Source: Oribacterium sp. WCC10 (GTDB lineage Bacteria > Bacillota > Clostridia > Lachnospirales > Lachnospiraceae). From it: 64,000 bases of DNA. The stretch lies in contig NZ_FOPH01000003.1 in the NCBI RefSeq assembly GCF_900113415.1, positions 1-64,000 on the forward strand. Direction: 5' to 3'. Under the pieces are notes generated by a model. That model was given only the letters and a program-made list of their open reading frames with translations, ran no database searches and was not told where the DNA came from. A program made the position numbers and the translations under genes. This document shows positions 1 to 64,000 of this stretch, in pieces. Each line of letters opens with the position of its first letter. Positions within the stretch are counted from its first letter, which is position 1.

Positions 1-110
1 TATCCCATCGCAAGAGTAAGACCCCTTGAAGACTACGAGGTAGATAGGGCTAAGCTGTAAGTGCTGTAAAGCATTCAGGTGATAGTTACTAATAGGTCGA
101 GGGTTTGACC
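1..110 (+). rRNA. rrl: 23S rRNA, 3' end (partial)
   Basis: The first ~110 bases match the conserved 3' terminus of bacterial 23S rRNA: GACTACGAGGT near the start, then GTGATAGTTACTAATAGGTC and GAGGGTTTGACC at the end. The gene is cut by the left edge of the window. The exact mature 3' end was placed by analogy with other Firmicutes and may be off by a few bases. Confidence 0.93.
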
Positions 111-276
111 AATGTGGTTTGGTTGCTGGATAACAGATGGATTACTGAGAATAAGTTATTTGCATTCGGTACGCAGTTTTCAAGGCACGATACTTCTTTT
201 GATCTTCGATTAAAAGAGTCGCACGGCTTTGGGCAGTTAAAGGGAGTCGGAAAGATTCCTACAAATTAAAACATAT
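111..276 (+). other. 23S-tRNA spacer carrying an R1-like segment, no 5S gene
   Basis: This rRNA operon spacer holds no recognisable 5S rRNA gene: there is no 5S consensus and only ~165 bases before tRNA-Asn. Positions ~195-260 (CTTCGATT, then GCACGGCTTTGGGC, then AAAGATTCCT) resemble the third module of the dispersed R1 repeats found elsewhere in the window (CTTCGATTTTTAATCG, CACGCGGCTTTGAGCG, GTAAGGATTCCT). The similarity was judged by eye; common origin is an inference. Confidence 0.55.
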
Positions 277-349
277 TCCTTCATAGCTCAGTCGGTAGAG
301 CACGCGGCTGTTAACCGCGGTGTCGTTGGTTCGAGTCCAACTGGAGGAG
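277..349 (+). tRNA. tRNA-Asn (GTT)
   Basis: A 73-base cloverleaf. The acceptor TCCTTCA pairs with TGGAGGA (one G-T pair), followed by discriminator G. The D arm is AGCTCAGTCGGTAGAGC, the anticodon arm is CGCGGCTGTTAACCGCG with anticodon GTT, and the T arm is TTGGTTCGAGTCCAA. CCA is not encoded. It is co-transcribed with the rRNA operon. Confidence 0.95.
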
Positions 350-353
350 TTGT

Positions 354-426
354 GCCGGTATAGCTCAGTTGGTAGAGCAACTGATTTGTAATCAGTAGGT
401 CTTCGGTTCGAGTCCGAATCCCGGCT
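354..426 (+). tRNA. tRNA-Thr (TGT)
   Basis: A 73-base cloverleaf four bases after tRNA-Asn. The acceptor GCCGGTA pairs with TCCCGGC (one T-C mismatch), the anticodon arm is ACTGATTTGTAATCAGT with anticodon TGT, and the T loop is TTCGAGT. CCA is not encoded. It is the last gene of the rRNA operon. Confidence 0.95.
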
Positions 427-430
427 TCGA

Positions 431-469
431 AAGCTTTGAGAGAAATCTCAAGGCTTTTTATTTTTTTTG
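431..469 (+). terminator. rRNA/tRNA operon terminator
   Basis: An inverted repeat AAGCTTTGAGA / TCTCAAGGCTT closes a GAAA tetraloop and runs into a tract of about twelve T residues. This is a classic intrinsic terminator for the rRNA-tRNA transcript. Confidence 0.9.
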
Positions 470-714
470 TATAGCTTCTTTATGAAAGTCTGGCGAGACA
501 AAGAAATTATAAAGTATGTTTGATAAATAGTAACTTTTACTGTGTCATTTATTTAGAAGGTACTTCATAAAAGTAGAGGTTTACCATTATGGATTTGAGA
601 GAATATAATAATGAGAGGGGAGTTTTTTATCATCATATCACAATATCATTATTTCATAATATAATGGGGGGTTAATTGTGATCATAATTTGGGTAGTCAG
701 AAGGGGAATTAATC

Positions 715-1269
715 ATGAAGAAAATTGACGTACAGAAACTTACACTTTCAGCATTGTTCATTGCTATAGGCCTGGTATTACCTTTTGTCACAATGCAGAT
801 ACAGACCATAGGGCAGTTACTTTCACCGATGCATCTACCTGTTATTCTATGTGGTTTGGTATGCGGTCCGATTTATGGAGCTATTGTGGGACTTATAGTA
901 CCATTACTTCGTTCATTTATTTTCGGTATGCCAAAACTTTTTCCGGGAGCTATTGCTATGGCATTTGAGCTGGCAACGTATGGATTTGTGACTGGGTACT
1001 TATATGAAAAATCAAAGTGGAAGTGTGTGCTGGCGGTTTATAAAGCTATGATTCCGGCTATGATTGCAGGCAGAATAGTGGGTGGTATCGTTCAGGCTTT
1101 GTTACTTGGTGGTCAGTATTCATTTTCTGTTTTTGTAACTTCGTACTTTGTAAAAACAGTTCCCGGTATAGTTCTGCAGCTCGTATTGATCCCAATAATC
1201 ATGCTGGCGCTTGGAAAGGCACATATGATTCCGTTCCATGAAAATGCAAAGGCACAGATTATAAAGTAA
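715..1269 (+). CDS. ECF transporter S component (substrate unknown)
   Basis: A 184-residue hydrophobic protein with about five or six membrane segments and the layout of energy-coupling-factor S components. The N-terminal motif KLTLSALFIAIGLVLPF is followed by a short loop and a glycine/proline-rich helix pair (CGLVCGPIYGAIVGLIVPL). In this family the S component binds a vitamin or related micronutrient and shares the EcfA/A'/T module, which is not encoded nearby, so this would be a group II system. The start is ATG with AGAAGGGG nine bases upstream. It appears monocistronic, and the ~245 bases upstream show no riboswitch I recognise, so the substrate cannot be named. Confidence 0.8.
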   Translation: MKKIDVQKLTLSALFIAIGLVLPFVTMQIQTIGQLLSPMHLPVILCGLVCGPIYGAIVGLIVPLLRSFIFGMPKLFPGAIAMAFELATYGFVTGYLYEKSKWKCVLAVYKAMIPAMIAGRIVGGIVQALLLGGQYSFSVFVTSYFVKTVPGIVLQLVLIPIIMLALGKAHMIPFHENAKAQIIK

Positions 1270-1312
1270 ACCTTAAAAGCATAAAATAAAAATTAATTCT
1301 ATATTTGATCAA

Positions 1313-1344
1313 TTGACGAAAAATATTTCGGATGTTAGTATAAT
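1313..1344 (+). promoter_or_regulatory. Sigma-A promoter of an orphan RNA
   Basis: TTGACG at 1313-1318 and TAGTAT at 1336-1341 are 17 bases apart; an overlapping TATAAT lies at 1339-1344. No CDS starts within 500 bases downstream, but a strongly structured segment does, which suggests that the product is a small RNA or leader. Confidence 0.6.
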
Positions 1345-1345
1345 T

Positions 1346-1535
1346 GTACAAGAAGATTTGAGATACACGAGCAAATTTAATATTTACAATCCGGAACTGA
1401 GATCCGGTGGTTATGTATTAATCCATAGTATCGTATCTTCTTTGTACATAAAATATAGAATGTGAGGTTATTTATGAGAAGACCACACGAAAGGTAAACC
1501 CCTAGTATCAAAATGGCTTAGATACTAGGGGTTTT
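1346..1535 (+). ncRNA. Candidate structured small RNA with tiny leader ORF
   Basis: A closing stem of 12 pairs with one bulged base is formed by GTACAAGAAGAT (1346-1357) and ATCTTCTTTGTAC (1435-1447). Inside is a small CCGGA/TCCGG hairpin. Downstream, a GTGAGG site precedes a seven-codon ORF, ATG to TAA at 1474-1497 (peptide MRRPHER). It is followed at once by the terminator hairpin CCCCTAGTATC / GATACTAGGGG and TTTT. No known Rfam family comes to mind: it is too short for 6S, and the signal recognition particle RNA motif is absent. Either a free-standing sRNA or an attenuator that has lost or never had an adjacent target is possible. Confidence 0.5.
1499..1535 (+). terminator. Intrinsic terminator 1 of the orphan RNA locus
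   Basis: A perfect 11-bp stem CCCCTAGTATC / GATACTAGGGG (1499-1509, 1521-1531) is followed by TTTT. It begins two bases after the stop codon of the seven-codon ORF. Confidence 0.8.
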
Positions 1536-1633
1536 ACTTGTGTCTCAAGTATTACCTCATGCTTTTTTATCTCCATGGGGGCGTGGTGGGGGCAATAGCT
1601 TTCGTGGTGGCAATGGGGGCACCTTGTCTGATT

Positions 1634-1675
1634 AAGGCTTCAGTATCTTATAAGGATGATACTGAAGCCTTTTGC
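1634..1675 (+). terminator. Second intrinsic terminator in the same gap
   Basis: A perfect 14-bp stem AAGGCTTCAGTATC / GATACTGAAGCCTT (1634-1647, 1658-1671) is followed by TTTGC. Between the two terminators (1565-1620) lies a G-rich stretch with three runs of five G. No gene separates the two terminators. Confidence 0.75.
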
Positions 1676-1889
1676 TTTATATATTTTATATTACTTCACG
1701 ATATATAAGGTGACACAATTATATTTAAAAAAAACTTTTCAGATTAGAGCTTTCTAAAATGACTCCGGGATTGTGGTGCGGATTTTCATAGAGATTTATT
1801 GGTATATATAATCTGACCGGTGAAAAGCTGTAATCAGAGTTTGCTTAGACATCTAAATCATAGTATTACAGAAGGATTACTAATATATT

Positions 1890-2681
1890 ATGAGGTTTTT
1901 GACTTTTCAACCGTATGATTGGCGTGAGAAATACATGGAACGCGGAATAAATGAATATCTGGGATTCGATGCAGTATATTGTGTAAATGCAGATTTTATT
2001 GACACGGCATTTATAAATACATGTCTTATAACTCCAACAATTCCAGAAAATGCAATATATTTTGAAACTGATGAGTTTTACCTGATTGACAAGGTGGAGC
2101 AGGAAAAATCTACTATCACAAAATCGGACAAGTGTGTGGGCGTGGCCTCGTCGGATAGTTTTAAAGAGATTGCTGACGAATTTGACATGAGTCTTGCAGA
2201 ATATATTGATAATTATTATCCATATAAATTTGAGTATCTTGTTGATAAAAAAAAGATAAAAGAGATATTAGTTATAGATGTATGTAAAAGAGTTCTCGAG
2301 AGTCTGGATGATTCGGGAATTAATGAAATAGAAAATGTTAATGCAAGAATAGTGAATTATCAACAAAGATTTTGGGATTTTAAGAATATAAAGCCGGAAA
2401 ATTTCAAAAATATGTCGGATTCACTGTTGCTAAGAAGTGTTACAGCGTACAAGTATCTTGAGTTTTATCGAAATGGAAATGACTTGTTTTTTAAAGACTA
2501 CATGGCTAATTTTAAAATAAGAAAGAGAGATATGGGGATTTCTGACAGGTTTATCAAAAAAAACATTGAGAAATATAATGAGCATTTAAAGAATTATATT
2601 ACGTCGCCAAGTGAAAAGAGCCTGGAATTGTTTTGTAGATTTGTACATAATATAATTTACAAAAATGATATTATGATGTAA
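1890..2681 (+). CDS. Hypothetical protein
   Basis: A 263-residue soluble protein with no signal peptide or membrane segment. It is rich in Asn, Tyr, Asp and Lys, and its DNA is more AT-rich than the flanking metabolic genes. I recognise no domain or catalytic motif; the C-terminal half (from about residue 120) looks helical and charged. The start is ATG with a possible AGAAGGA site about 12 bases upstream. The stop codon TAA is followed directly by a full R1 repeat beginning at 2682, which may serve as its transcript end. The AT-rich composition and isolation hint at recent acquisition, but this is not proven. Confidence 0.6.
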   Translation: MRFLTFQPYDWREKYMERGINEYLGFDAVYCVNADFIDTAFINTCLITPTIPENAIYFETDEFYLIDKVEQEKSTITKSDKCVGVASSDSFKEIADEFDMSLAEYIDNYYPYKFEYLVDKKKIKEILVIDVCKRVLESLDDSGINEIENVNARIVNYQQRFWDFKNIKPENFKNMSDSLLLRSVTAYKYLEFYRNGNDLFFKDYMANFKIRKRDMGISDRFIKKNIEKYNEHLKNYITSPSEKSLELFCRFVHNIIYKNDIMM

Positions 2682-2976
2682 GGGTCAAAAGTACCAAATC
2701 ACGTGCTTGCACGTTGATTTGAGACTTTATGACCCGCCCGAACACGAATAACGTAGTCGTTTTGCACAGCAAAAGGACGTGAGTTATGAGTGTTCAGCAG
2801 CACAACTGCCTTCGATTTTTAATCGAAGGAGCCACGCGGCTTTGAGCGCTTCAAAGGAATCTGTAAGGATTCCTGCTCATATCTTTCGGGTATCGTTCTC
2901 GGAGATAATCCCTTTGCACACGAATGTGTGCGTTGGCGCTAATCAGTGAGTGGCAATACTTTTGACACTCACGTCT
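2682..2976 (+). repeat. R1 composite hairpin repeat, full copy a
   Basis: Four successive palindromic modules. Module 1, GGGTCA to TGACCC (2682-2735), has an inner CAAATCACGTGC stem. Module 2 runs from GAACAC to GTGTTC around TTTTGCACAGCAAAA. Module 3 has CTTCGATTTTTAATCGAAG, then CACGCGGCTTTGAGCG, then AGGAATCTGTAAGGATTCCT. Module 4 has GCACACGAATGTGTGC, then GTGAGTG to CACTCAC. This copy carries about 36 extra bases between modules 3 and 4. It starts on the base after the upstream stop codon. Confidence 0.85.
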
Positions 2977-3002
2977 TATTAAGAAATAGCTGTAGTGGAC
3001 TT

Positions 3003-3133
3003 TCTCTAAGTAAACACCGATTATATCCGTGTTTACTTAGAGCCTCAGACGTCTGGATCAGGATTTTCAAAGGAAGTTGATTCTTCGCATCGAAAATCCT
3101 GACAGGGAAACGGTTTAATTAATGTTTCCCTGA
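3003..3133 (+). repeat. Cluster of three hairpins ending in an R2 palindrome
   Basis: Three back-to-back inverted repeats: CTCTAAGTAAACAC / GTGTTTACTTAGAG (14 bp, perfect), GGATTTTC / GAAAATCC, and CAGGGAAAC / GTTTCCCTG (3104-3133). The last resembles the dispersed R2 palindrome. A GGATTTTC-type hairpin followed by an R2 copy recurs at ~53020-53117. The cluster lies just upstream of the aldo/keto reductase gene. Confidence 0.7.
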
Positions 3134-3206
3134 ATCTTTTATGTCAGATGGATTCGGCTGTAACGCTAATGATATAGTGGTTGGAAGGAAGGTCAGGAAG
3201 ATAATT

Positions 3207-4334
3207 ATGGATAGAGTGTTTCCGGAGATGAAAAAGCAACTGGGTTTTGGTATGATGCGTCTTCCTATGAAGGGAGACGTTGTTGATATAGAACAAGTTA
3301 AAAGGATGGTTGATTTGTTTCTCGAAAACGGGTTCAATTACTTTGACACTGCTCATGGATACATTAATGGCCTTTCAGAGTTGGCAGTGCGGGAGTGTCT
3401 GGTCAAAAGGCATAACAGAGATGAGTTTCTGCTGACAGATAAGCTTACGGGGCAATATTTTAAATCCAAGGCTGATATACGCCCGTTTTTTCAGAGTCAG
3501 CTTAAGGCATGCGGTGTTGAATATTTTGATTTTTATCTGATGCATTCTCAAAATGCGACGAACTTTAAACATTTTAAGGCATGCCATGCTTATGAAACTG
3601 CATTTGAACTGAAGAAAGAAGGTAAAGTGCGTCATGTAGGCATTTCCTTCCATGACAGAGCTCAGGTGCTTGATCAGATTCTGACAGAGTATCCTGATAT
3701 AGAAGTGGTTCAGATTCAGTTCAATTATCTTGACTATGATGATGAATCCGTGGAATCTAAAAAGGTTTATGATGTGGTCCGTAAGCATGGGAAGCCGCTG
3801 CTTGTTATGGAACCTGTTAAGGGCGGCAGTCTTGTGAATCTGCCTGAGAAGGCTGATAACGTTTTGCGCGAGCTTGATGGTGGCTCCAATGCTAGCTATG
3901 CCATCAGATTTGCAGCGAGCTTTGAGGGTATGGAGATGGTGTTGTCCGGTATGAGCAACATGGAGCAGATTGAGGATAACATCAGTTACATGAAGGATTT
4001 CAAGCCTTTATCGGATGTGGAGTTTGAGTCACTGTGGAAGGTGAGGGATATTTTCAAAAGTTTGAATTCCATTCCGTGTACAGGATGCAGATATTGTGTT
4101 GAGGAGAATCATTGTCCGAAGCATATTCTAATTCCTGATATGTTTACATGCATGAACAAAAAAATGATTTTCCACAGCTGGAATCAGGATTATTATTATG
4201 AAGATGTTTTGACTGTAGGAAACGGTAAAGCAAGTGATTGTATAAACTGCGGTGGTTGCGAGAGAGTTTGTCCACAGCATTTACCTATAAGAAAGCTGCT
4301 GAAGGATGTAGCTGAAGAATTCGAAAAAGATTAG
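3207..4334 (+). CDS. Aldo/keto reductase with C-terminal ferredoxin-type domain
   Basis: A 375-residue cytoplasmic oxidoreductase. The N-terminal ~290 residues form the NADPH-dependent AKR barrel: GFGMMRLPM at the start, YFDTAHGY carrying the active Asp/Tyr region, and FDFYLMHSQN. The C-terminal part has two cysteine clusters, CTGCRYCVEENHCPK and CINCGGCERVCP, able to bind [4Fe-4S] clusters. This matches the AKR-ferredoxin proteins common in Clostridia; the substrate is unknown. The start ATG 3207 was chosen because GGAAG lies six bases upstream; the frame stays open back to 3141, inside the hairpin cluster. It stands alone between repeat-filled gaps. Confidence 0.88.
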   Translation: MDRVFPEMKKQLGFGMMRLPMKGDVVDIEQVKRMVDLFLENGFNYFDTAHGYINGLSELAVRECLVKRHNRDEFLLTDKLTGQYFKSKADIRPFFQSQLKACGVEYFDFYLMHSQNATNFKHFKACHAYETAFELKKEGKVRHVGISFHDRAQVLDQILTEYPDIEVVQIQFNYLDYDDESVESKKVYDVVRKHGKPLLVMEPVKGGSLVNLPEKADNVLRELDGGSNASYAIRFAASFEGMEMVLSGMSNMEQIEDNISYMKDFKPLSDVEFESLWKVRDIFKSLNSIPCTGCRYCVEENHCPKHILIPDMFTCMNKKMIFHSWNQDYYYEDVLTVGNGKASDCINCGGCERVCPQHLPIRKLLKDVAEEFEKD

Positions 4335-4373
4335 CCGGAATGTATAATGACATATGTGTCATAAGTCTATCAC

Positions 4374-4700
4374 ACTAGTACAGCATAAATTAAGTATCTG
4401 ATACATCATATTTGTAATGATGGCTGTGCATTTAAGTGTTTGAACAATGAATTACGTGTCAGGTACTTATTATCTGATGTACTAGTACAGCATAAATTAA
4501 GTTTCTGATACATCCTTGCTGTAATGTCAGGCTAGTATTTCTGCTATAAAGTAGTGCTTAATGTGTCAGATACTTATTATTCGATATACTAGTACAGCGT
4601 TTATTATATTCCTGGAACATAAAAAACCATAGAAGACGCTTTGATACTTCATTTGAGCAGTGTGCTATGTGCCGGTTACTTATTATTCGATATACTATTG
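4374..4700 (+). repeat. Three tandem copies of a ~107-bp hairpin unit
   Basis: Units begin at 4374, 4481 and 4588 with ACTAGTACAGC; a stub ACTA starts at 4694. Spacing is 107, 107 and 106 bases. Within a unit the left arm AAGTATCTGATACAT faces the right arm TGTGTCAGGTACTTATT, so each unit can fold as a long hairpin, while the loop sequence between the arms differs from unit to unit. A partial right arm (GTGTCATAAG) precedes the first unit. The array fills most of the 4335-4720 gap, with no gene in it. Confidence 0.8.
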
Positions 4701-4720
4701 TTCACACAAGTGTGGGTTAT

Positions 4721-4941
4721 GGACTTAATGACCCGCCTGAACACGAATAACGTAGTCGTTTTGCACAGCAAAAGAATTCAAGTTTGAGTGTTCAGCAGCA
4801 CAACTGCCTTCGATTTTTAATCGAAGGAGCCACGCGGCTTTGAGCGCTTCAAAGGAATCTGTAAGGATTCCTGCTCTATGCACACGGATGTGTGCGTTGG
4901 TGCTAATCAGTGAGTGGCAAATACTTTTGACGCTAACGTCA
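4721..4941 (+). repeat. R1 repeat, copy b (module 1 truncated)
   Basis: This copy retains the right arm of module 1 (ACTTAATGACCC), then full modules 2, 3 and 4 in the same order as copies a and e. The terminal stem is mutated (GACGCTAACGTC instead of GACACTCACGTC). With copy a it brackets the aldo/keto reductase gene as direct repeats. It ends ~30 bases before the ribosome binding site of the GNAT gene. Confidence 0.85.
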
Positions 4942-4986
4942 TAATATGAAGATGCCATACCGTAATTTGGACAGGAGATTTTGACT

Positions 4987-5580
4987 ATGAAAAACGACAT
5001 AATTGTGAGAAAGGCCTCAATTGAAGATGCGGCTGAGCTTCTTGATATTTATGCGCCATATGTGGAGAAAACGGCGATAACTTTTGAATATACTGTTCCG
5101 GAACTGTCGGAGTTTGAGAGAAGGATAGGGAAGGTACTTGAAAGATATCCATACATCGTTGCTGAACAGGATGGTAAACCGGTGGGATATGCATATGTAA
5201 GTCCTTTTCATGAGCGTGCAGCGTATGACTGGTGTGTGGAGACGTCTATTTATATAGAAGAAAGTCAGAAAAGGTCAGGTATCGGAAAGAGATTGTACTA
5301 TGCCCTTGAGGATATTCTGAAAAAACAGGGAATACTGAATCTTAATGCATGTATAGCTTATCCAGATATGGAGGATGAGCATCTCACCAGGAATAGTGTA
5401 ATGTTTCATGAACATCTGGGATACAGTATGGTTGGTGAATTTCATAAATGCGGATATAAGTTTAAACGATGGTATAATATGGTATGGATGGAGAAACCTA
5501 TCGGAGAGCATTTGGAAGAGCAGCCACCGGTTCGTCGTTTTGATGAAGTGCTGGATGAGATAGATTTTGAAAAATACTGA
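4987..5580 (+). CDS. GNAT acetyltransferase, phosphinothricin acetyltransferase-like
   Basis: A 197-residue cytoplasmic N-acetyltransferase. The IRKA-type start strand (IIVRKASIEDAAELLDIY), the ITFEYTVPE segment and WCVETSIYIEE are typical of the Pat/Bar subgroup. The acetyl-CoA pyrophosphate loop is seen as KRSGIGKRLYYAL (Q/RxxGxG type), followed by LNACIAYPD and the GYSMVGEFHKCGYKF ending motif. The natural substrate is probably a small amine or amino acid, possibly methionine derivatives; this is family inference. ATG 4987 was chosen because AGGAG sits nine bases upstream; a TTG at 4981 is too close. A stem GGAAATGC / GCATTTCC begins right after the stop. Confidence 0.85.
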   Translation: MKNDIIVRKASIEDAAELLDIYAPYVEKTAITFEYTVPELSEFERRIGKVLERYPYIVAEQDGKPVGYAYVSPFHERAAYDWCVETSIYIEESQKRSGIGKRLYYALEDILKKQGILNLNACIAYPDMEDEHLTRNSVMFHEHLGYSMVGEFHKCGYKFKRWYNMVWMEKPIGEHLEEQPPVRRFDEVLDEIDFEKY

Positions 5581-5672
5581 GGAAATGCAAAAATAAGTAA
5601 ATACTGATTAACTCAGTGGCTGCACAAAAGCAGCGACAGACTTCATGATACGACTAAGGTAACAGCATTTCC
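5581..5672 (+). repeat. Long-range inverted repeat after the acetyltransferase gene
   Basis: GGAAATGC (5581-5588), starting immediately after TGA, can pair with GCATTTCC (5665-5672). Between them are ACTGATTAACTCAGT and CTGCACAAAAGCAG. The outer arm and the CTGATT core resemble the R2 palindrome with an insertion. It could end the acetyltransferase transcript or act as part of the leader of the next operon. Confidence 0.45.
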
Positions 5673-5713
5673 CTAAAGAAATCTTTAGATTACTTTAGGC
5701 GTCAATAAAGGTT

Positions 5714-5762
5714 AAGCCTCTATGATGTGAACATCGAAAATGTTCAGTCATGGAGGCTTTTG
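5714..5762 (+). promoter_or_regulatory. Hairpin that sequesters the RBS of the efflux operon
   Basis: AAGCCTC (5714-5720) pairs with GAGGCTT (5753-5759), extended inwards by ATGA/TCAT and AACAT/ATGTT around a CGAAA loop. The GGAGG ribosome binding site of the next gene (5752-5756) is inside the right arm, and four T residues follow. The structure could block translation, or act as a weak terminator, until opened. An upstream R2-like segment and the ATCTTTAGAT stretch could form an alternative fold. No known riboswitch class was recognised. Confidence 0.55.
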
Positions 5763-7475
5763 ATGTTAAATAAAATGAAATCCAAACCGGATGATATTAA
5801 TCTCAGGGATTCAATATCCGGTAGTAAAAACAATATAGGCAATAATCTGAAAAAAACAGGTGTTAAGGCATCAAAGGGATTTAAAGTAACGGGAAAAGTA
5901 AAAGTCATTGCGGCATTATGTTTTATGGCAGTAGTATCCGGTGGACTTTTTGTAAGGCATAGCATCAGTGCGAGAGCGGCGGAACAGGTAAATATCATGG
6001 ATGACACCATACCGGTTCAGCGAATTGATCTAAGCAAAAGCATTACTCTGAACGGAACTATCATGAGTGCGGAGAGTAAGAGCATTTCATCTACTGTAAG
6101 TGATGCTGAAGTTAAGTCTGTGATGGTCAAAGTCGGAGACAGGGTGAAAAAGGGAGATACCATTGCGATACTCAGCACTGACAACCTCGAAAAGCAGTTG
6201 GAGCTTGCAAAGGCGCAGCTCAATAATACTGTAGAAAAGAACAGAAATGATATAGATGAAGCAGGAAGAAATCTAGAAAATGCAAAAATGACAATGTCAA
6301 ATCAGGTGGCGCAGGCAACCCTGGACATTAATACAACTACTGAAAAACTTCATCAGAGTGAGACTGATGTTCTCAACGCACAGCAGGATATTCAGAAGTA
6401 CCTTCTGGAAGAAAATCAGCTTCAGACTGAGATCGACAGCTGTCAGGATATATATGATTCTGAACAGGCGGTTCTCAGAAACAAGCAGCGTAAGCTTACA
6501 AGGCTTCAAAGCGGTGAGGATGACGGTGATGATGATCACGGGGACAGCAGTACAACAAAGCTTCAGCTTGATATAGATCAGATCACCAATTCACAGAGTG
6601 ACAGACAATCTCATATAAGTGAGCTCAAGACAAAGTTGTCCGAGGCACAGTCCAAAAGGAAGGAAGCTGAGACTAAGCTGCAGAGTGCAAAGGATAACAT
6701 TGACAGCTACAATCAGACTCTTCAGAAATCACAGATGACACTGGCTGAAACCAATACAAGTAATCAGAAATCCATTCAGGACAGCGAGTCCGGAATCGCC
6801 ATGGCTAAGATGAATGCCGAATACAGTGAAAAGAATGCTCAGAACGATGTGGAGAAGGTGCAGAAGCAGATCAATGAGGCAGTGATAACGGCGCCTATAG
6901 ATGGTGTTGTGACCAATCTGAATGTTTCTGTCGGAGACATTTATAAGGGCGATGTTATCGCGGTTATACAGGATACATCAGGGTTTAAGGCGAGTGCTGA
7001 GGCCGATCAATATGATATCAGTGATATTGCGGCTGATATGAAGGCAACTGTCACCACAAAGACTACGGGAGACACTGAGATGAACGGAGAGGTAACATTT
7101 GTTTCACCGATTCCGGGTGTGACAAGTACAGGTAAGGATTCGAGTACTACCAATGCAAAGTCATCGAGCAGTAACTATCCTATAGAAGTCACTCTTCAGG
7201 ATCCAAGTGACAGGCTTCGTATCGGAATGTCTGCCAAGATAAAGATTCTGGAAAAAGAGGTGAAGGATGTACTGGCTGTTCCAGGCACCTACATTGATAC
7301 CGATGAGGAGGGAAACAGCATAGTCTACGTGATGGAAGATGACGGAAGCAGAAAGGCTGTGAAGGTAGAGACGGGACTAAAGACTGATTACTATATAGAG
7401 GTTAAATCCGATGAACTAAAGGAGGGGGATAATGTTGTTTCCTCTTCAACAGAGACTGAGATCAGTGTTCAATAA
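5763..7475 (+). CDS. MacA/HlyD-type membrane fusion protein of an ABC efflux system
   Basis: A 570-residue adaptor. It has a basic cytoplasmic N-terminus, one membrane segment at about residues 47-64 and then an extracytoplasmic region. The biotinyl-lipoyl-like half-motifs VKVGDRVKKGDTIAIL and ITAPIDGVVTNLNV flank a long coiled coil (about residues 145-370, rich in Gln, Lys, Asp and Glu). A beta-barrel/C-terminal domain follows (LRIGMSAKIKIL, DVLAVPGTYI). The family joins MacB-type permeases to export peptides or antibiotics; in a Gram-positive it may regulate the permease. ATG 5763 is preferred over GTG 5727 because GGAGG lies six bases upstream. It is first gene of an operon through 12672. 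Confidence 0.85.
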   Translation: MLNKMKSKPDDINLRDSISGSKNNIGNNLKKTGVKASKGFKVTGKVKVIAALCFMAVVSGGLFVRHSISARAAEQVNIMDDTIPVQRIDLSKSITLNGTIMSAESKSISSTVSDAEVKSVMVKVGDRVKKGDTIAILSTDNLEKQLELAKAQLNNTVEKNRNDIDEAGRNLENAKMTMSNQVAQATLDINTTTEKLHQSETDVLNAQQDIQKYLLEENQLQTEIDSCQDIYDSEQAVLRNKQRKLTRLQSGEDDGDDDHGDSSTTKLQLDIDQITNSQSDRQSHISELKTKLSEAQSKRKEAETKLQSAKDNIDSYNQTLQKSQMTLAETNTSNQKSIQDSESGIAMAKMNAEYSEKNAQNDVEKVQKQINEAVITAPIDGVVTNLNVSVGDIYKGDVIAVIQDTSGFKASAEADQYDISDIAADMKATVTTKTTGDTEMNGEVTFVSPIPGVTSTGKDSSTTNAKSSSSNYPIEVTLQDPSDRLRIGMSAKIKILEKEVKDVLAVPGTYIDTDEEGNSIVYVMEDDGSRKAVKVETGLKTDYYIEVKSDELKEGDNVVSSSTETEISVQ

Positions 7476-7607
7476 TATGATACTCACATCGTAATATCAG
7501 CGGTTACCATTTGTTTAAAATACAACAAGTTATGTACCCGCAGCGAAAATTGGTTTTACTTTAGTTCTTGATACCAGATATCTGATATGACAACAGGAGG
7601 AAGAAAA

Positions 7608-8333
7608 TTGGCTGAAACAATAATGCGGGCCAGGAACATTAGAAAAAGCTTTAATATAGGAACGGAAAACGAACTCGAGATTCTGCATGGAATCGATCTC
7701 GACATACATAAAGGAGAATTTGTTTCCATAGTAGGCACAAGTGGTTCAGGAAAATCGACATTTATGAATATACTGGGGCTTTTGGACAGACCTACAAGCG
7801 GTGATTATGAGCTTAATGGCATCGATGTTAGCAGTGCGGCGGACAATGAGCTCAGTCACATCAGAAATAAGGAAATCGGATTTGTTTTTCAGACTTACAA
7901 TCTGATTCCCAGAACCAGTGCATTGAAAAATGTTGAACTTCCGATGCTGTATGCAAGGGTACCGGAAAGAGAACGTAGGGAAAGAGCGGAAATGCTTCTT
8001 GAACTAGTGGGAATGAAGGAGAGGATGCATCACACTCCAGATGAACTATCGGGAGGACAGAAACAGCGAGTTGCAATTGCAAGGTCACTTGTCAATCATC
8101 CGTCAATGATACTTGCGGATGAGCCTACAGGAGCGCTTGATTCTAATACGGGACGTATCGTTATGGATCTGTTTCACAGGCTGCATGAGGAAAACGGGAT
8201 CACAATCGTTCTCATTACCCACTCTAATGAGCTGGCGGAAGAGACTGAAAGAGTCATCACTTTGAGAGACGGTAATATCATCGGAGAGACTGTCGGAAAA
8301 TTCTCTAAAAATCATGATCTAAGGAAACATTGA
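7608..8333 (+). CDS. ABC transporter ATP-binding protein, MacB/LolD type
   Basis: A 241-residue ATPase for the permease that follows. Walker A is GTSGSGKST, the Q-loop region is FVFQTYNLIPRT, the signature is LSGGQKQRVAIARS, Walker B is ILADEPTGALD and the switch is ITHS. These are the hallmarks of the FtsE/LolD/MacB group. I prefer TTG at 7608 as start because GGAGG at 7596-7600 is seven bases upstream; ATG 7587 lies before that site, and ATG 7647 would remove part of the first strand. The last codons overlap an R2 palindrome (8323-8349), so the final residues LRKH come from repeat sequence. Confidence 0.9.
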   Translation: MAETIMRARNIRKSFNIGTENELEILHGIDLDIHKGEFVSIVGTSGSGKSTFMNILGLLDRPTSGDYELNGIDVSSAADNELSHIRNKEIGFVFQTYNLIPRTSALKNVELPMLYARVPERERRERAEMLLELVGMKERMHHTPDELSGGQKQRVAIARSLVNHPSMILADEPTGALDSNTGRIVMDLFHRLHEENGITIVLITHSNELAEETERVITLRDGNIIGETVGKFSKNHDLRKH

Positions 8334-8349
8334 TTTAATCATAGTTTCC
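8323..8349 (+). repeat. R2 palindrome overlapping a stop codon
   Basis: GGAAACATTGATTTAATCATAGTTTCC: arms GGAAAC/GTTTCC with inner TGATT/AATCA. The stop TGA of the ABC ATPase gene is inside the palindrome. It separates the ATPase and permease genes of one operon, so it cannot be an absolute terminator. Confidence 0.75.
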
Positions 8350-8386
8350 ATAGTTATATGTGTGATAGAAAGTGTTATATAGATTT

Positions 8387-9637
8387 ATGCTGATTGAAAA
8401 CATTAAGCTGTGCCTCACCGGGCTTATGGCTAACAAGATAAGAACATTTCTCACGATGCTGGGAATCATCATCGGAATCGCGGCAATGATCGCCATTATG
8501 ACGGTAAGTGATGCGATGAACAAATCGGTAATGTCTTCTATGGGAAGCATGGGCGCGGATAAAATAGAGGTTTTTCTGACTCAGAAGTCATACGATGATT
8601 CGACAAGTCGTGAGATGAAAAACAGTGATTATTTCAATGACAGAATGTTTGAAGAACTTAGTAATAAATTTGAAGGACGAATAACAGGAATTGCTCTTTC
8701 AAAAAGTATTGGTTCATCCCGGGTTGAAAATGGAAAGCTGTATGCCAATGTAGATATCAGGGGACTCAATCCTATGGCTCTTGCCGGTGAAAATCTGACG
8801 ATACTCAGCGGACGCAGCATCACTGAAAAGGATGAGGAGGCTTCTGCGAAGGTTGCTCTTGTTTCGGATAAGTATGTTCAGAAGATATTTCAGGATGATA
8901 ATGCTTCGGCCCTGGGCAAAGAGATAGAAGTGTTGGTAGATAACAAGTATTATACATATACCATAGTGGGAGTATATCAGTATGTTGACAGTGGTATGAC
9001 AGCAGGATTTTCCCAGGAAGATATATCGACGATAGTTTATATTCCGTTTTCTGTTGCTCAGATGCAGGTGGAGAACGGTGATCTGTATGACGAGTTTTCA
9101 GTGAAAGCTTCAAACGGAACTGATCCGGCTTCGCTTTCTATGGAAATTCAGGATTACATAAATACTACATTTTATCAGGATAATGATGCCTACGAGAGCT
9201 ATTCATACAGCATGAAGGAACAGTTGAAGCAGATGAATGCGATGCTTAATACTCAGAAGAATGCATTTATGGCCATAGGTGCTATAGCGCTTCTGGTAGG
9301 TGGAATCGGTGTCATGAATATCATGATAGTTTCTATCACGGAGAGAACAAGAGAGATCGGAACCAGAAAGGCACTGGGAGCGACGAATAATGATATAAGG
9401 ATTCAGTTTATCATTGAAGCCATGATGATCTGTCTGCTTGGTGGAATGATAGGCATCATAGTCGGACTTTCCTTTGGAATACTGGCTACGAAGGTGATGG
9501 GTTTCCAGGGCTCTGCATCTGTAGGTGGTATAGTGGTTTGCGTTCTGTTCTCCATGGCATTTGGGCTGTTCTTCGGCTATTATCCGGCAAACAAGGCGGC
9601 AAAGATGAATCCTATAGAAGCATTGAGATATGAATGA
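8387..9637 (+). CDS. MacB/FtsX-family ABC permease
   Basis: A 416-residue permease of the MacB type. It has an N-terminal amphipathic and first membrane helix (NKIRTFLTMLGIIIGIAAMI), a ~220-residue extracytoplasmic MacB-like periplasmic core domain, then three C-terminal membrane helices (FMAIGAIALLVGGIGVMNIM, FIIEAMMICLLGGMIGIIVG, and one near residues 380-405). The coupling motif TERTREIGTRKALGAT is present. It works by mechanotransmission with the ATPase upstream. The start is uncertain: ATG 8387 fits the family N-terminus but has a poor Shine-Dalgarno, and GTG 8372 in the same frame is an alternative. Confidence 0.88.
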   Translation: MLIENIKLCLTGLMANKIRTFLTMLGIIIGIAAMIAIMTVSDAMNKSVMSSMGSMGADKIEVFLTQKSYDDSTSREMKNSDYFNDRMFEELSNKFEGRITGIALSKSIGSSRVENGKLYANVDIRGLNPMALAGENLTILSGRSITEKDEEASAKVALVSDKYVQKIFQDDNASALGKEIEVLVDNKYYTYTIVGVYQYVDSGMTAGFSQEDISTIVYIPFSVAQMQVENGDLYDEFSVKASNGTDPASLSMEIQDYINTTFYQDNDAYESYSYSMKEQLKQMNAMLNTQKNAFMAIGAIALLVGGIGVMNIMIVSITERTREIGTRKALGATNNDIRIQFIIEAMMICLLGGMIGIIVGLSFGILATKVMGFQGSASVGGIVVCVLFSMAFGLFFGYYPANKAAKMNPIEALRYE

Positions 9638-9732
9638 TGTGTCAGATATAATGAAGTAGAGGTATGGGGGATTGAGCATCATCAGAGAGTGGCAAAAATC
9701 AAAGCTATCGGGATACAAACGGAGATGAATAT

Positions 9733-10440
9733 ATGAAAGATCAAAGATACAGAGTACTTGTGGCAGAGGATGACAGAGACATCATAGACCTGCTTTCGCT
9801 TTATCTGGAAAATGCAGGGTTTGAGGTGCTTACAGCGGAGAATGGGCTCCTGGCCTGGGAATGTCTCGAAAAAGAACAGGATATAGATCTTGTGCTGATG
9901 GATATCATGATGCCGGAGATGACCGGCTATCAACTGCTGCGAAAGATGAGGGAACACCACAACACACCGGTCATAATCATTTCAGCCAAAACAGAGGACA
10001 GCGACAAGATTCTTGGGCTTGATCTGGGGGCGGATGACTATGTTGCTAAACCATTCAATCCCCTGGAGGTAGTAGCCAGAGTCAAATCGAACATACGAAG
10101 ATTCTACAACCTGAATGACAGTTCTTCCGATAATGAAGGTCAAATCAGAGTAGGCGAACTTATCCTTGATGTAAATAACATGACTCTCAAAAAGGGCGAT
10201 GAAGACATTGCTCTGACTCCAATGGAGTATAAGATACTGCATCTCCTGATGCAGAATCCGGGTAAGGTTTTCACCAAGATTCAGATATATCAGCATGCCA
10301 GCGGTGACTATGTGGAAAATGATGAGAATACAGTTATGGTTCACATTTCAAACATCAGGGAAAAGATAGAATCTGATCCTAAGATGCCTGTATATCTGAA
10401 AACAATTAGAGGACTCGGATATAAGTTCGAGAAGAAATAA
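9733..10440 (+). CDS. OmpR/PhoB-family response regulator
   Basis: A 235-residue transcription factor. The receiver domain (about 1-120) shows the acidic pair EDD, phosphoacceptor Asp57 in LVLMDIMMPEM and Lys106 in DDYVAKPFNP. The C-terminal winged helix (about 140-232) has LTPMEYKILHLLMQNPGKVF and the ending TIRGLGYKFEKK. It is partner of the kinase whose ATG overlaps its stop codon by one base (TAATG). Likely targets are this operon itself, judged only by context. Start ATG is 9733, preceded by GGAGATGA-like sequence. Confidence 0.93.
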   Translation: MKDQRYRVLVAEDDRDIIDLLSLYLENAGFEVLTAENGLLAWECLEKEQDIDLVLMDIMMPEMTGYQLLRKMREHHNTPVIIISAKTEDSDKILGLDLGADDYVAKPFNPLEVVARVKSNIRRFYNLNDSSSDNEGQIRVGELILDVNNMTLKKGDEDIALTPMEYKILHLLMQNPGKVFTKIQIYQHASGDYVENDENTVMVHISNIREKIESDPKMPVYLKTIRGLGYKFEKK

Positions 10441-11837
10441 TGAAAGCATTCACATTTAAAAATACAACGGGAAGTCTCTATTTTCTCATCATGCGTGGAT
10501 TCCTGGGATTTATTATAGGAACGGTTATACTCATTGCCGTACTTTATTCCGGAAACTATGTCATGACAAAGAGTCTGGAAAATAAATATTTTTCAGATAA
10601 TAACAATGACTACTTTGCTTATGATGAGCAGGTGGCTTCGGAAAACGGAAAAGAGAATACTCTGATTCAGGAATATGAATACACATACAATGAAAATGAG
10701 AAAGAACTTGAGATGAACCTCAAGTATCTCGTGATTCTTGATGATGAGGGAAATGTCATTTACAGAAACAGACCTATGAATCTGAATATATTAAAGCAGC
10801 ATATCGAAGAATCACAGGATTCGGCAGACTACTTATCAAAGCTGAAGATTTATAACAAGGAAAAGGCAGGAATAGATGCATCGACAGCTGCATTACTGGT
10901 GGCAGGGGAATTTGCACTGATGCTGTTCTTTGTTTTCAAAATGAACAAGAGTGTTCTGAGACCTCTGAATCTGTTGAAAAGTGCGTTGGAGAGATTCGAC
11001 AGGAATGAGGTTGAACTTGAACCAATTGAATATACAGGACCGAATGAACTACAGGAAATCTGTGAATCATATAATGACATGGCTCACGAGCTTAAAAAGA
11101 GCAATGAGGAGAGGAAGAGACTGGAGGAAGGCCGTGAACGTATGCTTGCAGGCATTTCTCATGATATAAAGACTCCGGTGACTGTTATCCAGGGCTATGC
11201 CAATGCCATTCTTGACGGTACAATTCCGCCTCAAAATGAAATGACCTACATAGAGACAATATATAAGAAGTCACTCGTTCTTTCCGAACTTATCAATACT
11301 TTTCATGAGTACAGCAGACTTGAGCATCCTGACTTTGTACTTAGAAAGAAACGGGGAGATATCGGTGAGTACCTGAGGGAGTATATTGCAAACCGTTACG
11401 ATGAGCTGGCCATAGCGGGTTTTGATCTTGAGGTAAGCATTCCTGATGATGCTATATATGCGGAATTTGATCATACAGAGTTAAAGAGAGTGTTTGAGAA
11501 TCTCATCAATAATACATTAAGACATAACCCCAAGGGTACCACTATATATGTAAGTCTTGAGAGAGAACAAGGCCTTCTGGTGGGAGCATCGGAGGTAAAA
11601 CCGATGATCAGGATACTTTTTGGTGATGATGGAATCGGCATTTCGGAAGATATCAGGAAGACAATATTTGATCCCTTTGTCACAGGTGATGAATCAAGAA
11701 AATCCGGAAAGGGATCAGGACTCGGACTTGCAATTTCGAAAAAGATAGTCGAGGCTCATGGTGGTTATATTCATCTTAGATCTAAGGAGAATACTGATCA
11801 CAGTACGGAGTACGAGATACTTCTTCCCGGTAAATAA
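10440..11837 (+). CDS. Sensor histidine kinase
   Basis: A 465-residue membrane kinase. It has a first membrane helix at about 17-38, an extracytoplasmic sensor region of ~110 residues rich in acidic residues, a second helix at about 150-167, a HAMP-like linker, and HisKA with His241 in ISHDIKTPVTVIQGYA. The ATPase domain has the N box NLINNTLRHNPKG, G1 FGDDGIGI, F box FDPFV and G2 GSGLGLAISKKIVEAHGG. It probably senses envelope stress or a peptide and phosphorylates the regulator upstream; the acidic sensor loop suits cationic peptides, but this is speculation. Confidence 0.93.
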   Translation: MKAFTFKNTTGSLYFLIMRGFLGFIIGTVILIAVLYSGNYVMTKSLENKYFSDNNNDYFAYDEQVASENGKENTLIQEYEYTYNENEKELEMNLKYLVILDDEGNVIYRNRPMNLNILKQHIEESQDSADYLSKLKIYNKEKAGIDASTAALLVAGEFALMLFFVFKMNKSVLRPLNLLKSALERFDRNEVELEPIEYTGPNELQEICESYNDMAHELKKSNEERKRLEEGRERMLAGISHDIKTPVTVIQGYANAILDGTIPPQNEMTYIETIYKKSLVLSELINTFHEYSRLEHPDFVLRKKRGDIGEYLREYIANRYDELAIAGFDLEVSIPDDAIYAEFDHTELKRVFENLINNTLRHNPKGTTIYVSLEREQGLLVGASEVKPMIRILFGDDGIGISEDIRKTIFDPFVTGDESRKSGKGSGLGLAISKKIVEAHGGYIHLRSKENTDHSTEYEILLPGK

Positions 11838-11874
11838 AAAACATTCGGTATGAAATTCTGGAGGAGAGATGATT

Positions 11875-12672
11875 ATGAGATATATGGATGAATCAAAAAA
11901 GAATCTGAGACGTCATGTAGCAGTATTTGCCATGGCTGTTATAATCGGAACAGGAATGGTATCGCAGATTTCTGTATTTCCTGTCTATGCAGCTTCCACT
12001 GATGAGAAGGATTATGCATTTTCATCACTGCAGTGGGATACCGGCGATGATCTCATGATGGCTTACTGGGACAGATCAGAGGATGATCAGCATTATAAAC
12101 TTCAGCTTTACAGAGATTCTGTTGCGGTGGAGAATAAAGTCGGGCCTTCTGTTACGGTAACTAACAAGGATTATTATGATTTTACAAAGCTGTGTATAGA
12201 GAATGGTATAGGAAACTATATCTTTACTGTTACAGGCCTTAAGGAAAATGAAACTCAGGCTTCCGAAACAGTAAATATCGACTGGGCTATGTTCCACAAA
12301 ATCGAGGATAAGTATATAGAGGAGCATCCGAAGACCATATTCGGAACCTACAGTTATGACAGGATGAAGTTTATGAAGCTGAATGATCCGGCGGCGACTG
12401 CTACAGGTAAGCAGTTTGCAAATCAGATTTCAAATCCCGGACAGGCTGTAAATCAGAGTAATGCAGCAGTAAAGCAGACTGATGGATGGCTTAAGCTTAA
12501 GGATGCCGACTGGTATCATTTCACAGGCGGCGTCATGGATACAGGCTGGTACACGGATAATGCAACGGGATATAAGTATTATTTCAATCCGGACGGAACG
12601 ATGCATACCGGATATTTATATCAGGGGGGACAGATATACTTTTTTGACCAATCGGGTAAGCTTTGCAATTAA
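11875..12672 (+). CDS. Secreted protein with C-terminal cell-wall-binding repeats
   Basis: A 265-residue exported protein. The signal peptide is at about 1-36 (RRHVAVFAMAVIIGTGMVSQ, cleavage near VYAAS). The middle region resembles an Ig/fibronectin-like fold and is unidentified. The C-terminus holds choline-binding-type repeats (GWLKLKDADWYHFT, GWYTDNATGYKYYFNPDGTM, GQIYFFDQSGK). It is probably anchored non-covalently to the wall. ATG 11875 is chosen since GGAGGAG ends nine bases upstream; ATG 11869 is too close. The stop abuts an R1 copy and only about two to three wall-binding units remain, so the gene may have been shortened by the repeat. Confidence 0.8.
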   Translation: MRYMDESKKNLRRHVAVFAMAVIIGTGMVSQISVFPVYAASTDEKDYAFSSLQWDTGDDLMMAYWDRSEDDQHYKLQLYRDSVAVENKVGPSVTVTNKDYYDFTKLCIENGIGNYIFTVTGLKENETQASETVNIDWAMFHKIEDKYIEEHPKTIFGTYSYDRMKFMKLNDPAATATGKQFANQISNPGQAVNQSNAAVKQTDGWLKLKDADWYHFTGGVMDTGWYTDNATGYKYYFNPDGTMHTGYLYQGGQIYFFDQSGKLCN

Positions 12673-12820
12673 TCAGCAGCACAACTGCCTTCGATTTTTA
12701 ACCTAAGGAGACACGCGGCTTTGATCGCTTCAAAGGAATCTGTAAGGATTCCTGTTCTATGCACACGAGTGTGCGCTGGCGCTAAATCGGTGAGTAGCAA
12801 ATGTTTTTGACACTCACGTC
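12673..12820 (+). repeat. R1 repeat, copy c (modules 3-4 only)
   Basis: It starts at the base after the TAA stop of the wall-binding protein with TCAGCAGCACAACTGCC, then the degenerate stem CTTCGATTTTTAACCTAAG, AGGAATCTGTAAGGATTCCT, CACACGAGTGTG and GTGAGTAG / CACTCAC. Modules 1 and 2 are absent. It fills the gap before the PfkB gene together with ~98 further AT-rich bases. Confidence 0.8.
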
Positions 12821-12918
12821 TTAATATTTATTAAAGTACAATACAAAACTTGTGTCATCTCCTTTATAGATGTATAATGCAAAAACATTTTCTTATAAAG
12901 AGTTTAAAGAGGAGATCT

Positions 12919-13851
12919 ATGACAAACGGAATAGTAGTAATTGGAGCAACATTTGTAGACATTAAGGGATATCCTTTGGAAGTATATGTTCCTAACGGAA
13001 GAAATGCCGGAACCGTAGTTGAGGTTCATGGTGGTGTTTGCCGCAATGTGGCAGAGGATATCGCCAATGTTGAGCTGAAACCTACATTTGTAAGTATAGT
13101 TGATAACAGCGGTACAAGTACTGATGTTATCAATAAGCTTAATCGTCACAAGATAAACACTCAGTATATTCGAAGGGTTGATGGCGGACTGGGAACATGG
13201 CTTGCTGTATTCTCCAATGAAGGTGATGTTATAGCCTCTATCTCAAGAAGACCTGACCTCACTGAGGTTTCTACGATTCTAAGGGAACAGGGAGATGAGA
13301 TCATCAGCAATGCAGACAGTGTTGTTGTAGAGATAGATATGGATTCTGCTATACTTAAGCAGATCTTTGAGCTTGCGGATAAGTATAAGAAGCAGGTTTT
13401 TGCAGTTGTTTCCAATATGTCCATTGCTATGCAGAGACGGGATCTTCTCAAGAGAACAGGTGTTATAGTATGTAACGATCAGGAAGCAGGTATGCTGTTC
13501 TCGGATGACTATTGTGATAAGACACCTGAAGAACTTGTAACGATACTTGACAGACAGGTTAAGTCAGCGCAGTATCCTCGTATGGTAGTTACCATGGGTT
13601 CCAAGGGTGCGGTATATGCTTCAATGGACGGTGAGCCGGGATTCTGCCCGAGTATCCCTGTGGGTGTTATCGATACTACAGGAGCCGGAGATGCATTCTT
13701 CTCGGGTGTTGCCATCGGTCTTACATATGGAAAGTCACTTGGAGAGGCTTGCATGATCGGTACACGCCTTGCAAATTCGGTTATTTCTACAACAGATAAT
13801 GTATGTCCGAGATTTATGCCGAAGGAATTCGGAATAGATGTTCAGAGATGA
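12919..13851 (+). CDS. PfkB-family carbohydrate/nucleoside kinase
   Basis: A 310-residue ribokinase-fold sugar or nucleoside kinase. The N-terminus is GIVVIGATFVDIKGYP, the glycine-rich lid is VHGGVCRNVAEDIANVE (PfkB signature 1), and PfkB signature 2 is DTTGAGDAFFSGVAIG with catalytic Asp at about residue 257. Substrates of close relatives include ribose, pseudouridine and fructose-type sugars; none can be assigned here. ATG 12919 has AGAGGAG eight bases upstream; the upstream in-frame extension to 12850 is not supported. It is monocistronic, with a terminator at 13952-13986. Confidence 0.88.
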   Translation: MTNGIVVIGATFVDIKGYPLEVYVPNGRNAGTVVEVHGGVCRNVAEDIANVELKPTFVSIVDNSGTSTDVINKLNRHKINTQYIRRVDGGLGTWLAVFSNEGDVIASISRRPDLTEVSTILREQGDEIISNADSVVVEIDMDSAILKQIFELADKYKKQVFAVVSNMSIAMQRRDLLKRTGVIVCNDQEAGMLFSDDYCDKTPEELVTILDRQVKSAQYPRMVVTMGSKGAVYASMDGEPGFCPSIPVGVIDTTGAGDAFFSGVAIGLTYGKSLGEACMIGTRLANSVISTTDNVCPRFMPKEFGIDVQR

Positions 13852-13951
13852 TGTTAAGTAATTCAGTAGACAGAAATGTTTAAAGATTGGGTGAGTGCTC
13901 AATAGTGAGAAATTCATCACTTGATATTCACATATAGTACAGAACAGGCAG

Positions 13952-13986
13952 CAGCCGGAGGGTAAGAAAACCCTTCGGCTGTTTTT
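13952..13986 (+). terminator. Terminator after the PfkB gene
   Basis: CAGCCGGAGGGT / ACCCTTCGGCTG with a short A-rich loop, followed by TTTTT. It lies ~100 bases after the stop codon. Confidence 0.8.
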
Positions 13987-14025
13987 AACAGTAATAATGT
14001 AATAAGCATCATCATAATATCGGAA

Positions 14026-14062
14026 CAAAAAAAATCGTTGATATCTTTCGATATCAACGATC
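14026..14062 (-). terminator. Terminator of the ferredoxin gene
   Basis: A perfect stem ATCGTTGATATC / GATATCAACGAT (14034-14062 on the plus strand) is preceded by eight A residues, which read as a T-run on the minus strand. It is 24 bases downstream of the ferredoxin stop codon. Confidence 0.85.
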
Positions 14063-14085
14063 TATGAAAGTTTTGATTTATAGAA

Positions 14086-14256
14086 TTACTTAGCAGCGAT
14101 AGCGCCTGTAGGACAAGCCTCTTCACAAGCACCACAATCGATACATGTATCCTCATCAACAACGTACTTTGAATCTCCAGCTGAAATAGCCTCTACTGGA
14201 CAAACTGAAGCACATGATCCGCAGCTAACGCACTCATCATTGATAAAATGTGACAT
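14086..14256 (-). CDS. 2[4Fe-4S] ferredoxin
   Basis: A 56-residue clostridial ferredoxin. There are two cluster motifs, CVSCGSCASVCP (residues 9-20) and CIDCGACEEACP (residues 38-49), each C-x2-C-x2-C-x3-CP, with internal two-fold symmetry. It is a low-potential electron carrier in the cytoplasm, for example for pyruvate:ferredoxin oxidoreductase, hydrogenase or an AOR-type enzyme. The ATG at 14254-14256 (reverse) is preceded by AGGAGG at proper distance, and a strong terminator follows. It is divergent from the sortase gene. Confidence 0.96.
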   Translation of the reverse strand: MSHFINDECVSCGSCASVCPVEAISAGDSKYVVDEDTCIDCGACEEACPTGAIAAK

Positions 14257-14540
14257 GGGTGTTCCTCCTTGAAATAATATAAAAATTCAAAACTTAGTGT
14301 TCGATGAAGTGTTCAATCTCATCTATACGGATAGTGTAGTATAGTTTTCTCAAAAGTACAATGAAATAATTTTCGAATATTGTATTTTTTTGGAAAATAA
14401 ATTTAGTTATAACTAACTAATTCATACTGCGGAGATGGGGTATATATTGTATACTTTTAAGAAAAATATTTTCTGTTATACTTGGATATGAATAAGATCC
14501 GGAGATAAATACTAAAGACATCAAACTATAGGGGGGCATT

Positions 14541-15359
14541 GTGAAAGAAAAAAAGAAAATTTCAATCGGAACAGTCATTTTTTATATGATTCCGGTATGT
14601 GCGGCTGTGGCTGCTCTGTTTTTCGGAAGGCTGTTTGCAAGAGATTATCTGGAATACAAGGAAGCGGTAGATGAGTACGAGAGGATTGATTCAGATTATA
14701 TCAAAGATGATACGGGGACATCAGACTATACAGATGATGATTCACAGGATGACCCGGCAAGACTCACATTTTTTCCTGATCTCAATATAGATTTCAAAGG
14801 ACTCAGGAATGTAAACAGTGATCTGGCCTGTGTTCTCTATATTCCTGTTTTGAAGATACAGTATCCGGTAGTGTATTCAGCGGATAATGAAGAATATCTT
14901 CACAGAACCTTTGAGGGTAACTATAACAGTTCGGGCTGTATATTCTACGATTATCAAAGTGAAAAGGATTTCCGGGGACAGCATACATTTATATTCGGAC
15001 ACAATATGAAGAATGGTTCCATGTTTGGAAGACTTAAGAAGTTTGAGTCGGATCCGGACACTGCATCAAAGCATCCGTATTTTTATATTTATACAGATGG
15101 AAAAGTAAGAAAGTATGAGATTTTCTCTTTCTATCAGACAACAAGTGAGGGAACAACATATCAAAGTTTCACCGATGATAAAGGATATGATAAATATATT
15201 TCCTACTGCCTTGGAAATTCATATTTTAAGGGATACAGGAACAGAATAGACTTTTCTGAAAGACCCGGTATTGTAACTTTGTCAACATGCATAGGACAGG
15301 CAGGGGGGAATGAACGTTTTGTTGTGCATGGTGCTTTGATAGCAGAATCTGTCTCTTAA
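14541..15359 (+). CDS. srtB: Class B sortase
   Basis: A 272-residue membrane-anchored transpeptidase. It has an N-terminal membrane helix (about 9-28), an acidic linker, then the sortase barrel. Catalytic residues are visible: His153 in FGHNM, Cys250 in TLSTC and Arg258 in ERFVVHG. NSSGCIFYDYQSEKDF is typical of class B. It would link a sorting-motif protein to peptidoglycan or to a pilus; no substrate with a sorting signal is encoded within this window. GTG start, with GGGGGG five bases upstream. Confidence 0.9.
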   Translation: MKEKKKISIGTVIFYMIPVCAAVAALFFGRLFARDYLEYKEAVDEYERIDSDYIKDDTGTSDYTDDDSQDDPARLTFFPDLNIDFKGLRNVNSDLACVLYIPVLKIQYPVVYSADNEEYLHRTFEGNYNSSGCIFYDYQSEKDFRGQHTFIFGHNMKNGSMFGRLKKFESDPDTASKHPYFYIYTDGKVRKYEIFSFYQTTSEGTTYQSFTDDKGYDKYISYCLGNSYFKGYRNRIDFSERPGIVTLSTCIGQAGGNERFVVHGALIAESVS

Positions 15360-15562
15360 AAAATCCAATAGTAAACAATTTTTAAGTTGAAAAACTAATC
15401 AAAATTGTAATACTATTTAATCAAAACCATAATACTTCTGGGTATATCATCATTTATAAGGTTTGTTTAATATGTATCATTTGGGTATTTTTATGGAGAA
15501 AATTTTTTCCGGTGGTACTTTTATTCAACCATTAGAGTGGGTTTTTAAAAAGAGGGGTAAAA

Positions 15563-15760
15563 ATGAATAGTGAAACTTTTATTGTTAATGTTAAGTGCCG
15601 TGAGAACTCAACATGGCAGGGAAAAGTAACCTGGGCACAGAAATCCAAGACCAAGTATTTTCGTTCCACACTCGAACTCATCAAGATGTTGAACGGGGCA
15701 CTTGATAATGCAGAAGCTTCGGATGAGCTGCTTGAGGATGAACTACAGGAAAGCCTTTGA
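15563..15760 (+). CDS. Small WQGK-domain protein
   Basis: A 65-residue soluble protein. Its core, CRENSTWQGKVTWAQKSK then FRSTLELIKMLNGAL, is repeated at the C-terminus of the next gene product, showing a shared ~45-residue domain (STWQGKV, charged turn, FRS-LEL-K-L). I have a general memory of such single-domain proteins in Lachnospiraceae but no known function. RBS is AGAGGGG before ATG. It is likely co-transcribed with the next gene (50 bases apart) and lies upstream of the pilus operon. Confidence 0.7.
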   Translation: MNSETFIVNVKCRENSTWQGKVTWAQKSKTKYFRSTLELIKMLNGALDNAEASDELLEDELQESL

Positions 15761-15810
15761 TATTTGAAATTCGATGACCGGATATTATTACGATTTAGAG
15801 AGGGGATTTT

Positions 15811-16269
15811 ATGGAAAGGCTGAACGGTATCAATCTTGTAAGTGTGCTGGTGGATCGCAGCGAGGAGCATGATTTCAGCGGAAGAATCATCAATCAGTAT
15901 GATGACAAGGAGTTGATCTTTACTTCCAGTATGGGGATGATCAGAGAACTTGAGGAACTGTACAATGAATGGGGGTTTCCTGAGGAGTCTGAGAAAACAA
16001 GAAGTTTCACCATGCGTCGTATAAATGCAGAGGATACTGTCAGGGAGAATGAGACAGAGAAGCGACTTGTGAATTTTGCAAGAGATATAGAGTCTCGGGA
16101 TATCACTTCGGAGAGAGGGGATCTTGCTACATTTCTGATACTTACAGAGATGAGACAACATTCAACCTGGCAGGGTAAGGCGTTACATGCTGAAGCCGAT
16201 GAAAAAAAGAATTTCCAGAGTGTACTGGAGCTTCTTTTCTTCATTGATGATGTGTTAAACGATAAGTGA
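15811..16269 (+). CDS. WQGK-domain protein with N-terminal extension
   Basis: A 152-residue soluble protein. The C-terminal ~45 residues (EMRQHSTWQGKALHAEAD, then FQSVLELLFFIDDVL) are clearly related to the preceding small protein. The N-terminal ~100 residues (YDDKELIFTSSMGMIRELEE) look like a second, diverged alpha/beta domain, possibly another copy: FTSSMGMIRELEELY parallels FRSTLELIKML. RBS is AGAGGGG. Function is unknown; the pair could sense or bind a small ligand or nucleotide, but nothing in the sequence proves it. Confidence 0.65.
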   Translation: MERLNGINLVSVLVDRSEEHDFSGRIINQYDDKELIFTSSMGMIRELEELYNEWGFPEESEKTRSFTMRRINAEDTVRENETEKRLVNFARDIESRDITSERGDLATFLILTEMRQHSTWQGKALHAEADEKKNFQSVLELLFFIDDVLNDK

Positions 16270-16781
16270 TCTGTGATGTTGGATTGTATATGAATTAATA
16301 CATGCAAATAATTACAAAAAAATTACAGATACATTAAAAATATTTATACAAAAAATCAATGAAGATACTTGTTAATTTTTTGTTAATCAAGTATCATATT
16401 AAATCATAGGAAACCACAAGGGTTTAGGTAGCCGGGCGCAAAGTCTGGCTCTTTTGTTTTATAAAAATACATATTATTTTAACCACTTAGAGATCAGATT
16501 CTTGATCTTTCCGCTTCTGCACCTCGGTCTTATATCGTCCCCACTTGGGTAGCCCTGATTCCTGCCCCGGTTGAATGCTTACAAAATGACTTCAAAAACT
16601 CATTTCTCACGAGGCTAGATTATTGAAAATTCTTTCTCTGTATGTCAAAATAAATATAAGTATAGAAATTTCATATAGGGTTGTTTGACTGTTTTTCATT
16701 ATGTTTTGTTCAGCGAAGCGTAGATCGTGAAGATGCGGAGCTGTGCATCACATGTTTCACATATAATGAAAGTGTGTAGAT
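16270..16781 (+). other. Leader and promoter region of the pilus operon
   Basis: A 512-base gap with three hairpins: GATACTTG / CAAGTATC around a T-rich loop (~16359-16396), AAACC / GGTTT (16411-16425), and AGCCGGGC-GCAA-AGTCTGGCT (16430-16450) with a T-rich tail. The CGCAAAG stretch recalls the c-di-GMP-I aptamer, but the rest of that aptamer is not present. The remainder, 16480-16781, has no gene; on the minus strand ~16500-16620 a 28-codon open stretch is too short to call. Confidence 0.45.
16430..16461 (+). terminator. GCAA-loop hairpin with T-tail (terminator or aptamer remnant)
   Basis: AGCCGGGC and AGTCTGGCT pair over eight positions (three G-T pairs) closing on GCAA, then CTTTTGTTTT. 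It may end the WQGK operon transcript or act as an attenuator for the pilus operon 320 bases downstream. Confidence 0.5.
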
Positions 16782-18476
16782 ATGAGGACTAAACGACTTG
16801 GTGATATGCTTGTTGAGCTCAATCTCCTTACTGAGCAGCAGCTTAGCGAAGCATTATCCATACAGAAAAAAGAACATGAGAGACTTGGAACCACTCTGGT
16901 TGAGCATGGATACATTACCGAATCCCAGATGGTAGAGGCTCTGCGTATGCAGCTTGGTATCGACTATATCAATCTGACGAAGACAGATATAGCACCGGAG
17001 ATGTCTCAGTACATACCTAAAAATCTTGCAAAGCAGAACCGAATGGTTCCGGTTTCTGTGTCAAAAGACAATCTCTTCCTTGCCATGGCGGATCCCACCA
17101 ATTTCATGGCTATAGAGGAGGCCAAAAAGGCAAGTAAAAAGAACATTATCCCCATGATAGCGGCGGGTAATGCTGTTGACCATGCCATCAATACTTTATA
17201 TGGAAATGAAGGTGCCGCCCAGGCAATGGCGCAGATGCGTGCTGAAGCCGGAATAACAGATGATGAGATTGCCTCACCCGAAGATGAAACCATAGATTCA
17301 AGTGAGGAATCAGCTCCGACTATTCGTCTCGTAAACTCCATCATCGAGCGTGCATATATTGAGAATGCCTCCGATATTCACTGGGAGCCTACTGATGGAG
17401 ATCTGATCATCCGAATGAGAATAGACGGACGTCTTCACAAGATTCTGACCATACCACGTAACCTGATGGAGCCGGTCATCTCGAGAATCAAGATCATGAG
17501 CCGTATGGACATCATCGAGAGGCGTTTGCCACAGGACGGACGTGCAAGAGTACGCATCAAGGGACAGGACATTGACCTTCGTATCTCTACGCTTCCTTCG
17601 ATTTACGGTGAGAACATAGTTATCCGTATACTTCGCCGCGACGGTTCGAAACTTAACAGAAGAGGTATCGGAATACCTGAGGAAGAGGATGCAAAGATCT
17701 CAAAGCTCCTTGGACTTACCAGTGGAGTTATCATGATCGTGGGACCTACAGGTTCAGGTAAGTCATCCACCATGTATGCGCTTGTAAATGAGCTTCTTTC
17801 CGAATCCACCAATCTGATAACTCTGGAAGATCCGGTTGAGTACAATATCAACGGTGCCATTCAGGTGCAGATCAATGAGAAGGTGGGACTTACATTTGCC
17901 TCAGGACTTCGTTCCATACTCCGTCAGGATCCGGATATCATCTGCGTAGGTGAGATTCGTGACAGTGAGACTGCAGAGATTGCCATGAGAGCAGCTATGA
18001 CGGGACACCTCGTTATCACTACCATTCATACCGAAGATGCAATCAGTGCTATTGACAGACTTAAGGATATGGGCGTTGCTCCGTACCTTATATCTGCAGG
18101 CCTGAGAGGAATCATTTCGCAGCGACTGCTTCGACGCATATGCATTAACTGCAAGGAAGAAGAGAAGGTGGAGCCTGAAAGACTCAGAATGGCAGGAATC
18201 AAGGAGAGACCGGGACGCATATTCTACCACGGTAGAGGCTGCGATATGTGCTTCAATACAGGTTACAGAGGACGTATCGGTGATTTCGAAGTACTGGTCA
18301 TGAATGATGCTCTGAGAGAATGCATTACAAAGAGTGACAGCAAGCAGGAGTTTCAGCGTCTCGCGAAGGAAACAGGATATGTTACCATGCTTGAAAATGC
18401 TGACCGCCTGGTGGAAGCCGGCATCACCACTGTTGATGAGGTTATGAGAACCGTTACAGAATTAGAGGATTACTAG
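16782..18476 (+). CDS. pilB: Type IV pilus assembly ATPase PilB/GspE
   Basis: A 564-residue hexameric extension ATPase. It has an N-terminal MshEN-type domain (about 1-150; MshEN domains bind c-di-GMP in several relatives), then the T2SSE core. Walker A is GPTGSGKSS (about 321-329), the Walker B region is DPDIICVGEIRD, and the His box is GHLVITTIHTEDA. A zinc tetracysteine is seen in CINCKEEEK and CDMCFNTGYRG (about 453-490). It powers pilin polymerisation at the inner face of the membrane with PilC. First gene of the pilus operon. ATG has only a weak GAAAG upstream. Confidence 0.94.
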   Translation: MRTKRLGDMLVELNLLTEQQLSEALSIQKKEHERLGTTLVEHGYITESQMVEALRMQLGIDYINLTKTDIAPEMSQYIPKNLAKQNRMVPVSVSKDNLFLAMADPTNFMAIEEAKKASKKNIIPMIAAGNAVDHAINTLYGNEGAAQAMAQMRAEAGITDDEIASPEDETIDSSEESAPTIRLVNSIIERAYIENASDIHWEPTDGDLIIRMRIDGRLHKILTIPRNLMEPVISRIKIMSRMDIIERRLPQDGRARVRIKGQDIDLRISTLPSIYGENIVIRILRRDGSKLNRRGIGIPEEEDAKISKLLGLTSGVIMIVGPTGSGKSSTMYALVNELLSESTNLITLEDPVEYNINGAIQVQINEKVGLTFASGLRSILRQDPDIICVGEIRDSETAEIAMRAAMTGHLVITTIHTEDAISAIDRLKDMGVAPYLISAGLRGIISQRLLRRICINCKEEEKVEPERLRMAGIKERPGRIFYHGRGCDMCFNTGYRGRIGDFEVLVMNDALRECITKSDSKQEFQRLAKETGYVTMLENADRLVEAGITTVDEVMRTVTELEDY

Positions 18477-18478
18477 GG

Positions 18479-19384
18479 TTGACCATATCTATAGACAGAA
18501 AGCATTTAAAATATTTAGCTATCCTTGCCATGGTGCTTGATCATATCTCTGAGATCATTCTGATTCCGGGACTAAAGGGTGAAGGTCAGATTCTTATGAA
18601 CCTTCACCTGTCTGTACCTGTTGCGGAACTGTTGAAACAGATGTTTATCGGTATCGGAAGTATGACAGGTGCTGTCATGATCTTCGGAGTGATAGAGGGC
18701 TATCATTATACAAAGGACGCAAAGAAGTATCTTCTGCGTCTTATTTTGTTTGGACTTTTGTCACAGTATCCCTTTTACATGGCATTTAAGATAAACCTGC
18801 TCAACATGATGTTTTCATTGGCCCTGTGTCTCATGACGGTGCATGTACATTACAGAACCAGTGATGTGAATATTCGGATAATGCTTAAGATTCTGCTTCT
18901 TCTGGCGAATATGTATACAGACTGGAGCATGTTGGCTGTGCCTTTTACATTGATACTTTTGAGAGCAATGGATAATCGTGAAAGTATCAGGGGGGCACAT
19001 GAACCGGTGAACAGGGAACAGTTGTTAAGGGAGCTGGAGAGCCGGGATATTGGATATGAAAATGATAAGAAGCATTATCATGGCGGCCTTTTTTCTGTAA
19101 GCGATAAAGTGAACCGAAATGGACGTTTTCTGTTTGATAGAGGGAAACTTAAAGCTGCATGGGTGTGCTGCATTTTACTGTGCATAGTTGAGGATCTTCT
19201 TTCAGGGAAAACCTTTCCGGAGGCGGTGTTGGTAAATGCCGGAGTCATTATGGCTGCCGTTTTGATCACGTATTTCTATGACGGAACGGAAGGAAAAAAG
19301 AGTAAGGTTTCAAAGTACGGATTTTATTTATTTTATCCTATTCATCTGATTGTGCTCACTTTGATTTATCAAATTCTCAGATGA
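18479..19384 (+). CDS. TraX-family membrane protein (putative acyltransferase)
   Basis: A 301-residue polytopic protein with about seven to nine membrane segments. It starts like TraX proteins, HLKYLAILAMVLDHISEI, with the conserved Asp-His pair in the first helix. A polar loop (about 165-215) splits the membrane part. E. coli TraX acetylates F-pilin, so pilin modification is a natural hypothesis for a member lying between pilB and pilT. TTG start at 18479, two bases after the pilB stop; GAGGA is eight bases upstream inside pilB, indicating translational coupling. Confidence 0.82.
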   Translation: MTISIDRKHLKYLAILAMVLDHISEIILIPGLKGEGQILMNLHLSVPVAELLKQMFIGIGSMTGAVMIFGVIEGYHYTKDAKKYLLRLILFGLLSQYPFYMAFKINLLNMMFSLALCLMTVHVHYRTSDVNIRIMLKILLLLANMYTDWSMLAVPFTLILLRAMDNRESIRGAHEPVNREQLLRELESRDIGYENDKKHYHGGLFSVSDKVNRNGRFLFDRGKLKAAWVCCILLCIVEDLLSGKTFPEAVLVNAGVIMAAVLITYFYDGTEGKKSKVSKYGFYLFYPIHLIVLTLIYQILR

Positions 19385-19407
19385 ACCGATAATGAATAGG
19401 AAGCATA

Positions 19408-19441
19408 GATGTGAGTGGCAAATATTTTTGATACTCACATC
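19408..19441 (+). repeat. R1 terminal hairpin alone (copy h)
   Basis: GATGTGAGTGGC ... GATACTCACATC: only the module 4 stem of R1. It sits inside the pilus operon between the traX-like and pilT genes, so it does not fully stop transcription there, or pilT has its own promoter. Confidence 0.7.
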
Positions 19442-19510
19442 CCAACATTTGGTTTGTTTGCTTTATGATGCTGATGGCTAAAGAGTGTAATTACATTGGA
19501 TGGAGAAGAT

Positions 19511-20563
19511 ATGGTACATATAAAAGATATTGTTTCATTGGCGTCACAGAAGGGGGCTTCTGATATACACCTCATTGCCGGGCTTAGAATCAAATGTCGC
19601 AAGGACGGACAGATAGTTGATCTCGCAAGCAATGTTCTCACAAGCGAGGACTGTGAAAGTCTGGCAAAGGAAATCGCCGGAAATGAATACAAGAAGATAG
19701 AGATAATGGGAGAGCTTGACTGCGGCGGTGTCATCGCAGACAAGCGTGTGCGTATCAATCTGTTCAGGCAGCAGGGGTCAGTGTCTGCGGCCATCAGAAT
19801 TCTTTCTGATAAGATTCCGGAGCTGGATGTTCTGGGGCTGCCTAACGTGGTTTCTACATTTCCAAACTATAAGAAGGGAATAGTACTTGTTACAGGTGAG
19901 ACCGGTTCAGGTAAGTCAACAACACTTGCGGCAATACTCGATAAGATAAATCATACAAGAAATGATCACATCATCACACTTGAAGATCCGATAGAGTACG
20001 TATACCAGTCTGACAAGAGCATCATAAATCAGCGTGAGATCGGAAAGGATACCGAAAGTTACGGGATGGGACTGAGGGCGATACTGAGAGAGGATCCTGA
20101 TGTCATCCTCATAGGTGAAATGAGAGATCTTGAGACTATAGAGACTGCTCTAACTGCGGCTGAGACCGGACATCTTGTGTTTGCAACACTTCATACAAAC
20201 AGTGCTGTAAGTTCAATTGACAGAATCGTAAGTGTATTTCCCGAGAACAGGCAGCAGCAGATAAGGCTTCAGCTTTCCACTACGCTTAAGGCTGTTCTTT
20301 CGCAGCAGCTTCTCATTCGTGCAAGCGGTTCGGGAAGAACTGTTGCGGCTGAAGTAATGATAGTTACACCGGCTATACAGAATCTCATCAGAGAAGGAAA
20401 GACACCTCAGATGCAGAGTTTCATGCTTGGATCATTTGATCAGGGCTCCATTACCATGGACAACTGTCTCATTAAGATGGCTCAGGAAGGAAAGATCAAA
20501 ACAGAAACAGCTATTCAGGCTGCGATAGATGAGGACTATGTTGAAAAGAAGCTGAGATGCTGA
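19511..20563 (+). CDS. pilT: Type IV pilus retraction ATPase PilT
   Basis: A 350-residue hexameric ATPase. Motifs: SQKGASDIHL at the N-terminus, Walker A GETGSGKST (about 128-137), Asp box HIITLEDPIEYVY, Walker B DPDVILIGEMRD, His box GHLVFATLHTNSA, and the C-terminal AEVMIVTPAIQNLIREGK. It drives pilus depolymerisation, giving twitching or DNA uptake. ATG 19511 with GGAG five bases before is preferred to the TTG at 19496. Normal family length. Confidence 0.95.
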   Translation: MVHIKDIVSLASQKGASDIHLIAGLRIKCRKDGQIVDLASNVLTSEDCESLAKEIAGNEYKKIEIMGELDCGGVIADKRVRINLFRQQGSVSAAIRILSDKIPELDVLGLPNVVSTFPNYKKGIVLVTGETGSGKSTTLAAILDKINHTRNDHIITLEDPIEYVYQSDKSIINQREIGKDTESYGMGLRAILREDPDVILIGEMRDLETIETALTAAETGHLVFATLHTNSAVSSIDRIVSVFPENRQQQIRLQLSTTLKAVLSQQLLIRASGSGRTVAAEVMIVTPAIQNLIREGKTPQMQSFMLGSFDQGSITMDNCLIKMAQEGKIKTETAIQAAIDEDYVEKKLRC

Positions 20564-20579
20564 GTCAGGTCGGCTTGCT

Positions 20580-20632
20580 TCACACCGATGTGAGCATTGG
20601 CGCCTGTCAGAGGGGGCGAGTGTTTTTTACAG
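20580..20632 (+). repeat. Degenerate R1 module 4 (copy k)
   Basis: TCACACCGATGTGA, then GCATTGGCGCC and GGGCGAGTG, follow the order of module 4 (GCACACGAATGTGTGC, GTTGGCGCTAATC, GTGAGTG) with many changes. The right stem arm is lost. It lies 15 bases after the pilT stop. The gap to pilC (20633-20856) is AT-rich with no gene and no clear promoter. Confidence 0.45.
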
Positions 20633-20856
20633 CCCGCAATATAAAAAATATAAAGAATAATATTTGAAATATATATGTAAAACATGTAGAATACATTTAT
20701 GAAAAATGAAATTTTTACCGATTTATGAAATAGGGGAGAAAATATTAAGTAGTATTATTGACGGTGATTGTTTCATTAAATGCAATTAACGTCCAGTGTT
20801 ACGTATATGTAGTGAGGGATTTGGCATTATAGACTTTTAGATAGGAGTGACTTCAG

Positions 20857-22077
20857 TTGGTTACATATTCTTATAAGGCATTGACTGAGGACGGGATAGA
20901 GACCAAGGGTGTGATCCAGGCCCCGGACGAGTACACTGCCGTTACACAGATTAAACAGAAGTGCCCCATAGTCGTTAATCTTAGACCGGTAGATACAGAC
21001 ATACGTAAGATCGAGAACATCCTGACCATGGAGGTGGGAAGTCCTCGTATCAAGACCCGGGCTTTGGCACTTATGTGTTCTCAGTTCGCGATAACACTTC
21101 AGGCAGGTATGCCGGTCGGACGAGCGATCGACATGATTGCAAAGCAGACAGAAGACAAGAAACTTCATAAGATACTTACAGAAGCTTCTGAAGATGTACT
21201 CGGTGGTTCCAGCCTGACAACAGCGTTGGAGCGTTATGACGAGGCATTTCCGATTACATTTCTGGAGACTATCCGTGCAGGAGAGGTTTCCGGTACACTG
21301 GAGAATTCCTTCGCAAGGATGCATAAGTATTATGAAACCAGTGCGAGGAACAGTGAGAAGATCAGAAGCGCGTTGACTTATCCGATATTTGTAGTTTGTA
21401 TTGCAGTTATAGTTCTTATCATCATCATGGTTAAGGTCATTCCTGCATTGGCTGAAGTCTTCAGCAGTCTGGGAGGTGATCTTCCGCTAATGACCAGGAT
21501 TATGATTGACATGGCCAACTTCTTTGCAGACTGGTGGGTGTTCATACTAATAGTTGTTATATTACTTCTGATAGGCTGGAAGATTTTTACCAAAACCGAG
21601 CGAGGTATGGTACTTGAAGCAGAACTTGCTTTGAGTCTCCCGGTTATCGGCAGGATCAATGTAATGAGCGGTTCGGCTCAGTTTGCCAACACAATGGCGA
21701 CAATGCTTGCGTCAGGACTCACACTTGACAAATCCGTTTCGGTTACGGCCAAGGTTCTGGACAACTATCTTCTGCAGAAGGATGTCAAAAAGATGATAGG
21801 CAGGATCGAGGAAGGTAAACCGGTCGGCGAGTGTATAAAGGATTGTGAATACTTTCCGGAATCACTCAAGAGCATGTGCTCAGTCGGTGAAGAGACCGGT
21901 GAACTTGATCAGACACTTGAGGTAATAGGTGATTACTTCACAGTTGAGGCGGAAAGACGTGTGCAGCAGGCGATAACCATGTTGGAACCGACACTGCTGG
22001 TTGTCATGGCGATCTTTGCAGGTTTTCTTGTAATATCGATATATCTACCGATGTTTACGATGTACAACCTGTTCTGA
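20857..22077 (+). CDS. pilC: Type IV pilus platform protein PilC/GspF
   Basis: A 406-residue inner-membrane platform protein with two repeated T2SSF domains (about 68-190 and 270-395) and membrane helices at about 170-195, 220-240 and 375-400. Diagnostic stretches are FAITLQAGMPVGRAIDMIA, FANTMATMLASGLTLDKSV and MCSVGEETGELDQTLE, with the C-terminal LEPTLLVVMAIFAGFLVISI. It couples PilB/PilT rotation to pilin insertion. TTG start with AGGAG nine bases upstream. Confidence 0.94.
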   Translation: MVTYSYKALTEDGIETKGVIQAPDEYTAVTQIKQKCPIVVNLRPVDTDIRKIENILTMEVGSPRIKTRALALMCSQFAITLQAGMPVGRAIDMIAKQTEDKKLHKILTEASEDVLGGSSLTTALERYDEAFPITFLETIRAGEVSGTLENSFARMHKYYETSARNSEKIRSALTYPIFVVCIAVIVLIIIMVKVIPALAEVFSSLGGDLPLMTRIMIDMANFFADWWVFILIVVILLLIGWKIFTKTERGMVLEAELALSLPVIGRINVMSGSAQFANTMATMLASGLTLDKSVSVTAKVLDNYLLQKDVKKMIGRIEEGKPVGECIKDCEYFPESLKSMCSVGEETGELDQTLEVIGDYFTVEAERRVQQAITMLEPTLLVVMAIFAGFLVISIYLPMFTMYNLF

Positions 22078-22144
22078 TGTTTTGTAACTTTTGTAAAGTA
22101 CTGCAAGATGCAGTTCTTATAAATGATTTTTAAGGAGGACTAAA

Positions 22145-22564
22145 ATGTTCAAGAAGTTAAACAAAAAAGGTTTCACACTGGCTGAGTTGCTGATCGTAGT
22201 TGCTATCATCGGTGTACTCGTAGCGATTTCAATACCTATATTTGCTAGTCAGTTGGAGAAGGCTAAGGAAGCAACTGATCTTGCAAATGCTCGTGCTGCA
22301 TATGCTACTATAGTTGCTGCTGCATTGACTGAAGATGATGTGCCTGCTAATACAGATAAAATTACTTATACTAGAACTGGTTCTGCTGGTGCATATGTTT
22401 ATACTGCTGTAGTAGATATGACTCAGAGTGAGAATGGATGGAAAACAGCTGATGCTGATAAAGCAGTTGCTGGTATTGCATCGACTGGAAGTGTAACTGC
22501 AGGAGGAACTTGTACAATTACTGTTACAGAAGGTTCAAATACTGTTACGGTTGTTTATGCTTAA
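22145..22564 (+). CDS. Major type IV pilin (prepilin)
   Basis: A 139-residue prepilin. The leader MFKKLNKKG is cut before Phe10 (FTLAELLIVVAIIGVLVAIS), with the essential Glu5 of the mature protein. The globular part is small, Ala/Thr-rich and free of Cys. It has an excellent Shine-Dalgarno (AAGGAGG) and lies last in the operon before a strong terminator, as expected of the abundant subunit. No prepilin peptidase, PilM/N/O or minor pilin genes are seen in the window, so they must be elsewhere. Confidence 0.93.
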   Translation: MFKKLNKKGFTLAELLIVVAIIGVLVAISIPIFASQLEKAKEATDLANARAAYATIVAAALTEDDVPANTDKITYTRTGSAGAYVYTAVVDMTQSENGWKTADADKAVAGIASTGSVTAGGTCTITVTEGSNTVTVVYA

Positions 22565-22636
22565 TCATAGTATCTTGATTTTTCTTTACAGTCTTGGTAG
22601 AGAGTTAATACTTAATAATAATTTTATTTGGTTGGT

Positions 22637-22671
22637 AAAGGGTCAGGTATATAAACTGACCCTTTATTTGG
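22637..22671 (+). terminator. Terminator of the pilus operon
   Basis: AAAGGGTCAG / CTGACCCTTT with a nine-base loop, then ATTT. It ends the pilB-pilin transcript. Confidence 0.8.
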
Positions 22672-22896
22672 GGTGATTATATTGTAGTGGCATGATACTT
22701 AGCTAATCAAAGGTTATTAGATTTTTTTGACGAAGCGCCCCGTTTTTTAATGGGTGCCCTTGGGCACTGATTTACTCATCTACCTTTTGAAATGATTTTT
22801 TACATATCATCATATAGTCTGATTTTAGACAATATGAAAACATGATAAATTCTGTTATCATCCTTCTACATTACTTAGGAGGACATAATTATAATC
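22672..22896 (+). other. Gap before the Rpn gene
   Basis: It contains GTGCCCTTGGGCAC (22754-22767), a short palindrome, plus AT-rich sequence. AGGAGG at 22878-22882 lies 14 bases from the next ATG, longer than usual. No coding sequence seen. Confidence 0.4.
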
Positions 22897-23913
22897 ATGA
22901 CAAATGATGACAAAGAAGAATTATCCGGTACGCCCTTTGATGATGTGTTCAAGACAGCTGCCGAGAAAATGGGGCACTTGCTTGTTACTGTTATAGAGCA
23001 GATGTTTCAAGTCAAAGCAGAAATTGTTGATATAAAAGAAATAGAACGTATTGCTAATGAACGCTATCTCATAAATAAATCGCAAAGTAAAGTTTCAAAA
23101 AGATTTACCGATAACTGCTTTAAAATTGCCGGAGGATATTACCATATCGAATGTCAGTCTACCGAAGACGGCAGTATTCTTTTTCGGCTTGCGGAATATA
23201 ACATGCGAATAGCATTGGACAATGCTGAACAACTTGAATCAGATTACTCCGTACGTATTGTTCTGCCAAATTCAGGTCTTATAAATCTAAGAAGTTCTTC
23301 GGACTCTCCCAAATTTTCCGAGATGCAAATTAAATATTGTTACACTGATCAGGAAATAATAATGCCTGTACCTGTGATGAACATTCAGGCATATTCTGCA
23401 GACGATATATTTGACAATGGTCTGTATTTTCTTATTCCGTTTTATGCCATCAGATACGAGTCGCGTTTAATAAAAATATCAGATAAGAATGATCCTGAAT
23501 ATGATAAGATATATTCAGAACTAAAGACATATTACGATAGATTATTGGAAGCCTGCGAATCCGGGATTATCTCCGAGAACGATACCCGTAAAATTGCTGA
23601 ACTTTCAAGAATCATTTTGGAACATATATCAAGAAGACTTAATTCGGATTTAAAGGAAAGGATGGTGGCAATCTTGGGTGGTCAGGTGCTTGAACTGCAG
23701 GAAGACAGATGGCTAAAGCAGGGATATGAGGAAGGCATAGAAAAAGGAAAAGAGCTTGGAACGCAATCGTTGCTATATTCCTTGGTGATGGATAAAGTTA
23801 TAGATGCTTCTGTAGCAGCCAAAAGAGCAGGTAAGGATGAAGATCAGTTCCTAAAGGATATGGAAGCCTATATTGCTGAGCAAAAGAAGGATATGTCAAA
23901 AAAACAGTTATGA
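22897..23913 (+). CDS. Rpn/PD-(D/E)XK nuclease-family transposase-like protein
   Basis: A 338-residue protein of the Rpn family (recombination-promoting nuclease, formerly transposase-31-like). The N-terminal half shows TPFDDVFKTAAEK, then YYHIECQSTEDGSILFRLAEY, where E-x-Q after a hydrophobic strand fits the PD-(D/E)XK core (Glu at about residue 86). The C-terminal third is helical and ends in a charged segment (YEEGIEKGKELG), as in many Rpn paralogues. These proteins promote RecA-independent recombination or act in phage defence; here no partner is seen. The isolated copy lies between the pilus genes and an unknown protein. Confidence 0.82.
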   Translation: MTNDDKEELSGTPFDDVFKTAAEKMGHLLVTVIEQMFQVKAEIVDIKEIERIANERYLINKSQSKVSKRFTDNCFKIAGGYYHIECQSTEDGSILFRLAEYNMRIALDNAEQLESDYSVRIVLPNSGLINLRSSSDSPKFSEMQIKYCYTDQEIIMPVPVMNIQAYSADDIFDNGLYFLIPFYAIRYESRLIKISDKNDPEYDKIYSELKTYYDRLLEACESGIISENDTRKIAELSRIILEHISRRLNSDLKERMVAILGGQVLELQEDRWLKQGYEEGIEKGKELGTQSLLYSLVMDKVIDASVAAKRAGKDEDQFLKDMEAYIAEQKKDMSKKQL

Positions 23914-24072
23914 ATACAACAAATTGAAATGTAATTAAACTTACCAGTTATTATTAATAGGCTGTCTTTATAATTTAGTTTAAATATACACTGTATGTTG
24001 TAAAGGAGGAGGCGTATCTCATATTATGAGAGACTGTGAAAGTTTTTCTGTAAATAGCCTTCTATGATAAGC

Positions 24073-24105
24073 CGATAAGTATTTAGGGTGCTTATCGGCT
24101 TTTTT
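24073..24105 (+). terminator. Terminator after the Rpn gene
   Basis: AAGCCGATAAG / CTTATCGGCTT followed by seven T. Just upstream, an AAGGAGGAGG site and a 13-codon ORF (ATG at ~24025) precede the hairpin. This layout recalls a leader peptide with attenuator, but the peptide is probably chance. Confidence 0.85.
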
Positions 24106-24181
24106 TGAGAGCATATGTCCAACAAGGCTGGCAATCTCTATTATGATAGCCTACCTCTGTTAGCCTGAAAGTAATATGTGT

Positions 24182-24940
24182 TTATAAACAGTTCTGAATG
24201 GCTTTAGAAAGTTTGTTAAATGCATCTGCCAAAGATTCTTCGCTTCTAAGATAGGATAAAGTTGTGGACTTAAATGAGGACATTTTATTGTTGCATACAT
24301 CTTGATAATAATCAAGCTCATCACAATAGGGGCGAGATTCGATATCAGAAGGGAACCAATCAACACCACCAATAGTTAGTGCTTCTGTGGTTAATTCATC
24401 ATATTCCGGGATTTCATGATATTTTCCATCCACTATATCAAATATAATATCTTCGATGACGTCTGGATCAATATTATACTCCACTTTGATTTTGCATTTT
24501 ACGCAATTTTTATATTCGTCTTCTATTTTAGCGTAAGCAGAACAATTAGTATGATAGCTTTCAAGTGAATAAGAAAATGTGTCAATAAGTTTGATTAAAT
24601 CATCTGATGAATGTTTTTTAAGATGTTTATGATTGAGTGCCAAAATATTCCTTAGAGATATAATAGAATTTTTAACATTGGTTTTTTCACCATCGAGTTT
24701 TGAATTATGAATGTCCAAATTTATATAATTGTGGTAAGATTCACTAAATTTTAAATAGGTTTCTTTCATTTTTGTTTCAAATGCTGCTTTTTCATTTTCC
24801 AGTATTTCAGCTTTATGGCTTGATCGTTTGCTAATGTACGTAAAAGCGCCTGTACAACCTGCTATAAACAAAGCGCCGGCAATAGTTTCTGCGGTAGTTG
24901 CATTTAGAAAAAAATTAGAAAAAACTTCAGTAAAACTCAT
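24182..24940 (-). CDS. Membrane-anchored hypothetical protein
   Basis: A 252-residue protein with one N-terminal membrane helix (about residues 17-34, AETIAGALFIAGCTGAF) and a long helical cytoplasmic region (35-145, coiled-coil-like). The acidic C-terminal domain contains CVKCKIKVEYN and DIIFDIVDGKYHEIPEYDE. ATG at 24940 is chosen because GGGAGGA lies seven bases upstream; an in-frame extension of 12 codons has no such site. The DNA is very AT-rich compared with its neighbours. I do not recognise the family. Confidence 0.6.
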   Translation of the reverse strand: MSFTEVFSNFFLNATTAETIAGALFIAGCTGAFTYISKRSSHKAEILENEKAAFETKMKETYLKFSESYHNYINLDIHNSKLDGEKTNVKNSIISLRNILALNHKHLKKHSSDDLIKLIDTFSYSLESYHTNCSAYAKIEDEYKNCVKCKIKVEYNIDPDVIEDIIFDIVDGKYHEIPEYDELTTEALTIGGVDWFPSDIESRPYCDELDYYQDVCNNKMSSFKSTTLSYLRSEESLADAFNKLSKAIQNCL

Positions 24941-25304
24941 AAAAATCCTCCCAAATAATAAAAATTTAATATTCATGTATATGATAACATGTAATAATCA
25001 GCAATAAAATAATAAATTGTTCAATGTATATAGTGCTTGGATAAATATATAGGATGTTTTGAATATTATTTACCCTGGCCTTAAATATCGACTTTATGTG
25101 GAATATAGTATCGAATTTTTTGCAAAAGTATTTAAGCAGAATCTGATAATGCCACAATGAAGGAAAGGATGGTGGCAAAAACTTATAAAAAACATTAAAA
25201 TGTGCAAATAATTTGCTGACAATATATGGCGTTTGGTGGTAATATACAGCTTATGCGTTAATTGTAGATTGTTTTATGCTTACTACATCGGACAGGAGTA
25301 ATTT
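24941..25304 (+). other. AT-rich divergent intergenic region
   Basis: 364 bases, mostly A/T, between the divergent membrane protein and pilin genes, so promoters for both must lie here. At 25160-25178 is a 19-base exact match (AAGGAAAGGATGGTGGCAA) to the Rpn gene at 23653-23671, possibly a remnant of a second Rpn copy. No ORF was accepted. Confidence 0.4.
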
Positions 25305-25745
25305 ATGGAAAGATGTTTTGAAAAGAAGGGATACACTCTTGCAGAGCTTTTAATTGTTGTTGCCATCATAGGTGTACTTGTAGCTGTAAGTATACCAATT
25401 TTTACAAATCAGCTGAAGAAGGCCAGACTTGCCACAAATCAGGCAAATGCCAGAGCGGCTTATTCAGCAGCTATGGCGTGGTATATTGAAAATTCCGATA
25501 CGAATGTACAGGAATATAAGGATGCGGGAATCTATGATGTGGCAACAGGGCAATTTCATCCCGGTATTGATATAAGTGATAGAACATTGGCGAAGTTTAA
25601 TAACAGTATAGCAGACTGGAAATCTTCGGATCCGGCCGGACATACATATGATACGCATAAAGCAGGAGATATGGTCTATAAAAAGTTTGTTATATACTGG
25701 AATGATCCCTTTGACGGTACGATATATTCTTTTGAGGCATTATAG
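25305..25745 (+). CDS. Type IV pilin-like protein (second pilin)
   Basis: A 146-residue prepilin. The leader MERCFEKKG is followed by YTLAELLIVVAIIGVLVAVS, nearly identical to the major pilin's N-terminal helix, with Glu5 present. The C-terminal domain differs entirely (aromatic and Asp-rich, e.g. GDMVYKKFVIYWNDPFDGTI). It may be an alternative major or tip subunit assembled by the machinery encoded at 16782-22564. RBS CAGGAG. The only gene between here and the major pilin on the same strand is the Rpn gene, so it is probably transcribed on its own. A partial R1 in reverse orientation follows the stop. Confidence 0.88.
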   Translation: MERCFEKKGYTLAELLIVVAIIGVLVAVSIPIFTNQLKKARLATNQANARAAYSAAMAWYIENSDTNVQEYKDAGIYDVATGQFHPGIDISDRTLAKFNNSIADWKSSDPAGHTYDTHKAGDMVYKKFVIYWNDPFDGTIYSFEAL

Positions 25746-25768
25746 GTAAAATCAACCGTTTTTATGGC

Positions 25769-25818
25769 GGGTCATAAAGTCTCAAATCATCGTGCAAGCA
25801 CGTGATTTGGTACTTTTG
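25769..25818 (-). repeat. R1 module 1 alone, reverse orientation (copy i)
   Basis: GGGTCATAAAGTCTCAAATC, a short GTGCAAGCAC tip, then GTGATTTGGTACTTTTGGT: the reverse complement of module 1 of copies a and e, lacking the last arm bases. It begins 24 bases after the pilin stop and forms a long stem, so it may end the pilin transcript. Confidence 0.8.
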
Positions 25819-25987
25819 GTAAGCTCATTTTCTGCGTGATTTTGAGAAGCTCATTTGTTCTGCATATGACTGATCCCGATGATATCATAAAACTAACAGC
25901 ACAGGATGCTTAGTCAAAGTAATAAAAAGAAAGACGGTTATGATACATGAAAGTAACATAACCGTCATATCATAATATGAAAAGGTT

Positions 25988-27838
25988 TTACTCTACACGT
26001 TCGATCATCAGTCCTTTCATACCCATATCAGAAAGTACATCACGCATTGCCAGGATATAAGCCGTATCATGGAATCCCTGATACCAGTCGATATAAAATG
26101 TATCACCTACCTCAGTTACCTTCAGCGAGATACTCTTTTCAGGCATGAGGTGGAAAGCAGTCATTCGTATCCGGTTGCCATAGCCGCCGGTACGTAATGT
26201 ACCTACATAGCTGACTCCGTAGGAGATACCTGCATTCTGGCGCTGTTCCATGGTGATCTTATCAAGTGCCCCGTAGGCAAAGGCCTTTGTATAGCCTTCG
26301 CAGATCCCGCGATAGACGCCGGAGAGCATACGGATATTCTCTTCAGAGGAAAAACTTTTCAGGAAGGTTCTGTAAGCCTGATTCAATTCCGTATCGCTCT
26401 TTTCTGAAAGGTCCGACGGAGCAAAATCATACATTGCATGTACCACCTGATGCAGTAAGGAGTTATCATTTCCCATAACCTTTCTGATGCTCACAGATGA
26501 CAGTACTTTGATAGCACGGGTATTTTCAGGATGTACCCTTTGTAATGCCTTGGAGAAAGTCACAGCAAGTACTGACATCGGACTGCCGCCTGCTTCTCTT
26601 GCATGAGCCATCATCTCGTCGCTCGGAACTGACAGACAATATCCTCTGCAGTCAGACTTGTTTGCAAATACCTCAGACTTGTCGGAAAATTCCGGTAATA
26701 TAAATGAATCCGATGCTTTCATATTTTCAAGCATAGATGACGGATCAACAGCATCGACATTCAGATATCCATCTGTGTCCTGCCCCGGAACCGGACCGTC
26801 CTTCTCTGTAAATACGCCATCAGGTACAGTATATTCCTTACAGTCAACAAGGCAATAATAGTGATAGAAAAATGTTTCCATCACCCTGTTAAATCCGATT
26901 TCATCAATAGGCACAAGATCAGCATAAATCCATAATGTTTGACCAAGATATGCAAATGTCACAGTATGGAAATTACCTGCCCGTTCGAAAGGTTCTATAA
27001 CTTCTCCGGTTTCCCTTATGATAAATGGAAGAGGATTTTCAGTTAATACCAGTCTGCCGTTCCTTGCGATGACACCATAGCTCATATACGGATATGCTTT
27101 AAGAGTTTTGTTCCAGGCTTCCATAACTTTGTCAGGGCAAACTTTTTCTGCCAGATCAAAACGATATGTCATAAAGAATGCCTTGCTTGTCGGATATGAG
27201 GCTCTGCTGATCATACCTGCTGTTACTTGCCGCACTTCCTTCCAGTCCTCTGTCATCGGATCTCCGGTCACACCCACGGTGAATTTATAGCAGTGCTCAA
27301 ATCTGCCGGAGTTCAGGCTGACAACATTATCCCAGCCGTTGCACTGACCGGAGCAAAGGAATGCATCGCATTTTGACAAAATGTATAAGGCGTAGAAGTA
27401 ATTGATGGTGGTATCTTCCAGCTTTGCTGCATAGTTCTCACCGCCGGTTTCTTTTTCATAATCGGTGATGATCTGACCACTTTTTAAGTCGCTGGCAGAA
27501 AGACGGTCTTGAGCCAGTGCTACCATATCTTTCCCGAATTCCTTACGCATCTTGGAAAGGATATCCGAATCCTCTGTTGCAAGGAATATCTTTTCATAGC
27601 CATATTCCTCCATCCACTGATGGATTTTAGGAGTCATCTGTTCGACGGTAGCCATCTTTCTCAAACTTCCCAGACTGTTGGTGAGATAATCAGATCCTCG
27701 GAGAAGGACACCGAGAGTTTTCTTGTCCCCCAGAACTGCATCAAAGTATTCGTCCATTTCATTTTTAAATCCGGGAGCTATGGAAGTATCCTCCAAGGTA
27801 GCCGGCAGCTGCATATAGAACTTTGTCTTATAGAGCAT
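25988..27838 (-). pseudogene. Glycosyltransferase/condensation-like protein, main part of a frameshifted gene
   Basis: A 616-codon frame that probably continues the frame at 27778-28125 through a -1 shift near 27840. The N-terminal ~200 residues look like an O-fucosyltransferase/NodZ-type fold: GVLLRGSDYL, KIFLATEDSDILSKM, then SKCDAFLCSGQCNGWDN. The C-terminal ~400 residues resemble an NRPS condensation or alcohol-acetyltransferase fold but lack HHxxxDG (region IYADLVPIDEIG). Internal ATG 27838 has no good Shine-Dalgarno, arguing for a break rather than two genes. It lies downstream of the NRPS-like gene on the same strand order? No: the NRPS gene is upstream in plus coordinates beyond 28487, so the transcript reads NRPS, then this gene. 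If the shift is a sequencing error, the whole 28125-25988 would be one ~710-residue protein. Confidence 0.6.
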
Positions 27839-28125
27839 AACAATGAATTCAGAAAATCCAGGTATAGAGTTTCAGCGTCCGTTTCATCATAAGTCAGATA
27901 TTTGGGCATATAAGGTGGCCTGACATACTTTGGATACCCTGCGGCATTTTCAAGATCATCGCTGTTATCCCAGTAGACGATGTCAAAATTCTCTCCATGA
28001 CTGTTTTCTACATGAAATCTTTCCATGCTTTTCGGTGTTTCTTTCAAGGCCTCATGAAAAAGGTTTTCGTTGAGTTTCAGGATTTTAGTTTTAACATCAG
28101 GATCAAAAGGTTCTATCTTAAACAT
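27778..28125 (-). pseudogene. N-terminal part of the frameshifted gene
   Basis: 115 codons starting MFKIEPFDPDVKTKI with a good RBS (TTAGGAGTG) upstream. It runs acidic and soluble up to YLDFLNSL, where the frame should pass into IVMLYKTKFYMQL of the next frame; the last ~20 residues (CSIRQSSICSCRLPW) look like out-of-frame sequence. The overlap with the main part is 61 bases. Programmed -1 frameshifting is less likely because no slippery heptamer is seen. Real indel versus sequencing error cannot be told from here. Confidence 0.6.
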
Positions 28126-28232
28126 AGTACACACTCCTAACATAAGTATGATTTTATATAGGCTTTTTAAAAACACTATTTTAAATTATCGACATTTAAT
28201 AAGATTTATATAAGGAATTGTGTAAATTAAAT

Positions 28233-28375
28233 GTGGGAGAGCCGTGAGCCTTGTGGCAGATTCCAACGGAATCTGTCATGCAGCTTCAGCCCTCGCGAAG
28301 CGAACTAAATGGGCTGACGTTTCCAGTAGCGCAAAGGGCGAAACAATTCTATATCGACTTTTGACACCCACATCA
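28233..28375 (+). repeat. Composite hairpin element related to R1
   Basis: The outer arms GTGGG (28233-28237) and CCCAC (28367-28371) enclose GGCAGATTCC / GGAATCTG, CAGC ... GCTG and GTTTC ... GAAAC stems. The right end, CGACTTTTGACACCCACATCAT, parallels the R1 terminus TACTTTTGACACTCACGTCAT. I take it as a distant R1 variant. It lies in the gap between the two biosynthetic genes. Confidence 0.55.
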
Positions 28376-28419
28376 TTCTATGGGATGAAAAAAAGAAAGA
28401 GAATATCAGGATAGTTTTA

Positions 28420-28448
28420 AGGGACGGTTCGCTTGAACCGTCCCTTAA
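28420..28448 (-). terminator. Perfect palindrome between the biosynthetic genes
   Basis: AAGGGACGGTTC / GAACCGTCCCTT with a GCTT loop: a 12-bp perfect stem. It is flanked by TTTT on one side only weakly (minus-strand tail TTAAAAC). It may terminate or attenuate the NRPS transcript before the frameshifted gene. Confidence 0.55.
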
Positions 28449-28473
28449 CTGATGTTTATCCCTTAGGATTATA

Positions 28474-28500
28474 GGGAAACGCTGATTTAGTCAGTGTTTC
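28474..28500 (+). repeat. R2 palindrome overlapping the NRPS stop codon
   Basis: GGGAAACGCTGATTTAGTCA, then GTGTTTC: R2 arms and TGATTTA core. The minus-strand stop codon (28487-28489) lies at its centre, so the last residues RNTD are encoded by the palindrome. Confidence 0.75.
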
Positions 28501-31500
28501 TATAGTTACTTGTGATGTTTACAACAGCCGGTATCATGTCGTCGCCGGCAGTTGTTCCGGCAAAGCTTCTGATACGGTTGATGAAGGAGTCATGGTTTGC
28601 TTCAACATTGATGACGAGTTTCATCTCGCGGATCTCCTTGTCGAATACAAGATAAGCCCTGCACTTTTCGATGTTTTCCATCTGCTCAAGTGACTTTTCA
28701 AGAAGTCCAACGTCGTAGTATTTACGTCCTTTTGAACCATCGGTCATGACAACACGTCCGCTGTTCTCAAGGAAGTCGATTCGTCCGTCAAGCAGGATTC
28801 TTGCGGTGATACCTGTGTCGTAGAGTCTTCCGTCACGCCATGGATCATTGATGATGTCAACGTAGTCGACAGGCGGAACATCCTTGATGAAAAGTCTTCC
28901 CCAGGCACCGTAAGGCTTCTTTGAGTAGTGATCATCAAGTATATAAGCCTTTACATGATCGGTCCCTGAAAGCTTTATGAGTTCCTTTCCGGCTTCTGCA
29001 TTAAGCTCACCTGCTGTTACCTTGTATGCGTGAGGATAAACATCCTCCGGCATGTGGTACTTTACCTTACGCGCACTTGTCTCAGTGGTGAAGGTATTGA
29101 GTATTGCTTCATAACACTCAAGGAAAAGTCTCAGCTGGTTATCATCGAAACGATTCTTCCAGAAACGAAGCTCTGTGTAGTAACCCTTGTCATCCTCATG
29201 AACGTTCATATGGAACGGAAGAGAATCAAGCTGCAAATGTATAGTGCGAGCCGGCAGGCCTCCGATCTCAGGTATATGAAGTATCTCGCCCTGATACTGG
29301 AAGAACATTTCGCCCTCACGGCTTAAGCTTATCGGACTCTGCATTGAATCCATGATCTGCTTTCCGACTCTCTTCAGGAATGTATTGGAGGTCTCATGAG
29401 GATTGCGTTCTGTTCTGAGATAGTAGGTCTTGAACAGTGGTCCAACGAGTCTTCTCCAGCGTCCGTCTGTACGTCCGGAATGAATACTGCAGGTGGTCAT
29501 ATCCTTTTCGTCAGCAAAGAGGCTTACAGCGTAATTGAATGATGTCAGGAAAAGAACATTTTCGGAAACACCGTTAAGCTTACAGAAGCTCTGGATGAGA
29601 CGCTTTGAAGTCTTGTCAAAACGCTTGCGTATGACGCCCTTTTCTGCATGATTAAGGTCATCCTTATCCTTCTTATTAAGAAGAGAACGCTCAAGAGAAT
29701 AGCCCCTCATGAGGTTATCATAGTAGTTTGCGCCCTTACGGAAACCGCCGTTAGAGATCATCTGCTGATCATCCAGTATGTAGTCATAGAAAGTATATAT
29801 TTCCTTTTCAACAGGTTTTCCTGAGTAGGCACGGTTCACATCTTCAAGAAGGATGTTCATGCTGATTCCGTCACCCATGATGTGGCTGACATCGAAAAGC
29901 ATAAACTTTCTGGTTTCTGTTCTGTAGAGGCGGATATGGTAGAGTTTGTCGGTACCATCGTATCTGAATGCCTGTAGGAGCCCGGCTTCTGTTTCCGGCC
30001 ACTCCGCATCTTTAACGTCTATGATCGGTACATCCGGCTCCCAGTCATCATGTCTGAAAAGTGCAAGATAATGAGTCTCCGGATCCGGCTGGATCATGCC
30101 CTTCAATGCAGGGTGAGCGTTGATAGTCTCGACTATGGCAGCCTTCATCCTGTCCAGATTGATGGAAGGATCCAGTTCAAATGTAAATGGCAGATTTCCT
30201 GTGGTATTACCGGGGATAACGTAAGCGAAGTACATCATCATGCCGGTGAGAGGATACTTATCCTGATAAGGATGAACCTCCATGCCTTTTGTAACACCAA
30301 GGAATGCATCCAGTTTCTCTATGGTGTTGTATGTGAGGAGATCATTATAGCTGATGATCTTGCCAAGCTGAGTCTCAACTTCCTCGACAAGCTGTATGCA
30401 AGCCATTGAATCCATACCGGCTGAGAAAAGGTCTGTGGTTATGCCGATCATGTCGTTGTCGATGAGTCCGGTGATGATCTCAAGAAGCTTCTCCTGATTT
30501 TCGTTTTTAGGCTTAATGATGACATCCTTCTGGGTTTCTGCAGTTTCACGTTCAGCCTTAACCTTGCTTCTGATGATCTTCTTTGAAGATGTTTTCTCAA
30601 ACGGCTTGTTTCTGATGACAACCTGTGAAATTCTCGCAAATGTCGGAAGTTCCTGATTGTGGGCGGTAACGATTTCATCGATGGCAGCCTTCAGATCCTT
30701 GATGCCTACGCTGTCGGCATACTCGAAGTTTGGATATATTTCTGCAATGATCTTGTCATTCTCACCCAGTGCAACGATATCAGTAATGAGTGAATCTCCG
30801 TCAAAGAGATTCTCGATGGTTTCGGGAGAGACATTTTCACCGTTGGAAAGAATGATGAGATTCTTCTTTCTACCTGTGAGATAAAGGAAATTATCCTCAT
30901 CTATACGTGCAAGGTCACCGGTCTTAAGCCATCCGTCTTCTGTAAATGCTTCCTTTGTGCTTTCGGGATCCTTGTAATAGCCCATCATGACAGACGGACC
31001 CTTAACCTGAAGTTCTCCGTTAACGATACGTGTCTGACATTTCCTTACGATGAATCCGACACTGGCACGTTTTTCCGGACGATCATAATCAGGAACCGCG
31101 ATCTTCGGTGAAGTCTCAGACATTCCGTAACCCTGTCCGATGACAATGTTGAAGTCATGGATGGAATCGGCAAGCTCCGGTGCCAGATATCCGCCGCCGC
31201 TGATGAGCTTATACAGTCTGTCTCCCAGAACTTCCTGACGTACAGAATCTATGGACCATTCAGGATGCTGCTTTCTGGTAAGCTGAAGACGGTTGTTGAT
31301 AAGCTTCAGCATCATCGGAACCATTCTTATATAAGTAGGGCGGAAGAGTTTGATCTCTTTAAAAAGTTTTTGAAGTGAACTTGATATGGCAAGTGTGGAG
31401 CCGTATCGCATGAGACAGAATACGTCTCCGTTCATGCAGTACACATGATGAATCGGAAGTACGTTGAGAACGACCTCACTATACTGGTCACCGAGATCGT

Positions 31501-32152
31501 CATTACAGAAAACATTGTCGATTAGATTGGAATTGGAGAGCATGACACCCTTGGGATCACCTGTGGTGCCGGATGTAAAGAGTATGATAGCGCAGTCTTC
31601 AGACTTTGAGCTGTCGACAAATCCCTGTCCGCTGTAGGATTTGCGGATTGAGGAAACGCTGTCCTGATCCTTTATATTCTGAATACATATATATTGTTTT
31701 ACTGATGATCCCTGTTCCTTAAGATAAGAAACCTGAGAGATATTATCAAAGTCATAGAAAATGATATCAACATCAGCATTATTAACATTTCTGAGAAGGT
31801 CTGATGCGGATAACTGAACATCAAGCGGAACGCATACACCGCCGGCACCATTTACACCAAAGAGGGCGGCAAGGTAATTGAAGCCTGCTTTTCCGTAGAA
31901 ACCTGCGTGAATGGTATGGCCGAGAGTATTCTGAAGCTGAGATGCCCACTCACCGATCTTTTTTGATTCATTGGCCAGTTCTTTATAACTTCTCTCATAG
32001 ATAGTGTCATCGTAAGCCCATGTGAGGAAAACCTTATCATCGAAGACTCTGCCTGCATTTTCCAAAAGCTGATAAAGACTGTGGGTTTCTTCAAATCTGA
32101 CTTCCGGATGACCTGCGTTATCGATTACGATATGCTCATTACTAAAATTCAT
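28487..32152 (-). CDS. NRPS-like synthetase with A-PCP-C domain order
   Basis: A 1221-residue enzyme. The adenylation domain (about 1-500) has A3 LFTSGTTGDPKG (191-202), GQGYGMSETS, the A7-like GWLKTGDLARID and the A8-like LYLTGRKKNLIIL. The carrier domain has the phosphopantetheine serine at about 582 (FSAGMDSMACIQLVEE). The condensation-like domain (about 640-1080) has SHIMGDG, a variant HHxxxDG with the active His at about 757. A ~140-residue C-terminal tail is unassigned. No thioesterase is seen. The A domain resembles long-chain acyl-CoA/acyl-ACP ligases more than amino-acid activators, so an acyl product is possible. ATG chosen by AAGGAG six bases upstream; the longer ORF start lacks this. 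Confidence 0.86.
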   Translation of the reverse strand: MNFSNEHIVIDNAGHPEVRFEETHSLYQLLENAGRVFDDKVFLTWAYDDTIYERSYKELANESKKIGEWASQLQNTLGHTIHAGFYGKAGFNYLAALFGVNGAGGVCVPLDVQLSASDLLRNVNNADVDIIFYDFDNISQVSYLKEQGSSVKQYICIQNIKDQDSVSSIRKSYSGQGFVDSSKSEDCAIILFTSGTTGDPKGVMLSNSNLIDNVFCNDDLGDQYSEVVLNVLPIHHVYCMNGDVFCLMRYGSTLAISSSLQKLFKEIKLFRPTYIRMVPMMLKLINNRLQLTRKQHPEWSIDSVRQEVLGDRLYKLISGGGYLAPELADSIHDFNIVIGQGYGMSETSPKIAVPDYDRPEKRASVGFIVRKCQTRIVNGELQVKGPSVMMGYYKDPESTKEAFTEDGWLKTGDLARIDEDNFLYLTGRKKNLIILSNGENVSPETIENLFDGDSLITDIVALGENDKIIAEIYPNFEYADSVGIKDLKAAIDEIVTAHNQELPTFARISQVVIRNKPFEKTSSKKIIRSKVKAERETAETQKDVIIKPKNENQEKLLEIITGLIDNDMIGITTDLFSAGMDSMACIQLVEEVETQLGKIISYNDLLTYNTIEKLDAFLGVTKGMEVHPYQDKYPLTGMMMYFAYVIPGNTTGNLPFTFELDPSINLDRMKAAIVETINAHPALKGMIQPDPETHYLALFRHDDWEPDVPIIDVKDAEWPETEAGLLQAFRYDGTDKLYHIRLYRTETRKFMLFDVSHIMGDGISMNILLEDVNRAYSGKPVEKEIYTFYDYILDDQQMISNGGFRKGANYYDNLMRGYSLERSLLNKKDKDDLNHAEKGVIRKRFDKTSKRLIQSFCKLNGVSENVLFLTSFNYAVSLFADEKDMTTCSIHSGRTDGRWRRLVGPLFKTYYLRTERNPHETSNTFLKRVGKQIMDSMQSPISLSREGEMFFQYQGEILHIPEIGGLPARTIHLQLDSLPFHMNVHEDDKGYYTELRFWKNRFDDNQLRLFLECYEAILNTFTTETSARKVKYHMPEDVYPHAYKVTAGELNAEAGKELIKLSGTDHVKAYILDDHYSKKPYGAWGRLFIKDVPPVDYVDIINDPWRDGRLYDTGITARILLDGRIDFLENSGRVVMTDGSKGRKYYDVGLLEKSLEQMENIEKCRAYLVFDKEIREMKLVINVEANHDSFINRIRSFAGTTAGDDMIPAVVNITSNYRNTD

Positions 32153-32596
32153 TGTAAACTCCTTTTTTCTAAAAATGGGGAGGTTTTCTTTATGCTTGTG
32201 CTTTTGTGAATTTTGAGTGTGTGTTTTGAGAGTTTTTGAATAAATAGGCCAAATTAGTGCATAAATGAACATTCTACCTAGAAAATGTTCAGAAAGCCTC
32301 CTTGTATGAAATTATATCAAAATATTTAACTATTAAACCTGTCAAAATATACAATGTTTTTAACATAAACATGTGATATAGAGACATTAAGCACAAATTC
32401 ATTATATCTAAAAGTAATGAGTAATATGAATATTGTTAAAAAAGATACTGTATACAGCATAATTAGATTAAAAATTAATTAATTTCAAAAAAGCTCTTCC
32501 ATTTTTAAAAAATTGGTTTATACTATGTCAAACGATTGATTATCGATTAACAAATCGCAAAAAGTTAGTTTTTTATTTTCAGGAAAGGCTATAAAT
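32153..32596 (+). other. AT-rich divergent control region
   Basis: 444 bases without a gene. It contains a TGAACATT / AATGTTCA inverted repeat (32265-32291) upstream of the NRPS-like gene, a possible operator or leader hairpin, and otherwise very AT-rich sequence. Promoters for the NRPS-like gene (minus) and the small plus-strand gene must both lie here; I could not fix their positions. Confidence 0.4.
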
Positions 32597-32788
32597 ATGA
32601 GCAGACAGTCAGTTAGTGAGGAAATGGTCAGAAACAATAACCTTGTTTGTGTCACAGATTGCGAGACGGGGGACAAGAAAAAGTTCTTGGTGAAAGGATT
32701 CAATAACCCGTTCTATGGACACGTAATTGGAAATCGAGTAAAAGTTGGTGTTAGTAACTATTCTATAGACGGAATCATTGCACAGTGA
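32597..32788 (+). CDS. Small hypothetical protein
   Basis: A 63-residue protein with good RBS (CAGGAAAGG) and own terminator. The sequence NNLVCVTDCETGDKKKFLV then YGHVIGNRVKVGVSNYSIDG looks like a small beta-rich fold. The second half recalls the C-terminal GreA/GreB-like domain (hydrophobic, G-N/K-x-V-G-x), but this is a weak resemblance. No membrane segment. Function unknown. Confidence 0.65.
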   Translation: MSRQSVSEEMVRNNNLVCVTDCETGDKKKFLVKGFNNPFYGHVIGNRVKVGVSNYSIDGIIAQ

Positions 32789-32798
32789 TTTAAGTATT

Positions 32799-32841
32799 AT
32801 CCTTCCGGATCATCTTTAGGTTGATTCGGAAGGATTTTTTT
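32799..32841 (+). terminator. Terminator after the small gene
   Basis: ATCCTTCCG / CGGAAGGAT with a loop of ~19 bases, followed by eight T. It separates the small gene from mobB. Confidence 0.85.
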
Positions 32842-32891
32842 TGTTTAATTATTGGGATTGCAGAAACTTAAAGTGCAAACCGGAGTAAGAT

Positions 32892-33482
32892 ATGAAGACA
32901 GTGAATCAAAAACAGAGGATATGCGTTATATCCGGCATCAAGAATTCAGGAAAAACAACACTGGTGCAGAAACTCATAAAGGAATTTACCGGGCGTGGAC
33001 TCAAAGTTGCGGCTATCAAGCATGACGGGCATGATTTCAGCTGCGATATTCCGGATACAGACAGCTATAGGTTTACTGAGGCGGGGGCATACGGTGCGGC
33101 TGTGTTTTCCGCATACAGGATGTTTGTTCATAAGATAGGATGTGGGGAAAATGAAGAATATCTTCGTGAGATATTTCCGGAAGCTGACATTATCCTTATG
33201 GAGGGATTCAAGGCATCAAAGTATAAGAAACTTGAGATCATAAGAAAGGGTATTTCGGACTGTCCTGCGTCTGATCCTGAGGGCAGGTTTCTTATTGTGA
33301 CGGATCATATTTCATGTGAAAACAGAGATATGGTTCATGATGAAACTGAACCTGCATCTGAATGCGTTAATGAAAGAGAAACTTTAGATGAACTTAAATT
33401 AAGATGGAGGCTCACAACTGAAGAGATACTTGATATGAACGATATACGGAGTATAGCTGACTCAATATTGATGCATACCTGA
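32892..33482 (+). CDS. mobB: Molybdopterin-guanine dinucleotide biosynthesis protein MobB
   Basis: A 196-residue GTP-binding protein. Walker A is GIKNSGKTT near the N-terminus, followed by KVAAIKHDGHDF and DTDSYRFTEAGA, both typical of MobB, and DIILMEGFKASKYKKLEI. It assists MobA in attaching GMP to molybdopterin for bis-MGD enzymes. Genes for FdhD and the tungstoenzyme system follow. The start is ATG with only a CGGAG at suitable distance. It likely forms an operon with fdhD (21 bases apart). Confidence 0.92.
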   Translation: MKTVNQKQRICVISGIKNSGKTTLVQKLIKEFTGRGLKVAAIKHDGHDFSCDIPDTDSYRFTEAGAYGAAVFSAYRMFVHKIGCGENEEYLREIFPEADIILMEGFKASKYKKLEIIRKGISDCPASDPEGRFLIVTDHISCENRDMVHDETEPASECVNERETLDELKLRWRLTTEEILDMNDIRSIADSILMHT

Positions 33483-33503
33483 TGAAAGAGAACTTTGGAA
33501 ATT

Positions 33504-34346
33504 ATGATAATTAACGAGCAGTATGAAAATATAGAAAAGATATATAGGGTGCCGGTGACTGTCATTGCACCGGATGGCAGCAGGAGAACACAAGAGAAAG
33601 ATGTGCTTTATGAGCATCTCATGGATGTATACATTAACGATCACCTGACCATGAAGCTTGTATGCGTTCCCGAATATCTGTCGGAACTGGTTCTCGGGCG
33701 AATGCTTACGGAGGGAATCATCGAATCCTGTGATGATGTGGAGATGATTTATATCTGCAGGGAAGGTGCAAGAGCCAAGGTGCTTCTAAAAAATCAAAAC
33801 AAAGAGAAGGACAACGGAGTTAATGCAGGAAGCTGTGAGCTTTCAAGTTCTGGAGATTTCGTTGAGACTACTCCTACCTGCTGCACAGGGAATCATGTTC
33901 TCAATGATTATTTTGTGCATGATAAGGCACTGAAGGTTTCCCGGGGTATAAACTGGAAGAGACAATGGGTAGATACACTTATTGCGGAGTTCCGGAAAGA
34001 CACCCCGGTACATAAATCAACAAGTTCAACACATAGCGCATATCTGATGACTGATGGTGTTATCCGGTTTGTATGTGAAGATATAGGAAGACACAATGCA
34101 GTTGACAAATGTATAGGTTATGCATTGAGAAATGACTATGACCTTTCACAATGTGTACTCTACACAACCGGAAGAGTTCCTACAGATATGATGGAGAAGG
34201 TCATAAGAGCGGGAGTGCCAATGCTTGTCAGCAAGGAGTATCCCACAAGAGAGGCCATAGAGCTTGCTTCGAAATACGGAACTGTTCTTATCGGTAATGC
34301 CAAAAGAGATGACATTATGGTCTTCAACGAATGTATAAAAAAATGA
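33504..34346 (+). CDS. fdhD: Formate dehydrogenase accessory sulfurtransferase FdhD
   Basis: A 280-residue sulfurtransferase that passes sulfur from a cysteine desulfurase to the Mo/W cofactor of formate dehydrogenases. Family motifs: ERLTEGII-like GRMLTEGIIE, a cysteine site in TPTCCTGNHV (CC instead of the classical CxxC), THSAYLMTDG, CEDIGRHNAVDKCIGYAL, and STGRVP-like TTGRVPTDMMEKV. ATG 33504 is preferred; TTG 33495 is an alternative. No formate dehydrogenase gene is in the window. A terminator follows at 34392. Confidence 0.92.
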   Translation: MIINEQYENIEKIYRVPVTVIAPDGSRRTQEKDVLYEHLMDVYINDHLTMKLVCVPEYLSELVLGRMLTEGIIESCDDVEMIYICREGARAKVLLKNQNKEKDNGVNAGSCELSSSGDFVETTPTCCTGNHVLNDYFVHDKALKVSRGINWKRQWVDTLIAEFRKDTPVHKSTSSTHSAYLMTDGVIRFVCEDIGRHNAVDKCIGYALRNDYDLSQCVLYTTGRVPTDMMEKVIRAGVPMLVSKEYPTREAIELASKYGTVLIGNAKRDDIMVFNECIKK

Positions 34347-34391
34347 ACATAAAATTCCGGAAAATCAAAAAATGAAATCAGGAGTCCGAAA

Positions 34392-34423
34392 AAACTGCGT
34401 TATTTCGGGCTTTTTTAAATTTA
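34392..34423 (+). terminator. Terminator after fdhD
   Basis: AGTCCGAAA / TTTCGGGCT, with one G-T pair, followed by TTTTT. It ends the mobB-fdhD transcript. Confidence 0.75.
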
Positions 34424-34520
34424 TCGGTGGATTGAAATTTGTGAATTTTTCATATAAATCAAGCGAATTATTTTCATTTGATATTCGTAAATCACCATAA
34501 AAAGTGTTAATATTTTATCG

Positions 34521-34607
34521 ATGATGCAATGGGGCAGCACGTACATTGGAGTGTGCGTGCTGTACGTCATTATCGGGTACAGAGTACCATGACCGGCATC
34601 ATTTTTA
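34521..34607 (+). promoter_or_regulatory. Compact structured leader RNA upstream of the tungstoenzyme operon
   Basis: An outer stem ATGATGC (34521-34527) / GCATCAT (34596-34602) encloses two hairpins, CAGCACG / CGTGCTG (34535-34562) and GGTAC-AGA-GTACC (34576-34588), and is followed by five T residues. This is a three-way junction of ~82 bases with a terminator-like end, 50 bases before the FMN-binding gene. It is much shorter than the Moco riboswitch and I cannot match it to a known class. Position suggests control by Mo/W, cofactor or redox state. Confidence 0.5.
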
Positions 34608-34658
34608 AGGATATTATTTTAGGGTTTGGAAGAGCTTTTTATACAAGGAGGGTAAATT

Positions 34659-35474
34659 ATGGGTATAAAAACTCGGACTCGAAACCAGGCGGTAGCTGCA
34701 GTGGTCATGGCAGTTATCGGAGGTGGAGCTGCATTTGCGTCTGAACCGCTTTGTACTGCAGTTAATGATGCACAGCGTGGTTCTGTTGTCGATATATCAG
34801 GGCTTAATGCAGATTCATATCAGGTTTCGGCTGTATGGCAAAAGGCAGACGGTAGCTATCTGGTTGAATCAACTTCGAAGGGTTTCCAGAGTGACATCAC
34901 AGTAGATACTCTTTTCTCGGCTGATGCAGAGACTATTCAGTCCATAAACATTGTCAGCCAGGCAGATACAGATGGTATAGGTTCACAGATAACCGATCAG
35001 AGTTTCAAGGATCAGTTTGCAGGAATCAAGACACCCGTAGCTGTAAAGGATCTGGTTCCGGTATCTCCTACAGGAGCAACAGTGGCAGCGTCAGGAAGTG
35101 AAACTGCTTCTGCAAAGGCCGATGGAGAGATGTTCACCAAGGCTGTTTCTGCGGATTCTATCAGACCGGAGGATGCTTCACCGGAAGCAAAGGCATATCG
35201 TGATCTCTATGAGGCAGGTCTCACCGGAAGCTATATGTATGGAGAAGAGCCTGATGCAATGAAGGATAAGTCACCTGAGGTGCAGGCAGAGATCGAGCTT
35301 GGAAGAGCCGGACTCCTTACAAAGAAAGAGGAGGAAACATCCGGAGAAACCGGTGATGCCGTTTCTGTAGGAACCACTATCGACGGAGTTTCGGGCGCAA
35401 CATTCTCATCAAAGGGCGCGGTAACCGCGGTGAATGATGCGTACTTCTTTATAAAAGAACAGCTTTCCAGGTGA
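34659..35474 (+). CDS. Exported FMN-binding-domain protein with interrupted RnfG-like fold
   Basis: A 271-residue protein with an N-terminal signal or anchor (about 10-28). Residues ~60-130 resemble the first part of RnfG/NqrC FMN-binding domains (QADTDGIGSQITDQSFKDQF, like the TPGLG region). The flavinylation motif DGVSGATFSSKG appears only near the end, with target Thr at about 248. About 100 residues of Ala/Glu-rich, probably disordered sequence lie between. In this family FMN is joined covalently by ApbE outside the cell. It heads an operon with an iron-sulfur lipoprotein and an AOR enzyme. RBS AAGGAGGG. Confidence 0.75.
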   Translation: MGIKTRTRNQAVAAVVMAVIGGGAAFASEPLCTAVNDAQRGSVVDISGLNADSYQVSAVWQKADGSYLVESTSKGFQSDITVDTLFSADAETIQSINIVSQADTDGIGSQITDQSFKDQFAGIKTPVAVKDLVPVSPTGATVAASGSETASAKADGEMFTKAVSADSIRPEDASPEAKAYRDLYEAGLTGSYMYGEEPDAMKDKSPEVQAEIELGRAGLLTKKEEETSGETGDAVSVGTTIDGVSGATFSSKGAVTAVNDAYFFIKEQLSR

Positions 35475-35563
35475 TATAGAGCATAAAAGTTTTGTTAATT
35501 ACGGTTATGTCAGTTCTTTAAATATCCGGAAGAGCTGATGTTTCCGGGAAAGAGGATAATAAA

Positions 35564-36208
35564 ATGTCAGGAAATATTTCAGGAGAGAGAAAGTCAGAGT
35601 TTGACAAGAATCAGATGACGCGTAGACAGTTTCTCAAGGTTTCCGGAAAGAGCCTTGTAGGACTTTCACTTACCATGACTATGCTGAATCTTTTCGGCTG
35701 TACACAGGAGCAGGTGGATTCAGGAGCCGTAACAACATGGGCAACACCAAACGGTCTTCTTGTAGTAAACGGTGCCCGCTGCGTAGGCTGCAGAAGATGC
35801 GAGATTAACTGCACACTTACAAATGACGGAGAGTGCGGATCCTATATTTCACGTATCAAGATGGCGAGAAATCTTTTCATTCACGGAAAAGACGGTATGT
35901 ACAACCAGAATTTCACATACTTCCCGGATACCTGTCGTCAGTGTAAGGTACCTGCCTGCGGAGAGGCTTGTCCTCAGGGCGCAATCTATGCCGACAGTCG
36001 CGGAATAAGAATGGTGGATCAGGACAAATGTGTGGGATGTGGTGCATGTCACGAGGCTTGCCCATGGCATATGCCTACAGTAAATCCTGAGACCCATAAG
36101 TCAAGCAAATGTATCCAGTGCGGTGCCTGTGTGGCAGGTTGCCCGGCAGGTGCATTGCAGATCATTCCATGGGATGAGGTTACATCAGCGGCACAGGAAA
36201 TCGTTTAG
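35564..36208 (+). CDS. Tat-exported ferredoxin-like lipoprotein (YdhY/DmsB type)
   Basis: A 214-residue electron-transfer subunit with four [4Fe-4S] motifs: CVGCRRCEINC, CRQCKVPACGEACP, CVGCGACHEACP and CIQCGACVAGCP. The N-terminus carries a twin-arginine signal (TRRQFLKVSGKSLVG) ending in a lipobox-like LFGC with Cys46, so it is likely exported and lipid-anchored. E. coli YdhY, paired with the AOR homologue YdhV, is the nearest system I know. The AOR gene follows after 12 bases. Confidence 0.85.
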   Translation: MSGNISGERKSEFDKNQMTRRQFLKVSGKSLVGLSLTMTMLNLFGCTQEQVDSGAVTTWATPNGLLVVNGARCVGCRRCEINCTLTNDGECGSYISRIKMARNLFIHGKDGMYNQNFTYFPDTCRQCKVPACGEACPQGAIYADSRGIRMVDQDKCVGCGACHEACPWHMPTVNPETHKSSKCIQCGACVAGCPAGALQIIPWDEVTSAAQEIV

Positions 36209-36220
36209 GAGGTATAAATT

Positions 36221-38380
36221 ATGGCAGACGTAACATATGGCTGGATGGGAAAGATCGCCCGTGTCGATCTTACCACAGGAGAAGTAACATCTGAGGATGA
36301 TGCAAAATATCAGAAATACATCGGTGGAATGGGCTTTGGCTACAAGATAATGTATGATGACGTTCCTATGGAGGTACCTCCAAGAGACCCTTCATCAGAG
36401 ATTATTTATGCGGTAGGACCTCTCACAGGTTCAGGCGTGCCTTGTTCAGGAAGAATGAACATTACTCTTCGTTCCACATGGACAAAGGGTAATTCCATCA
36501 TTGATGCTCACATGGGAGGACATATCGGTCCTGAGCTCAAGTATGCAGGCTGGGATGCCATCGTCGTAAAAGGTAAGGCAAGCAAGCCTGTTTACCTGAA
36601 GATCGAGGATGACAACATTACCATCGAGGATGCTTCTTTCATTTGGGGTAAGGGAACATTTGAGTCAAACAAGAGACTTACAGAGGAGTGTGGACGTGAC
36701 TTCCAGGTTGCTTCCATCGGACCTGCAGGTGAGAATCTTGTAAACTATTCAACTCTTAATACAGCATTCGGAAATTCAGCCGGAGCAGGAATCGGTGCCA
36801 TGATGGGTTCAAAGAACCTTAAGGCTATCGCTGTAAGAGGAACACATGCTGTACACATCGCTGATGTAAAGAAGCTTCAGGAGCTTAATAACTACATGCT
36901 TTCAGAGCTTATCGGCGGTAATAACAACCACAATGTTCCTGCTGTTCCTCAGAGCTGGGCAGAGTACTCTGCAGTAAGCGGCAATAACCGTTGGGCAGGT
37001 GCTCCGGGCAGATGCTATGAGAAGGCAGAGGGCGGCCCTATCGATACAGGTGAGCAGCCATACGATGATATCAACAAGATCGCATACAGATGCTTCAAGG
37101 GATACTTCGATTTCGGTGAGGTAGCTCAGCATTATGCAATCAAATCAGGCGGATGTCAGTCATGTCCTGTACGTTGCTACACAGAGTACGATATGGATCC
37201 TCTTGCAGATTATGATCTTCCTACATATGTATCCAATACCTGCATGCCTGTTCTTTACAATGAGTACTATTACTATAATCTTGAGGACGGCAAGGCTGTA
37301 AACTATATAAAGGATTTCAAGTACGACGGAGATGCAAGAATCGTTATTAACGGTGCAGGTTCTCATTCCATGGATGACCTTGGTCTCTGGGAGAACTACG
37401 GAAACCTTAACCGTGATTTCAGATGGCTCATGGAATCAGGAAGAATTCATGAGTTCATCGACGATGAAGAGTTTAACTCCATTCCATGGGAGTGGCAGAA
37501 GACGGGTGATCCAAGATTCGTAGTTGAGATTCAGCGCCGTTTGGCATATAAGGTAGGTAAGCTTTCTGATCTTGCTATGGGAACACTGCTCTGGACAGAG
37601 AAGTGGGGACTTGGTCAGGAGTTCTTTGATGATACTCACGGTGCATGGAACCAGAACGTAACATACAACGGATATCCAAAGCATCATTCATCTGAGGATT
37701 CAGCACAGATCGGTCTTCTTTTCAACCTTATGTACAACCGTGACTGTATGACACATCATTGCACCAATGTTGCCCAGTCCGGTTCTCCGTATGAGGTTCA
37801 GAAGAAGGTTATGGAAGGATTCTTCGGTGAAGGCTGTTGGGATGCCCAGAAGAACTATACACCAATCAACGAGAACAAGATCAAGGTGGCAAAGTGGTCA
37901 TTTAACGGTAAGCAGCTTCATGATTCACTTACAGTATGTAACTGGATGTGGCCGATGACACAGTCACCTGCAAAGAAGCGTAACTATGCCGGAGATCTGG
38001 ATCTTGAAGCCAAGTTCTACAGTGCAGTTACAGGTATCGAAATCACAAGAGAAGAGCTTGAAGAGCAGGCTGAGAGAATTTCAAATATGCTTCGCTGCAT
38101 GACTGCAATATCATTCTTCAGTGAGTATGGAATCACTAACCTGAGAGAGACTCATGATGCAATTCCTGCATGGATCTTTGATAAAGAGCCTGATTTCAAG
38201 CCATTTGAAGAAGGTACCATCAAGATGGATCGTGAAGATATGGAGAAGGCCAAGGATATGTGGTATGAGGCCATGGGCTGGGATGTAGAGACAGGTATCC
38301 CTACAAAGGCAACTCTTCATAAGTTTGATCTTGATGATATGGCAACAGATATGGAGAATAGAGGAATTCCTCTTAAGTAA
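36221..38380 (+). CDS. Aldehyde ferredoxin oxidoreductase family tungstoenzyme (YdhV-like)
   Basis: A 719-residue enzyme of the AOR family. The N-terminal domain begins GWMGKIARVDLTTGEV and has the pterin-binding stretch IGGMGFGYKIMYDDVP. Others are VGPLTGSGVPCSGRMNITL, SIGPAGENLVNYS and AGAGIGAMMGSKNLKAIAVRG. A cysteine cluster CQSCPVRCYTEYDMD supplies part of the [4Fe-4S] site. Members hold a bis-pterin tungsten (or molybdenum) cofactor and oxidise aldehydes or act on acyl substrates. No signal peptide is seen although both upstream partners are exported, an unsolved point. RBS GGAGG. A strong terminator follows. Confidence 0.92.
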   Translation: MADVTYGWMGKIARVDLTTGEVTSEDDAKYQKYIGGMGFGYKIMYDDVPMEVPPRDPSSEIIYAVGPLTGSGVPCSGRMNITLRSTWTKGNSIIDAHMGGHIGPELKYAGWDAIVVKGKASKPVYLKIEDDNITIEDASFIWGKGTFESNKRLTEECGRDFQVASIGPAGENLVNYSTLNTAFGNSAGAGIGAMMGSKNLKAIAVRGTHAVHIADVKKLQELNNYMLSELIGGNNNHNVPAVPQSWAEYSAVSGNNRWAGAPGRCYEKAEGGPIDTGEQPYDDINKIAYRCFKGYFDFGEVAQHYAIKSGGCQSCPVRCYTEYDMDPLADYDLPTYVSNTCMPVLYNEYYYYNLEDGKAVNYIKDFKYDGDARIVINGAGSHSMDDLGLWENYGNLNRDFRWLMESGRIHEFIDDEEFNSIPWEWQKTGDPRFVVEIQRRLAYKVGKLSDLAMGTLLWTEKWGLGQEFFDDTHGAWNQNVTYNGYPKHHSSEDSAQIGLLFNLMYNRDCMTHHCTNVAQSGSPYEVQKKVMEGFFGEGCWDAQKNYTPINENKIKVAKWSFNGKQLHDSLTVCNWMWPMTQSPAKKRNYAGDLDLEAKFYSAVTGIEITREELEEQAERISNMLRCMTAISFFSEYGITNLRETHDAIPAWIFDKEPDFKPFEEGTIKMDREDMEKAKDMWYEAMGWDVETGIPTKATLHKFDLDDMATDMENRGIPLK

Positions 38381-38385
38381 ATAAA

Positions 38386-38428
38386 TTCCCCGGGAACCAC
38401 CACCCCATTTGGTGGTTCCCGGGGGAAT
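38386..38428 (+). terminator. Terminator after the AOR gene
   Basis: ATTCCCCGGGAACCAC / GTGGTTCCCGGGGGAAT, a stem of about 15 bp with a ten-base loop, then TTATATTT. Very stable, so the two genes downstream probably have their own promoter or depend on read-through. Confidence 0.8.
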
Positions 38429-38486
38429 TTATATTTGATATTTACTGTATCAGATATCATATCTATATATTTTAAGGAGACCAGCT

Positions 38487-39392
38487 ATGTTATTTGGTAG
38501 AAGAAAACCCGGTTTCAGCGAGCAGCTTAGAAAGATGACAGGGGCTATGGATCATTCCGGAAATGAATCTCCGGATGCTGTGGCTTCGGATTCTAAGGTT
38601 AATGCTGCAAATCCGGGAGCATTGACAAGAGATATGGCAGCCGCTATGACGGAACCTATCGATGGAGGAGAAGGTTATACGGATAGAAGAGACAGGGAAA
38701 GTACTCAGGATGTTCAGTCATCCGCTGCAGAAACTGATGCTGCCGGAGGCGTTACATCCGATTCAGCATTAGTGGACGGCCATGAAAAGCCTGAACTTAT
38801 GGCGTATCTTGATTCACTCCCCGATGCTCCGGATCCTGACGGAGTTCTCAGTGCCGGTGAAGTCGAGGAAGAGGTTAATGCAGAGAATGCACCGGAAGAA
38901 TTACTTGCTGATTACATCCGCAGACGTTCGGCTGGTGCCCTACTTACAGCTAAGGCCGATATTTTGAGAGAAGTGGAGGACGCAGAGGCCAGAATAGAAG
39001 CATTTTCGAAGAATGAGAGATGCAGTGATATAGTTACTTATAAAGGTGCAAAGGATGAGTATTTTTATTCCAATGCATACATGAGTGACAACTATGCAAT
39101 GCTTGCTTCACTGGTGGAGGATAAGGATATTCCCGCGACGATAGCAAGTATGGTGAGATTCAACTGCAAGACATATCCGGCTCCTACACCGCTTCTTTAT
39201 TTCACCAGAAGTCCGTATAATTATTCAATTCCGCAGCTTAATCGTGCCATCACGCTTATGATGGCAAGGGAAGAGTATAAGGATGTACATCAGTTTACGA
39301 ACAAGGTGGGACAGGACTACTTCTATTCTGATAAGTTCATGAAGGAAAAGTATGCCCGTGCGCTTGCTGATCCCGAGGAATTTACAGACTAA
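38487..39392 (+). CDS. Hypothetical protein of the tungstoenzyme locus (possibly YdhW-like)
   Basis: A 301-residue protein. Residues 1-150 are acidic, Ala/Ser-rich and probably disordered. The C-terminal half (150-301) is ordered, with a paired repeat: KDEYFYSNAYMSDNYAM and GQDYFYSDKFMKEKYARAL (YFYS, acidic/aromatic, KY/NYA). Two FN/YPAPTPLLYF-type segments lie between. In E. coli ydhV is followed by ydhW of unknown function; equivalence is suggested only by position. No membrane segment or cofactor motif. RBS AAGGAGA. Confidence 0.6.
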   Translation: MLFGRRKPGFSEQLRKMTGAMDHSGNESPDAVASDSKVNAANPGALTRDMAAAMTEPIDGGEGYTDRRDRESTQDVQSSAAETDAAGGVTSDSALVDGHEKPELMAYLDSLPDAPDPDGVLSAGEVEEEVNAENAPEELLADYIRRRSAGALLTAKADILREVEDAEARIEAFSKNERCSDIVTYKGAKDEYFYSNAYMSDNYAMLASLVEDKDIPATIASMVRFNCKTYPAPTPLLYFTRSPYNYSIPQLNRAITLMMAREEYKDVHQFTNKVGQDYFYSDKFMKEKYARALADPEEFTD

Positions 39393-39429
39393 GGTGCAAT
39401 GTGCCATGAAAAAGTAAGATTGGAATAAT

Positions 39430-40671
39430 ATGTATAGTGATATAAGTTTAGAAAAAGCCATTGAGCTTATAGAGGATAATGTTTCTGCCATAACGGAGAC
39501 AAAGCTTGTCAACACAGAGGCTGCGTTTTCTTCATTGGCAGCAGAAGATGTAAGCATTGGTTTCGATCAACCGCCTTTTCCACGTTCACCGCTGGACGGG
39601 TTTGCTGTAAGAAGCATTGATACAAAAGGGGCTTCTCATGAGACTCCGAAATGCTTCAGGATCATAGATACAGTTTATGCCGGTGGCTGCAGCAGCTGTA
39701 CGGTGGATGAGATGGAGGCCGTTCGTATCATGACAGGTGCTCCTATCCCCGATGGTGCTGACTGCATCATTAGGCAGGAGGATATAATCGGATGGAAGGA
39801 TGAAGAAAGATTCACTCCTTTTAAGGTCGGAGATACTGTAAAGATACCTTATGAATTTCACAAGTGGGACAATTACTGTTTTAAGGGAGAAGATGTAAAA
39901 AAGGATACGGTGGTACTTAAGGATCGTACAAGAATAGGTTATATAGAAGAGGGTATCCTTGCTTCTTCCGGAATAACTCATGTTAATGTTTACAGAAAGC
40001 CCAGAGTTTCAGTTCTTGTAACCGGAAGCGAACTTGTGGAGCCGGGAGAGAAACTTGCACCCGGAAAGATTTATGATTCAAATCTCTTCATGATGAAGTA
40101 TCGTCTCAGGGAGCTTAACTGCGATGTCGTGATGGCTGAGCAGGTTCCGGATGAAGTCCGGGCAGGAGCTTCACTTTTCAGAAAGGCCGCGGAAATATCA
40201 GATCTTGTCATAACAAGCGGAGGTGTGTCTGTTGGTGAAAAGGATATCATTCACCTTATATTGCCTGAGATCGGTGCGGACAAGATATTCTGGGGAATCA
40301 GGATGAAACCGGGGTCTCCCGCCATTTTTTCGAAATCCGGTGATGTTCCGATGATACATCTTTCTGGCAATCCTTTTGCGGCACTTGCTACATTTGAACT
40401 TCTTGTGAGACCTGCACTTGTAAAGCTTACAGGAGATGAGGGTTATAAAGTCAGGGAGGTCGAAGCAGTGCTTGACGAGGATTTCATGAAGCACAGAGGA
40501 CGACGCTTCATAAGAGGCTTCTATAATGAAGGACATGTGAGATTTCCGGCTCCCGTGGCACAGGCAAGCGGTATTCTTTTCTCGATGCAGGGCTGCAATT
40601 GTCTCATAGAACTTCCCCCTTCCGATGTTCCGTATATGAAGGGAACAAAGGTGAAGGTGCATTTGATTTGA
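39430..40671 (+). CDS. moeA: Molybdopterin molybdenumtransferase MoeA
   Basis: A 413-residue enzyme inserting Mo (or W) into adenylylated molybdopterin. Motifs: PPFPRSPLDGFAVRS, MTGAPIPDGADCIIRQED, VLVTGSELVEPGE, then the active-site region SGGVSVGEKD and LSGNPFAAL. Length and domain order are those of MoeA. In this locus it probably supplies tungsten to the AOR-type enzyme. The RBS is weak (GGAAT), 30 bases after the previous gene's stop. Confidence 0.93.
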   Translation: MYSDISLEKAIELIEDNVSAITETKLVNTEAAFSSLAAEDVSIGFDQPPFPRSPLDGFAVRSIDTKGASHETPKCFRIIDTVYAGGCSSCTVDEMEAVRIMTGAPIPDGADCIIRQEDIIGWKDEERFTPFKVGDTVKIPYEFHKWDNYCFKGEDVKKDTVVLKDRTRIGYIEEGILASSGITHVNVYRKPRVSVLVTGSELVEPGEKLAPGKIYDSNLFMMKYRLRELNCDVVMAEQVPDEVRAGASLFRKAAEISDLVITSGGVSVGEKDIIHLILPEIGADKIFWGIRMKPGSPAIFSKSGDVPMIHLSGNPFAALATFELLVRPALVKLTGDEGYKVREVEAVLDEDFMKHRGRRFIRGFYNEGHVRFPAPVAQASGILFSMQGCNCLIELPPSDVPYMKGTKVKVHLI

Positions 40672-40684
40672 TGATACAGCTCAT

Positions 40685-40746
40685 TGCACACGAATGTGTG
40701 CGTTGGCGCTAATCAGTGAGTGGCAATACTTTTGACACTCACGTCA
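40685..40746 (+). repeat. R1 module 4 alone (copy d)
   Basis: GCACACGAATGTGTGC, GTTGGCGCTAATCAGTGAG, TTTTGACACTCACGTC: identical in order to the end of copy a. It begins 14 bases after the moeA stop. With copy e it brackets the queT gene as direct repeats. Confidence 0.85.
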
Positions 40747-40841
40747 TTTGATAAAAAACATGGTGATAATGCTTTTTTCTTGAATAGATTGTGTAAAAGT
40801 GGTATTTTATAGCACGTTGTCTGTTATAGACATAAAGTTAT

Positions 40842-40885
40842 ACATGAGTTCGAAACCTTCCTCATGTAAAATAAAACTATAGGAG
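40842..40885 (+). promoter_or_regulatory. preQ1-I-like riboswitch
   Basis: A stem ATGAG / CTCAT encloses TTCGAAACCTTC, followed by an A-rich tail AAAATAAAACTA that runs into the AGGAG ribosome binding site. This is the compact H-type pseudoknot plan of preQ1-I (stem, C-rich loop, A-rich tail, then RBS). Ligand binding would hide the RBS of queT. The downstream queuosine-precursor transporter supports the call. Confidence 0.75.
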
Positions 40886-40892
40886 AATTTAT

Positions 40893-41396
40893 ATGAATAA
40901 CAAGAAAGTAGTATTTATCACGCAGGCTGCGCTGATAGCTGCATTGTATGTGACACTTACTTTTGTGTTTGCAGCTATCTCATTCGGCGAGGTACAGCTT
41001 CGTATAGCCGAGGCTCTCACCATACTTCCGATGTTTACACCGGCTGCCATTCCGGGACTTTTTGTGGGGTGCATCATCGGTAATGCCATGGGAGGAGCCG
41101 TTCTTCCTGACATTATCTGCGGAAGTCTTGCAACACTTATCGGTGCCTATGTAACATGGCTCCTTCGCAACCGTTCACCTTTTATCGGCTGCCTTCCACC
41201 TATCATTGCCAATATGATAGTAGTTCCTTTCGTACTTCGTTATGCATATGCGGTAACACTTCCGTTATGGTTCATGGCACTTACCGTTGGTTTAGGTGAG
41301 GTACTCGGATGTGGTCTTCTCGGATGCATTTTATACTTTGCTCTCAACAAGCATGGAGAAGTAATATTCAAAGCTGATATGTTTGAAAGAATCTGA
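40893..41396 (+). CDS. queT: QueT-type ECF S component for queuosine precursor
   Basis: A 167-residue membrane protein with about five to six helices. It shows the QueT family features: VFAAISFGEVQLRIAEALTI, IIGNAMGGAVLPDIICGSLAT and LPPIIANMIVVPFVLRYAYA. It would bring in preQ1 or queuine with the shared ECF module. The preQ1-like leader directly ahead supports both calls. RBS AGGAG overlaps the riboswitch tail. No other queuosine gene is nearby. Confidence 0.92.
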   Translation: MNNKKVVFITQAALIAALYVTLTFVFAAISFGEVQLRIAEALTILPMFTPAAIPGLFVGCIIGNAMGGAVLPDIICGSLATLIGAYVTWLLRNRSPFIGCLPPIIANMIVVPFVLRYAYAVTLPLWFMALTVGLGEVLGCGLLGCILYFALNKHGEVIFKADMFERI

Positions 41397-41404
41397 TGAT
41401 ACAA

Positions 41405-41665
41405 GGGTCAAAAGTACCAAATCACGTGCTTGCACGATGATTTGAGACTTTATGACCCGCCCGAACACGAATAACGTAGTCGTTTTGCATAGCAAAAGGA
41501 CCCAAGTTTGAGTGTTCAGCAGCACAACTGCCTTCGATTTTTAATCGAAGGAGCCACGCGGCTTTGAGCGCTTCAAAGGAATCTGTAAGGATTCCTGCTC
41601 TATGCACACGAATGTGTGCGTTGGCGCTAATCAGTGAGTGGCAAATACTTTTGACACTCACGTCA
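41405..41665 (+). repeat. R1 composite repeat, full copy e
   Basis: All four modules without insertion, so it is the best reference copy: GGGTCA to TGACCC, GAACAC to GTGTTC, CTTCGATTTTTAATCGAAG, AGGAATCTGTAAGGATTCCT, GCACACGAATGTGTGC, and GTGAGTG to CACTCAC. It starts eight bases after the queT stop. On the minus strand it carries an open frame of ~80 codons, which I do not accept as a gene. Confidence 0.88.
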
Positions 41666-41902
41666 TCTGATGAAACTTAAATTGCACCGTTAAATGCCGG
41701 TTACATAACAGATTGATAAAAGATATAGCCTGTTTTTGTTAATGATAGTACAGATATCATAGAGTGAAATCTATGACATCTGTACTATTTTATTGTTCAC
41801 AAAAGCTATTATATTACCCCTTTTATGTCGATACTTAGGTTAGGTGGAGTTATGGAAAGGATTCCGTTACTTGTTAATTAGCTAAGGAATAGTTGGTACA
41901 GT
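41666..41902 (+). other. Leader of the EAL gene with a strong hairpin
   Basis: ATAGTACAGATATCATAGA / TCTATGACATCTGTACTAT (41746-41791) form a ~19-bp stem followed by TTTATTGTT, terminator-like. It lies ~110 bases before the EAL-protein start, so it could attenuate it. No gene here. Confidence 0.5.
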
Positions 41903-44900
41903 ATGAGACAAGAACAGAAAATCAAGGAAAATTTTATTCTGCATGGTTTGACGATCATGCCCGGAGGATTTTTCATATACAGGGGTAGTGGTGACGAAGA
42001 AATCTTATATACCAATGCGGCTTTACTGAAGATTTATGATTGCGAAACTGAAGAAGAGTTCATGGAACTTACCGGAGGAACATTTCCCGGAATGGTGCAT
42101 GAGGACGATGTTGAACATGTGCTTGAGAGTATTCAGCTTCAGATAGCAAATAATGTCGATCACTATGATCGTGTGAACTATAGAATTATTACCAAAAACG
42201 GCAGTATAAAGTATGTCGAGGACTTCGGAAGGTACTATATAGATCCGGACGAAGGCCCGCTTTATTGTGTCTTTATTTCTGACATGGAAACCATGCCGGA
42301 TGCTCTTACGGGACTTCCTTCCAGATGGGCTTTTCTTAACAGGGCGGAAACTTATGCTGCGAAAATGCTTGGGGAGGATAAAGTTCCGGCTATTATCGCC
42401 TTCAATTTGAGCGGCATGAAGGGCTTCAATGCCCGGAACGGCGTAAAAGAAGGTGACAGATTTCTATGCATTTTTGCGGATCTCATAAGGAAATATTTTG
42501 ATAATGACAACTGTTCAAGATTCGGAGAGGACAATTTCTTTGCATTTGCGCCGAATGACGGACTAGAGGATAAACTAAAGGCTCTTATAGAAGAACTTTA
42601 TGTGGCCAATGCAGGAAAAACACTTCCGGTAAAGATAGGTACATGTATCTTCCGTGACGGAATGTCTGCCAATCTTGTCAGCGATTATGCAAGAATGGCC
42701 TGTGAAGCACAAAAGGGAAAATACGGGTCAAGGTACGGCAGTTTCGACGAAAAGATGGGTCTTCGTTACACGAAGGCCGAGTATATTCTGAGCCATATAG
42801 ATCAGGCCCTTAATGAAGGCTGGGTGACCATCTATCTGCAGCCTGTTATTCGTACGTTGACAGGCAGAGTGTGCGGATTTGAAGCATTGGCACGCTGGGT
42901 GGATCCGGTATACGGTTTTATATCTCCGGGTGATTTTGTTCCTTTACTTGAAGAGAACAGCCTTTCATATAAGCTGGATACATTTATCATAAAGCGTGTT
43001 GCGGAGTTACAGGCAAGAAGTGTTAACGTGGGTAATCCCATAGTGCCGGTTTCCGTAAATATTTCACGCTCTGACTTTGATAACTGCAAGCCTGTTGACA
43101 TCATCACAAGCGCTCTCAGTGAGTATAATCTCAGGAGAAATGTCATCGCCGTTGAGATAACTGAGACAGCTCTCATGAATGATACCGGTATCATAAAGCG
43201 GGAGATAGACCGGTTCCATGAGGCCGGCATAGAAGTCTGGATGGATGATTTCGGTTCGGGATATTCTTCACTTAATGTCATTAAAGATTATCAGTTTGAC
43301 GAAATCAAGATTGATATGCTTTTCCTCAGGGATTTCAGTGAGAAGTCCAAAACCATCGTTACAATGGCTGTAAAGATGGCCAAAGAGCTTGGTATACATA
43401 CTCTGGCAGAGGGCGTTGAGACTGAGGAACATCTGGAATTTCTGAAAGAGATAGGTTGTGAAAGAATACAGGGTTACTACTATTCCAAACCTCTTCCGGT
43501 TTCCGATATTCATAAGTATATGATTCAGCATGGTCTGATGTATGAAACCAGAGAAGAGAAATCTGTTTATGACAGAGTTGGTCTTGTTGATGTTGTAACC
43601 GATCAGGCCATAGCTTTACTGTTTTACGATAAATTAAAGTTCAAACTGCTTTATGGTAATGAATACTATCATGATATCACCAAAAAGATGAGGAGAGAGT
43701 CGGATGAGGATATTGAAGCTGTCCTTAATGACGAGAGTTCCATCACCTCACGTAAGTTCCATGAACTTGCAGCAAAAACGATGCTTAGTCATAGAGAAGA
43801 ATTCATGACATTTATAGCTAACGACAGATACTTCTTTGTAAGCTTCAAAAAGATAGCGGACAGTCGTAAGGGCAGTATGCTCCTTGCCACAATAGACGGA
43901 AAGCGCTATGAGGATCAGGAGCAGGTTCATGAATATGATCGTATAATGCGAAATATTGTATCCATAATTGACTGTGTTTATCTTCTTGATTTCAAGGAGG
44001 ATACAAGAACTGTTATGTACAGTAATCTCGAGACTGAAAAGGTCGGAGATGTGATATATGATCTTCACTCATTCTATCAGGATTATAAGCCGGGTATGGT
44101 TCATCCGGATGATGAAAGAAGATGGCATGATTTTATTAATCCTGAACTATATAAGATAAAGATAAATGAACGTCAGGATATGTGTTTTTCTGATGTATTC
44201 CGTGTGAAATCATCAGACGGCAGCTATAAATGGATGGAATTTATGGTTGTGCTTCTGTCTGATGTAGAGAACAGAAGGGCGATGGTATGCATAAAGCCTT
44301 CTTCTATAGAAAAGGATGTGAAATCATATCTTGATTCTATGGGTATGCGTATGCCTGTCCGTGATGGATACAACATCAATGACGATTTGATGGAGGCCAT
44401 AAGGCTTAATTCCGGAATCAGATTTTTCTGGAAGGATAAGAAGAGGAGATTTATCGGTGTTTCCAATGCCTTCCTTGATTATTATGGATTCAAATCTCAG
44501 GATGTGGTGGTAGGAAAGACTGATGAGGACGTTGGATGGCATGTAGACGACGGGCCGTTCATGAGTGATGAGGAAAGAGTTCTTCAAAAGGGCGAGGTCA
44601 TCCACAACAATATCGGACAGAATATTGTTGACGGTGTTACACATTATATTGCGGCAACAAAGTTCCCTGTTTATCACGGTGGTGAGATAACGGGACTAAT
44701 GGGATATATGATAGATATTGAACAGGATGTGGAGTCGGATCAGGAGCTTAAGAAGGAAAGTCTCATAGATCCTTTGACAGGCTTCATGAATACTTACGGT
44801 CAGATGGTTACCATCACTCAGCTCGATGACAATCTGAGAACCAACGGTGAAGACTTTGCATATATTGTGTTTGATGTTCCCGAGTTTGAGGAGATCCGTG

Positions 44901-45634
44901 AGGATTACGGAAGAGAAATTGCTGAAGGATTGGTCAAGGAGATTGCTGACAAGGTAGTTGAATGTTTCGGAAGCGTTGCATCGATTTTCAGAGTATACGG
45001 ATGTAATTTCGGAATTTGTAAGAGAAATATGCCTCCTGATATGGTACGTGAGTCTGCAAAGAAACTTCTCGACAGCATATCTCAGATAAGAGAGATAGAC
45101 GGACGTCAGGTTATGGTTCACGGTGAATACGCATATGCCCATGGATCTGAAAAAGAGAATGTTCAGGAGGTTATCGAGCTTGCAAAGACCAGACTGATGA
45201 AGCTGAAGAACAGTGATGAGGAAGGCGAGAAGAAGCTCAATATGATGAAAGGCTACGTGAATTACCTGCCGCTTCCTTATGTTGTGGCTAAGCCGATCAT
45301 GGACAAGGAAAACAAGAATGCTATAGACATAGAGTATATCTATGTAAATAACAGGTACTGTGAGGTGGCCGGAAAGAGTGCTTCAGAGCTTGTAGGAAAA
45401 ACCTATACTAAAGTGTTCGAACAGCCGCCTAATGACAGATGGATTGACATAGGCTATCGTGCGGCTTATGGAGAGTACATACATGACAGGGCATTCAGTT
45501 ACAGTCTTAAGCACTGGATGAATTTCATCGCCGCGCCATCAAATACAGTCGGAACATTCTCAACCGTATTCATCAATATGGAAGAGATACAAAAGCTGTA
45601 CGGAGAGGCTGAGGATAAAGGCGGTAAGAAGTGA
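41903..45634 (+). CDS. Large PAS-GGDEF-EAL-PAS-GGDEF signalling protein, c-di-GMP phosphodiesterase
   Basis: A 1243-residue soluble protein. Order: PAS (about 15-125), degenerate GGDEF (130-285; GEDNF at ~207 replaces GGDEF), EAL (295-545; FEALARW with catalytic Glu327, DDFGSGYSS at ~447, GVETEEH). Then come several PAS-like sensor domains (~570-930), a second GGDEF-like domain (~950-1090; VYGCNF at the active site, so inactive) and a final PAS-like domain (1110-1235). The EAL motifs look intact, so it should hydrolyse c-di-GMP, the usual switch for pili. No membrane helix. The RBS is poor (AAGGAA, 12 bases away). Confidence 0.9.
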   Translation: MRQEQKIKENFILHGLTIMPGGFFIYRGSGDEEILYTNAALLKIYDCETEEEFMELTGGTFPGMVHEDDVEHVLESIQLQIANNVDHYDRVNYRIITKNGSIKYVEDFGRYYIDPDEGPLYCVFISDMETMPDALTGLPSRWAFLNRAETYAAKMLGEDKVPAIIAFNLSGMKGFNARNGVKEGDRFLCIFADLIRKYFDNDNCSRFGEDNFFAFAPNDGLEDKLKALIEELYVANAGKTLPVKIGTCIFRDGMSANLVSDYARMACEAQKGKYGSRYGSFDEKMGLRYTKAEYILSHIDQALNEGWVTIYLQPVIRTLTGRVCGFEALARWVDPVYGFISPGDFVPLLEENSLSYKLDTFIIKRVAELQARSVNVGNPIVPVSVNISRSDFDNCKPVDIITSALSEYNLRRNVIAVEITETALMNDTGIIKREIDRFHEAGIEVWMDDFGSGYSSLNVIKDYQFDEIKIDMLFLRDFSEKSKTIVTMAVKMAKELGIHTLAEGVETEEHLEFLKEIGCERIQGYYYSKPLPVSDIHKYMIQHGLMYETREEKSVYDRVGLVDVVTDQAIALLFYDKLKFKLLYGNEYYHDITKKMRRESDEDIEAVLNDESSITSRKFHELAAKTMLSHREEFMTFIANDRYFFVSFKKIADSRKGSMLLATIDGKRYEDQEQVHEYDRIMRNIVSIIDCVYLLDFKEDTRTVMYSNLETEKVGDVIYDLHSFYQDYKPGMVHPDDERRWHDFINPELYKIKINERQDMCFSDVFRVKSSDGSYKWMEFMVVLLSDVENRRAMVCIKPSSIEKDVKSYLDSMGMRMPVRDGYNINDDLMEAIRLNSGIRFFWKDKKRRFIGVSNAFLDYYGFKSQDVVVGKTDEDVGWHVDDGPFMSDEERVLQKGEVIHNNIGQNIVDGVTHYIAATKFPVYHGGEITGLMGYMIDIEQDVESDQELKKESLIDPLTGFMNTYGQMVTITQLDDNLRTNGEDFAYIVFDVPEFEEIREDYGREIAEGLVKEIADKVVECFGSVASIFRVYGCNFGICKRNMPPDMVRESAKKLLDSISQIREIDGRQVMVHGEYAYAHGSEKENVQEVIELAKTRLMKLKNSDEEGEKKLNMMKGYVNYLPLPYVVAKPIMDKENKNAIDIEYIYVNNRYCEVAGKSASELVGKTYTKVFEQPPNDRWIDIGYRAAYGEYIHDRAFSYSLKHWMNFIAAPSNTVGTFSTVFINMEEIQKLYGEAEDKGGKK

Positions 45635-45640
45635 AAAAAC

Positions 45641-45703
45641 TCCCGATTCTGAAGTGTTTTACAGTGATTTGCAGTAGGTCTTCAGAATCGGGGGTTTTGT
45701 TTT
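45641..45703 (+). terminator. Terminator after the EAL gene
   Basis: CCCGATTCTGAAG / CTTCAGAATCGGG, a perfect 13-bp stem with a ~28-base loop, then GTTTTGTTTTG. It begins eight bases after the stop codon. Confidence 0.8.
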
Positions 45704-45710
45704 GACATAA

Positions 45711-45790
45711 GTGCCATAAGTTTATTTCTACAGGAGATTTTGAGATGCTGTCAGAAATAGACTTATGGCACTCACATCATAAGATGTGAG
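45711..45790. repeat. Long imperfect palindrome plus short hairpin in a convergent gap
   Basis: GTGCCATAAGTTTATTTCT (45711-45729) faces AGAAATAGACTTATGGCAC (45753-45771), one mismatch. Directly after comes CTCACATC / GATGTGAG (45771-45790), like the R1 end. It lies between two convergent genes, so it may act as a two-way transcript end. Confidence 0.65.
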
Positions 45791-45846
45791 TAGAAATAAC
45801 CGGATCAGTTTTGGGTTTTCTTTCATAATGATTCGGGATACAGTCA

Positions 45847-46401
45847 TCAGAGGTTCAAAACGCCAAAAACGATGATGCCGATGATGGCACTGATGATAAT
45901 GACTGTTGGTATACCGAGTTTCCCGAATCTCAGCAGAAGAAGATCAACTATACCGATGCATATGGATATAAGTGAGATACCTGCGTCAGTCACGTAGTTT
46001 GACATGGAAAGAGTTACTACAACACCGATGACCATGGCTATACATGCAGGGCGAACTCCAACAAGGATGTTTTGCATGATATTGGATTCCTTGAACTTAG
46101 CAAAGAATATGGCGCCTAGTATGCCAAGGGAGAGAGACGGTGTAAGAACTCCTAGATTTGCAGCAGTGGCTCCAAGAAGACCGGCGGCTTTTAAGCCTGC
46201 AAAGGTTGCGCAGTTAAGTCCCAATGGACCAGGTGTCATCTCTGCGATGGCTACGATATCGGATATTTCAGAGGCTTTCATCCAGCCGTGTCCCATCATT
46301 TCACTGGTTATAAGAGGAATCATTGACAATCCTCCGAAACTGGTGAAACCGATCTTTAAAAAGCTCCAGTAAAGCTGAAATACTGTTATGAGGTCATGCA
46401 T
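45847..46401 (-). CDS. Chromate-transporter-family protein, half-size (second gene)
   Basis: A 184-residue single-CHR-domain membrane protein with about six helices. Motifs: FLKIGFTSFGGLSMIPLI, EMTPGPLGLNCATFAG, LGILGAIFFAKFKES. Such halves work as a heteromeric pair with the gene just upstream. Despite the family name, substrate (chromate, sulfate or other anion) is unknown. ATG 46401 is set by GGAGG upstream and overlaps the end of the partner gene by eight bases. Confidence 0.88.
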   Translation of the reverse strand: MHDLITVFQLYWSFLKIGFTSFGGLSMIPLITSEMMGHGWMKASEISDIVAIAEMTPGPLGLNCATFAGLKAAGLLGATAANLGVLTPSLSLGILGAIFFAKFKESNIMQNILVGVRPACIAMVIGVVVTLSMSNYVTDAGISLISICIGIVDLLLLRFGKLGIPTVIIISAIIGIIVFGVLNL

Positions 46402-46975
46402 GTTTACGTGCCTCCTTTCTCTGGTATATCTCACTTATCAAAAGACCGAATATGGAACCAAGTATGACAAGGTAAATGCAGTTGACATCAAACACGAGAT
46501 ATAGGATGACACAGAGTATTGTAACAAAATAGCAGGGCGGAAACCTGAAGGCACCGTTGATCATCTTTAATGCGGCAGACATTATGATGGGAACAACTGC
46601 GCACCGGATGCCGCTCATGGCAGCAGCCACCCAGTAGTTTGTTCTGAAAGCCGTGTAGCAGGAAGCGACTATAAGAAGAACTATAAATGGCGGAAGTATC
46701 ATGCCGAAGAGACATACAAGCGCACCGGGGATACCGCGCTGGCTGTAGCCGAAGAGAACAGCGATATTGCCTATCATGGTTCCGGGGAGACTTCGCCCCA
46801 CACTGGTCAGGTCTATGAGTTCCTGAGAGCTTATATCTTTTCTGTCGGAAACATAGATTTTCTCCATCTGTGCGACTATGCTCCAGCCTCCGCCGAATGT
46901 AAACAGTCCGAATTTTAAGAAATCAAAGAACAGAGTAAGTAGTGAAGATTTTGACTTAACGGGTTTATTCATCAT
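46394..46975 (-). CDS. Chromate-transporter-family protein, half-size (first gene)
   Basis: A 193-residue CHR-domain protein. Motifs: FLKFGLFTFGGGWSIVAQME, VGRSLPGTMIGNIAVLFGY and GMILPPFIVLLIVAS. About five or six membrane helices. It pairs with the downstream half-size gene, overlapping by eight bases, so the two are translationally coupled. Two ATG codons in tandem follow a GAGGA site; either may be used. Divergent from the motor genes. Confidence 0.88.
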   Translation of the reverse strand: MMNKPVKSKSSLLTLFFDFLKFGLFTFGGGWSIVAQMEKIYVSDRKDISSQELIDLTSVGRSLPGTMIGNIAVLFGYSQRGIPGALVCLFGMILPPFIVLLIVASCYTAFRTNYWVAAAMSGIRCAVVPIIMSAALKMINGAFRFPPCYFVTILCVILYLVFDVNCIYLVILGSIFGLLISEIYQRKEARKHA

Positions 46976-47297
46976 GTTTTTCCTCTTTTTTGAAAGCCAA
47001 GAATATATTCTGTATTTCGAAGGATTAAAGTCATGTGCAGGAAAAAGAAATGGGTGACATAACTAATCGATGAAATCAAAGGGCTTTTTGACCCTTGCAA
47101 CATAGTATACGCCAAAATCATCAAATTAGTATGACATTTTTGTCATTTGTACAAAGGAAATACTGATAAAATTATTCCTTTTTTATTTGTAATCCTATTT
47201 TAAGTTTTAGGTAAATTAAGTTCTATTTAAGAATCATCTGCTATAAAATATAATTAACGTAATAAATCTTTGTAATAAAAGATGATTTCCGGAGGAA
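46976..47297. other. Divergent promoter region with a palindromic operator-like site
   Basis: 322 bases between the chromate-family pair and the motor genes. ATGACATTTTTGTCAT (47131-47146) is a perfect inverted repeat and may bind a regulator. An R2-like sequence GGAAATACTGATAAAATTATTCC follows at 47157-47179. No coding sequence seen. Confidence 0.45.
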
Positions 47298-48878
47298 ATG
47301 AATATGCAGAACAAGAAGTGGTATGAATGGCTGGTTGTGGTGACTTTCATCGCAATGGTGGGACTCTGTGTCTATCTCAATGTCTTTTCCGGACAGGGAG
47401 AGGGCATTGCCAATATCGCTGTTAATGCTGCGATGTTTTTTATCGTTGCCATCATTCTCATCAGCAGTGACAGGAACTGCTTTGTACCGATGAATCACAT
47501 TATAGCAGATTTTGACCGTGTCACTCAGAAGATCAGAAATGATGCCATGAACAGTCATGCATTTCTTTATAAGACATATAGAGACAATCAGGAGATGCTG
47601 TTTGAAGAGCAGTACCTGAAGGACATCTATCAGGATTATATGTATGAGCTCAATCGTATTAATGATATGAAGGAGCACAGCTACAAGTGCGACATAGAGG
47701 ATTTTGTAAATGACGAGATCATCGATGATGTTATGCACAGAAATCAGCTGAATCAGGTTGCCGGTGTTATGACGGGACTTGGAATCCTGGGAACATTTAT
47801 AGGTCTTTCTCTGGGACTTCAGGGCTTCAATACGAGTTCAACAGAAGAGATTGCCAACAGTATTACTCCGCTCATGAACGGTATCAAGGTAGCATTCCAT
47901 ACATCTATATATGGTTTGATCTTTTCACTTACCTTCAATTATGCATTTAAACGTAAGCTTGATGAGGCGGAATCTTCCATACGGGATTTTGTTAATGCTT
48001 ACCGCAAGTATGTCCTGCCTGACAGTGAGTTTGACAGTGTAAACATTCTCATAGCGCTTCAGAAGGAACAGCTTAACACTATAAGCCGTATGGGCGATAA
48101 GCTTGGTGATGACCTTTCAAGGATTCTCATTCCTCAGTTTGACCGTATGAATAAGACAATAAAGGATTTCACCAATGTTGCAACACAGAATCAGACGGAT
48201 GCTCTCAAGGCAGTTGTCAATGCTTTCATCGTTGAGATGAACAATTCCCTTGATGGAGCATTTGCAAGCATGTCACAGACCATCACCGAGTGTTATCACA
48301 TACAGAACAATAATGCGACACTCATGAAGCAGATTCTTGATGAGACAGGAAGCACACGGGAAATTGCCCATAGGATTAATGAAGAGGCCAAGGGCATAGG
48401 TGATCAGCTTGCTGGATTTGCGACAAGTGTATATGAGGCTCAGCAGGAAATGAAGAGAAGCATGAACGACCTCTGGGTTACCAATGAAAAGAACCAGAAA
48501 CTTATCGCGGATGATCGACAGTATCTGAGAGATCTTGAGAAATACAGAGGTATGCTCAATGAATCCGTCAAGATATTACATAATGAGTTAAGTGCACAGA
48601 AGGAACTTCTTGATTCCATCAGACTGTCAGTAAATCAGCTTCCAAAGAATATAGATAATACCTTTAAGGTTATCGACAGCAACCTCGTTAATGTTGAGTC
48701 ACATCTGGTAAATCAGGTTGTTGAGATAAAGAAGGCAAATGATCAGCTTCCGAAGCTTATCAACAATTGCTACAGGGACCTTCAGGATGCAGTAGACAGA
48801 TCCAATGCAGCTGTAAGTGAGTTCACTGCTGCAATTCAGGATGCAAAGAGAACTTCGGGCATCTCAAGGCGTGTATGA
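47298..48878 (+). CDS. MotA/TolQ/ExbB-family channel protein, ZorA-like
   Basis: A 526-residue motor stator subunit. There are membrane helices at about 11-30 and 37-57, then a cytoplasmic loop, then helices at about 152-175 (VAGVMTGLGILGTFIGLSLG, the conserved TolQ/MotA core) and 192-215 (MNGIKVAFHTSIYGLIFSLT). A 310-residue cytoplasmic helical tail follows (220-526). The long tail is the hallmark of ZorA of Zorya defence motors and of some orphan relatives. It pairs with the OmpA-type protein 86 bases downstream. No ZorC, ZorD or ZorE gene is seen. RBS GGAGG. Confidence 0.85.
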   Translation: MNMQNKKWYEWLVVVTFIAMVGLCVYLNVFSGQGEGIANIAVNAAMFFIVAIILISSDRNCFVPMNHIIADFDRVTQKIRNDAMNSHAFLYKTYRDNQEMLFEEQYLKDIYQDYMYELNRINDMKEHSYKCDIEDFVNDEIIDDVMHRNQLNQVAGVMTGLGILGTFIGLSLGLQGFNTSSTEEIANSITPLMNGIKVAFHTSIYGLIFSLTFNYAFKRKLDEAESSIRDFVNAYRKYVLPDSEFDSVNILIALQKEQLNTISRMGDKLGDDLSRILIPQFDRMNKTIKDFTNVATQNQTDALKAVVNAFIVEMNNSLDGAFASMSQTITECYHIQNNNATLMKQILDETGSTREIAHRINEEAKGIGDQLAGFATSVYEAQQEMKRSMNDLWVTNEKNQKLIADDRQYLRDLEKYRGMLNESVKILHNELSAQKELLDSIRLSVNQLPKNIDNTFKVIDSNLVNVESHLVNQVVEIKKANDQLPKLINNCYRDLQDAVDRSNAAVSEFTAAIQDAKRTSGISRRV

Positions 48879-48964
48879 TGAATTTTAAAAGACAGTCGGT
48901 ATAATCACGTTTTTTAAGCATCCGTAACAAGGTAATCATTTTCGGATGCTACCAAGGAAAACAT

Positions 48965-50044
48965 ATGCTTAAAATAAAGAATAACAAAAAGCATCCCCGT
49001 AAACAGGACGGGGAAACAACATATTGGCTTTCATATTCTGATATGATGGCTGGGCTTCTCCTGTGTTTTGTACTTATCATAGCGTTGACCACTCTTCATT
49101 CTCAGATAAAATTTGATCAGAAGGAACAGCAGCTTCTCGGAAAAGAACAGGAACTGGTTGTTCAGGCTTCTGAACTTGACGAGCAGAAGAATGTTGTGGC
49201 TGCACAGAAGGAAGAACTGGAGGATCAGCAGGCAAAGCTTAATGCGCAGAAAGAACTTCTTCTGACTCAGGAAGAGAAACTGAACTCTCAGGAGGCTACG
49301 CTAAACGAGCAGTCACAACTTCTCGCAGAGTTTGAGGAAATCATGAAGACGCAGCAGGCAAAGCTGGACAGAATCATCGGTATCAGATCTGAACTTATCG
49401 AGGAACTCAAGGAGGAGTTTACAGGTTCAAGTCTCAATATTTCCGTTGATGAAAAAACCGGTGCCATAATCATGGATTCAAACATTCTGTTTGAGTACAA
49501 CAAGGATGAACTTAAGGATACCGGTAAGGACTTCCTGGCTGAGTTCCTTCCACGATATGCAAAAATCCTTCTAAGCGACAAGTATCGTGATTATGTTTCT
49601 TCCATTTCTATAGAGGGTCACACTGATACCCAGGGTAACTATCTCTTCAATCTGGATCTTTCGCAGAAGAGAGCATATTCGGTTGCGGAGTATTGTCTGG
49701 GTGATGATTCATCCCTTCTTTCTGCCGATCAGAAAAAGGAAATGCGTGATCTCATATCAACTAACGGAAAGTCGTATACTGATCCGATACTTAACGATGA
49801 CGGAAGTGTAAATATGGATGCATCCAGAAGAGTAGAGTTCCTGTTTACTCTTAAAGATGAGGATATGATCAGAGAGATGATAGAGATTCTCAATGAACAG
49901 GAAAGCGTTACATCTGAAAGTACGGATTCCTCTTTGGATGGTGATACGAAGGAATCTGACGAAGGAGCTTCCGGTACGGTAGTTGCAACTGCACCTTCAT
50001 CCAAAACAGTTTCGGTTTCCGGCGAAAAGGATAAGAAATCATAG
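48965..50044 (+). CDS. MotB/OmpA-family peptidoglycan-binding motor protein, ZorB-like
   Basis: A 359-residue partner of the stator. One membrane helix (about 22-44) starts WLSYSDMMAGLLLCFVL, with the ion-carrying Asp26. A long coiled coil (46-130, heptads rich in Gln, Lys and Glu) follows, then an OmpA-like domain (about 150-300; SISIEGHTDTQGNYLFNLDL, SQKRAYSVAEY, ASRRVEF). A Ser-rich tail ends the protein. The coiled coil is longer than in typical flagellar MotB and would bridge a thick wall. RBS AAGGAAAA. The product should be anchored to peptidoglycan. Confidence 0.87.
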   Translation: MLKIKNNKKHPRKQDGETTYWLSYSDMMAGLLLCFVLIIALTTLHSQIKFDQKEQQLLGKEQELVVQASELDEQKNVVAAQKEELEDQQAKLNAQKELLLTQEEKLNSQEATLNEQSQLLAEFEEIMKTQQAKLDRIIGIRSELIEELKEEFTGSSLNISVDEKTGAIIMDSNILFEYNKDELKDTGKDFLAEFLPRYAKILLSDKYRDYVSSISIEGHTDTQGNYLFNLDLSQKRAYSVAEYCLGDDSSLLSADQKKEMRDLISTNGKSYTDPILNDDGSVNMDASRRVEFLFTLKDEDMIREMIEILNEQESVTSESTDSSLDGDTKESDEGASGTVVATAPSSKTVSVSGEKDKKS

Positions 50045-50253
50045 AGCTGACAATGACTTAAATTTAACAGAGCGGGAATCCTGAATGCTAATAATACTGT
50101 ATAAATTGCATAATTATAAAAAAGTGCTTACATATGCATTGAATGAATAGTTATTGAAGTGTATTATAATCATCATATTCGCTATTTAATCGATCACAGC
50201 CTTTTTTACTTATCGGTTTAACAGCAAAATTCTTGACTTAAGAGGAGAGTAAT

Positions 50254-51858
50254 ATGGATAAAAAGAGCAATCGCATTTTTACAATCTCTGCTCTCGGCGT
50301 TGTAGTGGTATTTTTGATTCTTGCGAAATTTCTGACTACGCCGGAGACTGTTCAGCAGTCCTTTTGGGCGCTTACACCACCGCTTATAGCTATAGGACTT
50401 GCGCTTATAACTAAAGAGGTTTACAGTTCTCTTTTTATGGGCGTTCTTACAGGTGCGCTTCTATATTCAGGGTATAATTTCGAGGGAACCATCAATCATA
50501 TATTTAAGGATGGAATCATTTCCGTTCTTTCTGACAGCTACAATGTTGGTATCCTCTGTTTCCTTGTTATTCTTGGAGCTATGGTTCAGCTTATGAACAG
50601 AAGCGGCGGATCCGCGGCTTTCGGAAGATGGGCTTCAAGCCATATCAAGACAAGAGCCGGTGCTCAGCTTGCAACCATCGCATTTGGATGTCTTATCTTT
50701 ATAGATGACTATTTCAACTGTCTTACAGTAGGTTCTGTTATGCGTCCGGTGACAGATAAGCATAAGGTCAGCCGCGCAAAGCTTGCATATCTTATCGATG
50801 CTACGGCAGCACCTATATGTATCATCGCTCCGATCTCATCCTGGGCAGCAGCTGTATCAGGATTTGTAGAAGGCGAGAATGGTATGAAACTGTTCCTTCA
50901 GACAATTCCGTTCAATTTTTATGCGGTACTTACCATTGCCATGATGATATTCCTTGTTGTATTCAAGGTTGATTATGGTCCTATGCGTACACATGAGATC
51001 AATGCTATAGAACATGATGATCTGTTCACTACTCCGGGACGTGCTTTTGGTGATGATGAGGAAGAAGCAGACGACACAAAGGGACATATCCTTAACATGC
51101 TTGTTCCTATAGTTTCTCTTATAGTATGTTGCGTCATCGGAATGATATATTCCGGCGGATTTTTTGAGGGAGAGAACTTTATTGATGCATTTGCAGGCTC
51201 GGATGCTTCAGTAGGTCTGGTTCTCGGATCCTTTGGAGCCCTTGTGATCACTATCGTTTTCTATCTGATCACCAATGTACTTCCGTTCAATGACTGTATG
51301 GATTGTCTTCCTGACGGATTCAAGCAGATGATCTCACCTATACTTATCCTTACTTTTGCATGGTCTCTTAAGGCTATGACAGACAGTCTTGGTGCCAAGG
51401 AGTTTGTAGCAGGTGTTGTACAGAGTTCGGTTGTTAACTTCATCGGATTCCTTCCGGTTATCATTTTTGTTATCGCTATCGGACTCAGCTTTGCAACAGG
51501 AACTTCATGGGGAACATTCGGTATATTGATTCCTATAGTAGTTGCTTGTTTTGAAGGTACAGATCATACTATGATGATCATTGCCATGTCAGCTTGTATG
51601 GCAGGTGCAGTTTGCGGAGATCACTGTTCACCTATCTCTGATACCACAATCATGTCAAGTGCCGGAGCGCAGTGCGTACATATCAACCATGTATCCACTC
51701 AGCTTCCTTACGCTCTTACAGCAGCTGTTATTTCTGCTATCACATATCTTGTGGCCGGTATCACAAAGAGTGCGGCTGTTTCACTTATCGCCGGTGTCAT
51801 CATGATGGTAGTTGTTCTTTACTTCTTCCAAAAGACTACAGGTAAGGAAAAAGAGTAA
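50254..51858 (+). CDS. NhaC-family Na+/H+ antiporter
   Basis: A 534-residue transporter with about 12 membrane segments. Motifs: LGAMVQLMNRSGGSAAFG, FGCLIFIDDYFNCLTVGSVM (Asp pair in a helix), LIDATAAPICIIAPISSWAA, GTSWGTFGILIPI and GDHCSPISDTTIMSSAGAQC. These fit the NhaC/arginine-ornithine-like group; Na+/H+ or malate/lactate exchange are both possible. It follows the motor pair after 209 bases, so a link through ion gradients is tempting, but co-transcription is unproven. RBS AGAGGAGAG. Confidence 0.87.
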   Translation: MDKKSNRIFTISALGVVVVFLILAKFLTTPETVQQSFWALTPPLIAIGLALITKEVYSSLFMGVLTGALLYSGYNFEGTINHIFKDGIISVLSDSYNVGILCFLVILGAMVQLMNRSGGSAAFGRWASSHIKTRAGAQLATIAFGCLIFIDDYFNCLTVGSVMRPVTDKHKVSRAKLAYLIDATAAPICIIAPISSWAAAVSGFVEGENGMKLFLQTIPFNFYAVLTIAMMIFLVVFKVDYGPMRTHEINAIEHDDLFTTPGRAFGDDEEEADDTKGHILNMLVPIVSLIVCCVIGMIYSGGFFEGENFIDAFAGSDASVGLVLGSFGALVITIVFYLITNVLPFNDCMDCLPDGFKQMISPILILTFAWSLKAMTDSLGAKEFVAGVVQSSVVNFIGFLPVIIFVIAIGLSFATGTSWGTFGILIPIVVACFEGTDHTMMIIAMSACMAGAVCGDHCSPISDTTIMSSAGAQCVHINHVSTQLPYALTAAVISAITYLVAGITKSAAVSLIAGVIMMVVVLYFFQKTTGKEKE

Positions 51859-51927
51859 AAATATATAGTTGTTTTTTGCTATCGCATTTACGGTTGTATA
51901 TGAGTTAGAAGAAATTTTTGTTATCAT

Positions 51928-51963
51928 GATGCAGTGCCCAGGCACTGCATCTTTTCTTTTTTT
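51928..51963 (+). terminator. Terminator after the antiporter gene
   Basis: GATGCAGTGCC-CA-GGCACTGCATC, an 11-bp perfect stem with a two-base tip, then TTTTCTTTTTTT. Confidence 0.9.
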
Positions 51964-52147
51964 ATCTGTTAACACTGCGTTGTCCGGATATCTGATGTAG
52001 AGATTTCAGTCTGTCCGGTGATATCGTCTTGTGTAAAAAATGATAAAAGTTATAATAAATTTAAAAATACTGTGACTGTTTTGTGATGAATCAGGTTGTA
52101 CCATAGGCGTAAGGACAAAAATATTTTTTATTTATGGAGTTTTACAG

Positions 52148-52801
52148 ATGGAAACAAGTGTGACAAATACAAAACAGAATAACGTGATCCTGGAGAAAAC
52201 TGTTTCCATGTATCTGGAAAGTATGGACCTGGTAAGGGGCAATCCGGACTTTAAGTTTGTATTTGTCAAGCCGGTGAATCGCTCGACAGTACCGGACGAA
52301 TATGAATTTGATGAGTATTTGAGAAGTGCGACCAGAGGTGAACAGACTCAGGAAAAGCATGATGAGTTTCTGTATTTGGTATATAAGTCCTATGATAGAT
52401 TCAGTCCCCAGAACAATGGCTTTTGGTGGGGGACTGACACCAGCGACAGACCACGTAATCTCATAGAAACCTATTCAAAAAGATTTACGGACTGTTTTGG
52501 AGAAAAGGGCAGGAACCTGGTTAATGCACCATCGACTATCAGGGAGATAGTTGATGGAATATATGTAAACGGTGTGCCGTATCTCGAGTACTATCATATG
52601 AAGCAGATCAGCAAGATGAATTTTCTTGAGGTGGTGTGTGAGATCATTGAGAATCTGAGCCGCGGAGAGATAGCCAAAAGCTTTTCTAGTCGTGACCGGA
52701 AGCATATGATAGTTACTTTTCGTCCATTTGGAAAGGATGTTATCAATGTTTATCTTCCGGTAAGTGCATTTTCAGACTTTCCGGTCAAGAGTCCGGAGTA
52801 A
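52148..52801 (+). CDS. Hypothetical protein
   Basis: A 217-residue soluble protein without recognised domain. It contains two aromatic-rich stretches (NNGFWWGTDTSDRP, PYLEYYHMKQ) and several conserved-looking short motifs (FVFVKPVNRS, VTFRPFGKDV). No signal peptide or membrane segment. Start ATG 52148, GGAG 12 bases upstream. It has its own terminator, so it is monocistronic. No neighbour suggests a role. Confidence 0.6.
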   Translation: METSVTNTKQNNVILEKTVSMYLESMDLVRGNPDFKFVFVKPVNRSTVPDEYEFDEYLRSATRGEQTQEKHDEFLYLVYKSYDRFSPQNNGFWWGTDTSDRPRNLIETYSKRFTDCFGEKGRNLVNAPSTIREIVDGIYVNGVPYLEYYHMKQISKMNFLEVVCEIIENLSRGEIAKSFSSRDRKHMIVTFRPFGKDVINVYLPVSAFSDFPVKSPE

Positions 52802-52834
52802 TGATCATTATAGTGTATAGATTTTGAGGGGGAA

Positions 52835-52888
52835 CCACTCGCGCTGTGTCAGGCTTCTTTTTAAGCGGATACGGGCTGAGTGGTTTTT
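52835..52888 (+). terminator. Terminator after the hypothetical gene
   Basis: AACCACTC / GAGTGGTT flank a long structured loop, followed by TTTTTG. Confidence 0.7.
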
Positions 52889-52996
52889 TGTTGCATAAAG
52901 AATAATACATGAGATAATTAAAACAGATGAATTGGTCGATATGTTTATAGAATGCTTTAAGTCCGGTTTTAGTCAGGAGCTATTCTGTGAACCTTA

Positions 52997-53117
52997 TAGA
53001 AATGCTGATTATGGTGTTTCCATTGCCGGATTTTCGATGCCAGGCATTAATTACCTTTTGAAATCCGTGCTCAAACGCCGGAGGCGCTGAGGAAATGTTG
53101 ATTATATCGGTATTTCC
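52997..53117 (+). repeat. Two R2-like palindromes around a GGATTTT hairpin
   Basis: AGAAATGCTGATTATGGTGTTTC (~52998-53020), CGGATTTTCGA ... TTGAAATCCG, a short CGCCGGAGGCG, then GGAAATGTTGATTATATCGG TATTTCC (53091-53117). The same order (GGATTTTC hairpin, then R2) occurs at 3058-3133. The rest of the 52889-53162 gap holds no gene. Confidence 0.6.
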
Positions 53118-53162
53118 TTAGACTACAACAGGTTGATGATTCCAATATGTGAGGAATGGATA

Positions 53163-54434
53163 ATGTTAATTGCTAAAATCGTGTCTGAATTCTTTGCGGC
53201 ACTGGTTGTTCTGGTGCTATTTGCGGGAGTTTACACCACGTATGAGAAAAGCCAAAAGAAAAACTGCCTGATGATCATACTTATGGCAAATAATCTCATG
53301 TTGTTGTTGGATGTGGTTACATGGATACTTGAATACAACAACATGGTGGATTTTCTGTATGTGATATTCACGATTAGTTCCGTTTCGCTTTTATATACAT
53401 CTATCGCAGCATTCAACTATTACATATATTTTTACCTGGCAGAGAAATGTAGCATTTCAGTATGGTTTGGGAGAATCGGAATTCCGGTCTGCCTGTTTGG
53501 AATACTTATGTGGCTGACGTCTCCCATTCATGGTCAGGTGTTCTACATTGAAGACGGTGTATACATACATGGGCCATTGTATCTTCATTCCCAGATAGTG
53601 GGTGCAAGTATTCTCGTATATGATCTTATACTGGCCGTTATCTATTTCAGAAAGCTTGAACTATCTGACTTTATAGGAATTATTTCATTCATGATATTTC
53701 CCATGACTGCAACAGTTATCACCATGAAGTATCCCATGTTCGGTTCGCTCCTTATATATCTTTCGGTAACACTTGGTATCCTTATGGTGTATACATTTAT
53801 GCATGTTCAGCAGAGTATCGAGCTTAAGAGAAAGGAAAATGCATTGACCCAGGAGAGACTCTCCATCATGATGAGTCAGATACAGCCCCACTTTCTTTAC
53901 AATTCGCTGAATTCCATATACTACTTGTGTACAAAAGATCCTGAGATGGCACAGAAGGCCATAGGTGAGTTTTCCGATTATCTTCGTGGCAATCTGGATT
54001 CGTTGAGAACCAAGGAACCTGTCCCCTTTGAGAAGGAATTGGATCATATACAGAACTATCTTGCTCTTGAAAAGATGAGGTTTGATGATGACCTCACCAT
54101 AGTATATGACATTCAGGTAAAGAATTTTAAGCTTCCTGCACTCAGTGTACAGCCTATAGTTGAGAATGCTGTCAAGTATGGTGTCTGTAAATCGCCGGAT
54201 GGAGGAACGGTCACTATATCAACACGGGAGTATGATGACAGGTATGAGATCATCGTGGATGATGACGGAGTCGGCGGATATACTGAGGCCAAGAGAGAGT
54301 ATGACGGACGTTCACATATCGGTATCCAGAATGTACGTGAAAGACTGAAACTGCAGTGCCAGGGAACTCTTGATATAGTAAGTGTGCCGGGAGAGGGAAC
54401 AACTGTAACCATTACTATCCCTAAGGAAAGATAA
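53163..54434 (+). CDS. LytS/YesM-type sensor histidine kinase with multi-helix sensor
   Basis: A 423-residue kinase with about six to seven N-terminal membrane helices (1-215), a linker, then the His_kinase domain with His242 in IQPHFLYNSLNSIYYL. The ATPase domain has PALSVQPIVENAVKYG, DDDGVGG and HIGIQNVRERL. Polytopic sensor plus HPK7/8-type core resembles peptide- or wall-sensing kinases. ATG 53163 has GAGGA seven bases upstream; earlier ATG/TTG codons at 53133-53136 have no RBS. Partner regulator is probably at 56049. The stop overlaps the start of an R1 stem. Confidence 0.87.
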   Translation: MLIAKIVSEFFAALVVLVLFAGVYTTYEKSQKKNCLMIILMANNLMLLLDVVTWILEYNNMVDFLYVIFTISSVSLLYTSIAAFNYYIYFYLAEKCSISVWFGRIGIPVCLFGILMWLTSPIHGQVFYIEDGVYIHGPLYLHSQIVGASILVYDLILAVIYFRKLELSDFIGIISFMIFPMTATVITMKYPMFGSLLIYLSVTLGILMVYTFMHVQQSIELKRKENALTQERLSIMMSQIQPHFLYNSLNSIYYLCTKDPEMAQKAIGEFSDYLRGNLDSLRTKEPVPFEKELDHIQNYLALEKMRFDDDLTIVYDIQVKNFKLPALSVQPIVENAVKYGVCKSPDGGTVTISTREYDDRYEIIVDDDGVGGYTEAKREYDGRSHIGIQNVRERLKLQCQGTLDIVSVPGEGTTVTITIPKER

Positions 54435-54465
54435 GTGAGTGGCATTTTTTTTGACACTCACTTCA
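54433..54465 (+). repeat. R1 terminal hairpin alone (copy j)
   Basis: AAGTGAGTGGC ... GACACTCACTT: a 9-bp stem with T-rich loop. It starts inside the TAA stop of the kinase gene. It may end or tune the kinase transcript. Confidence 0.75.
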
Positions 54466-54682
54466 TTAAAATGACTGTTATAGTTTGCATTTACAGCTTA
54501 TACGGTGATGATATACACCATTTAACGGATGATATTTTAATGTCAAACTAAATATAGTAATTAATTGTTATTTCTGACGTTTTTCTGACGAAAAATATAG
54601 TAACGGTAGAGGATTAACATATCCTCATGTGCATATACTCAGAATTATCTGGTTTTATGTTTAGGGAATGAGGGGAGTTATT

Positions 54683-56038
54683 TTGGAACAATTCAGTGAT
54701 CGGAAAAAGTATTATAAGAAGAAAAAAAGAACAACGACAGTAGACATTATCAAGACTGTGTCTAAAAGGATGGAAGCTGATATCAAGGCATCTTATATAG
54801 GAGATACGAAAGCTCTTTTTAAGATGCTTTCTGATGTTTTGAGGTATCCTTTTTTGTATATGCTCTGCGTTTTCTTTGCATATCAGGCGGGTCTTCTGCT
54901 TAATATGGGTATGACTAAAGAGGACTTCTATGGAAGTTATGGAAATGTGTATTATCTCATAGGTAATGTTCTGTTTCTTTTTATTTACCATATCATTCTG
55001 ACGGGAAATGGCAGAACTTTATGGTCGGAATTCAGTTTGTTCAGGGATTTCAAGATTCTTGTTCACATGACGGAAAAGGGCTTTAAGGCCAGATTTAAGA
55101 GACTGATGAAGAGGTTCAGAGATATACGACACAGGAAGATGACAGCCAGAAAGGCACTTCTTCAGTATGTTCTGCATTTTCTTACAGGTGTTTCCTGCGG
55201 ACTTCTGATTCTTGGGGTTTTCCTTTTGCTGAAGGACAGAGATGCCTACATTAGACTTTTTGAGGACTCCGGTTTCATATGGAGAGGCGGTAATGAATAT
55301 CTGGGCATTTTGGTGTTTTCTCTTATAGTGCCCTTTATAGAGGAACTTATCTATCGTGTGCATAACATGAATGCACTGAGAAAGGATGTAACCATTATAA
55401 CCGCAGCTGTCATGGTGACTGTGGTTTATGCTTTCTTTAATATCGGAAGTCTGTTTACGATAATGATCATGCCGGTAGTACTTTTGATGAACTGTGTATA
55501 TGACAGGACACAGAGCGCCAGAAACATGTCCTACTATATGGCCGGACATGCTGCAAGAAAGGCTTTTGTTTCATCGGGGAAGGGAGACAATATCATTTCA
55601 ATCAGGGACAGAATGAAGAAAGGCAGAAAGACAAGATATATCAACAAGGAAAAGACTAAGGCCATGAGTCTAAATGAATCCGTGGATGTTAGTGTGGGAG
55701 AAGACATGGATGTAAAGACTCAAATGGCAGAGGCAGTCAATGACTTCAATGGAAGGCAGGATGTAGAAAAGAATCACAATATCACAGATTTCAGTATGGA
55801 AAGATCAATTGGGGCGAAGTCAGATATTACCTACAGTTTTTTGATGAATACAGGTTTACATCTGACTCTCGGATCCGGATGGTACATATTGAGTCACTTA
55901 AATGGTGATGTCAGCCGCATTCTTTCAAAACAGATACTGGTATTTCAGGTGGTTGTAAGTGTTCTGGTTCTTTACATCTTTGCAAGAAACAGTCTGAGTC
56001 TCGGCTTCTTCAAGCCACGTGACAATGAATGGGGATAA
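54683..56038 (+). CDS. CPBP-like polytopic membrane protein
   Basis: A 451-residue protein. Basic N-terminus, about seven to nine membrane helices in two groups (75-190, 215-270, and two near the C-terminus at ~390-440), with a basic cytoplasmic loop (~285-375). VPFIEELIYRVHNMNAL matches motif 1 (EExxxR) of CPBP/Abi intramembrane proteases. The expected later His motif is degenerate (FFNIG), so activity is doubtful. It is placed between a sensor kinase and a regulator. TTG 54683 follows AGGGGAG by five bases and is preferred; ATG 54668 is too near any RBS. Confidence 0.7.
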   Translation: MEQFSDRKKYYKKKKRTTTVDIIKTVSKRMEADIKASYIGDTKALFKMLSDVLRYPFLYMLCVFFAYQAGLLLNMGMTKEDFYGSYGNVYYLIGNVLFLFIYHIILTGNGRTLWSEFSLFRDFKILVHMTEKGFKARFKRLMKRFRDIRHRKMTARKALLQYVLHFLTGVSCGLLILGVFLLLKDRDAYIRLFEDSGFIWRGGNEYLGILVFSLIVPFIEELIYRVHNMNALRKDVTIITAAVMVTVVYAFFNIGSLFTIMIMPVVLLMNCVYDRTQSARNMSYYMAGHAARKAFVSSGKGDNIISIRDRMKKGRKTRYINKEKTKAMSLNESVDVSVGEDMDVKTQMAEAVNDFNGRQDVEKNHNITDFSMERSIGAKSDITYSFLMNTGLHLTLGSGWYILSHLNGDVSRILSKQILVFQVVVSVLVLYIFARNSLSLGFFKPRDNEWG

Positions 56039-56048
56039 GGAGTGAATT

Positions 56049-56834
56049 ATGCAGGTACTTGCTATTGATGATGAGAAGATAGCATTGGAGGGTCTTACTG
56101 ACGTTATCAGGAAGGCTATGCCTGAAGCAGAGATATTTTCCTACAGAAATGCTCTCAAGGCTATTGAGGATCTGGAGGGCAAACATATTGACATTGCTTT
56201 TCTGGATATTGAGATGAGGGACATAAACGGTCTGCAGTTTGCAGATCATCTGAAGGAACGTTTTCCGAGAATCAATGTCATCTTTACAACAGGATACAGT
56301 GAATATGTGGGAGAGGCTATGAATCTTCATGCCAGCGGCTACATCATGAAGCCGGTGACTCTCGACAAGCTTCGAAAGGAGATAGATGATCTCCGGTATC
56401 CGATAGAAGATAATCAGAAGAAAGATGTTCTGCGTGTTCAGACATTCGGCAATTTTGAAGTGCTGAAGAACAATCAGGTGCTTCGTTTTCAGTACAGTAA
56501 AACAAAGGAACTTTTTGCGTATCTTGTTGACCGATGCGGTGCCCTTACCAGTAACGGAGAGATACTCGGGGTTCTATGGGAGGACGATGCCAATCCTGAA
56601 AAGAAGGCCTCATATCTTCAGAACCTGCGTGCGGATATGATCTCGACACTTACTGAAGCCGGTTTCCCGGATGTGATAGTCAGACAGAGGGGAACCATAG
56701 CTATAGTTCCTGACAAGATGGAGTGCGATCTCTATGAATGGAAAAAGGACAGAGAAAAAGCAAAAGTCCGTTATACCGGTGAATATATGAATCAGTTCAG
56801 CTGGGCAGAATACAGTAAGGGTGCATTGGAATAG
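56049..56834 (+). CDS. Response regulator with SARP-like winged helix
   Basis: A 261-residue regulator. The receiver domain (1-115) has acidic DDEK, phosphoacceptor Asp53 in FLDIEMRDINGL, and Lys in GYIMKPVT. The C-terminal part (135-255) begins RVQTFGNFEVLKNNQVLRF, the start of the SARP/OmpR-like helix-turn-helix found in clostridial regulators, with KTKELFAYLVDRCGA and PEKKASYLQNLRADM. It begins ten bases after the CPBP gene and likely pairs with the LytS-type kinase. RBS AAGGAG. Confidence 0.87.
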   Translation: MQVLAIDDEKIALEGLTDVIRKAMPEAEIFSYRNALKAIEDLEGKHIDIAFLDIEMRDINGLQFADHLKERFPRINVIFTTGYSEYVGEAMNLHASGYIMKPVTLDKLRKEIDDLRYPIEDNQKKDVLRVQTFGNFEVLKNNQVLRFQYSKTKELFAYLVDRCGALTSNGEILGVLWEDDANPEKKASYLQNLRADMISTLTEAGFPDVIVRQRGTIAIVPDKMECDLYEWKKDREKAKVRYTGEYMNQFSWAEYSKGALE

Positions 56835-56901
56835 AGTTTGTTTTTCGATGCTTTTTGGTTTTCATCACAAGTATGGGGATTCATGGAGTTTTTCAAATAT
56901 A

Positions 56902-56937
56902 AAACGGGGCAGTCTCGATGACTGCTCCGTTATTTTT
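56902..56937 (+). terminator. Terminator of the kinase-regulator operon
   Basis: AACGGGGCAGTC / GACTGCTCCGTT (one G-T pair), then ATTTTTG. Confidence 0.85.
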
Positions 56938-56989
56938 GTGTGGCAGATATCAGACCATCAAAATACATAATAGGAGGTGAGGCATAGAA

Positions 56990-57124
56990 TTGGATAAAAT
57001 CACCAAATTGTATGACAAAATATTATCAATTTGCCGAATTCAACAAATGAAGGAAAGAAATTTGGTAGAACAAAGCGTATTTAAAAGAATACAAAAGTCT
57101 GTTATCATGTACAAGATTGTATGA
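56990..57124 (+). CDS. Doubtful 44-residue ORF
   Basis: A TTG-started ORF preceded by AGGAGGTGAGG, reading LDKITKLYDKILSICRIQQM and on to QKSVIMYKIV. The RBS is excellent, but the ORF spans two operator-like TTGTATGACAA sites, so it may be the remains of, or the first exon-like stub of, a GntR-type regulator, or chance. No homologue is recognised. Confidence 0.3.
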   Translation: MDKITKLYDKILSICRIQQMKERNLVEQSVFKRIQKSVIMYKIV

Positions 57125-57127
57125 CAA
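57008..57127 (+). promoter_or_regulatory. Two TTGTATGACAA operator-like sites
   Basis: Identical 11-base sequences with TTGT/ACAA symmetry at 57008-57018 and 57117-57127, 109 bases apart, upstream of the SDR gene. TTGT-N3-ACAA dyads are typical of GntR-family (UxuR/ExuR-like) operators, which would fit a hexuronate gene. Assignment is inference. Confidence 0.5.
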
Positions 57128-57197
57128 TTCGTGGACATATGTATGTATTTACTATTTTTGCATACGTATCCATGTGGCGATGCCGATAATGCTCAGC

Positions 57198-57261
57198 ACG
57201 CACACGAATGTGTGCGTTGGCGCTAACCAGTGAGTGGCAAATACTTTTACCACTCACATCA
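57198..57261 (+). repeat. R1 module 4 alone (copy f)
   Basis: GCACACGAATGTGTGC, GTTGGCGCTAACCAGTGAG, then CCACTCACATC. It ends 25 bases before the SDR start, i.e. just upstream of its ribosome binding site; with copy g it flanks the SDR gene in inverted orientation. Confidence 0.85.
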
Positions 57262-57285
57262 TAGTATATGTAGAGGAGAATAATT

Positions 57286-58128
57286 ATGGAGTTACCATTC
57301 AAGATTGATCTTTCGGGTGAAGTTGCAGTAGTTACAGGTGGAACAGGTGTTATCGGCGGTATGTATGCACGTACACTTGCTGCTTGTGGAGCAAAGGTTG
57401 CTGTTCTTGGACGTAATAAGGAGAACGGGGCACAGGTACTTCAGGACATAGAGGCAGACGGTGGAGAAGCCATGGCTGTTGCCGGTAATGTTCTTGATAA
57501 GGATAGTCTTCTTGCTGCAAGACAGGAGATACTTGATAAGTGGGGACATATCAATATTCTTGTGAACTGTGCAGGAGGTGCCATCAAGGCGGCACAGGTT
57601 CCACAGGATCATTTCCATGAGAGGGAGGAAGGAACAGATACTCTGTTCACCATCGATCTTGAGAATGTTCATAAGGAGCTTGACTTAAATATTTACGGAA
57701 CCATGCTTCCTACTCAGGTTTTCGGAGAGGTTATGGTTGGTCAGGACAATGCAAACATCATAAACATTTCTTCTATGTCCGCATATCATCCGCTCACCAG
57801 AATCCCGGGATATTCAGCAGGAAAAGCCGGAGTTGCAAGTTTTACAGAATGGTGTGCCATCTACTTTGCAAAGAGCGGCATCAGAGTCAATGCTGTAGCA
57901 CCGGGTTTCTTCCAGACAACACAGAATCATGCACTTCATTTCAATGAGGACGGCACTCCAAAGCCTCGTGCCCGGCATATCATCGATGCAACACCTATGG
58001 AGAAGTATGGAGATCCTTCAGATCTCATCGGAGCACTGCTGTACCTTGTAAGCCCTAAGGGTTCAAACTTTGTAACAGGTGTCGTTCTTCCTGTAGACGG
58101 CGCATTCCATGTATATCAGGGTGTCTGA
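57286..58128 (+). CDS. Short-chain dehydrogenase, fructuronate/mannonate oxidoreductase-like
   Basis: A 280-residue Rossmann enzyme. Cofactor motif VVTGGTGVIGGMYARTLA (TGxxxGxG variant), VNCAGG, catalytic Ser in NISSMSAY, Tyr and Lys in YSAGKAG (YxxxK), and APGFFQTTQNHAL. The insertion HFHEREEGTDTLF is typical of the D-mannonate oxidoreductase-like SDRs that convert fructuronate to mannonate in Firmicutes. Operator-like sites upstream fit sugar-acid control. RBS AGAGGAG. It is not clustered with uxuA or kdg genes here. Confidence 0.85.
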   Translation: MELPFKIDLSGEVAVVTGGTGVIGGMYARTLAACGAKVAVLGRNKENGAQVLQDIEADGGEAMAVAGNVLDKDSLLAARQEILDKWGHINILVNCAGGAIKAAQVPQDHFHEREEGTDTLFTIDLENVHKELDLNIYGTMLPTQVFGEVMVGQDNANIINISSMSAYHPLTRIPGYSAGKAGVASFTEWCAIYFAKSGIRVNAVAPGFFQTTQNHALHFNEDGTPKPRARHIIDATPMEKYGDPSDLIGALLYLVSPKGSNFVTGVVLPVDGAFHVYQGV

Positions 58129-58136
58129 TTTACTAA

Positions 58137-58163
58137 GGAAACACTGATTTATTCAGCTTTTCC
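58137..58163 (+). repeat. R2 palindrome after the SDR gene
   Basis: GGAAACACTGATTTATTCAG, then CTTTTCC: the left arm and core match R2, the right arm has one change. It begins nine bases after the stop codon. Confidence 0.7.
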
Positions 58164-58177
58164 CTGAATATAATTAT

Positions 58178-58240
58178 GGCGTGAGTGTCAAAAGTGTTTG
58201 CTATTCACTGATTAGCGCCAGAGTACACATTTGTGTGCAA
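58178..58240 (-). repeat. R1 module 4 alone, reverse orientation (copy g)
   Basis: The reverse complement reads TGTACTCTGGCGCTAATCAG, then TGAATAGC and GACACTCACGCC. It is opposed to copy f across the SDR gene. Confidence 0.8.
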
Positions 58241-58250
58241 TGTTGCCATT

Positions 58251-58291
58251 AAAAGAGCCGTGGTTATTAACAAAACCATGGCTCTTTTTTT
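58251..58291 (+). terminator. Terminator after the SDR gene
   Basis: AAAGAGCCGTGGTT / AACCATGGCTCTTT, then TTTTG. A 14-bp stem with one G-T pair. Confidence 0.88.
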
Positions 58292-58340
58292 GCGTTTAAC
58301 ATTAAAAATGCACAAAAATAATATTTCTTTCATTTTTAGC

Positions 58341-58352
58341 TGGTGGTATAAT
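58341..58352 (+). promoter_or_regulatory. Extended -10 promoter of the ABC importer
   Basis: TGGTATAAT with TG one base before a perfect TATAAT (58347-58352). The -35 is weak, as usual for extended -10 promoters. It lies ~90 bases before the substrate-binding protein start. Confidence 0.5.
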
Positions 58353-58440
58353 TTTTTTGTGAGACTAAATGAAGAATACTTTTGGCGCAAGACAGACATA
58401 TGTCAACGCCTCAAAATATGATTTTTTAAAGGAGGGTAAC

Positions 58441-59655
58441 ATGAAAAAAACATTAGCTGTGCTTCTTGCTGCAGTACTTGCAGCATCTTCTCTGGTCGGG
58501 TGCGGCGGAAGTTCCACGGGCGGAAGTTCCACGGGCGGAAGTTCCACGGGCGGAACCACTACAGCTGCTGCCGAAACCGAAGCGAAGGCAGAGACTGAGG
58601 CTAAAGAGGAAGCCGGGGAACAGCCGGGAGATGCAGGCAGTTCTATGGATAAACTCATAGAAGATGCAAAGGCTGAGGGGGCTCTTACAGTGTACGGCTC
58701 CTGTGAAGAGGAATATCTTGCAGCAGCCTGCAAGAACTTTGAAAAGCTCTATGGCATCAAGGTTCAGTATCAGAGACTGTCAACATCCGAGGTTTACACA
58801 AAGATCAAGGAAGAGGCCGGAAATCCGTCCGGTGATGTATGGTTCGGAGGAACTACAGATCCTTACAACGAAGCGGTAAAGGATGGACTTCTTGAAACCT
58901 ATGAAGCTGCCAATGCGGTTAATCTTATAGGTGATGAGTATAAAGATTCCACAAATCAGTGGTATGGAATATATAAGGGCATACTTGGATTTATGGTGAA
59001 CAATGAAGAGCTTCAGAGACTCGGACTTGAAGCACCTAAGACCTGGGATGACCTTACAAAGGAAGAGTATAAGGGACTCATTATGCTGTCAAATCCTAAT
59101 ACTGCAGGAACAGCTAAGCTTATCATCAACACCATGGTTCAGATGAAGGGACATGACGAAGCAATGGAATACTTCAAGAAGCTGGATGCCAATGTTTCCC
59201 AGTATACAAAGTCAGGTTCCGGTCCTTCAAAGATGGTTGGTCCTGGTGAGTGCGTGATCGGAATAGGTTTCCTTCATGACGGTATCTATCAGATTCTTCA
59301 GGGGTATGACAATATCGGACTGGTTGTTCCTGAAGACGGTACATCATTCGAGATCGGTGCAACAGCTATCTTCAAGGGTGCCAAGCATCCTAATGCAGCA
59401 AAGCTCTGGATTGAGTATGCATTATCACCTGATTGTGTAAATCTTGCGAAGGATAATGGCTCATATCAGTTCCTTGTTCTCAGCAATGCGGAGCAGCCTA
59501 AGGAAGCAACAGAGTTCGGTCTTGATATGAACAATACCATCGATTATGACTTTGAAGATGCCAAAGCCAATACTGAGCAGTATATAGAAGATTTCTTTGA
59601 GGCTCTTGGAAGCACTGCTTCTTCAGCAGATGCCGGAAGATTCCTTACAGAATGA
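58441..59655 (+). CDS. ABC importer substrate-binding lipoprotein, Fe3+/phosphonate type
   Basis: A 404-residue lipoprotein. The signal ends in a lipobox (SLVGC, Cys21), then a GGSSTGG-type repeated linker, then an extracellular solute-binding domain of the AfuA/FbpA/PhnS class: GALTVYGSCEEEYLAAACKN, GNPSGDVWFGGTTDP, VNNEELQRLGLEAPKTWDDL. It delivers ferric iron, a polyamine-like or phosphonate substrate to the next two products; the exact ligand is unclear. ATG 58441 has GGAGGG seven bases upstream; the frame open from 58369 is not used. Confidence 0.88.
   Translation: MKKTLAVLLAAVLAASSLVGCGGSSTGGSSTGGSSTGGTTTAAAETEAKAETEAKEEAGEQPGDAGSSMDKLIEDAKAEGALTVYGSCEEEYLAAACKNFEKLYGIKVQYQRLSTSEVYTKIKEEAGNPSGDVWFGGTTDPYNEAVKDGLLETYEAANAVNLIGDEYKDSTNQWYGIYKGILGFMVNNEELQRLGLEAPKTWDDLTKEEYKGLIMLSNPNTAGTAKLIINTMVQMKGHDEAMEYFKKLDANVSQYTKSGSGPSKMVGPGECVIGIGFLHDGIYQILQGYDNIGLVVPEDGTSFEIGATAIFKGAKHPNAAKLWIEYALSPDCVNLAKDNGSYQFLVLSNAEQPKEATEFGLDMNNTIDYDFEDAKANTEQYIEDFFEALGSTASSADAGRFLTE
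58503..58555 (+). repeat. 15-bp tandem repeat in the lipoprotein linker
   Basis: GGCGGAAGTTCCACG is repeated three times plus a partial unit, encoding GGSST repeats. Number may vary between strains by slippage, changing linker length. Confidence 0.85.
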
Positions 59656-59729
59656 TAATCAGGCAGGAGGGGACTTTCTCCTCCTGCTCCTTTTGAAATG
59701 ATTTGTATTTGCCCCCGGAGGACAAACTT

Positions 59730-61439
59730 ATGAACGGTTCACAAAGTCAAAGACTGGAACGGCAAAAGTTCTTTTCTGATCCCATAATGGTCAGTACCAT
59801 AGCGGTTCTGATAGTATTCCTGCTTTTATTTATACTTTATCCGCTTCTCATGCTTTTGATAGACAGTGTGGTTTCGGACGGCAGAGTGACTCTTGATGTT
59901 TTCAGAAGAGTGCTCAGTATGGATAGATTCAGGACTGCCTTCAGGAATACTCTGGTGCTCGGATTTCTGGTGGGAATCGCATCAACAGCCATAGGCCTGC
60001 TTTTTGCCTATGTGGAGGTTTACGTTAAGCTCAGAAGTGTTTTTCTGGAGAAGCTGTTTAATGTTGTCTCCACACTTCCTGTGGTTTCGCCTCCGTTTGT
60101 ATTATCCCTTTCCATGATCATGCTTTTCGGAAGATCCGGAATCATTACACGTTCTATCCTTCATATATATGATTCGGATATATATGGACTTAAGGGCATA
60201 GCCATAGTTCAGATTCTGACATTTTTTCCGGTATGCTATATGATGCTCAAGGGACTTTTGAAGAATATTGATCCGTCTCTCGAGGAAGCCACGAGAGATA
60301 TGGGGGCGACCAGATGGCAGGTTTTCATGACTGTGACCTTCCCGCTGATGCTTCCGGGTCTGGGCAATACTTTCCTCGTAACTTTCATCGAGTCTGTTGC
60401 GGATTTCGCCAATCCGATGATGATCGGCGGTTCTTATGATACTCTCGCAACCACCATATATCTTCAGGTAACCGGAGCATTTGACAGTACCGGTGCGGCT
60501 GCCATGTCAGTGGTGCTTCTTTCTCTTACTGTGGTTCTGTTCCTGATACAGAAGTATTATCTTGAAAAACGTACGGCGGCAACACTGTCAGGAAAAGCAA
60601 GTCGAGGAAGAATGCCTATAGAGGACAGAAGTGTGAGAGTACCTTTGACCATATTCTGCAGTATCGTAGCAGTTTTTGTAACTCTCATGTATATCATGGT
60701 GCCCTTTGGGGCAATGTTTAAGCTTTGGGGAAGAGACTACAGCCTTACCCTAAAGTGGTTCCAGTACATGATGAAGACCTCGGGACTTGAGGCATTTCAG
60801 GATTCCTTTATGCTGTCCTTTGTTTCAGCACCCATAACTGCACTTCTTTCCATGATTATCTCTTATCTTGTAGTCAAAAAGAAGTTTAGAGGCAAGGGAT
60901 TCATAGAGTTTGTTTCCATGCTTGCCATGGCGGTTCCCGGAACAGTTCTCGGTATCGGATATATCAGAGGATATGCCAACGGACTTTTCCGTACTGGAAT
61001 CCTTCAGCAGATTTACGGTACCGGACTTATCCTTGTCATTGTATTTGTTGTAAGATCGCTTCCGACCGGAACAAGATCCGGTATCTCGGCATTGAGACAG
61101 ATAGACAAATCTATAGAGGAATCGGCCTATGATATGGGAGCAAACAGTGCTGAAGTATTTACTTCTGTGACACTTCCGCTTATAAAAGATTCATTTTTGA
61201 GCGGACTTGTGACATCCTTTGTCAGATCCATAACCGCTATTTCTGCAGTCATATTGCTGGTAACTCCGGATTTCCTTATGATTACCTGCCAGATCAATGA
61301 ACAGGCGGAAAAAGGTAATTACGGTGTGGCCTGTGCATACGCGACTGTACTTATTCTTATCACATATTCTGCGGTTGCCATCATGAATCTGGTGATAAAG
61401 CATTTTGGAACCAGCAGAGAAATAAGGGAGGAAAGCTGA
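59730..61439 (+). CDS. ABC importer permease (two fused permease domains)
   Basis: A 569-residue permease with about 12 membrane helices: two six-helix BPD_transp_1 domains in one chain, as in FbpB. EAA loops are EEATRDMGATRWQVFMTVTF and EESAYDMGANSAEVFTSVTL. ATG 59730 follows GGAGG by eight bases. It is followed after one base by the ATPase gene (TGATATGG junction). Confidence 0.92.
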   Translation: MNGSQSQRLERQKFFSDPIMVSTIAVLIVFLLLFILYPLLMLLIDSVVSDGRVTLDVFRRVLSMDRFRTAFRNTLVLGFLVGIASTAIGLLFAYVEVYVKLRSVFLEKLFNVVSTLPVVSPPFVLSLSMIMLFGRSGIITRSILHIYDSDIYGLKGIAIVQILTFFPVCYMMLKGLLKNIDPSLEEATRDMGATRWQVFMTVTFPLMLPGLGNTFLVTFIESVADFANPMMIGGSYDTLATTIYLQVTGAFDSTGAAAMSVVLLSLTVVLFLIQKYYLEKRTAATLSGKASRGRMPIEDRSVRVPLTIFCSIVAVFVTLMYIMVPFGAMFKLWGRDYSLTLKWFQYMMKTSGLEAFQDSFMLSFVSAPITALLSMIISYLVVKKKFRGKGFIEFVSMLAMAVPGTVLGIGYIRGYANGLFRTGILQQIYGTGLILVIVFVVRSLPTGTRSGISALRQIDKSIEESAYDMGANSAEVFTSVTLPLIKDSFLSGLVTSFVRSITAISAVILLVTPDFLMITCQINEQAEKGNYGVACAYATVLILITYSAVAIMNLVIKHFGTSREIREES

Positions 61440-61440
61440 T

Positions 61441-62523
61441 ATGGAAAAAGAGAAAAAGGGTGTGGGTTTAAAGCACATCTCAAAGATATACACTGACCCA
61501 AAGACTAAAAAGCAGTTTTATGCTGTGAAAGATATGAACCTTGACATTGCACCGGGAAGTTTCGTGACTCTCCTCGGCCCTTCAGGCTGCGGAAAAACAA
61601 CAACTCTCCGTATGATCGCAGGTTTTGAATCTCCTGATGAAGGGCAGATTTATATAGGTTCTGAAGCTGTAAATGAACTGACTCCCAACAAGAGAGATAC
61701 GGCAATGGTATTTCAGAGTTATGCATTGCTTCCGCATTACAATGTATTCGATAATGTTGCCTACGGTCTGAAGCTTAGAAAGCTACCTAAAGAAGTAATA
61801 CATGAGAAGGTTATCAATATCCTTAAACTTGTGGAGATGGAGGGGATGGAGTCAAGAATGACAAACCAGCTTTCCGGCGGACAGCAGCAGAGAGTCGCTC
61901 TCGCGAGAGCACTGGTTCTTGAGCCGGGAGTACTGCTTTTTGATGAACCTCTCAGCAATCTTGATGCGAAGCTTAGAGTCACCATGCGTACTGAGATAAG
62001 ACGCATACAGCAGAAGGTGGGCATAACAGCTATCTATGTAACCCATGATCAGTCTGAGGCCATGAGCATTTCCGACCAGATCATCATTATGAGCAAAGGA
62101 AAAATGGAACAGGTGGGAACACCGAGGGAGATATATTATCACCCGGCATCAAGATTTGTCGCGGATTTCATCGGTGAAGCAAACTTCATACCGGCGGAAG
62201 TGGAAAGCGTGGATGAAGAAAATGAAACCGCAGATATCAGTGTATTCGGAGAAAAGATAACCGTAAGAAACCATAACAGGATAAAACCTCACGAGGAAGC
62301 CTCTCTGGTCATTCGACCTGAAAATGCAAAACTCAGCGATAAAGGAATCCTGAAGGGCGTGGTTTCACTGTCAACCTTCATGGGATCATACCAGTACTAT
62401 CGCCTGAAAATCGGAGATATGGAAGTGCAGCTCTCGGACTACAATCCCGTAAACAGAAAGGTATATGAGGTAAACGAAGAAGCCTGCCTGGATTTCGACC
62501 CGAAGGCGGTATATATTCTTTGA
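61441..62523 (+). CDS. ABC importer ATP-binding protein (FbpC-like)
   Basis: A 360-residue ATPase with C-terminal TOBE regulatory domain. Walker A LGPSGCGKTTTLRM, signature LSGGQQQRVALARAL, Walker B VLLFDEPLSNLDAKLR, switch VTHDQSEAMSISD, TOBE-like VIRPENAKL near residue 285. It energises the permease encoded just upstream. RBS GGAGGAAAG inside the permease end. No terminator is obvious; an ATAAGTATT region follows. Confidence 0.92.
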   Translation: MEKEKKGVGLKHISKIYTDPKTKKQFYAVKDMNLDIAPGSFVTLLGPSGCGKTTTLRMIAGFESPDEGQIYIGSEAVNELTPNKRDTAMVFQSYALLPHYNVFDNVAYGLKLRKLPKEVIHEKVINILKLVEMEGMESRMTNQLSGGQQQRVALARALVLEPGVLLFDEPLSNLDAKLRVTMRTEIRRIQQKVGITAIYVTHDQSEAMSISDQIIIMSKGKMEQVGTPREIYYHPASRFVADFIGEANFIPAEVESVDEENETADISVFGEKITVRNHNRIKPHEEASLVIRPENAKLSDKGILKGVVSLSTFMGSYQYYRLKIGDMEVQLSDYNPVNRKVYEVNEEACLDFDPKAVYIL

Positions 62524-62976
62524 TGATGCTCTATAAGTATTAGTTCTCCTATAAAAATGAGAGAAAACTATACAACAAGACTATCACATATAGGGATAAG
62601 AAAATGCAAGGGATGGGTGACCAGGCTTGTGAGTTGAAAGAATATACTCGCAGACATGTACGATTCAATATGCACTTTTGTGCATATTGGGCGCACATGA
62701 CAAGAGGATGTTCTTTCAATCTCGTGGGACGTCGCGCAACCTTGCATTTACTGTATCCCTCATACAGGTTATATTTTCTATGCCCTATGATTACTTGATT
62801 TTATGTCTCACAAGAACTATACTTCAGCTAATGCGGCTTTTATCTGCATTTTCTGCATTTATCAAAGTTTATGATACCTGGGAAATCGTCATGACCGGTA
62901 AGCATCGGCATGAATTCAGATAGAAGTCCACGGGAAGGGTAGATATGAAGACCCTCGCATTGAAAGGAGTACACTA
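62524..62976 (+). other. Leader region of the DAHP synthase gene
   Basis: 453 bases without a convincing CDS. It holds the structured segment 62634-62719 (see separate entry) and, near 62863-62922, an open frame ending RHEFR that I judge fortuitous. No T-box specifier motif (GGTGG-ACCGCG) was seen. AAAGGAG at 62964-62970 is the RBS of the next gene. Confidence 0.45.
62634..62719 (+). promoter_or_regulatory. Extended hairpin leader, candidate regulatory RNA of aroF-like gene
   Basis: TTGAAAGAA (62634-62642) pairs with TTCTTTCAA (62711-62719). Inside are ACATG(T) / (C)ACATG and the perfect ATATGCAC-TTTT-GTGCATAT (62668-62687). Together they make a long, nearly continuous helix of ~86 bases. 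Function unknown; aromatic-amino-acid feedback is a natural hypothesis. Confidence 0.45.
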
Positions 62977-64000
62977 TGGGATTTGAATTCAGAGCAAAGC
63001 TTCCGTCCAGCGCGGAAATCAGAGAACAGATTCCTCTTTCAGCAGAGCTTGCCAAGATAAAGGCAGAACGCGACGAGGAAATCAAGGCCATATTCAGAGG
63101 AGACTCAAAGAAGTTTCTTCTTATCATCGGACCATGTTCGGCAGATCATCCGGATCCGGTACTTGAGTATTGCAACCGATTAAAAGAGATTGCAGATCAG
63201 GTCAAGGACAGTATCATGATCGTGCCGCGTATATACACAAACAAGCCACGTACAACAGGTCAGGGTTACAAGGGAATGCTTCATCAGCCGGACCCTGAAA
63301 AGGATGCCAATGTTTTAGGCGGTATCGCAGCCATCAGAAAGCTTCATATGGAAGTCCTTTCACAGACAGGAATGTCAACAGCTGATGAGATGCTGTATCC
63401 TGACAATCTCCGTTACCTCAGTGATATCATGAGCTATGTGGCTGTTGGCGCACGTTCTGTTGAGAACCAGCAGCACAGACTTGTGGCATCAGGTATAGAT
63501 GTTCCTACCGGAATGAAGAACCCGACTTCCGGAGACTTCGGAGTCATGCTTAATTCTATCTATGCAGGACAGCATGCACATGACTTTATTTTCCGCGAGT
63601 GGGAGGTTCAGTCCGATGGAAATCCTTACACACATGCGATTCTGAGAGGAGCACAGTCAAAGCATGGTCAGATCATGCCGAACTATCACTATGAGGATCT
63701 GAAGCTTCTTTACAACCTGTATACAAAGAAAGAGCTTTTGAATCCTGCGGTTGTGGTAGATACAAACCACTGTAATTCTGCAAAGAAGTATAAGGAACAG
63801 CTTCGTATCGCGAAGGAAGTCATGCATTCACGCAAGTACTCTGCAGAGCTTGCACGTTTTGTAAAGGGGCTTATGGTTGAGTCCTACATCGAGGAAGGCA
63901 GCTGTAAGGTAGAGGATCATATCTTCGGAAAGTCCATTACCGATGCATGTATAGGATGGGAAGATACCAAGAGACTCATTTCAGATGTATATGATTATAC
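62977..64000 (+). CDS. 3-deoxy-7-phosphoheptulonate synthase (partial)
   Basis: The first 341 codons of a type I DAHP synthase (AroF/G/H family); the rest lies beyond the window. It joins phosphoenolpyruvate and erythrose-4-phosphate, the first step of aromatic amino acid synthesis. Motifs: LLIIGPCSADHPDPVLEYCN, MIVPRIYTNKPRTTGQGYKG, ARSVENQQHRLVASG, GVMLNSIYAG, VVVDTNHCNSAKKYKEQ and VESYIEEGSCKVED, covering active-site Cys, Lys, His and Glu/Asp metal ligands. ATG 62977 has AAAGGAG six bases upstream. Length up to the break is consistent with a normal ~350-residue enzyme. Confidence 0.94.

Follow-up and report, generated by a model that had tools for sequence, protein, structure and literature searches.

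R1, a dispersed hairpin repeat of an Oribacterium genome, is very probably a family of miniature inverted-repeat transposable elements that overlaps the Clostridiales-1 RNA family

Results

Copies of the hairpin-rich repeat R1 are scattered through the window (the whole stretch of 64,000 nucleotides analysed here), and two of them are complete. The complete element at 41398..41664 (267 bp, forward strand), delimited by its ends and its duplication, lies between exact 7-bp copies of ATCTGAT (41391-41397 and 41665-41671). In the minimum-energy fold, its left-end hairpin (hairpin A, 41405..41458) pairs GGGTC...GACCC around an inner CGTGCTTGCACG hairpin, and corresponds to conserved helix 3 in relatives. 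It is followed on the same strand by hairpin B (41463..41517), whose fold contains the tandem G.A internal loop CGAA/TGAG. Alignment and folding further place extra hairpin modules at 41519..41600 (forward strand), which are missing from a 195-bp form of R1, and, at 41602..41664 (forward strand), a GCACACGAATGTGTGC hairpin together with the right-end hairpin GTGAGTG...CACTCAC, which carries the right inverted repeat. The second complete element (2675..2975, forward strand, 301 bp), defined by its ends and by alignment, has an extra 34-nt module; its flanks, ATATTAT and TTATTAA, agree at five of seven positions and thus form no exact duplication. The earlier note on this DNA correctly regarded both copies as full, but placed their starts at 2682 and 41405, 7 bases downstream of the true ones.

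The remaining copies, on the forward strand unless stated otherwise, are partial. The copy at 4722..4940, previously described as near-full, does belong to R1 but lacks the left end, as does that at 12673..12820, which begins at the base of hairpin B. In a repeat-family comparison within the window, copies at 2772, 4770 and 41494 were 92-94% identical over 107-229 bp, and the figure for the copy at 12651 was 82%. A sequence at 40685, thought to be the last module only, is in fact part of a 73-bp deletion form (40673..40745) with the exact duplication ATTTGAT (40666-40672 and 40746-40752), and the presumed single end stem at 19408..19441 consists of two R1 ends back to back (34 bp), without a duplication. 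Right-hand remnants are found at 57198..57260 and, reversed, at 58178..58240, a right-end stem remnant at 54431..54464, and a reversed left-end (hairpin A) remnant, recognized from its sequence, at 25769..25818. Two more end-like pieces lie at approximately 28358-28374 and 45704-45778.

The loss of sequence along module borders reported in the earlier note is real, and we infer that it reflects deletion within inserted copies. The starts next to stop codons are also real, but they are accounted for by the end repeat or by the target: the TAA at 2679-2681 belongs to the end repeat GATGTAA, and the stop codons at 12672, 40671 and 41396 lie in or beside an AT-rich target.

R1 is a genuine dispersed repeat, with matches well beyond the window and far above chance controls. 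Across the genome examined (Oribacterium, 3.64 Mb in 53 contigs), BLAST with positions 2674-2980 of the window as query returned 53 matches. Right-end sites with at most two mismatches numbered 194, compared with three for the reversed control, and end-repeat sites 162, compared with none in the control. Within a comparison of 17 genomes of the genus Oribacterium, this genome had 174 R1 ends and the number of end sites per genome ranged from 0 to 174, indicating a widely variable copy number.

Complete copies are bounded on both sides by the inverted repeat GAYGTRAGKGTCAAAAG. The earlier note proposed a search for target-site duplications, and exact 7-bp duplications of the form ATNNNAT were indeed found at 25 of 41 candidate end pairs, compared with 2.3% of 1640 mispaired flanks. 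The other 16 pairs, the window copy at 2675 among them, have no exact duplication, which counts against reading R1 as a miniature inverted-repeat transposable element (MITE). Among 30 elements selected for having a duplication, its composition was A29 T28 NNN A28 T28. Elements with paired ends measure 34-340 bp and therefore have no space for a 530-aa transposase of their own. None of the 13 relatives retrieved has paired ends at the site orthologous to that of the 41398 copy, and no exact empty site was recovered from the nine whose downstream sequence was viewed. This copy had no match in phages or plasmids.

The left half of R1 matches Rfam family RF01699, which was reported as Clostridiales-1 RNA (Weinberg et al. 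2010, PMC2864571) and is typed as sRNA by Rfam. Matches cover 2674-2825 (57.5 bits) and 41397-41547 (48.3 bits), and two window copies reach the gathering score, as do 25 of 41 matches in the genome; the copy at 4722 had no RF01699 match up to E = 1. The left half is therefore not nameless, as the earlier note had supposed; by that note's own test the match refutes the lack of a name, but not mobility. R1 and RF01699 share the left end and the first two hairpins, whereas the additional hairpin modules and the right end of R1 lie outside the model, and the strands of the G.A loop are swapped relative to RF01699 in the four R1 rows examined.

RF01699 is present in 215 of the 397 genomes sampled from this large bacterial family. 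A matching right end was located 17-33 nt past the model in 23 of the 27 best RF01699 copies in other genera, and 12 of these 23 two-ended copies have a 7-8 bp duplication, compared with 1% in the control. In two other Oribacterium genomes, G003 and G010, none of 37 RF01699 copies had a duplication of at least 6 bp at the model end, a result that counts against the MITE reading. We take R1 to be the local representative of a broader lineage, the core of which Rfam lists as Clostridiales-1 RNA, and this database entry appears to cover, at least partly, mobile DNA common to many related bacteria.

Although R1 looks mobile, the Rfam typing raises the alternative of an independent small RNA gene, or of an element of mRNA leaders, whose copies arose by ordinary duplication and persist because the RNA is useful. 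The fold is conserved, with compensatory changes, as this alternative would have it: both partners change in 26 of 45 base pairs, a level reached in 0 of 500 shuffles, and the tandem G.A loop is present in 90 of 93 alignment rows. The 20 copies in G003 also score just behind a promoter when the scoring window is shifted by 2 bases (8.2 versus 7.1, 0 of 300 shuffles; 6.85 versus 6.37 in the first window). However, no promoter signal was detected for the 17 copies in G010 (6.18 versus 6.19), and the targets of the 30 duplication-bearing elements show no promoter preference (7.33 versus 7.32; 7.37 versus 7.30). G.U outnumbers A.C by only 116 to 74 over the 93 rows. Orientation is likewise unbiased, with 13 sense and 11 antisense elements between co-directional genes (strands assigned by hand from end types; 34 of 38 rows used, L008, twice, L106 and L273 being dropped). 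Together with the inverted ends and duplications, these results make a small RNA gene or leader very unlikely. The orientation count also lends no apparent support to the RNA processing or termination unit suggested earlier.

Discussion

Terminal inverted repeats, a duplication of constant length, many copies and the lack of an own transposase are all found in R1, which we regard as very probably a MITE family moved in trans by the transposase of another element, most likely an IS1182-like one. The non-autonomous mobile element proposed in the earlier note is borne out by the inverted ends, the exact 7-bp duplications, the variable copy number and the matching ends of related transposons. According to this model, a transposase with DUF772 and DDE domains would act on the two inverted ends of a complete R1 (195 to ~300 bp), each able to fold into a hairpin. 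Insertion into an AT-rich ATNNNAT target would then leave a 7-bp direct repeat on either side, and inserted copies would later shrink by deletion, which is the proposed source of the module-wise partial forms.

Judging from sequence, the movers of R1 are likely to be IS1182-like transposons, since the ends and duplications of relatives match and a resident one has the same target. In G011, the C-terminus of an IS1182-like transposase adjoins an R1-type end (a partial partner). In a survey of matches on the + strand of their locus, four intact IS1182-like elements from other genera had similar ends, three of them with exact 7-8 bp duplications. Like R1, these insertion sequences combine similar inverted ends with AT-rich duplications of 7-8 bp and an ATNNNAT target; unlike them, R1 has no transposase gene. 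DUF772 and DDE_Tnp_1_6 domains occur in all four partner proteins and in L178. Scores against the curated NCBIfam model NF033551 (121-149 bits for the four, 146 for L178) fall below its cut-off of 270, and we therefore use only the label IS1182-like.

No autonomous partner with exactly the ends of R1 is assembled in this genome, which, like these low scores, counts against the proposed model. The resident IS1182-like element of the genome, with ends GAGTCGCCCGACAAATGG, is represented by 11 fragments at contig ends, and it may itself have moved R1 by cross-recognition, so that no lost or unassembled partner need be invoked; we treat this possibility as one form of the MITE explanation. All 11 of its flanks read ATNNNAT, the target of R1, and five of the 11 directly adjoin R1-type ends. 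We nevertheless consider this the unlikelier route, because its end sequences differ from those of R1 at many positions, whereas related IS1182-like elements elsewhere have ends far nearer to R1. The dispersed modular hairpins, one at each end, would also suit an array of the REP/REPIN or BOX type that spreads through single-strand (Y1) chemistry or in some unknown way. To our knowledge, such arrays leave no target duplication, and the exact 7-bp duplications and terminal inverted repeats, which set R1 apart from REPIN/RAYT systems, render this origin extremely improbable.

Other candidate partners were rejected. The four DDE_Tnp_1 (PF01609) transposases of this genome had no R1 ends within four mismatches at plausible places, and own ends were identified for only one of them. 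The insertion sequence in L178 has its own ends and is located at a MITE junction. In G006 and G007, widely spaced pairs of ends enclosed no convincing autonomous element (reading frames judged by eye). Among reading frames beside R1 ends, whose first residues were judged by eye, one search recognized no transposase and another recognized L147.

It is conceivable, if somewhat doubtful, that RF01699 represents a lineage of MITEs throughout the bacterial family and that selection acts on the folded core itself, as a single-stranded RNA or DNA form recognized by the transposase or a host protein; the tandem G.A loop would then be preserved even in R1, where its strands are swapped. If so, a structured nucleic acid would have a part in the spread of a cut-and-paste MITE, and mobile elements of a similar kind may underlie other orphan RNA families of bacteria. 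More generally, many members of a curated RNA family found in so many genomes appear to be mobile DNA, which would change the annotation of RF01699 loci and warns that compensatory changes alone are no proof of a functional RNA. With their natural copies and ends, a target rule and candidate transposases, R1 and RF01699 lend themselves to asking whether the folding of DNA or RNA contributes to the spread of MITEs.

Prokaryotic MITEs as a class resemble R1 in being short, with inverted ends, a target duplication, many copies and movement in trans. R1 differs from them in its strongly covarying folded core and its membership of an Rfam family; a review of such MITEs (PMC10969869) contains neither IS1182, Clostridi nor Rfam.

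Among other bacterial repeats, RUP, BOX and ERIC are, like R1, short dispersed hairpin repeats, and BOX is also modular. RUP, whose partner is IS630, duplicates TA, whereas the duplication of R1 is 7 bp.

Ends, target duplications and genomic placement

R1, the dispersed modular hairpin repeat of this genome, is a MITE. Long, similar copies were confirmed in the window with a repeat finder, and a BLAST search with the copy at 2674-2980 returned 53 matches in its own assembly. Complete counts over the assembly gave 194 right-end sites (3 in the control) and 162 end-repeat sites (0 in the control). Complete copies have GATGYAAGGGTCAAAAG or a similar sequence as their left terminus and the reverse complement of GACGTGAGTGTCAAAAG as their right terminus.

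An exact 7-bp repeat was found flanking 25 of 41 candidate end pairs (ends spaced 36-420 bp), compared with agreement in 2.3% of 1640 mispaired flanks, which bears out the suggestion in an earlier note that R1 is a non-autonomous mobile element. The duplication consensus is A29 T28 NNN A28 T28 across 30 elements from this genome and its relatives, selected for having an exact repeat and including one composite counted alongside its inner element. In the window, ATCTGAT occurs on both flanks of the copy at 41398-41664 and ATTTGAT is duplicated around a 73-bp form at 40673-40745, while the flanks of the copy at 2675-2975 agree at 5 of 7 positions.

R1 sizes are stepwise (about 195, 267 and 301 bp); the shorter forms go down to 34 bp. 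Several copies are truncated at the 5' end and begin near GTTCAGCAGCAC, which is the base of hairpin B (the second hairpin); no duplications were seen at these starts, and the copies are read as deletions. Composite arrangements were also seen. Immediately 5' of the copy at 4722, three to four tandem 107-bp repeats (4349-4700) open with the end-like sequence GACATATGTGTCATAAG, and 4349-4940 might be a single 592-bp composite, one lacking an exact duplication. Elsewhere in the genome, a composite of 461 bp (L008 1236-1696, G000:C36) carries two right-type ends; ATATAAT is present at both of its edges and again next to its inner left end.

The reported starts of R1 copies directly after a stop codon are real, and are explained by the element's own ends and targets: the TAA preceding 2682 is part of the end repeat, and the AT-rich target either contains or adjoins the stop codons at 12672, 40671 and 41396. 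Among 38 duplication-bearing elements drawn from all loci collected, 35 lie outside ORFs of at least 100 aa; 69% of the window's 534 ATNNNAT sites lie inside such ORFs. Elements between co-directional genes are sense in 13 cases and antisense in 11 (p = 0.84). In all 13 relatives fetched, the end pair is absent 3' of the gene preceding the 41398 copy, and one of them has a single end-like site there.

Relationship to the Clostridiales-1 RNA

The earlier note knew of no name for the repeat, but its left half, comprising the left end and first two hairpins, matches RF01699, the Rfam Clostridiales-1 RNA (typed sRNA). Two window copies score 57.5 and 48.3 bits (cut-off 48), and the genome holds 41 matches, 25 of them above the cut-off. 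The motif is tabulated as a probable RNA and non-cis-regulator (Weinberg et al. 2010, PMC2864571), beyond which a literature search excluding supplements found little in print on it. A term search of a 2024 prokaryotic MITE review (PMC10969869) found no mention of any of six terms, among them IS1182, Clostridi and Rfam, and a MITE-directed literature search gave no title on the R1/RF01699 element among the matches listed. In Oribacterium, RF01699 was found in 14 of 17 genomes (0 to 65 matches each) and the R1 end repeat in 11 of 17 (0 to 174 sites each). With up to 7 places scored per genome, RF01699 is carried by 215 of 397 Lachnospiraceae genomes and 186 of 334 genera.

The 30 top-scoring RF01699 loci were taken, one per genome, 27 of which had full flanks. 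In 23 of these 27, a second end identical or close to GATGTTGGGGTCAAAAG lies 17-33 nt past the Rfam model. Exact duplications of 7-8 bp flank 12 of the 23; among mispaired flanks, 5 of 506 share at least 6. From the second end and duplications, the Rfam model looks, for these 23 copies, like a MITE truncated at its right end. What is new is R1's membership of a curated RNA family, the best members of which, across many genera, look like the same mobile lineage.

The MITE reading does not fit all RF01699 copies. No duplication of at least 6 was found at the model end in the 37 copies of two other Oribacterium genomes, G003 and G010 (L213-L251), and 5 of 37 had one within the 55 positions that follow, by a loose test without a control. 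These copies form two sequence classes, a TGATTCC type, which in G003 lies behind promoter-like sequence, and a TAAGTCC type. By eye only, the latter lies behind terminator-like T-runs in G010. Tandem RF01699 units of about 170 bp each were also seen in G010 (L244, C1:498496-499328), in an array that stops just 5' of an apparent ribosome-binding site and start codon.

Fold and covariation

The predicted fold of the 41398 copy reaches -109.3 kcal/mol (z -8.8), and that of its complement -105.3 (z -7.7). Across 23 complete elements from other genera, 26 of 45 pairs change on both sides, and pairing holds in 98% of cells, compared with 32-41% in slid controls; further pair types, one of five covariation measures, were not above shuffles. 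A pure RNA fold would be expected to favour G.U over A.C strongly, and a DNA palindrome to show no preference. The ratio was 30 to 5 in the 23-element set (14 to 5 by pairs, p = 0.06). Over 93 rows, there were 3680 Watson-Crick, 116 G.U, 74 A.C and 161 other pairs, and clustering at 90, 80, 70 and 60% identity gave 89:65 (p = 0.06), 68:46 (p = 0.05), 52:26 (p = 0.004) and 24:15 (p = 0.20). The observed balance is intermediate between the two expectations.

The tandem G.A loop of hairpin B (41463-41517 in the 41398 copy), scored loosely as GA on each side, is kept in 90 of 93 rows, and its strands are swapped in the four R1 rows, which include two window copies. This argues that the shape is selected, beyond palindrome repair alone. 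The RF01699/R1 fold may have a function.

Candidate mover

An IS1182-like transposase is the most likely mover of R1. In G011, another of the genomes compared, an R1-type end lies at a contig end, and about 130 bp inward are the last 129 residues of such a transposase. With this fragment as query, 15 were found at E up to 1e-15 in the 397 family genomes. R1-like ends were present at 5 of 18 loci fetched, of which four hold intact elements and the fifth a 565-bp remnant, in a survey that properly covers the plus-strand matches. Among the four intact elements, three are flanked by exact duplications: ATATCAT, ATATAAT and the 8-bp ATCAATAT. The proteins of the intact elements all contain DUF772 and DDE_Tnp_1_6 domains, and the best NCBIfam match is the IS1182 model, at a score below its cut-off.

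An exact R1 partner was not found in the assembled genome of the window, which does carry a related multi-copy IS1182-like element, represented by 11 fragments at contig ends, with the terminus GAGTCGCCCGACAAATGG. All 11 flanks are ATNNNAT, and each of the 4 right flanks equals a left flank exactly; R1 and this resident element follow one target rule. At 5 of the 11 flanks (L255, L256, L257, L259 and L261) the resident element abuts R1-type ends, as if R1's own ATNNNAT duplications had served as its targets. An RF01699-like copy elsewhere in this genome (L028, C41:17090-17207) has ends nearer to those of the resident element than to those of R1, which hints that the RF01699 core can combine with different ends.
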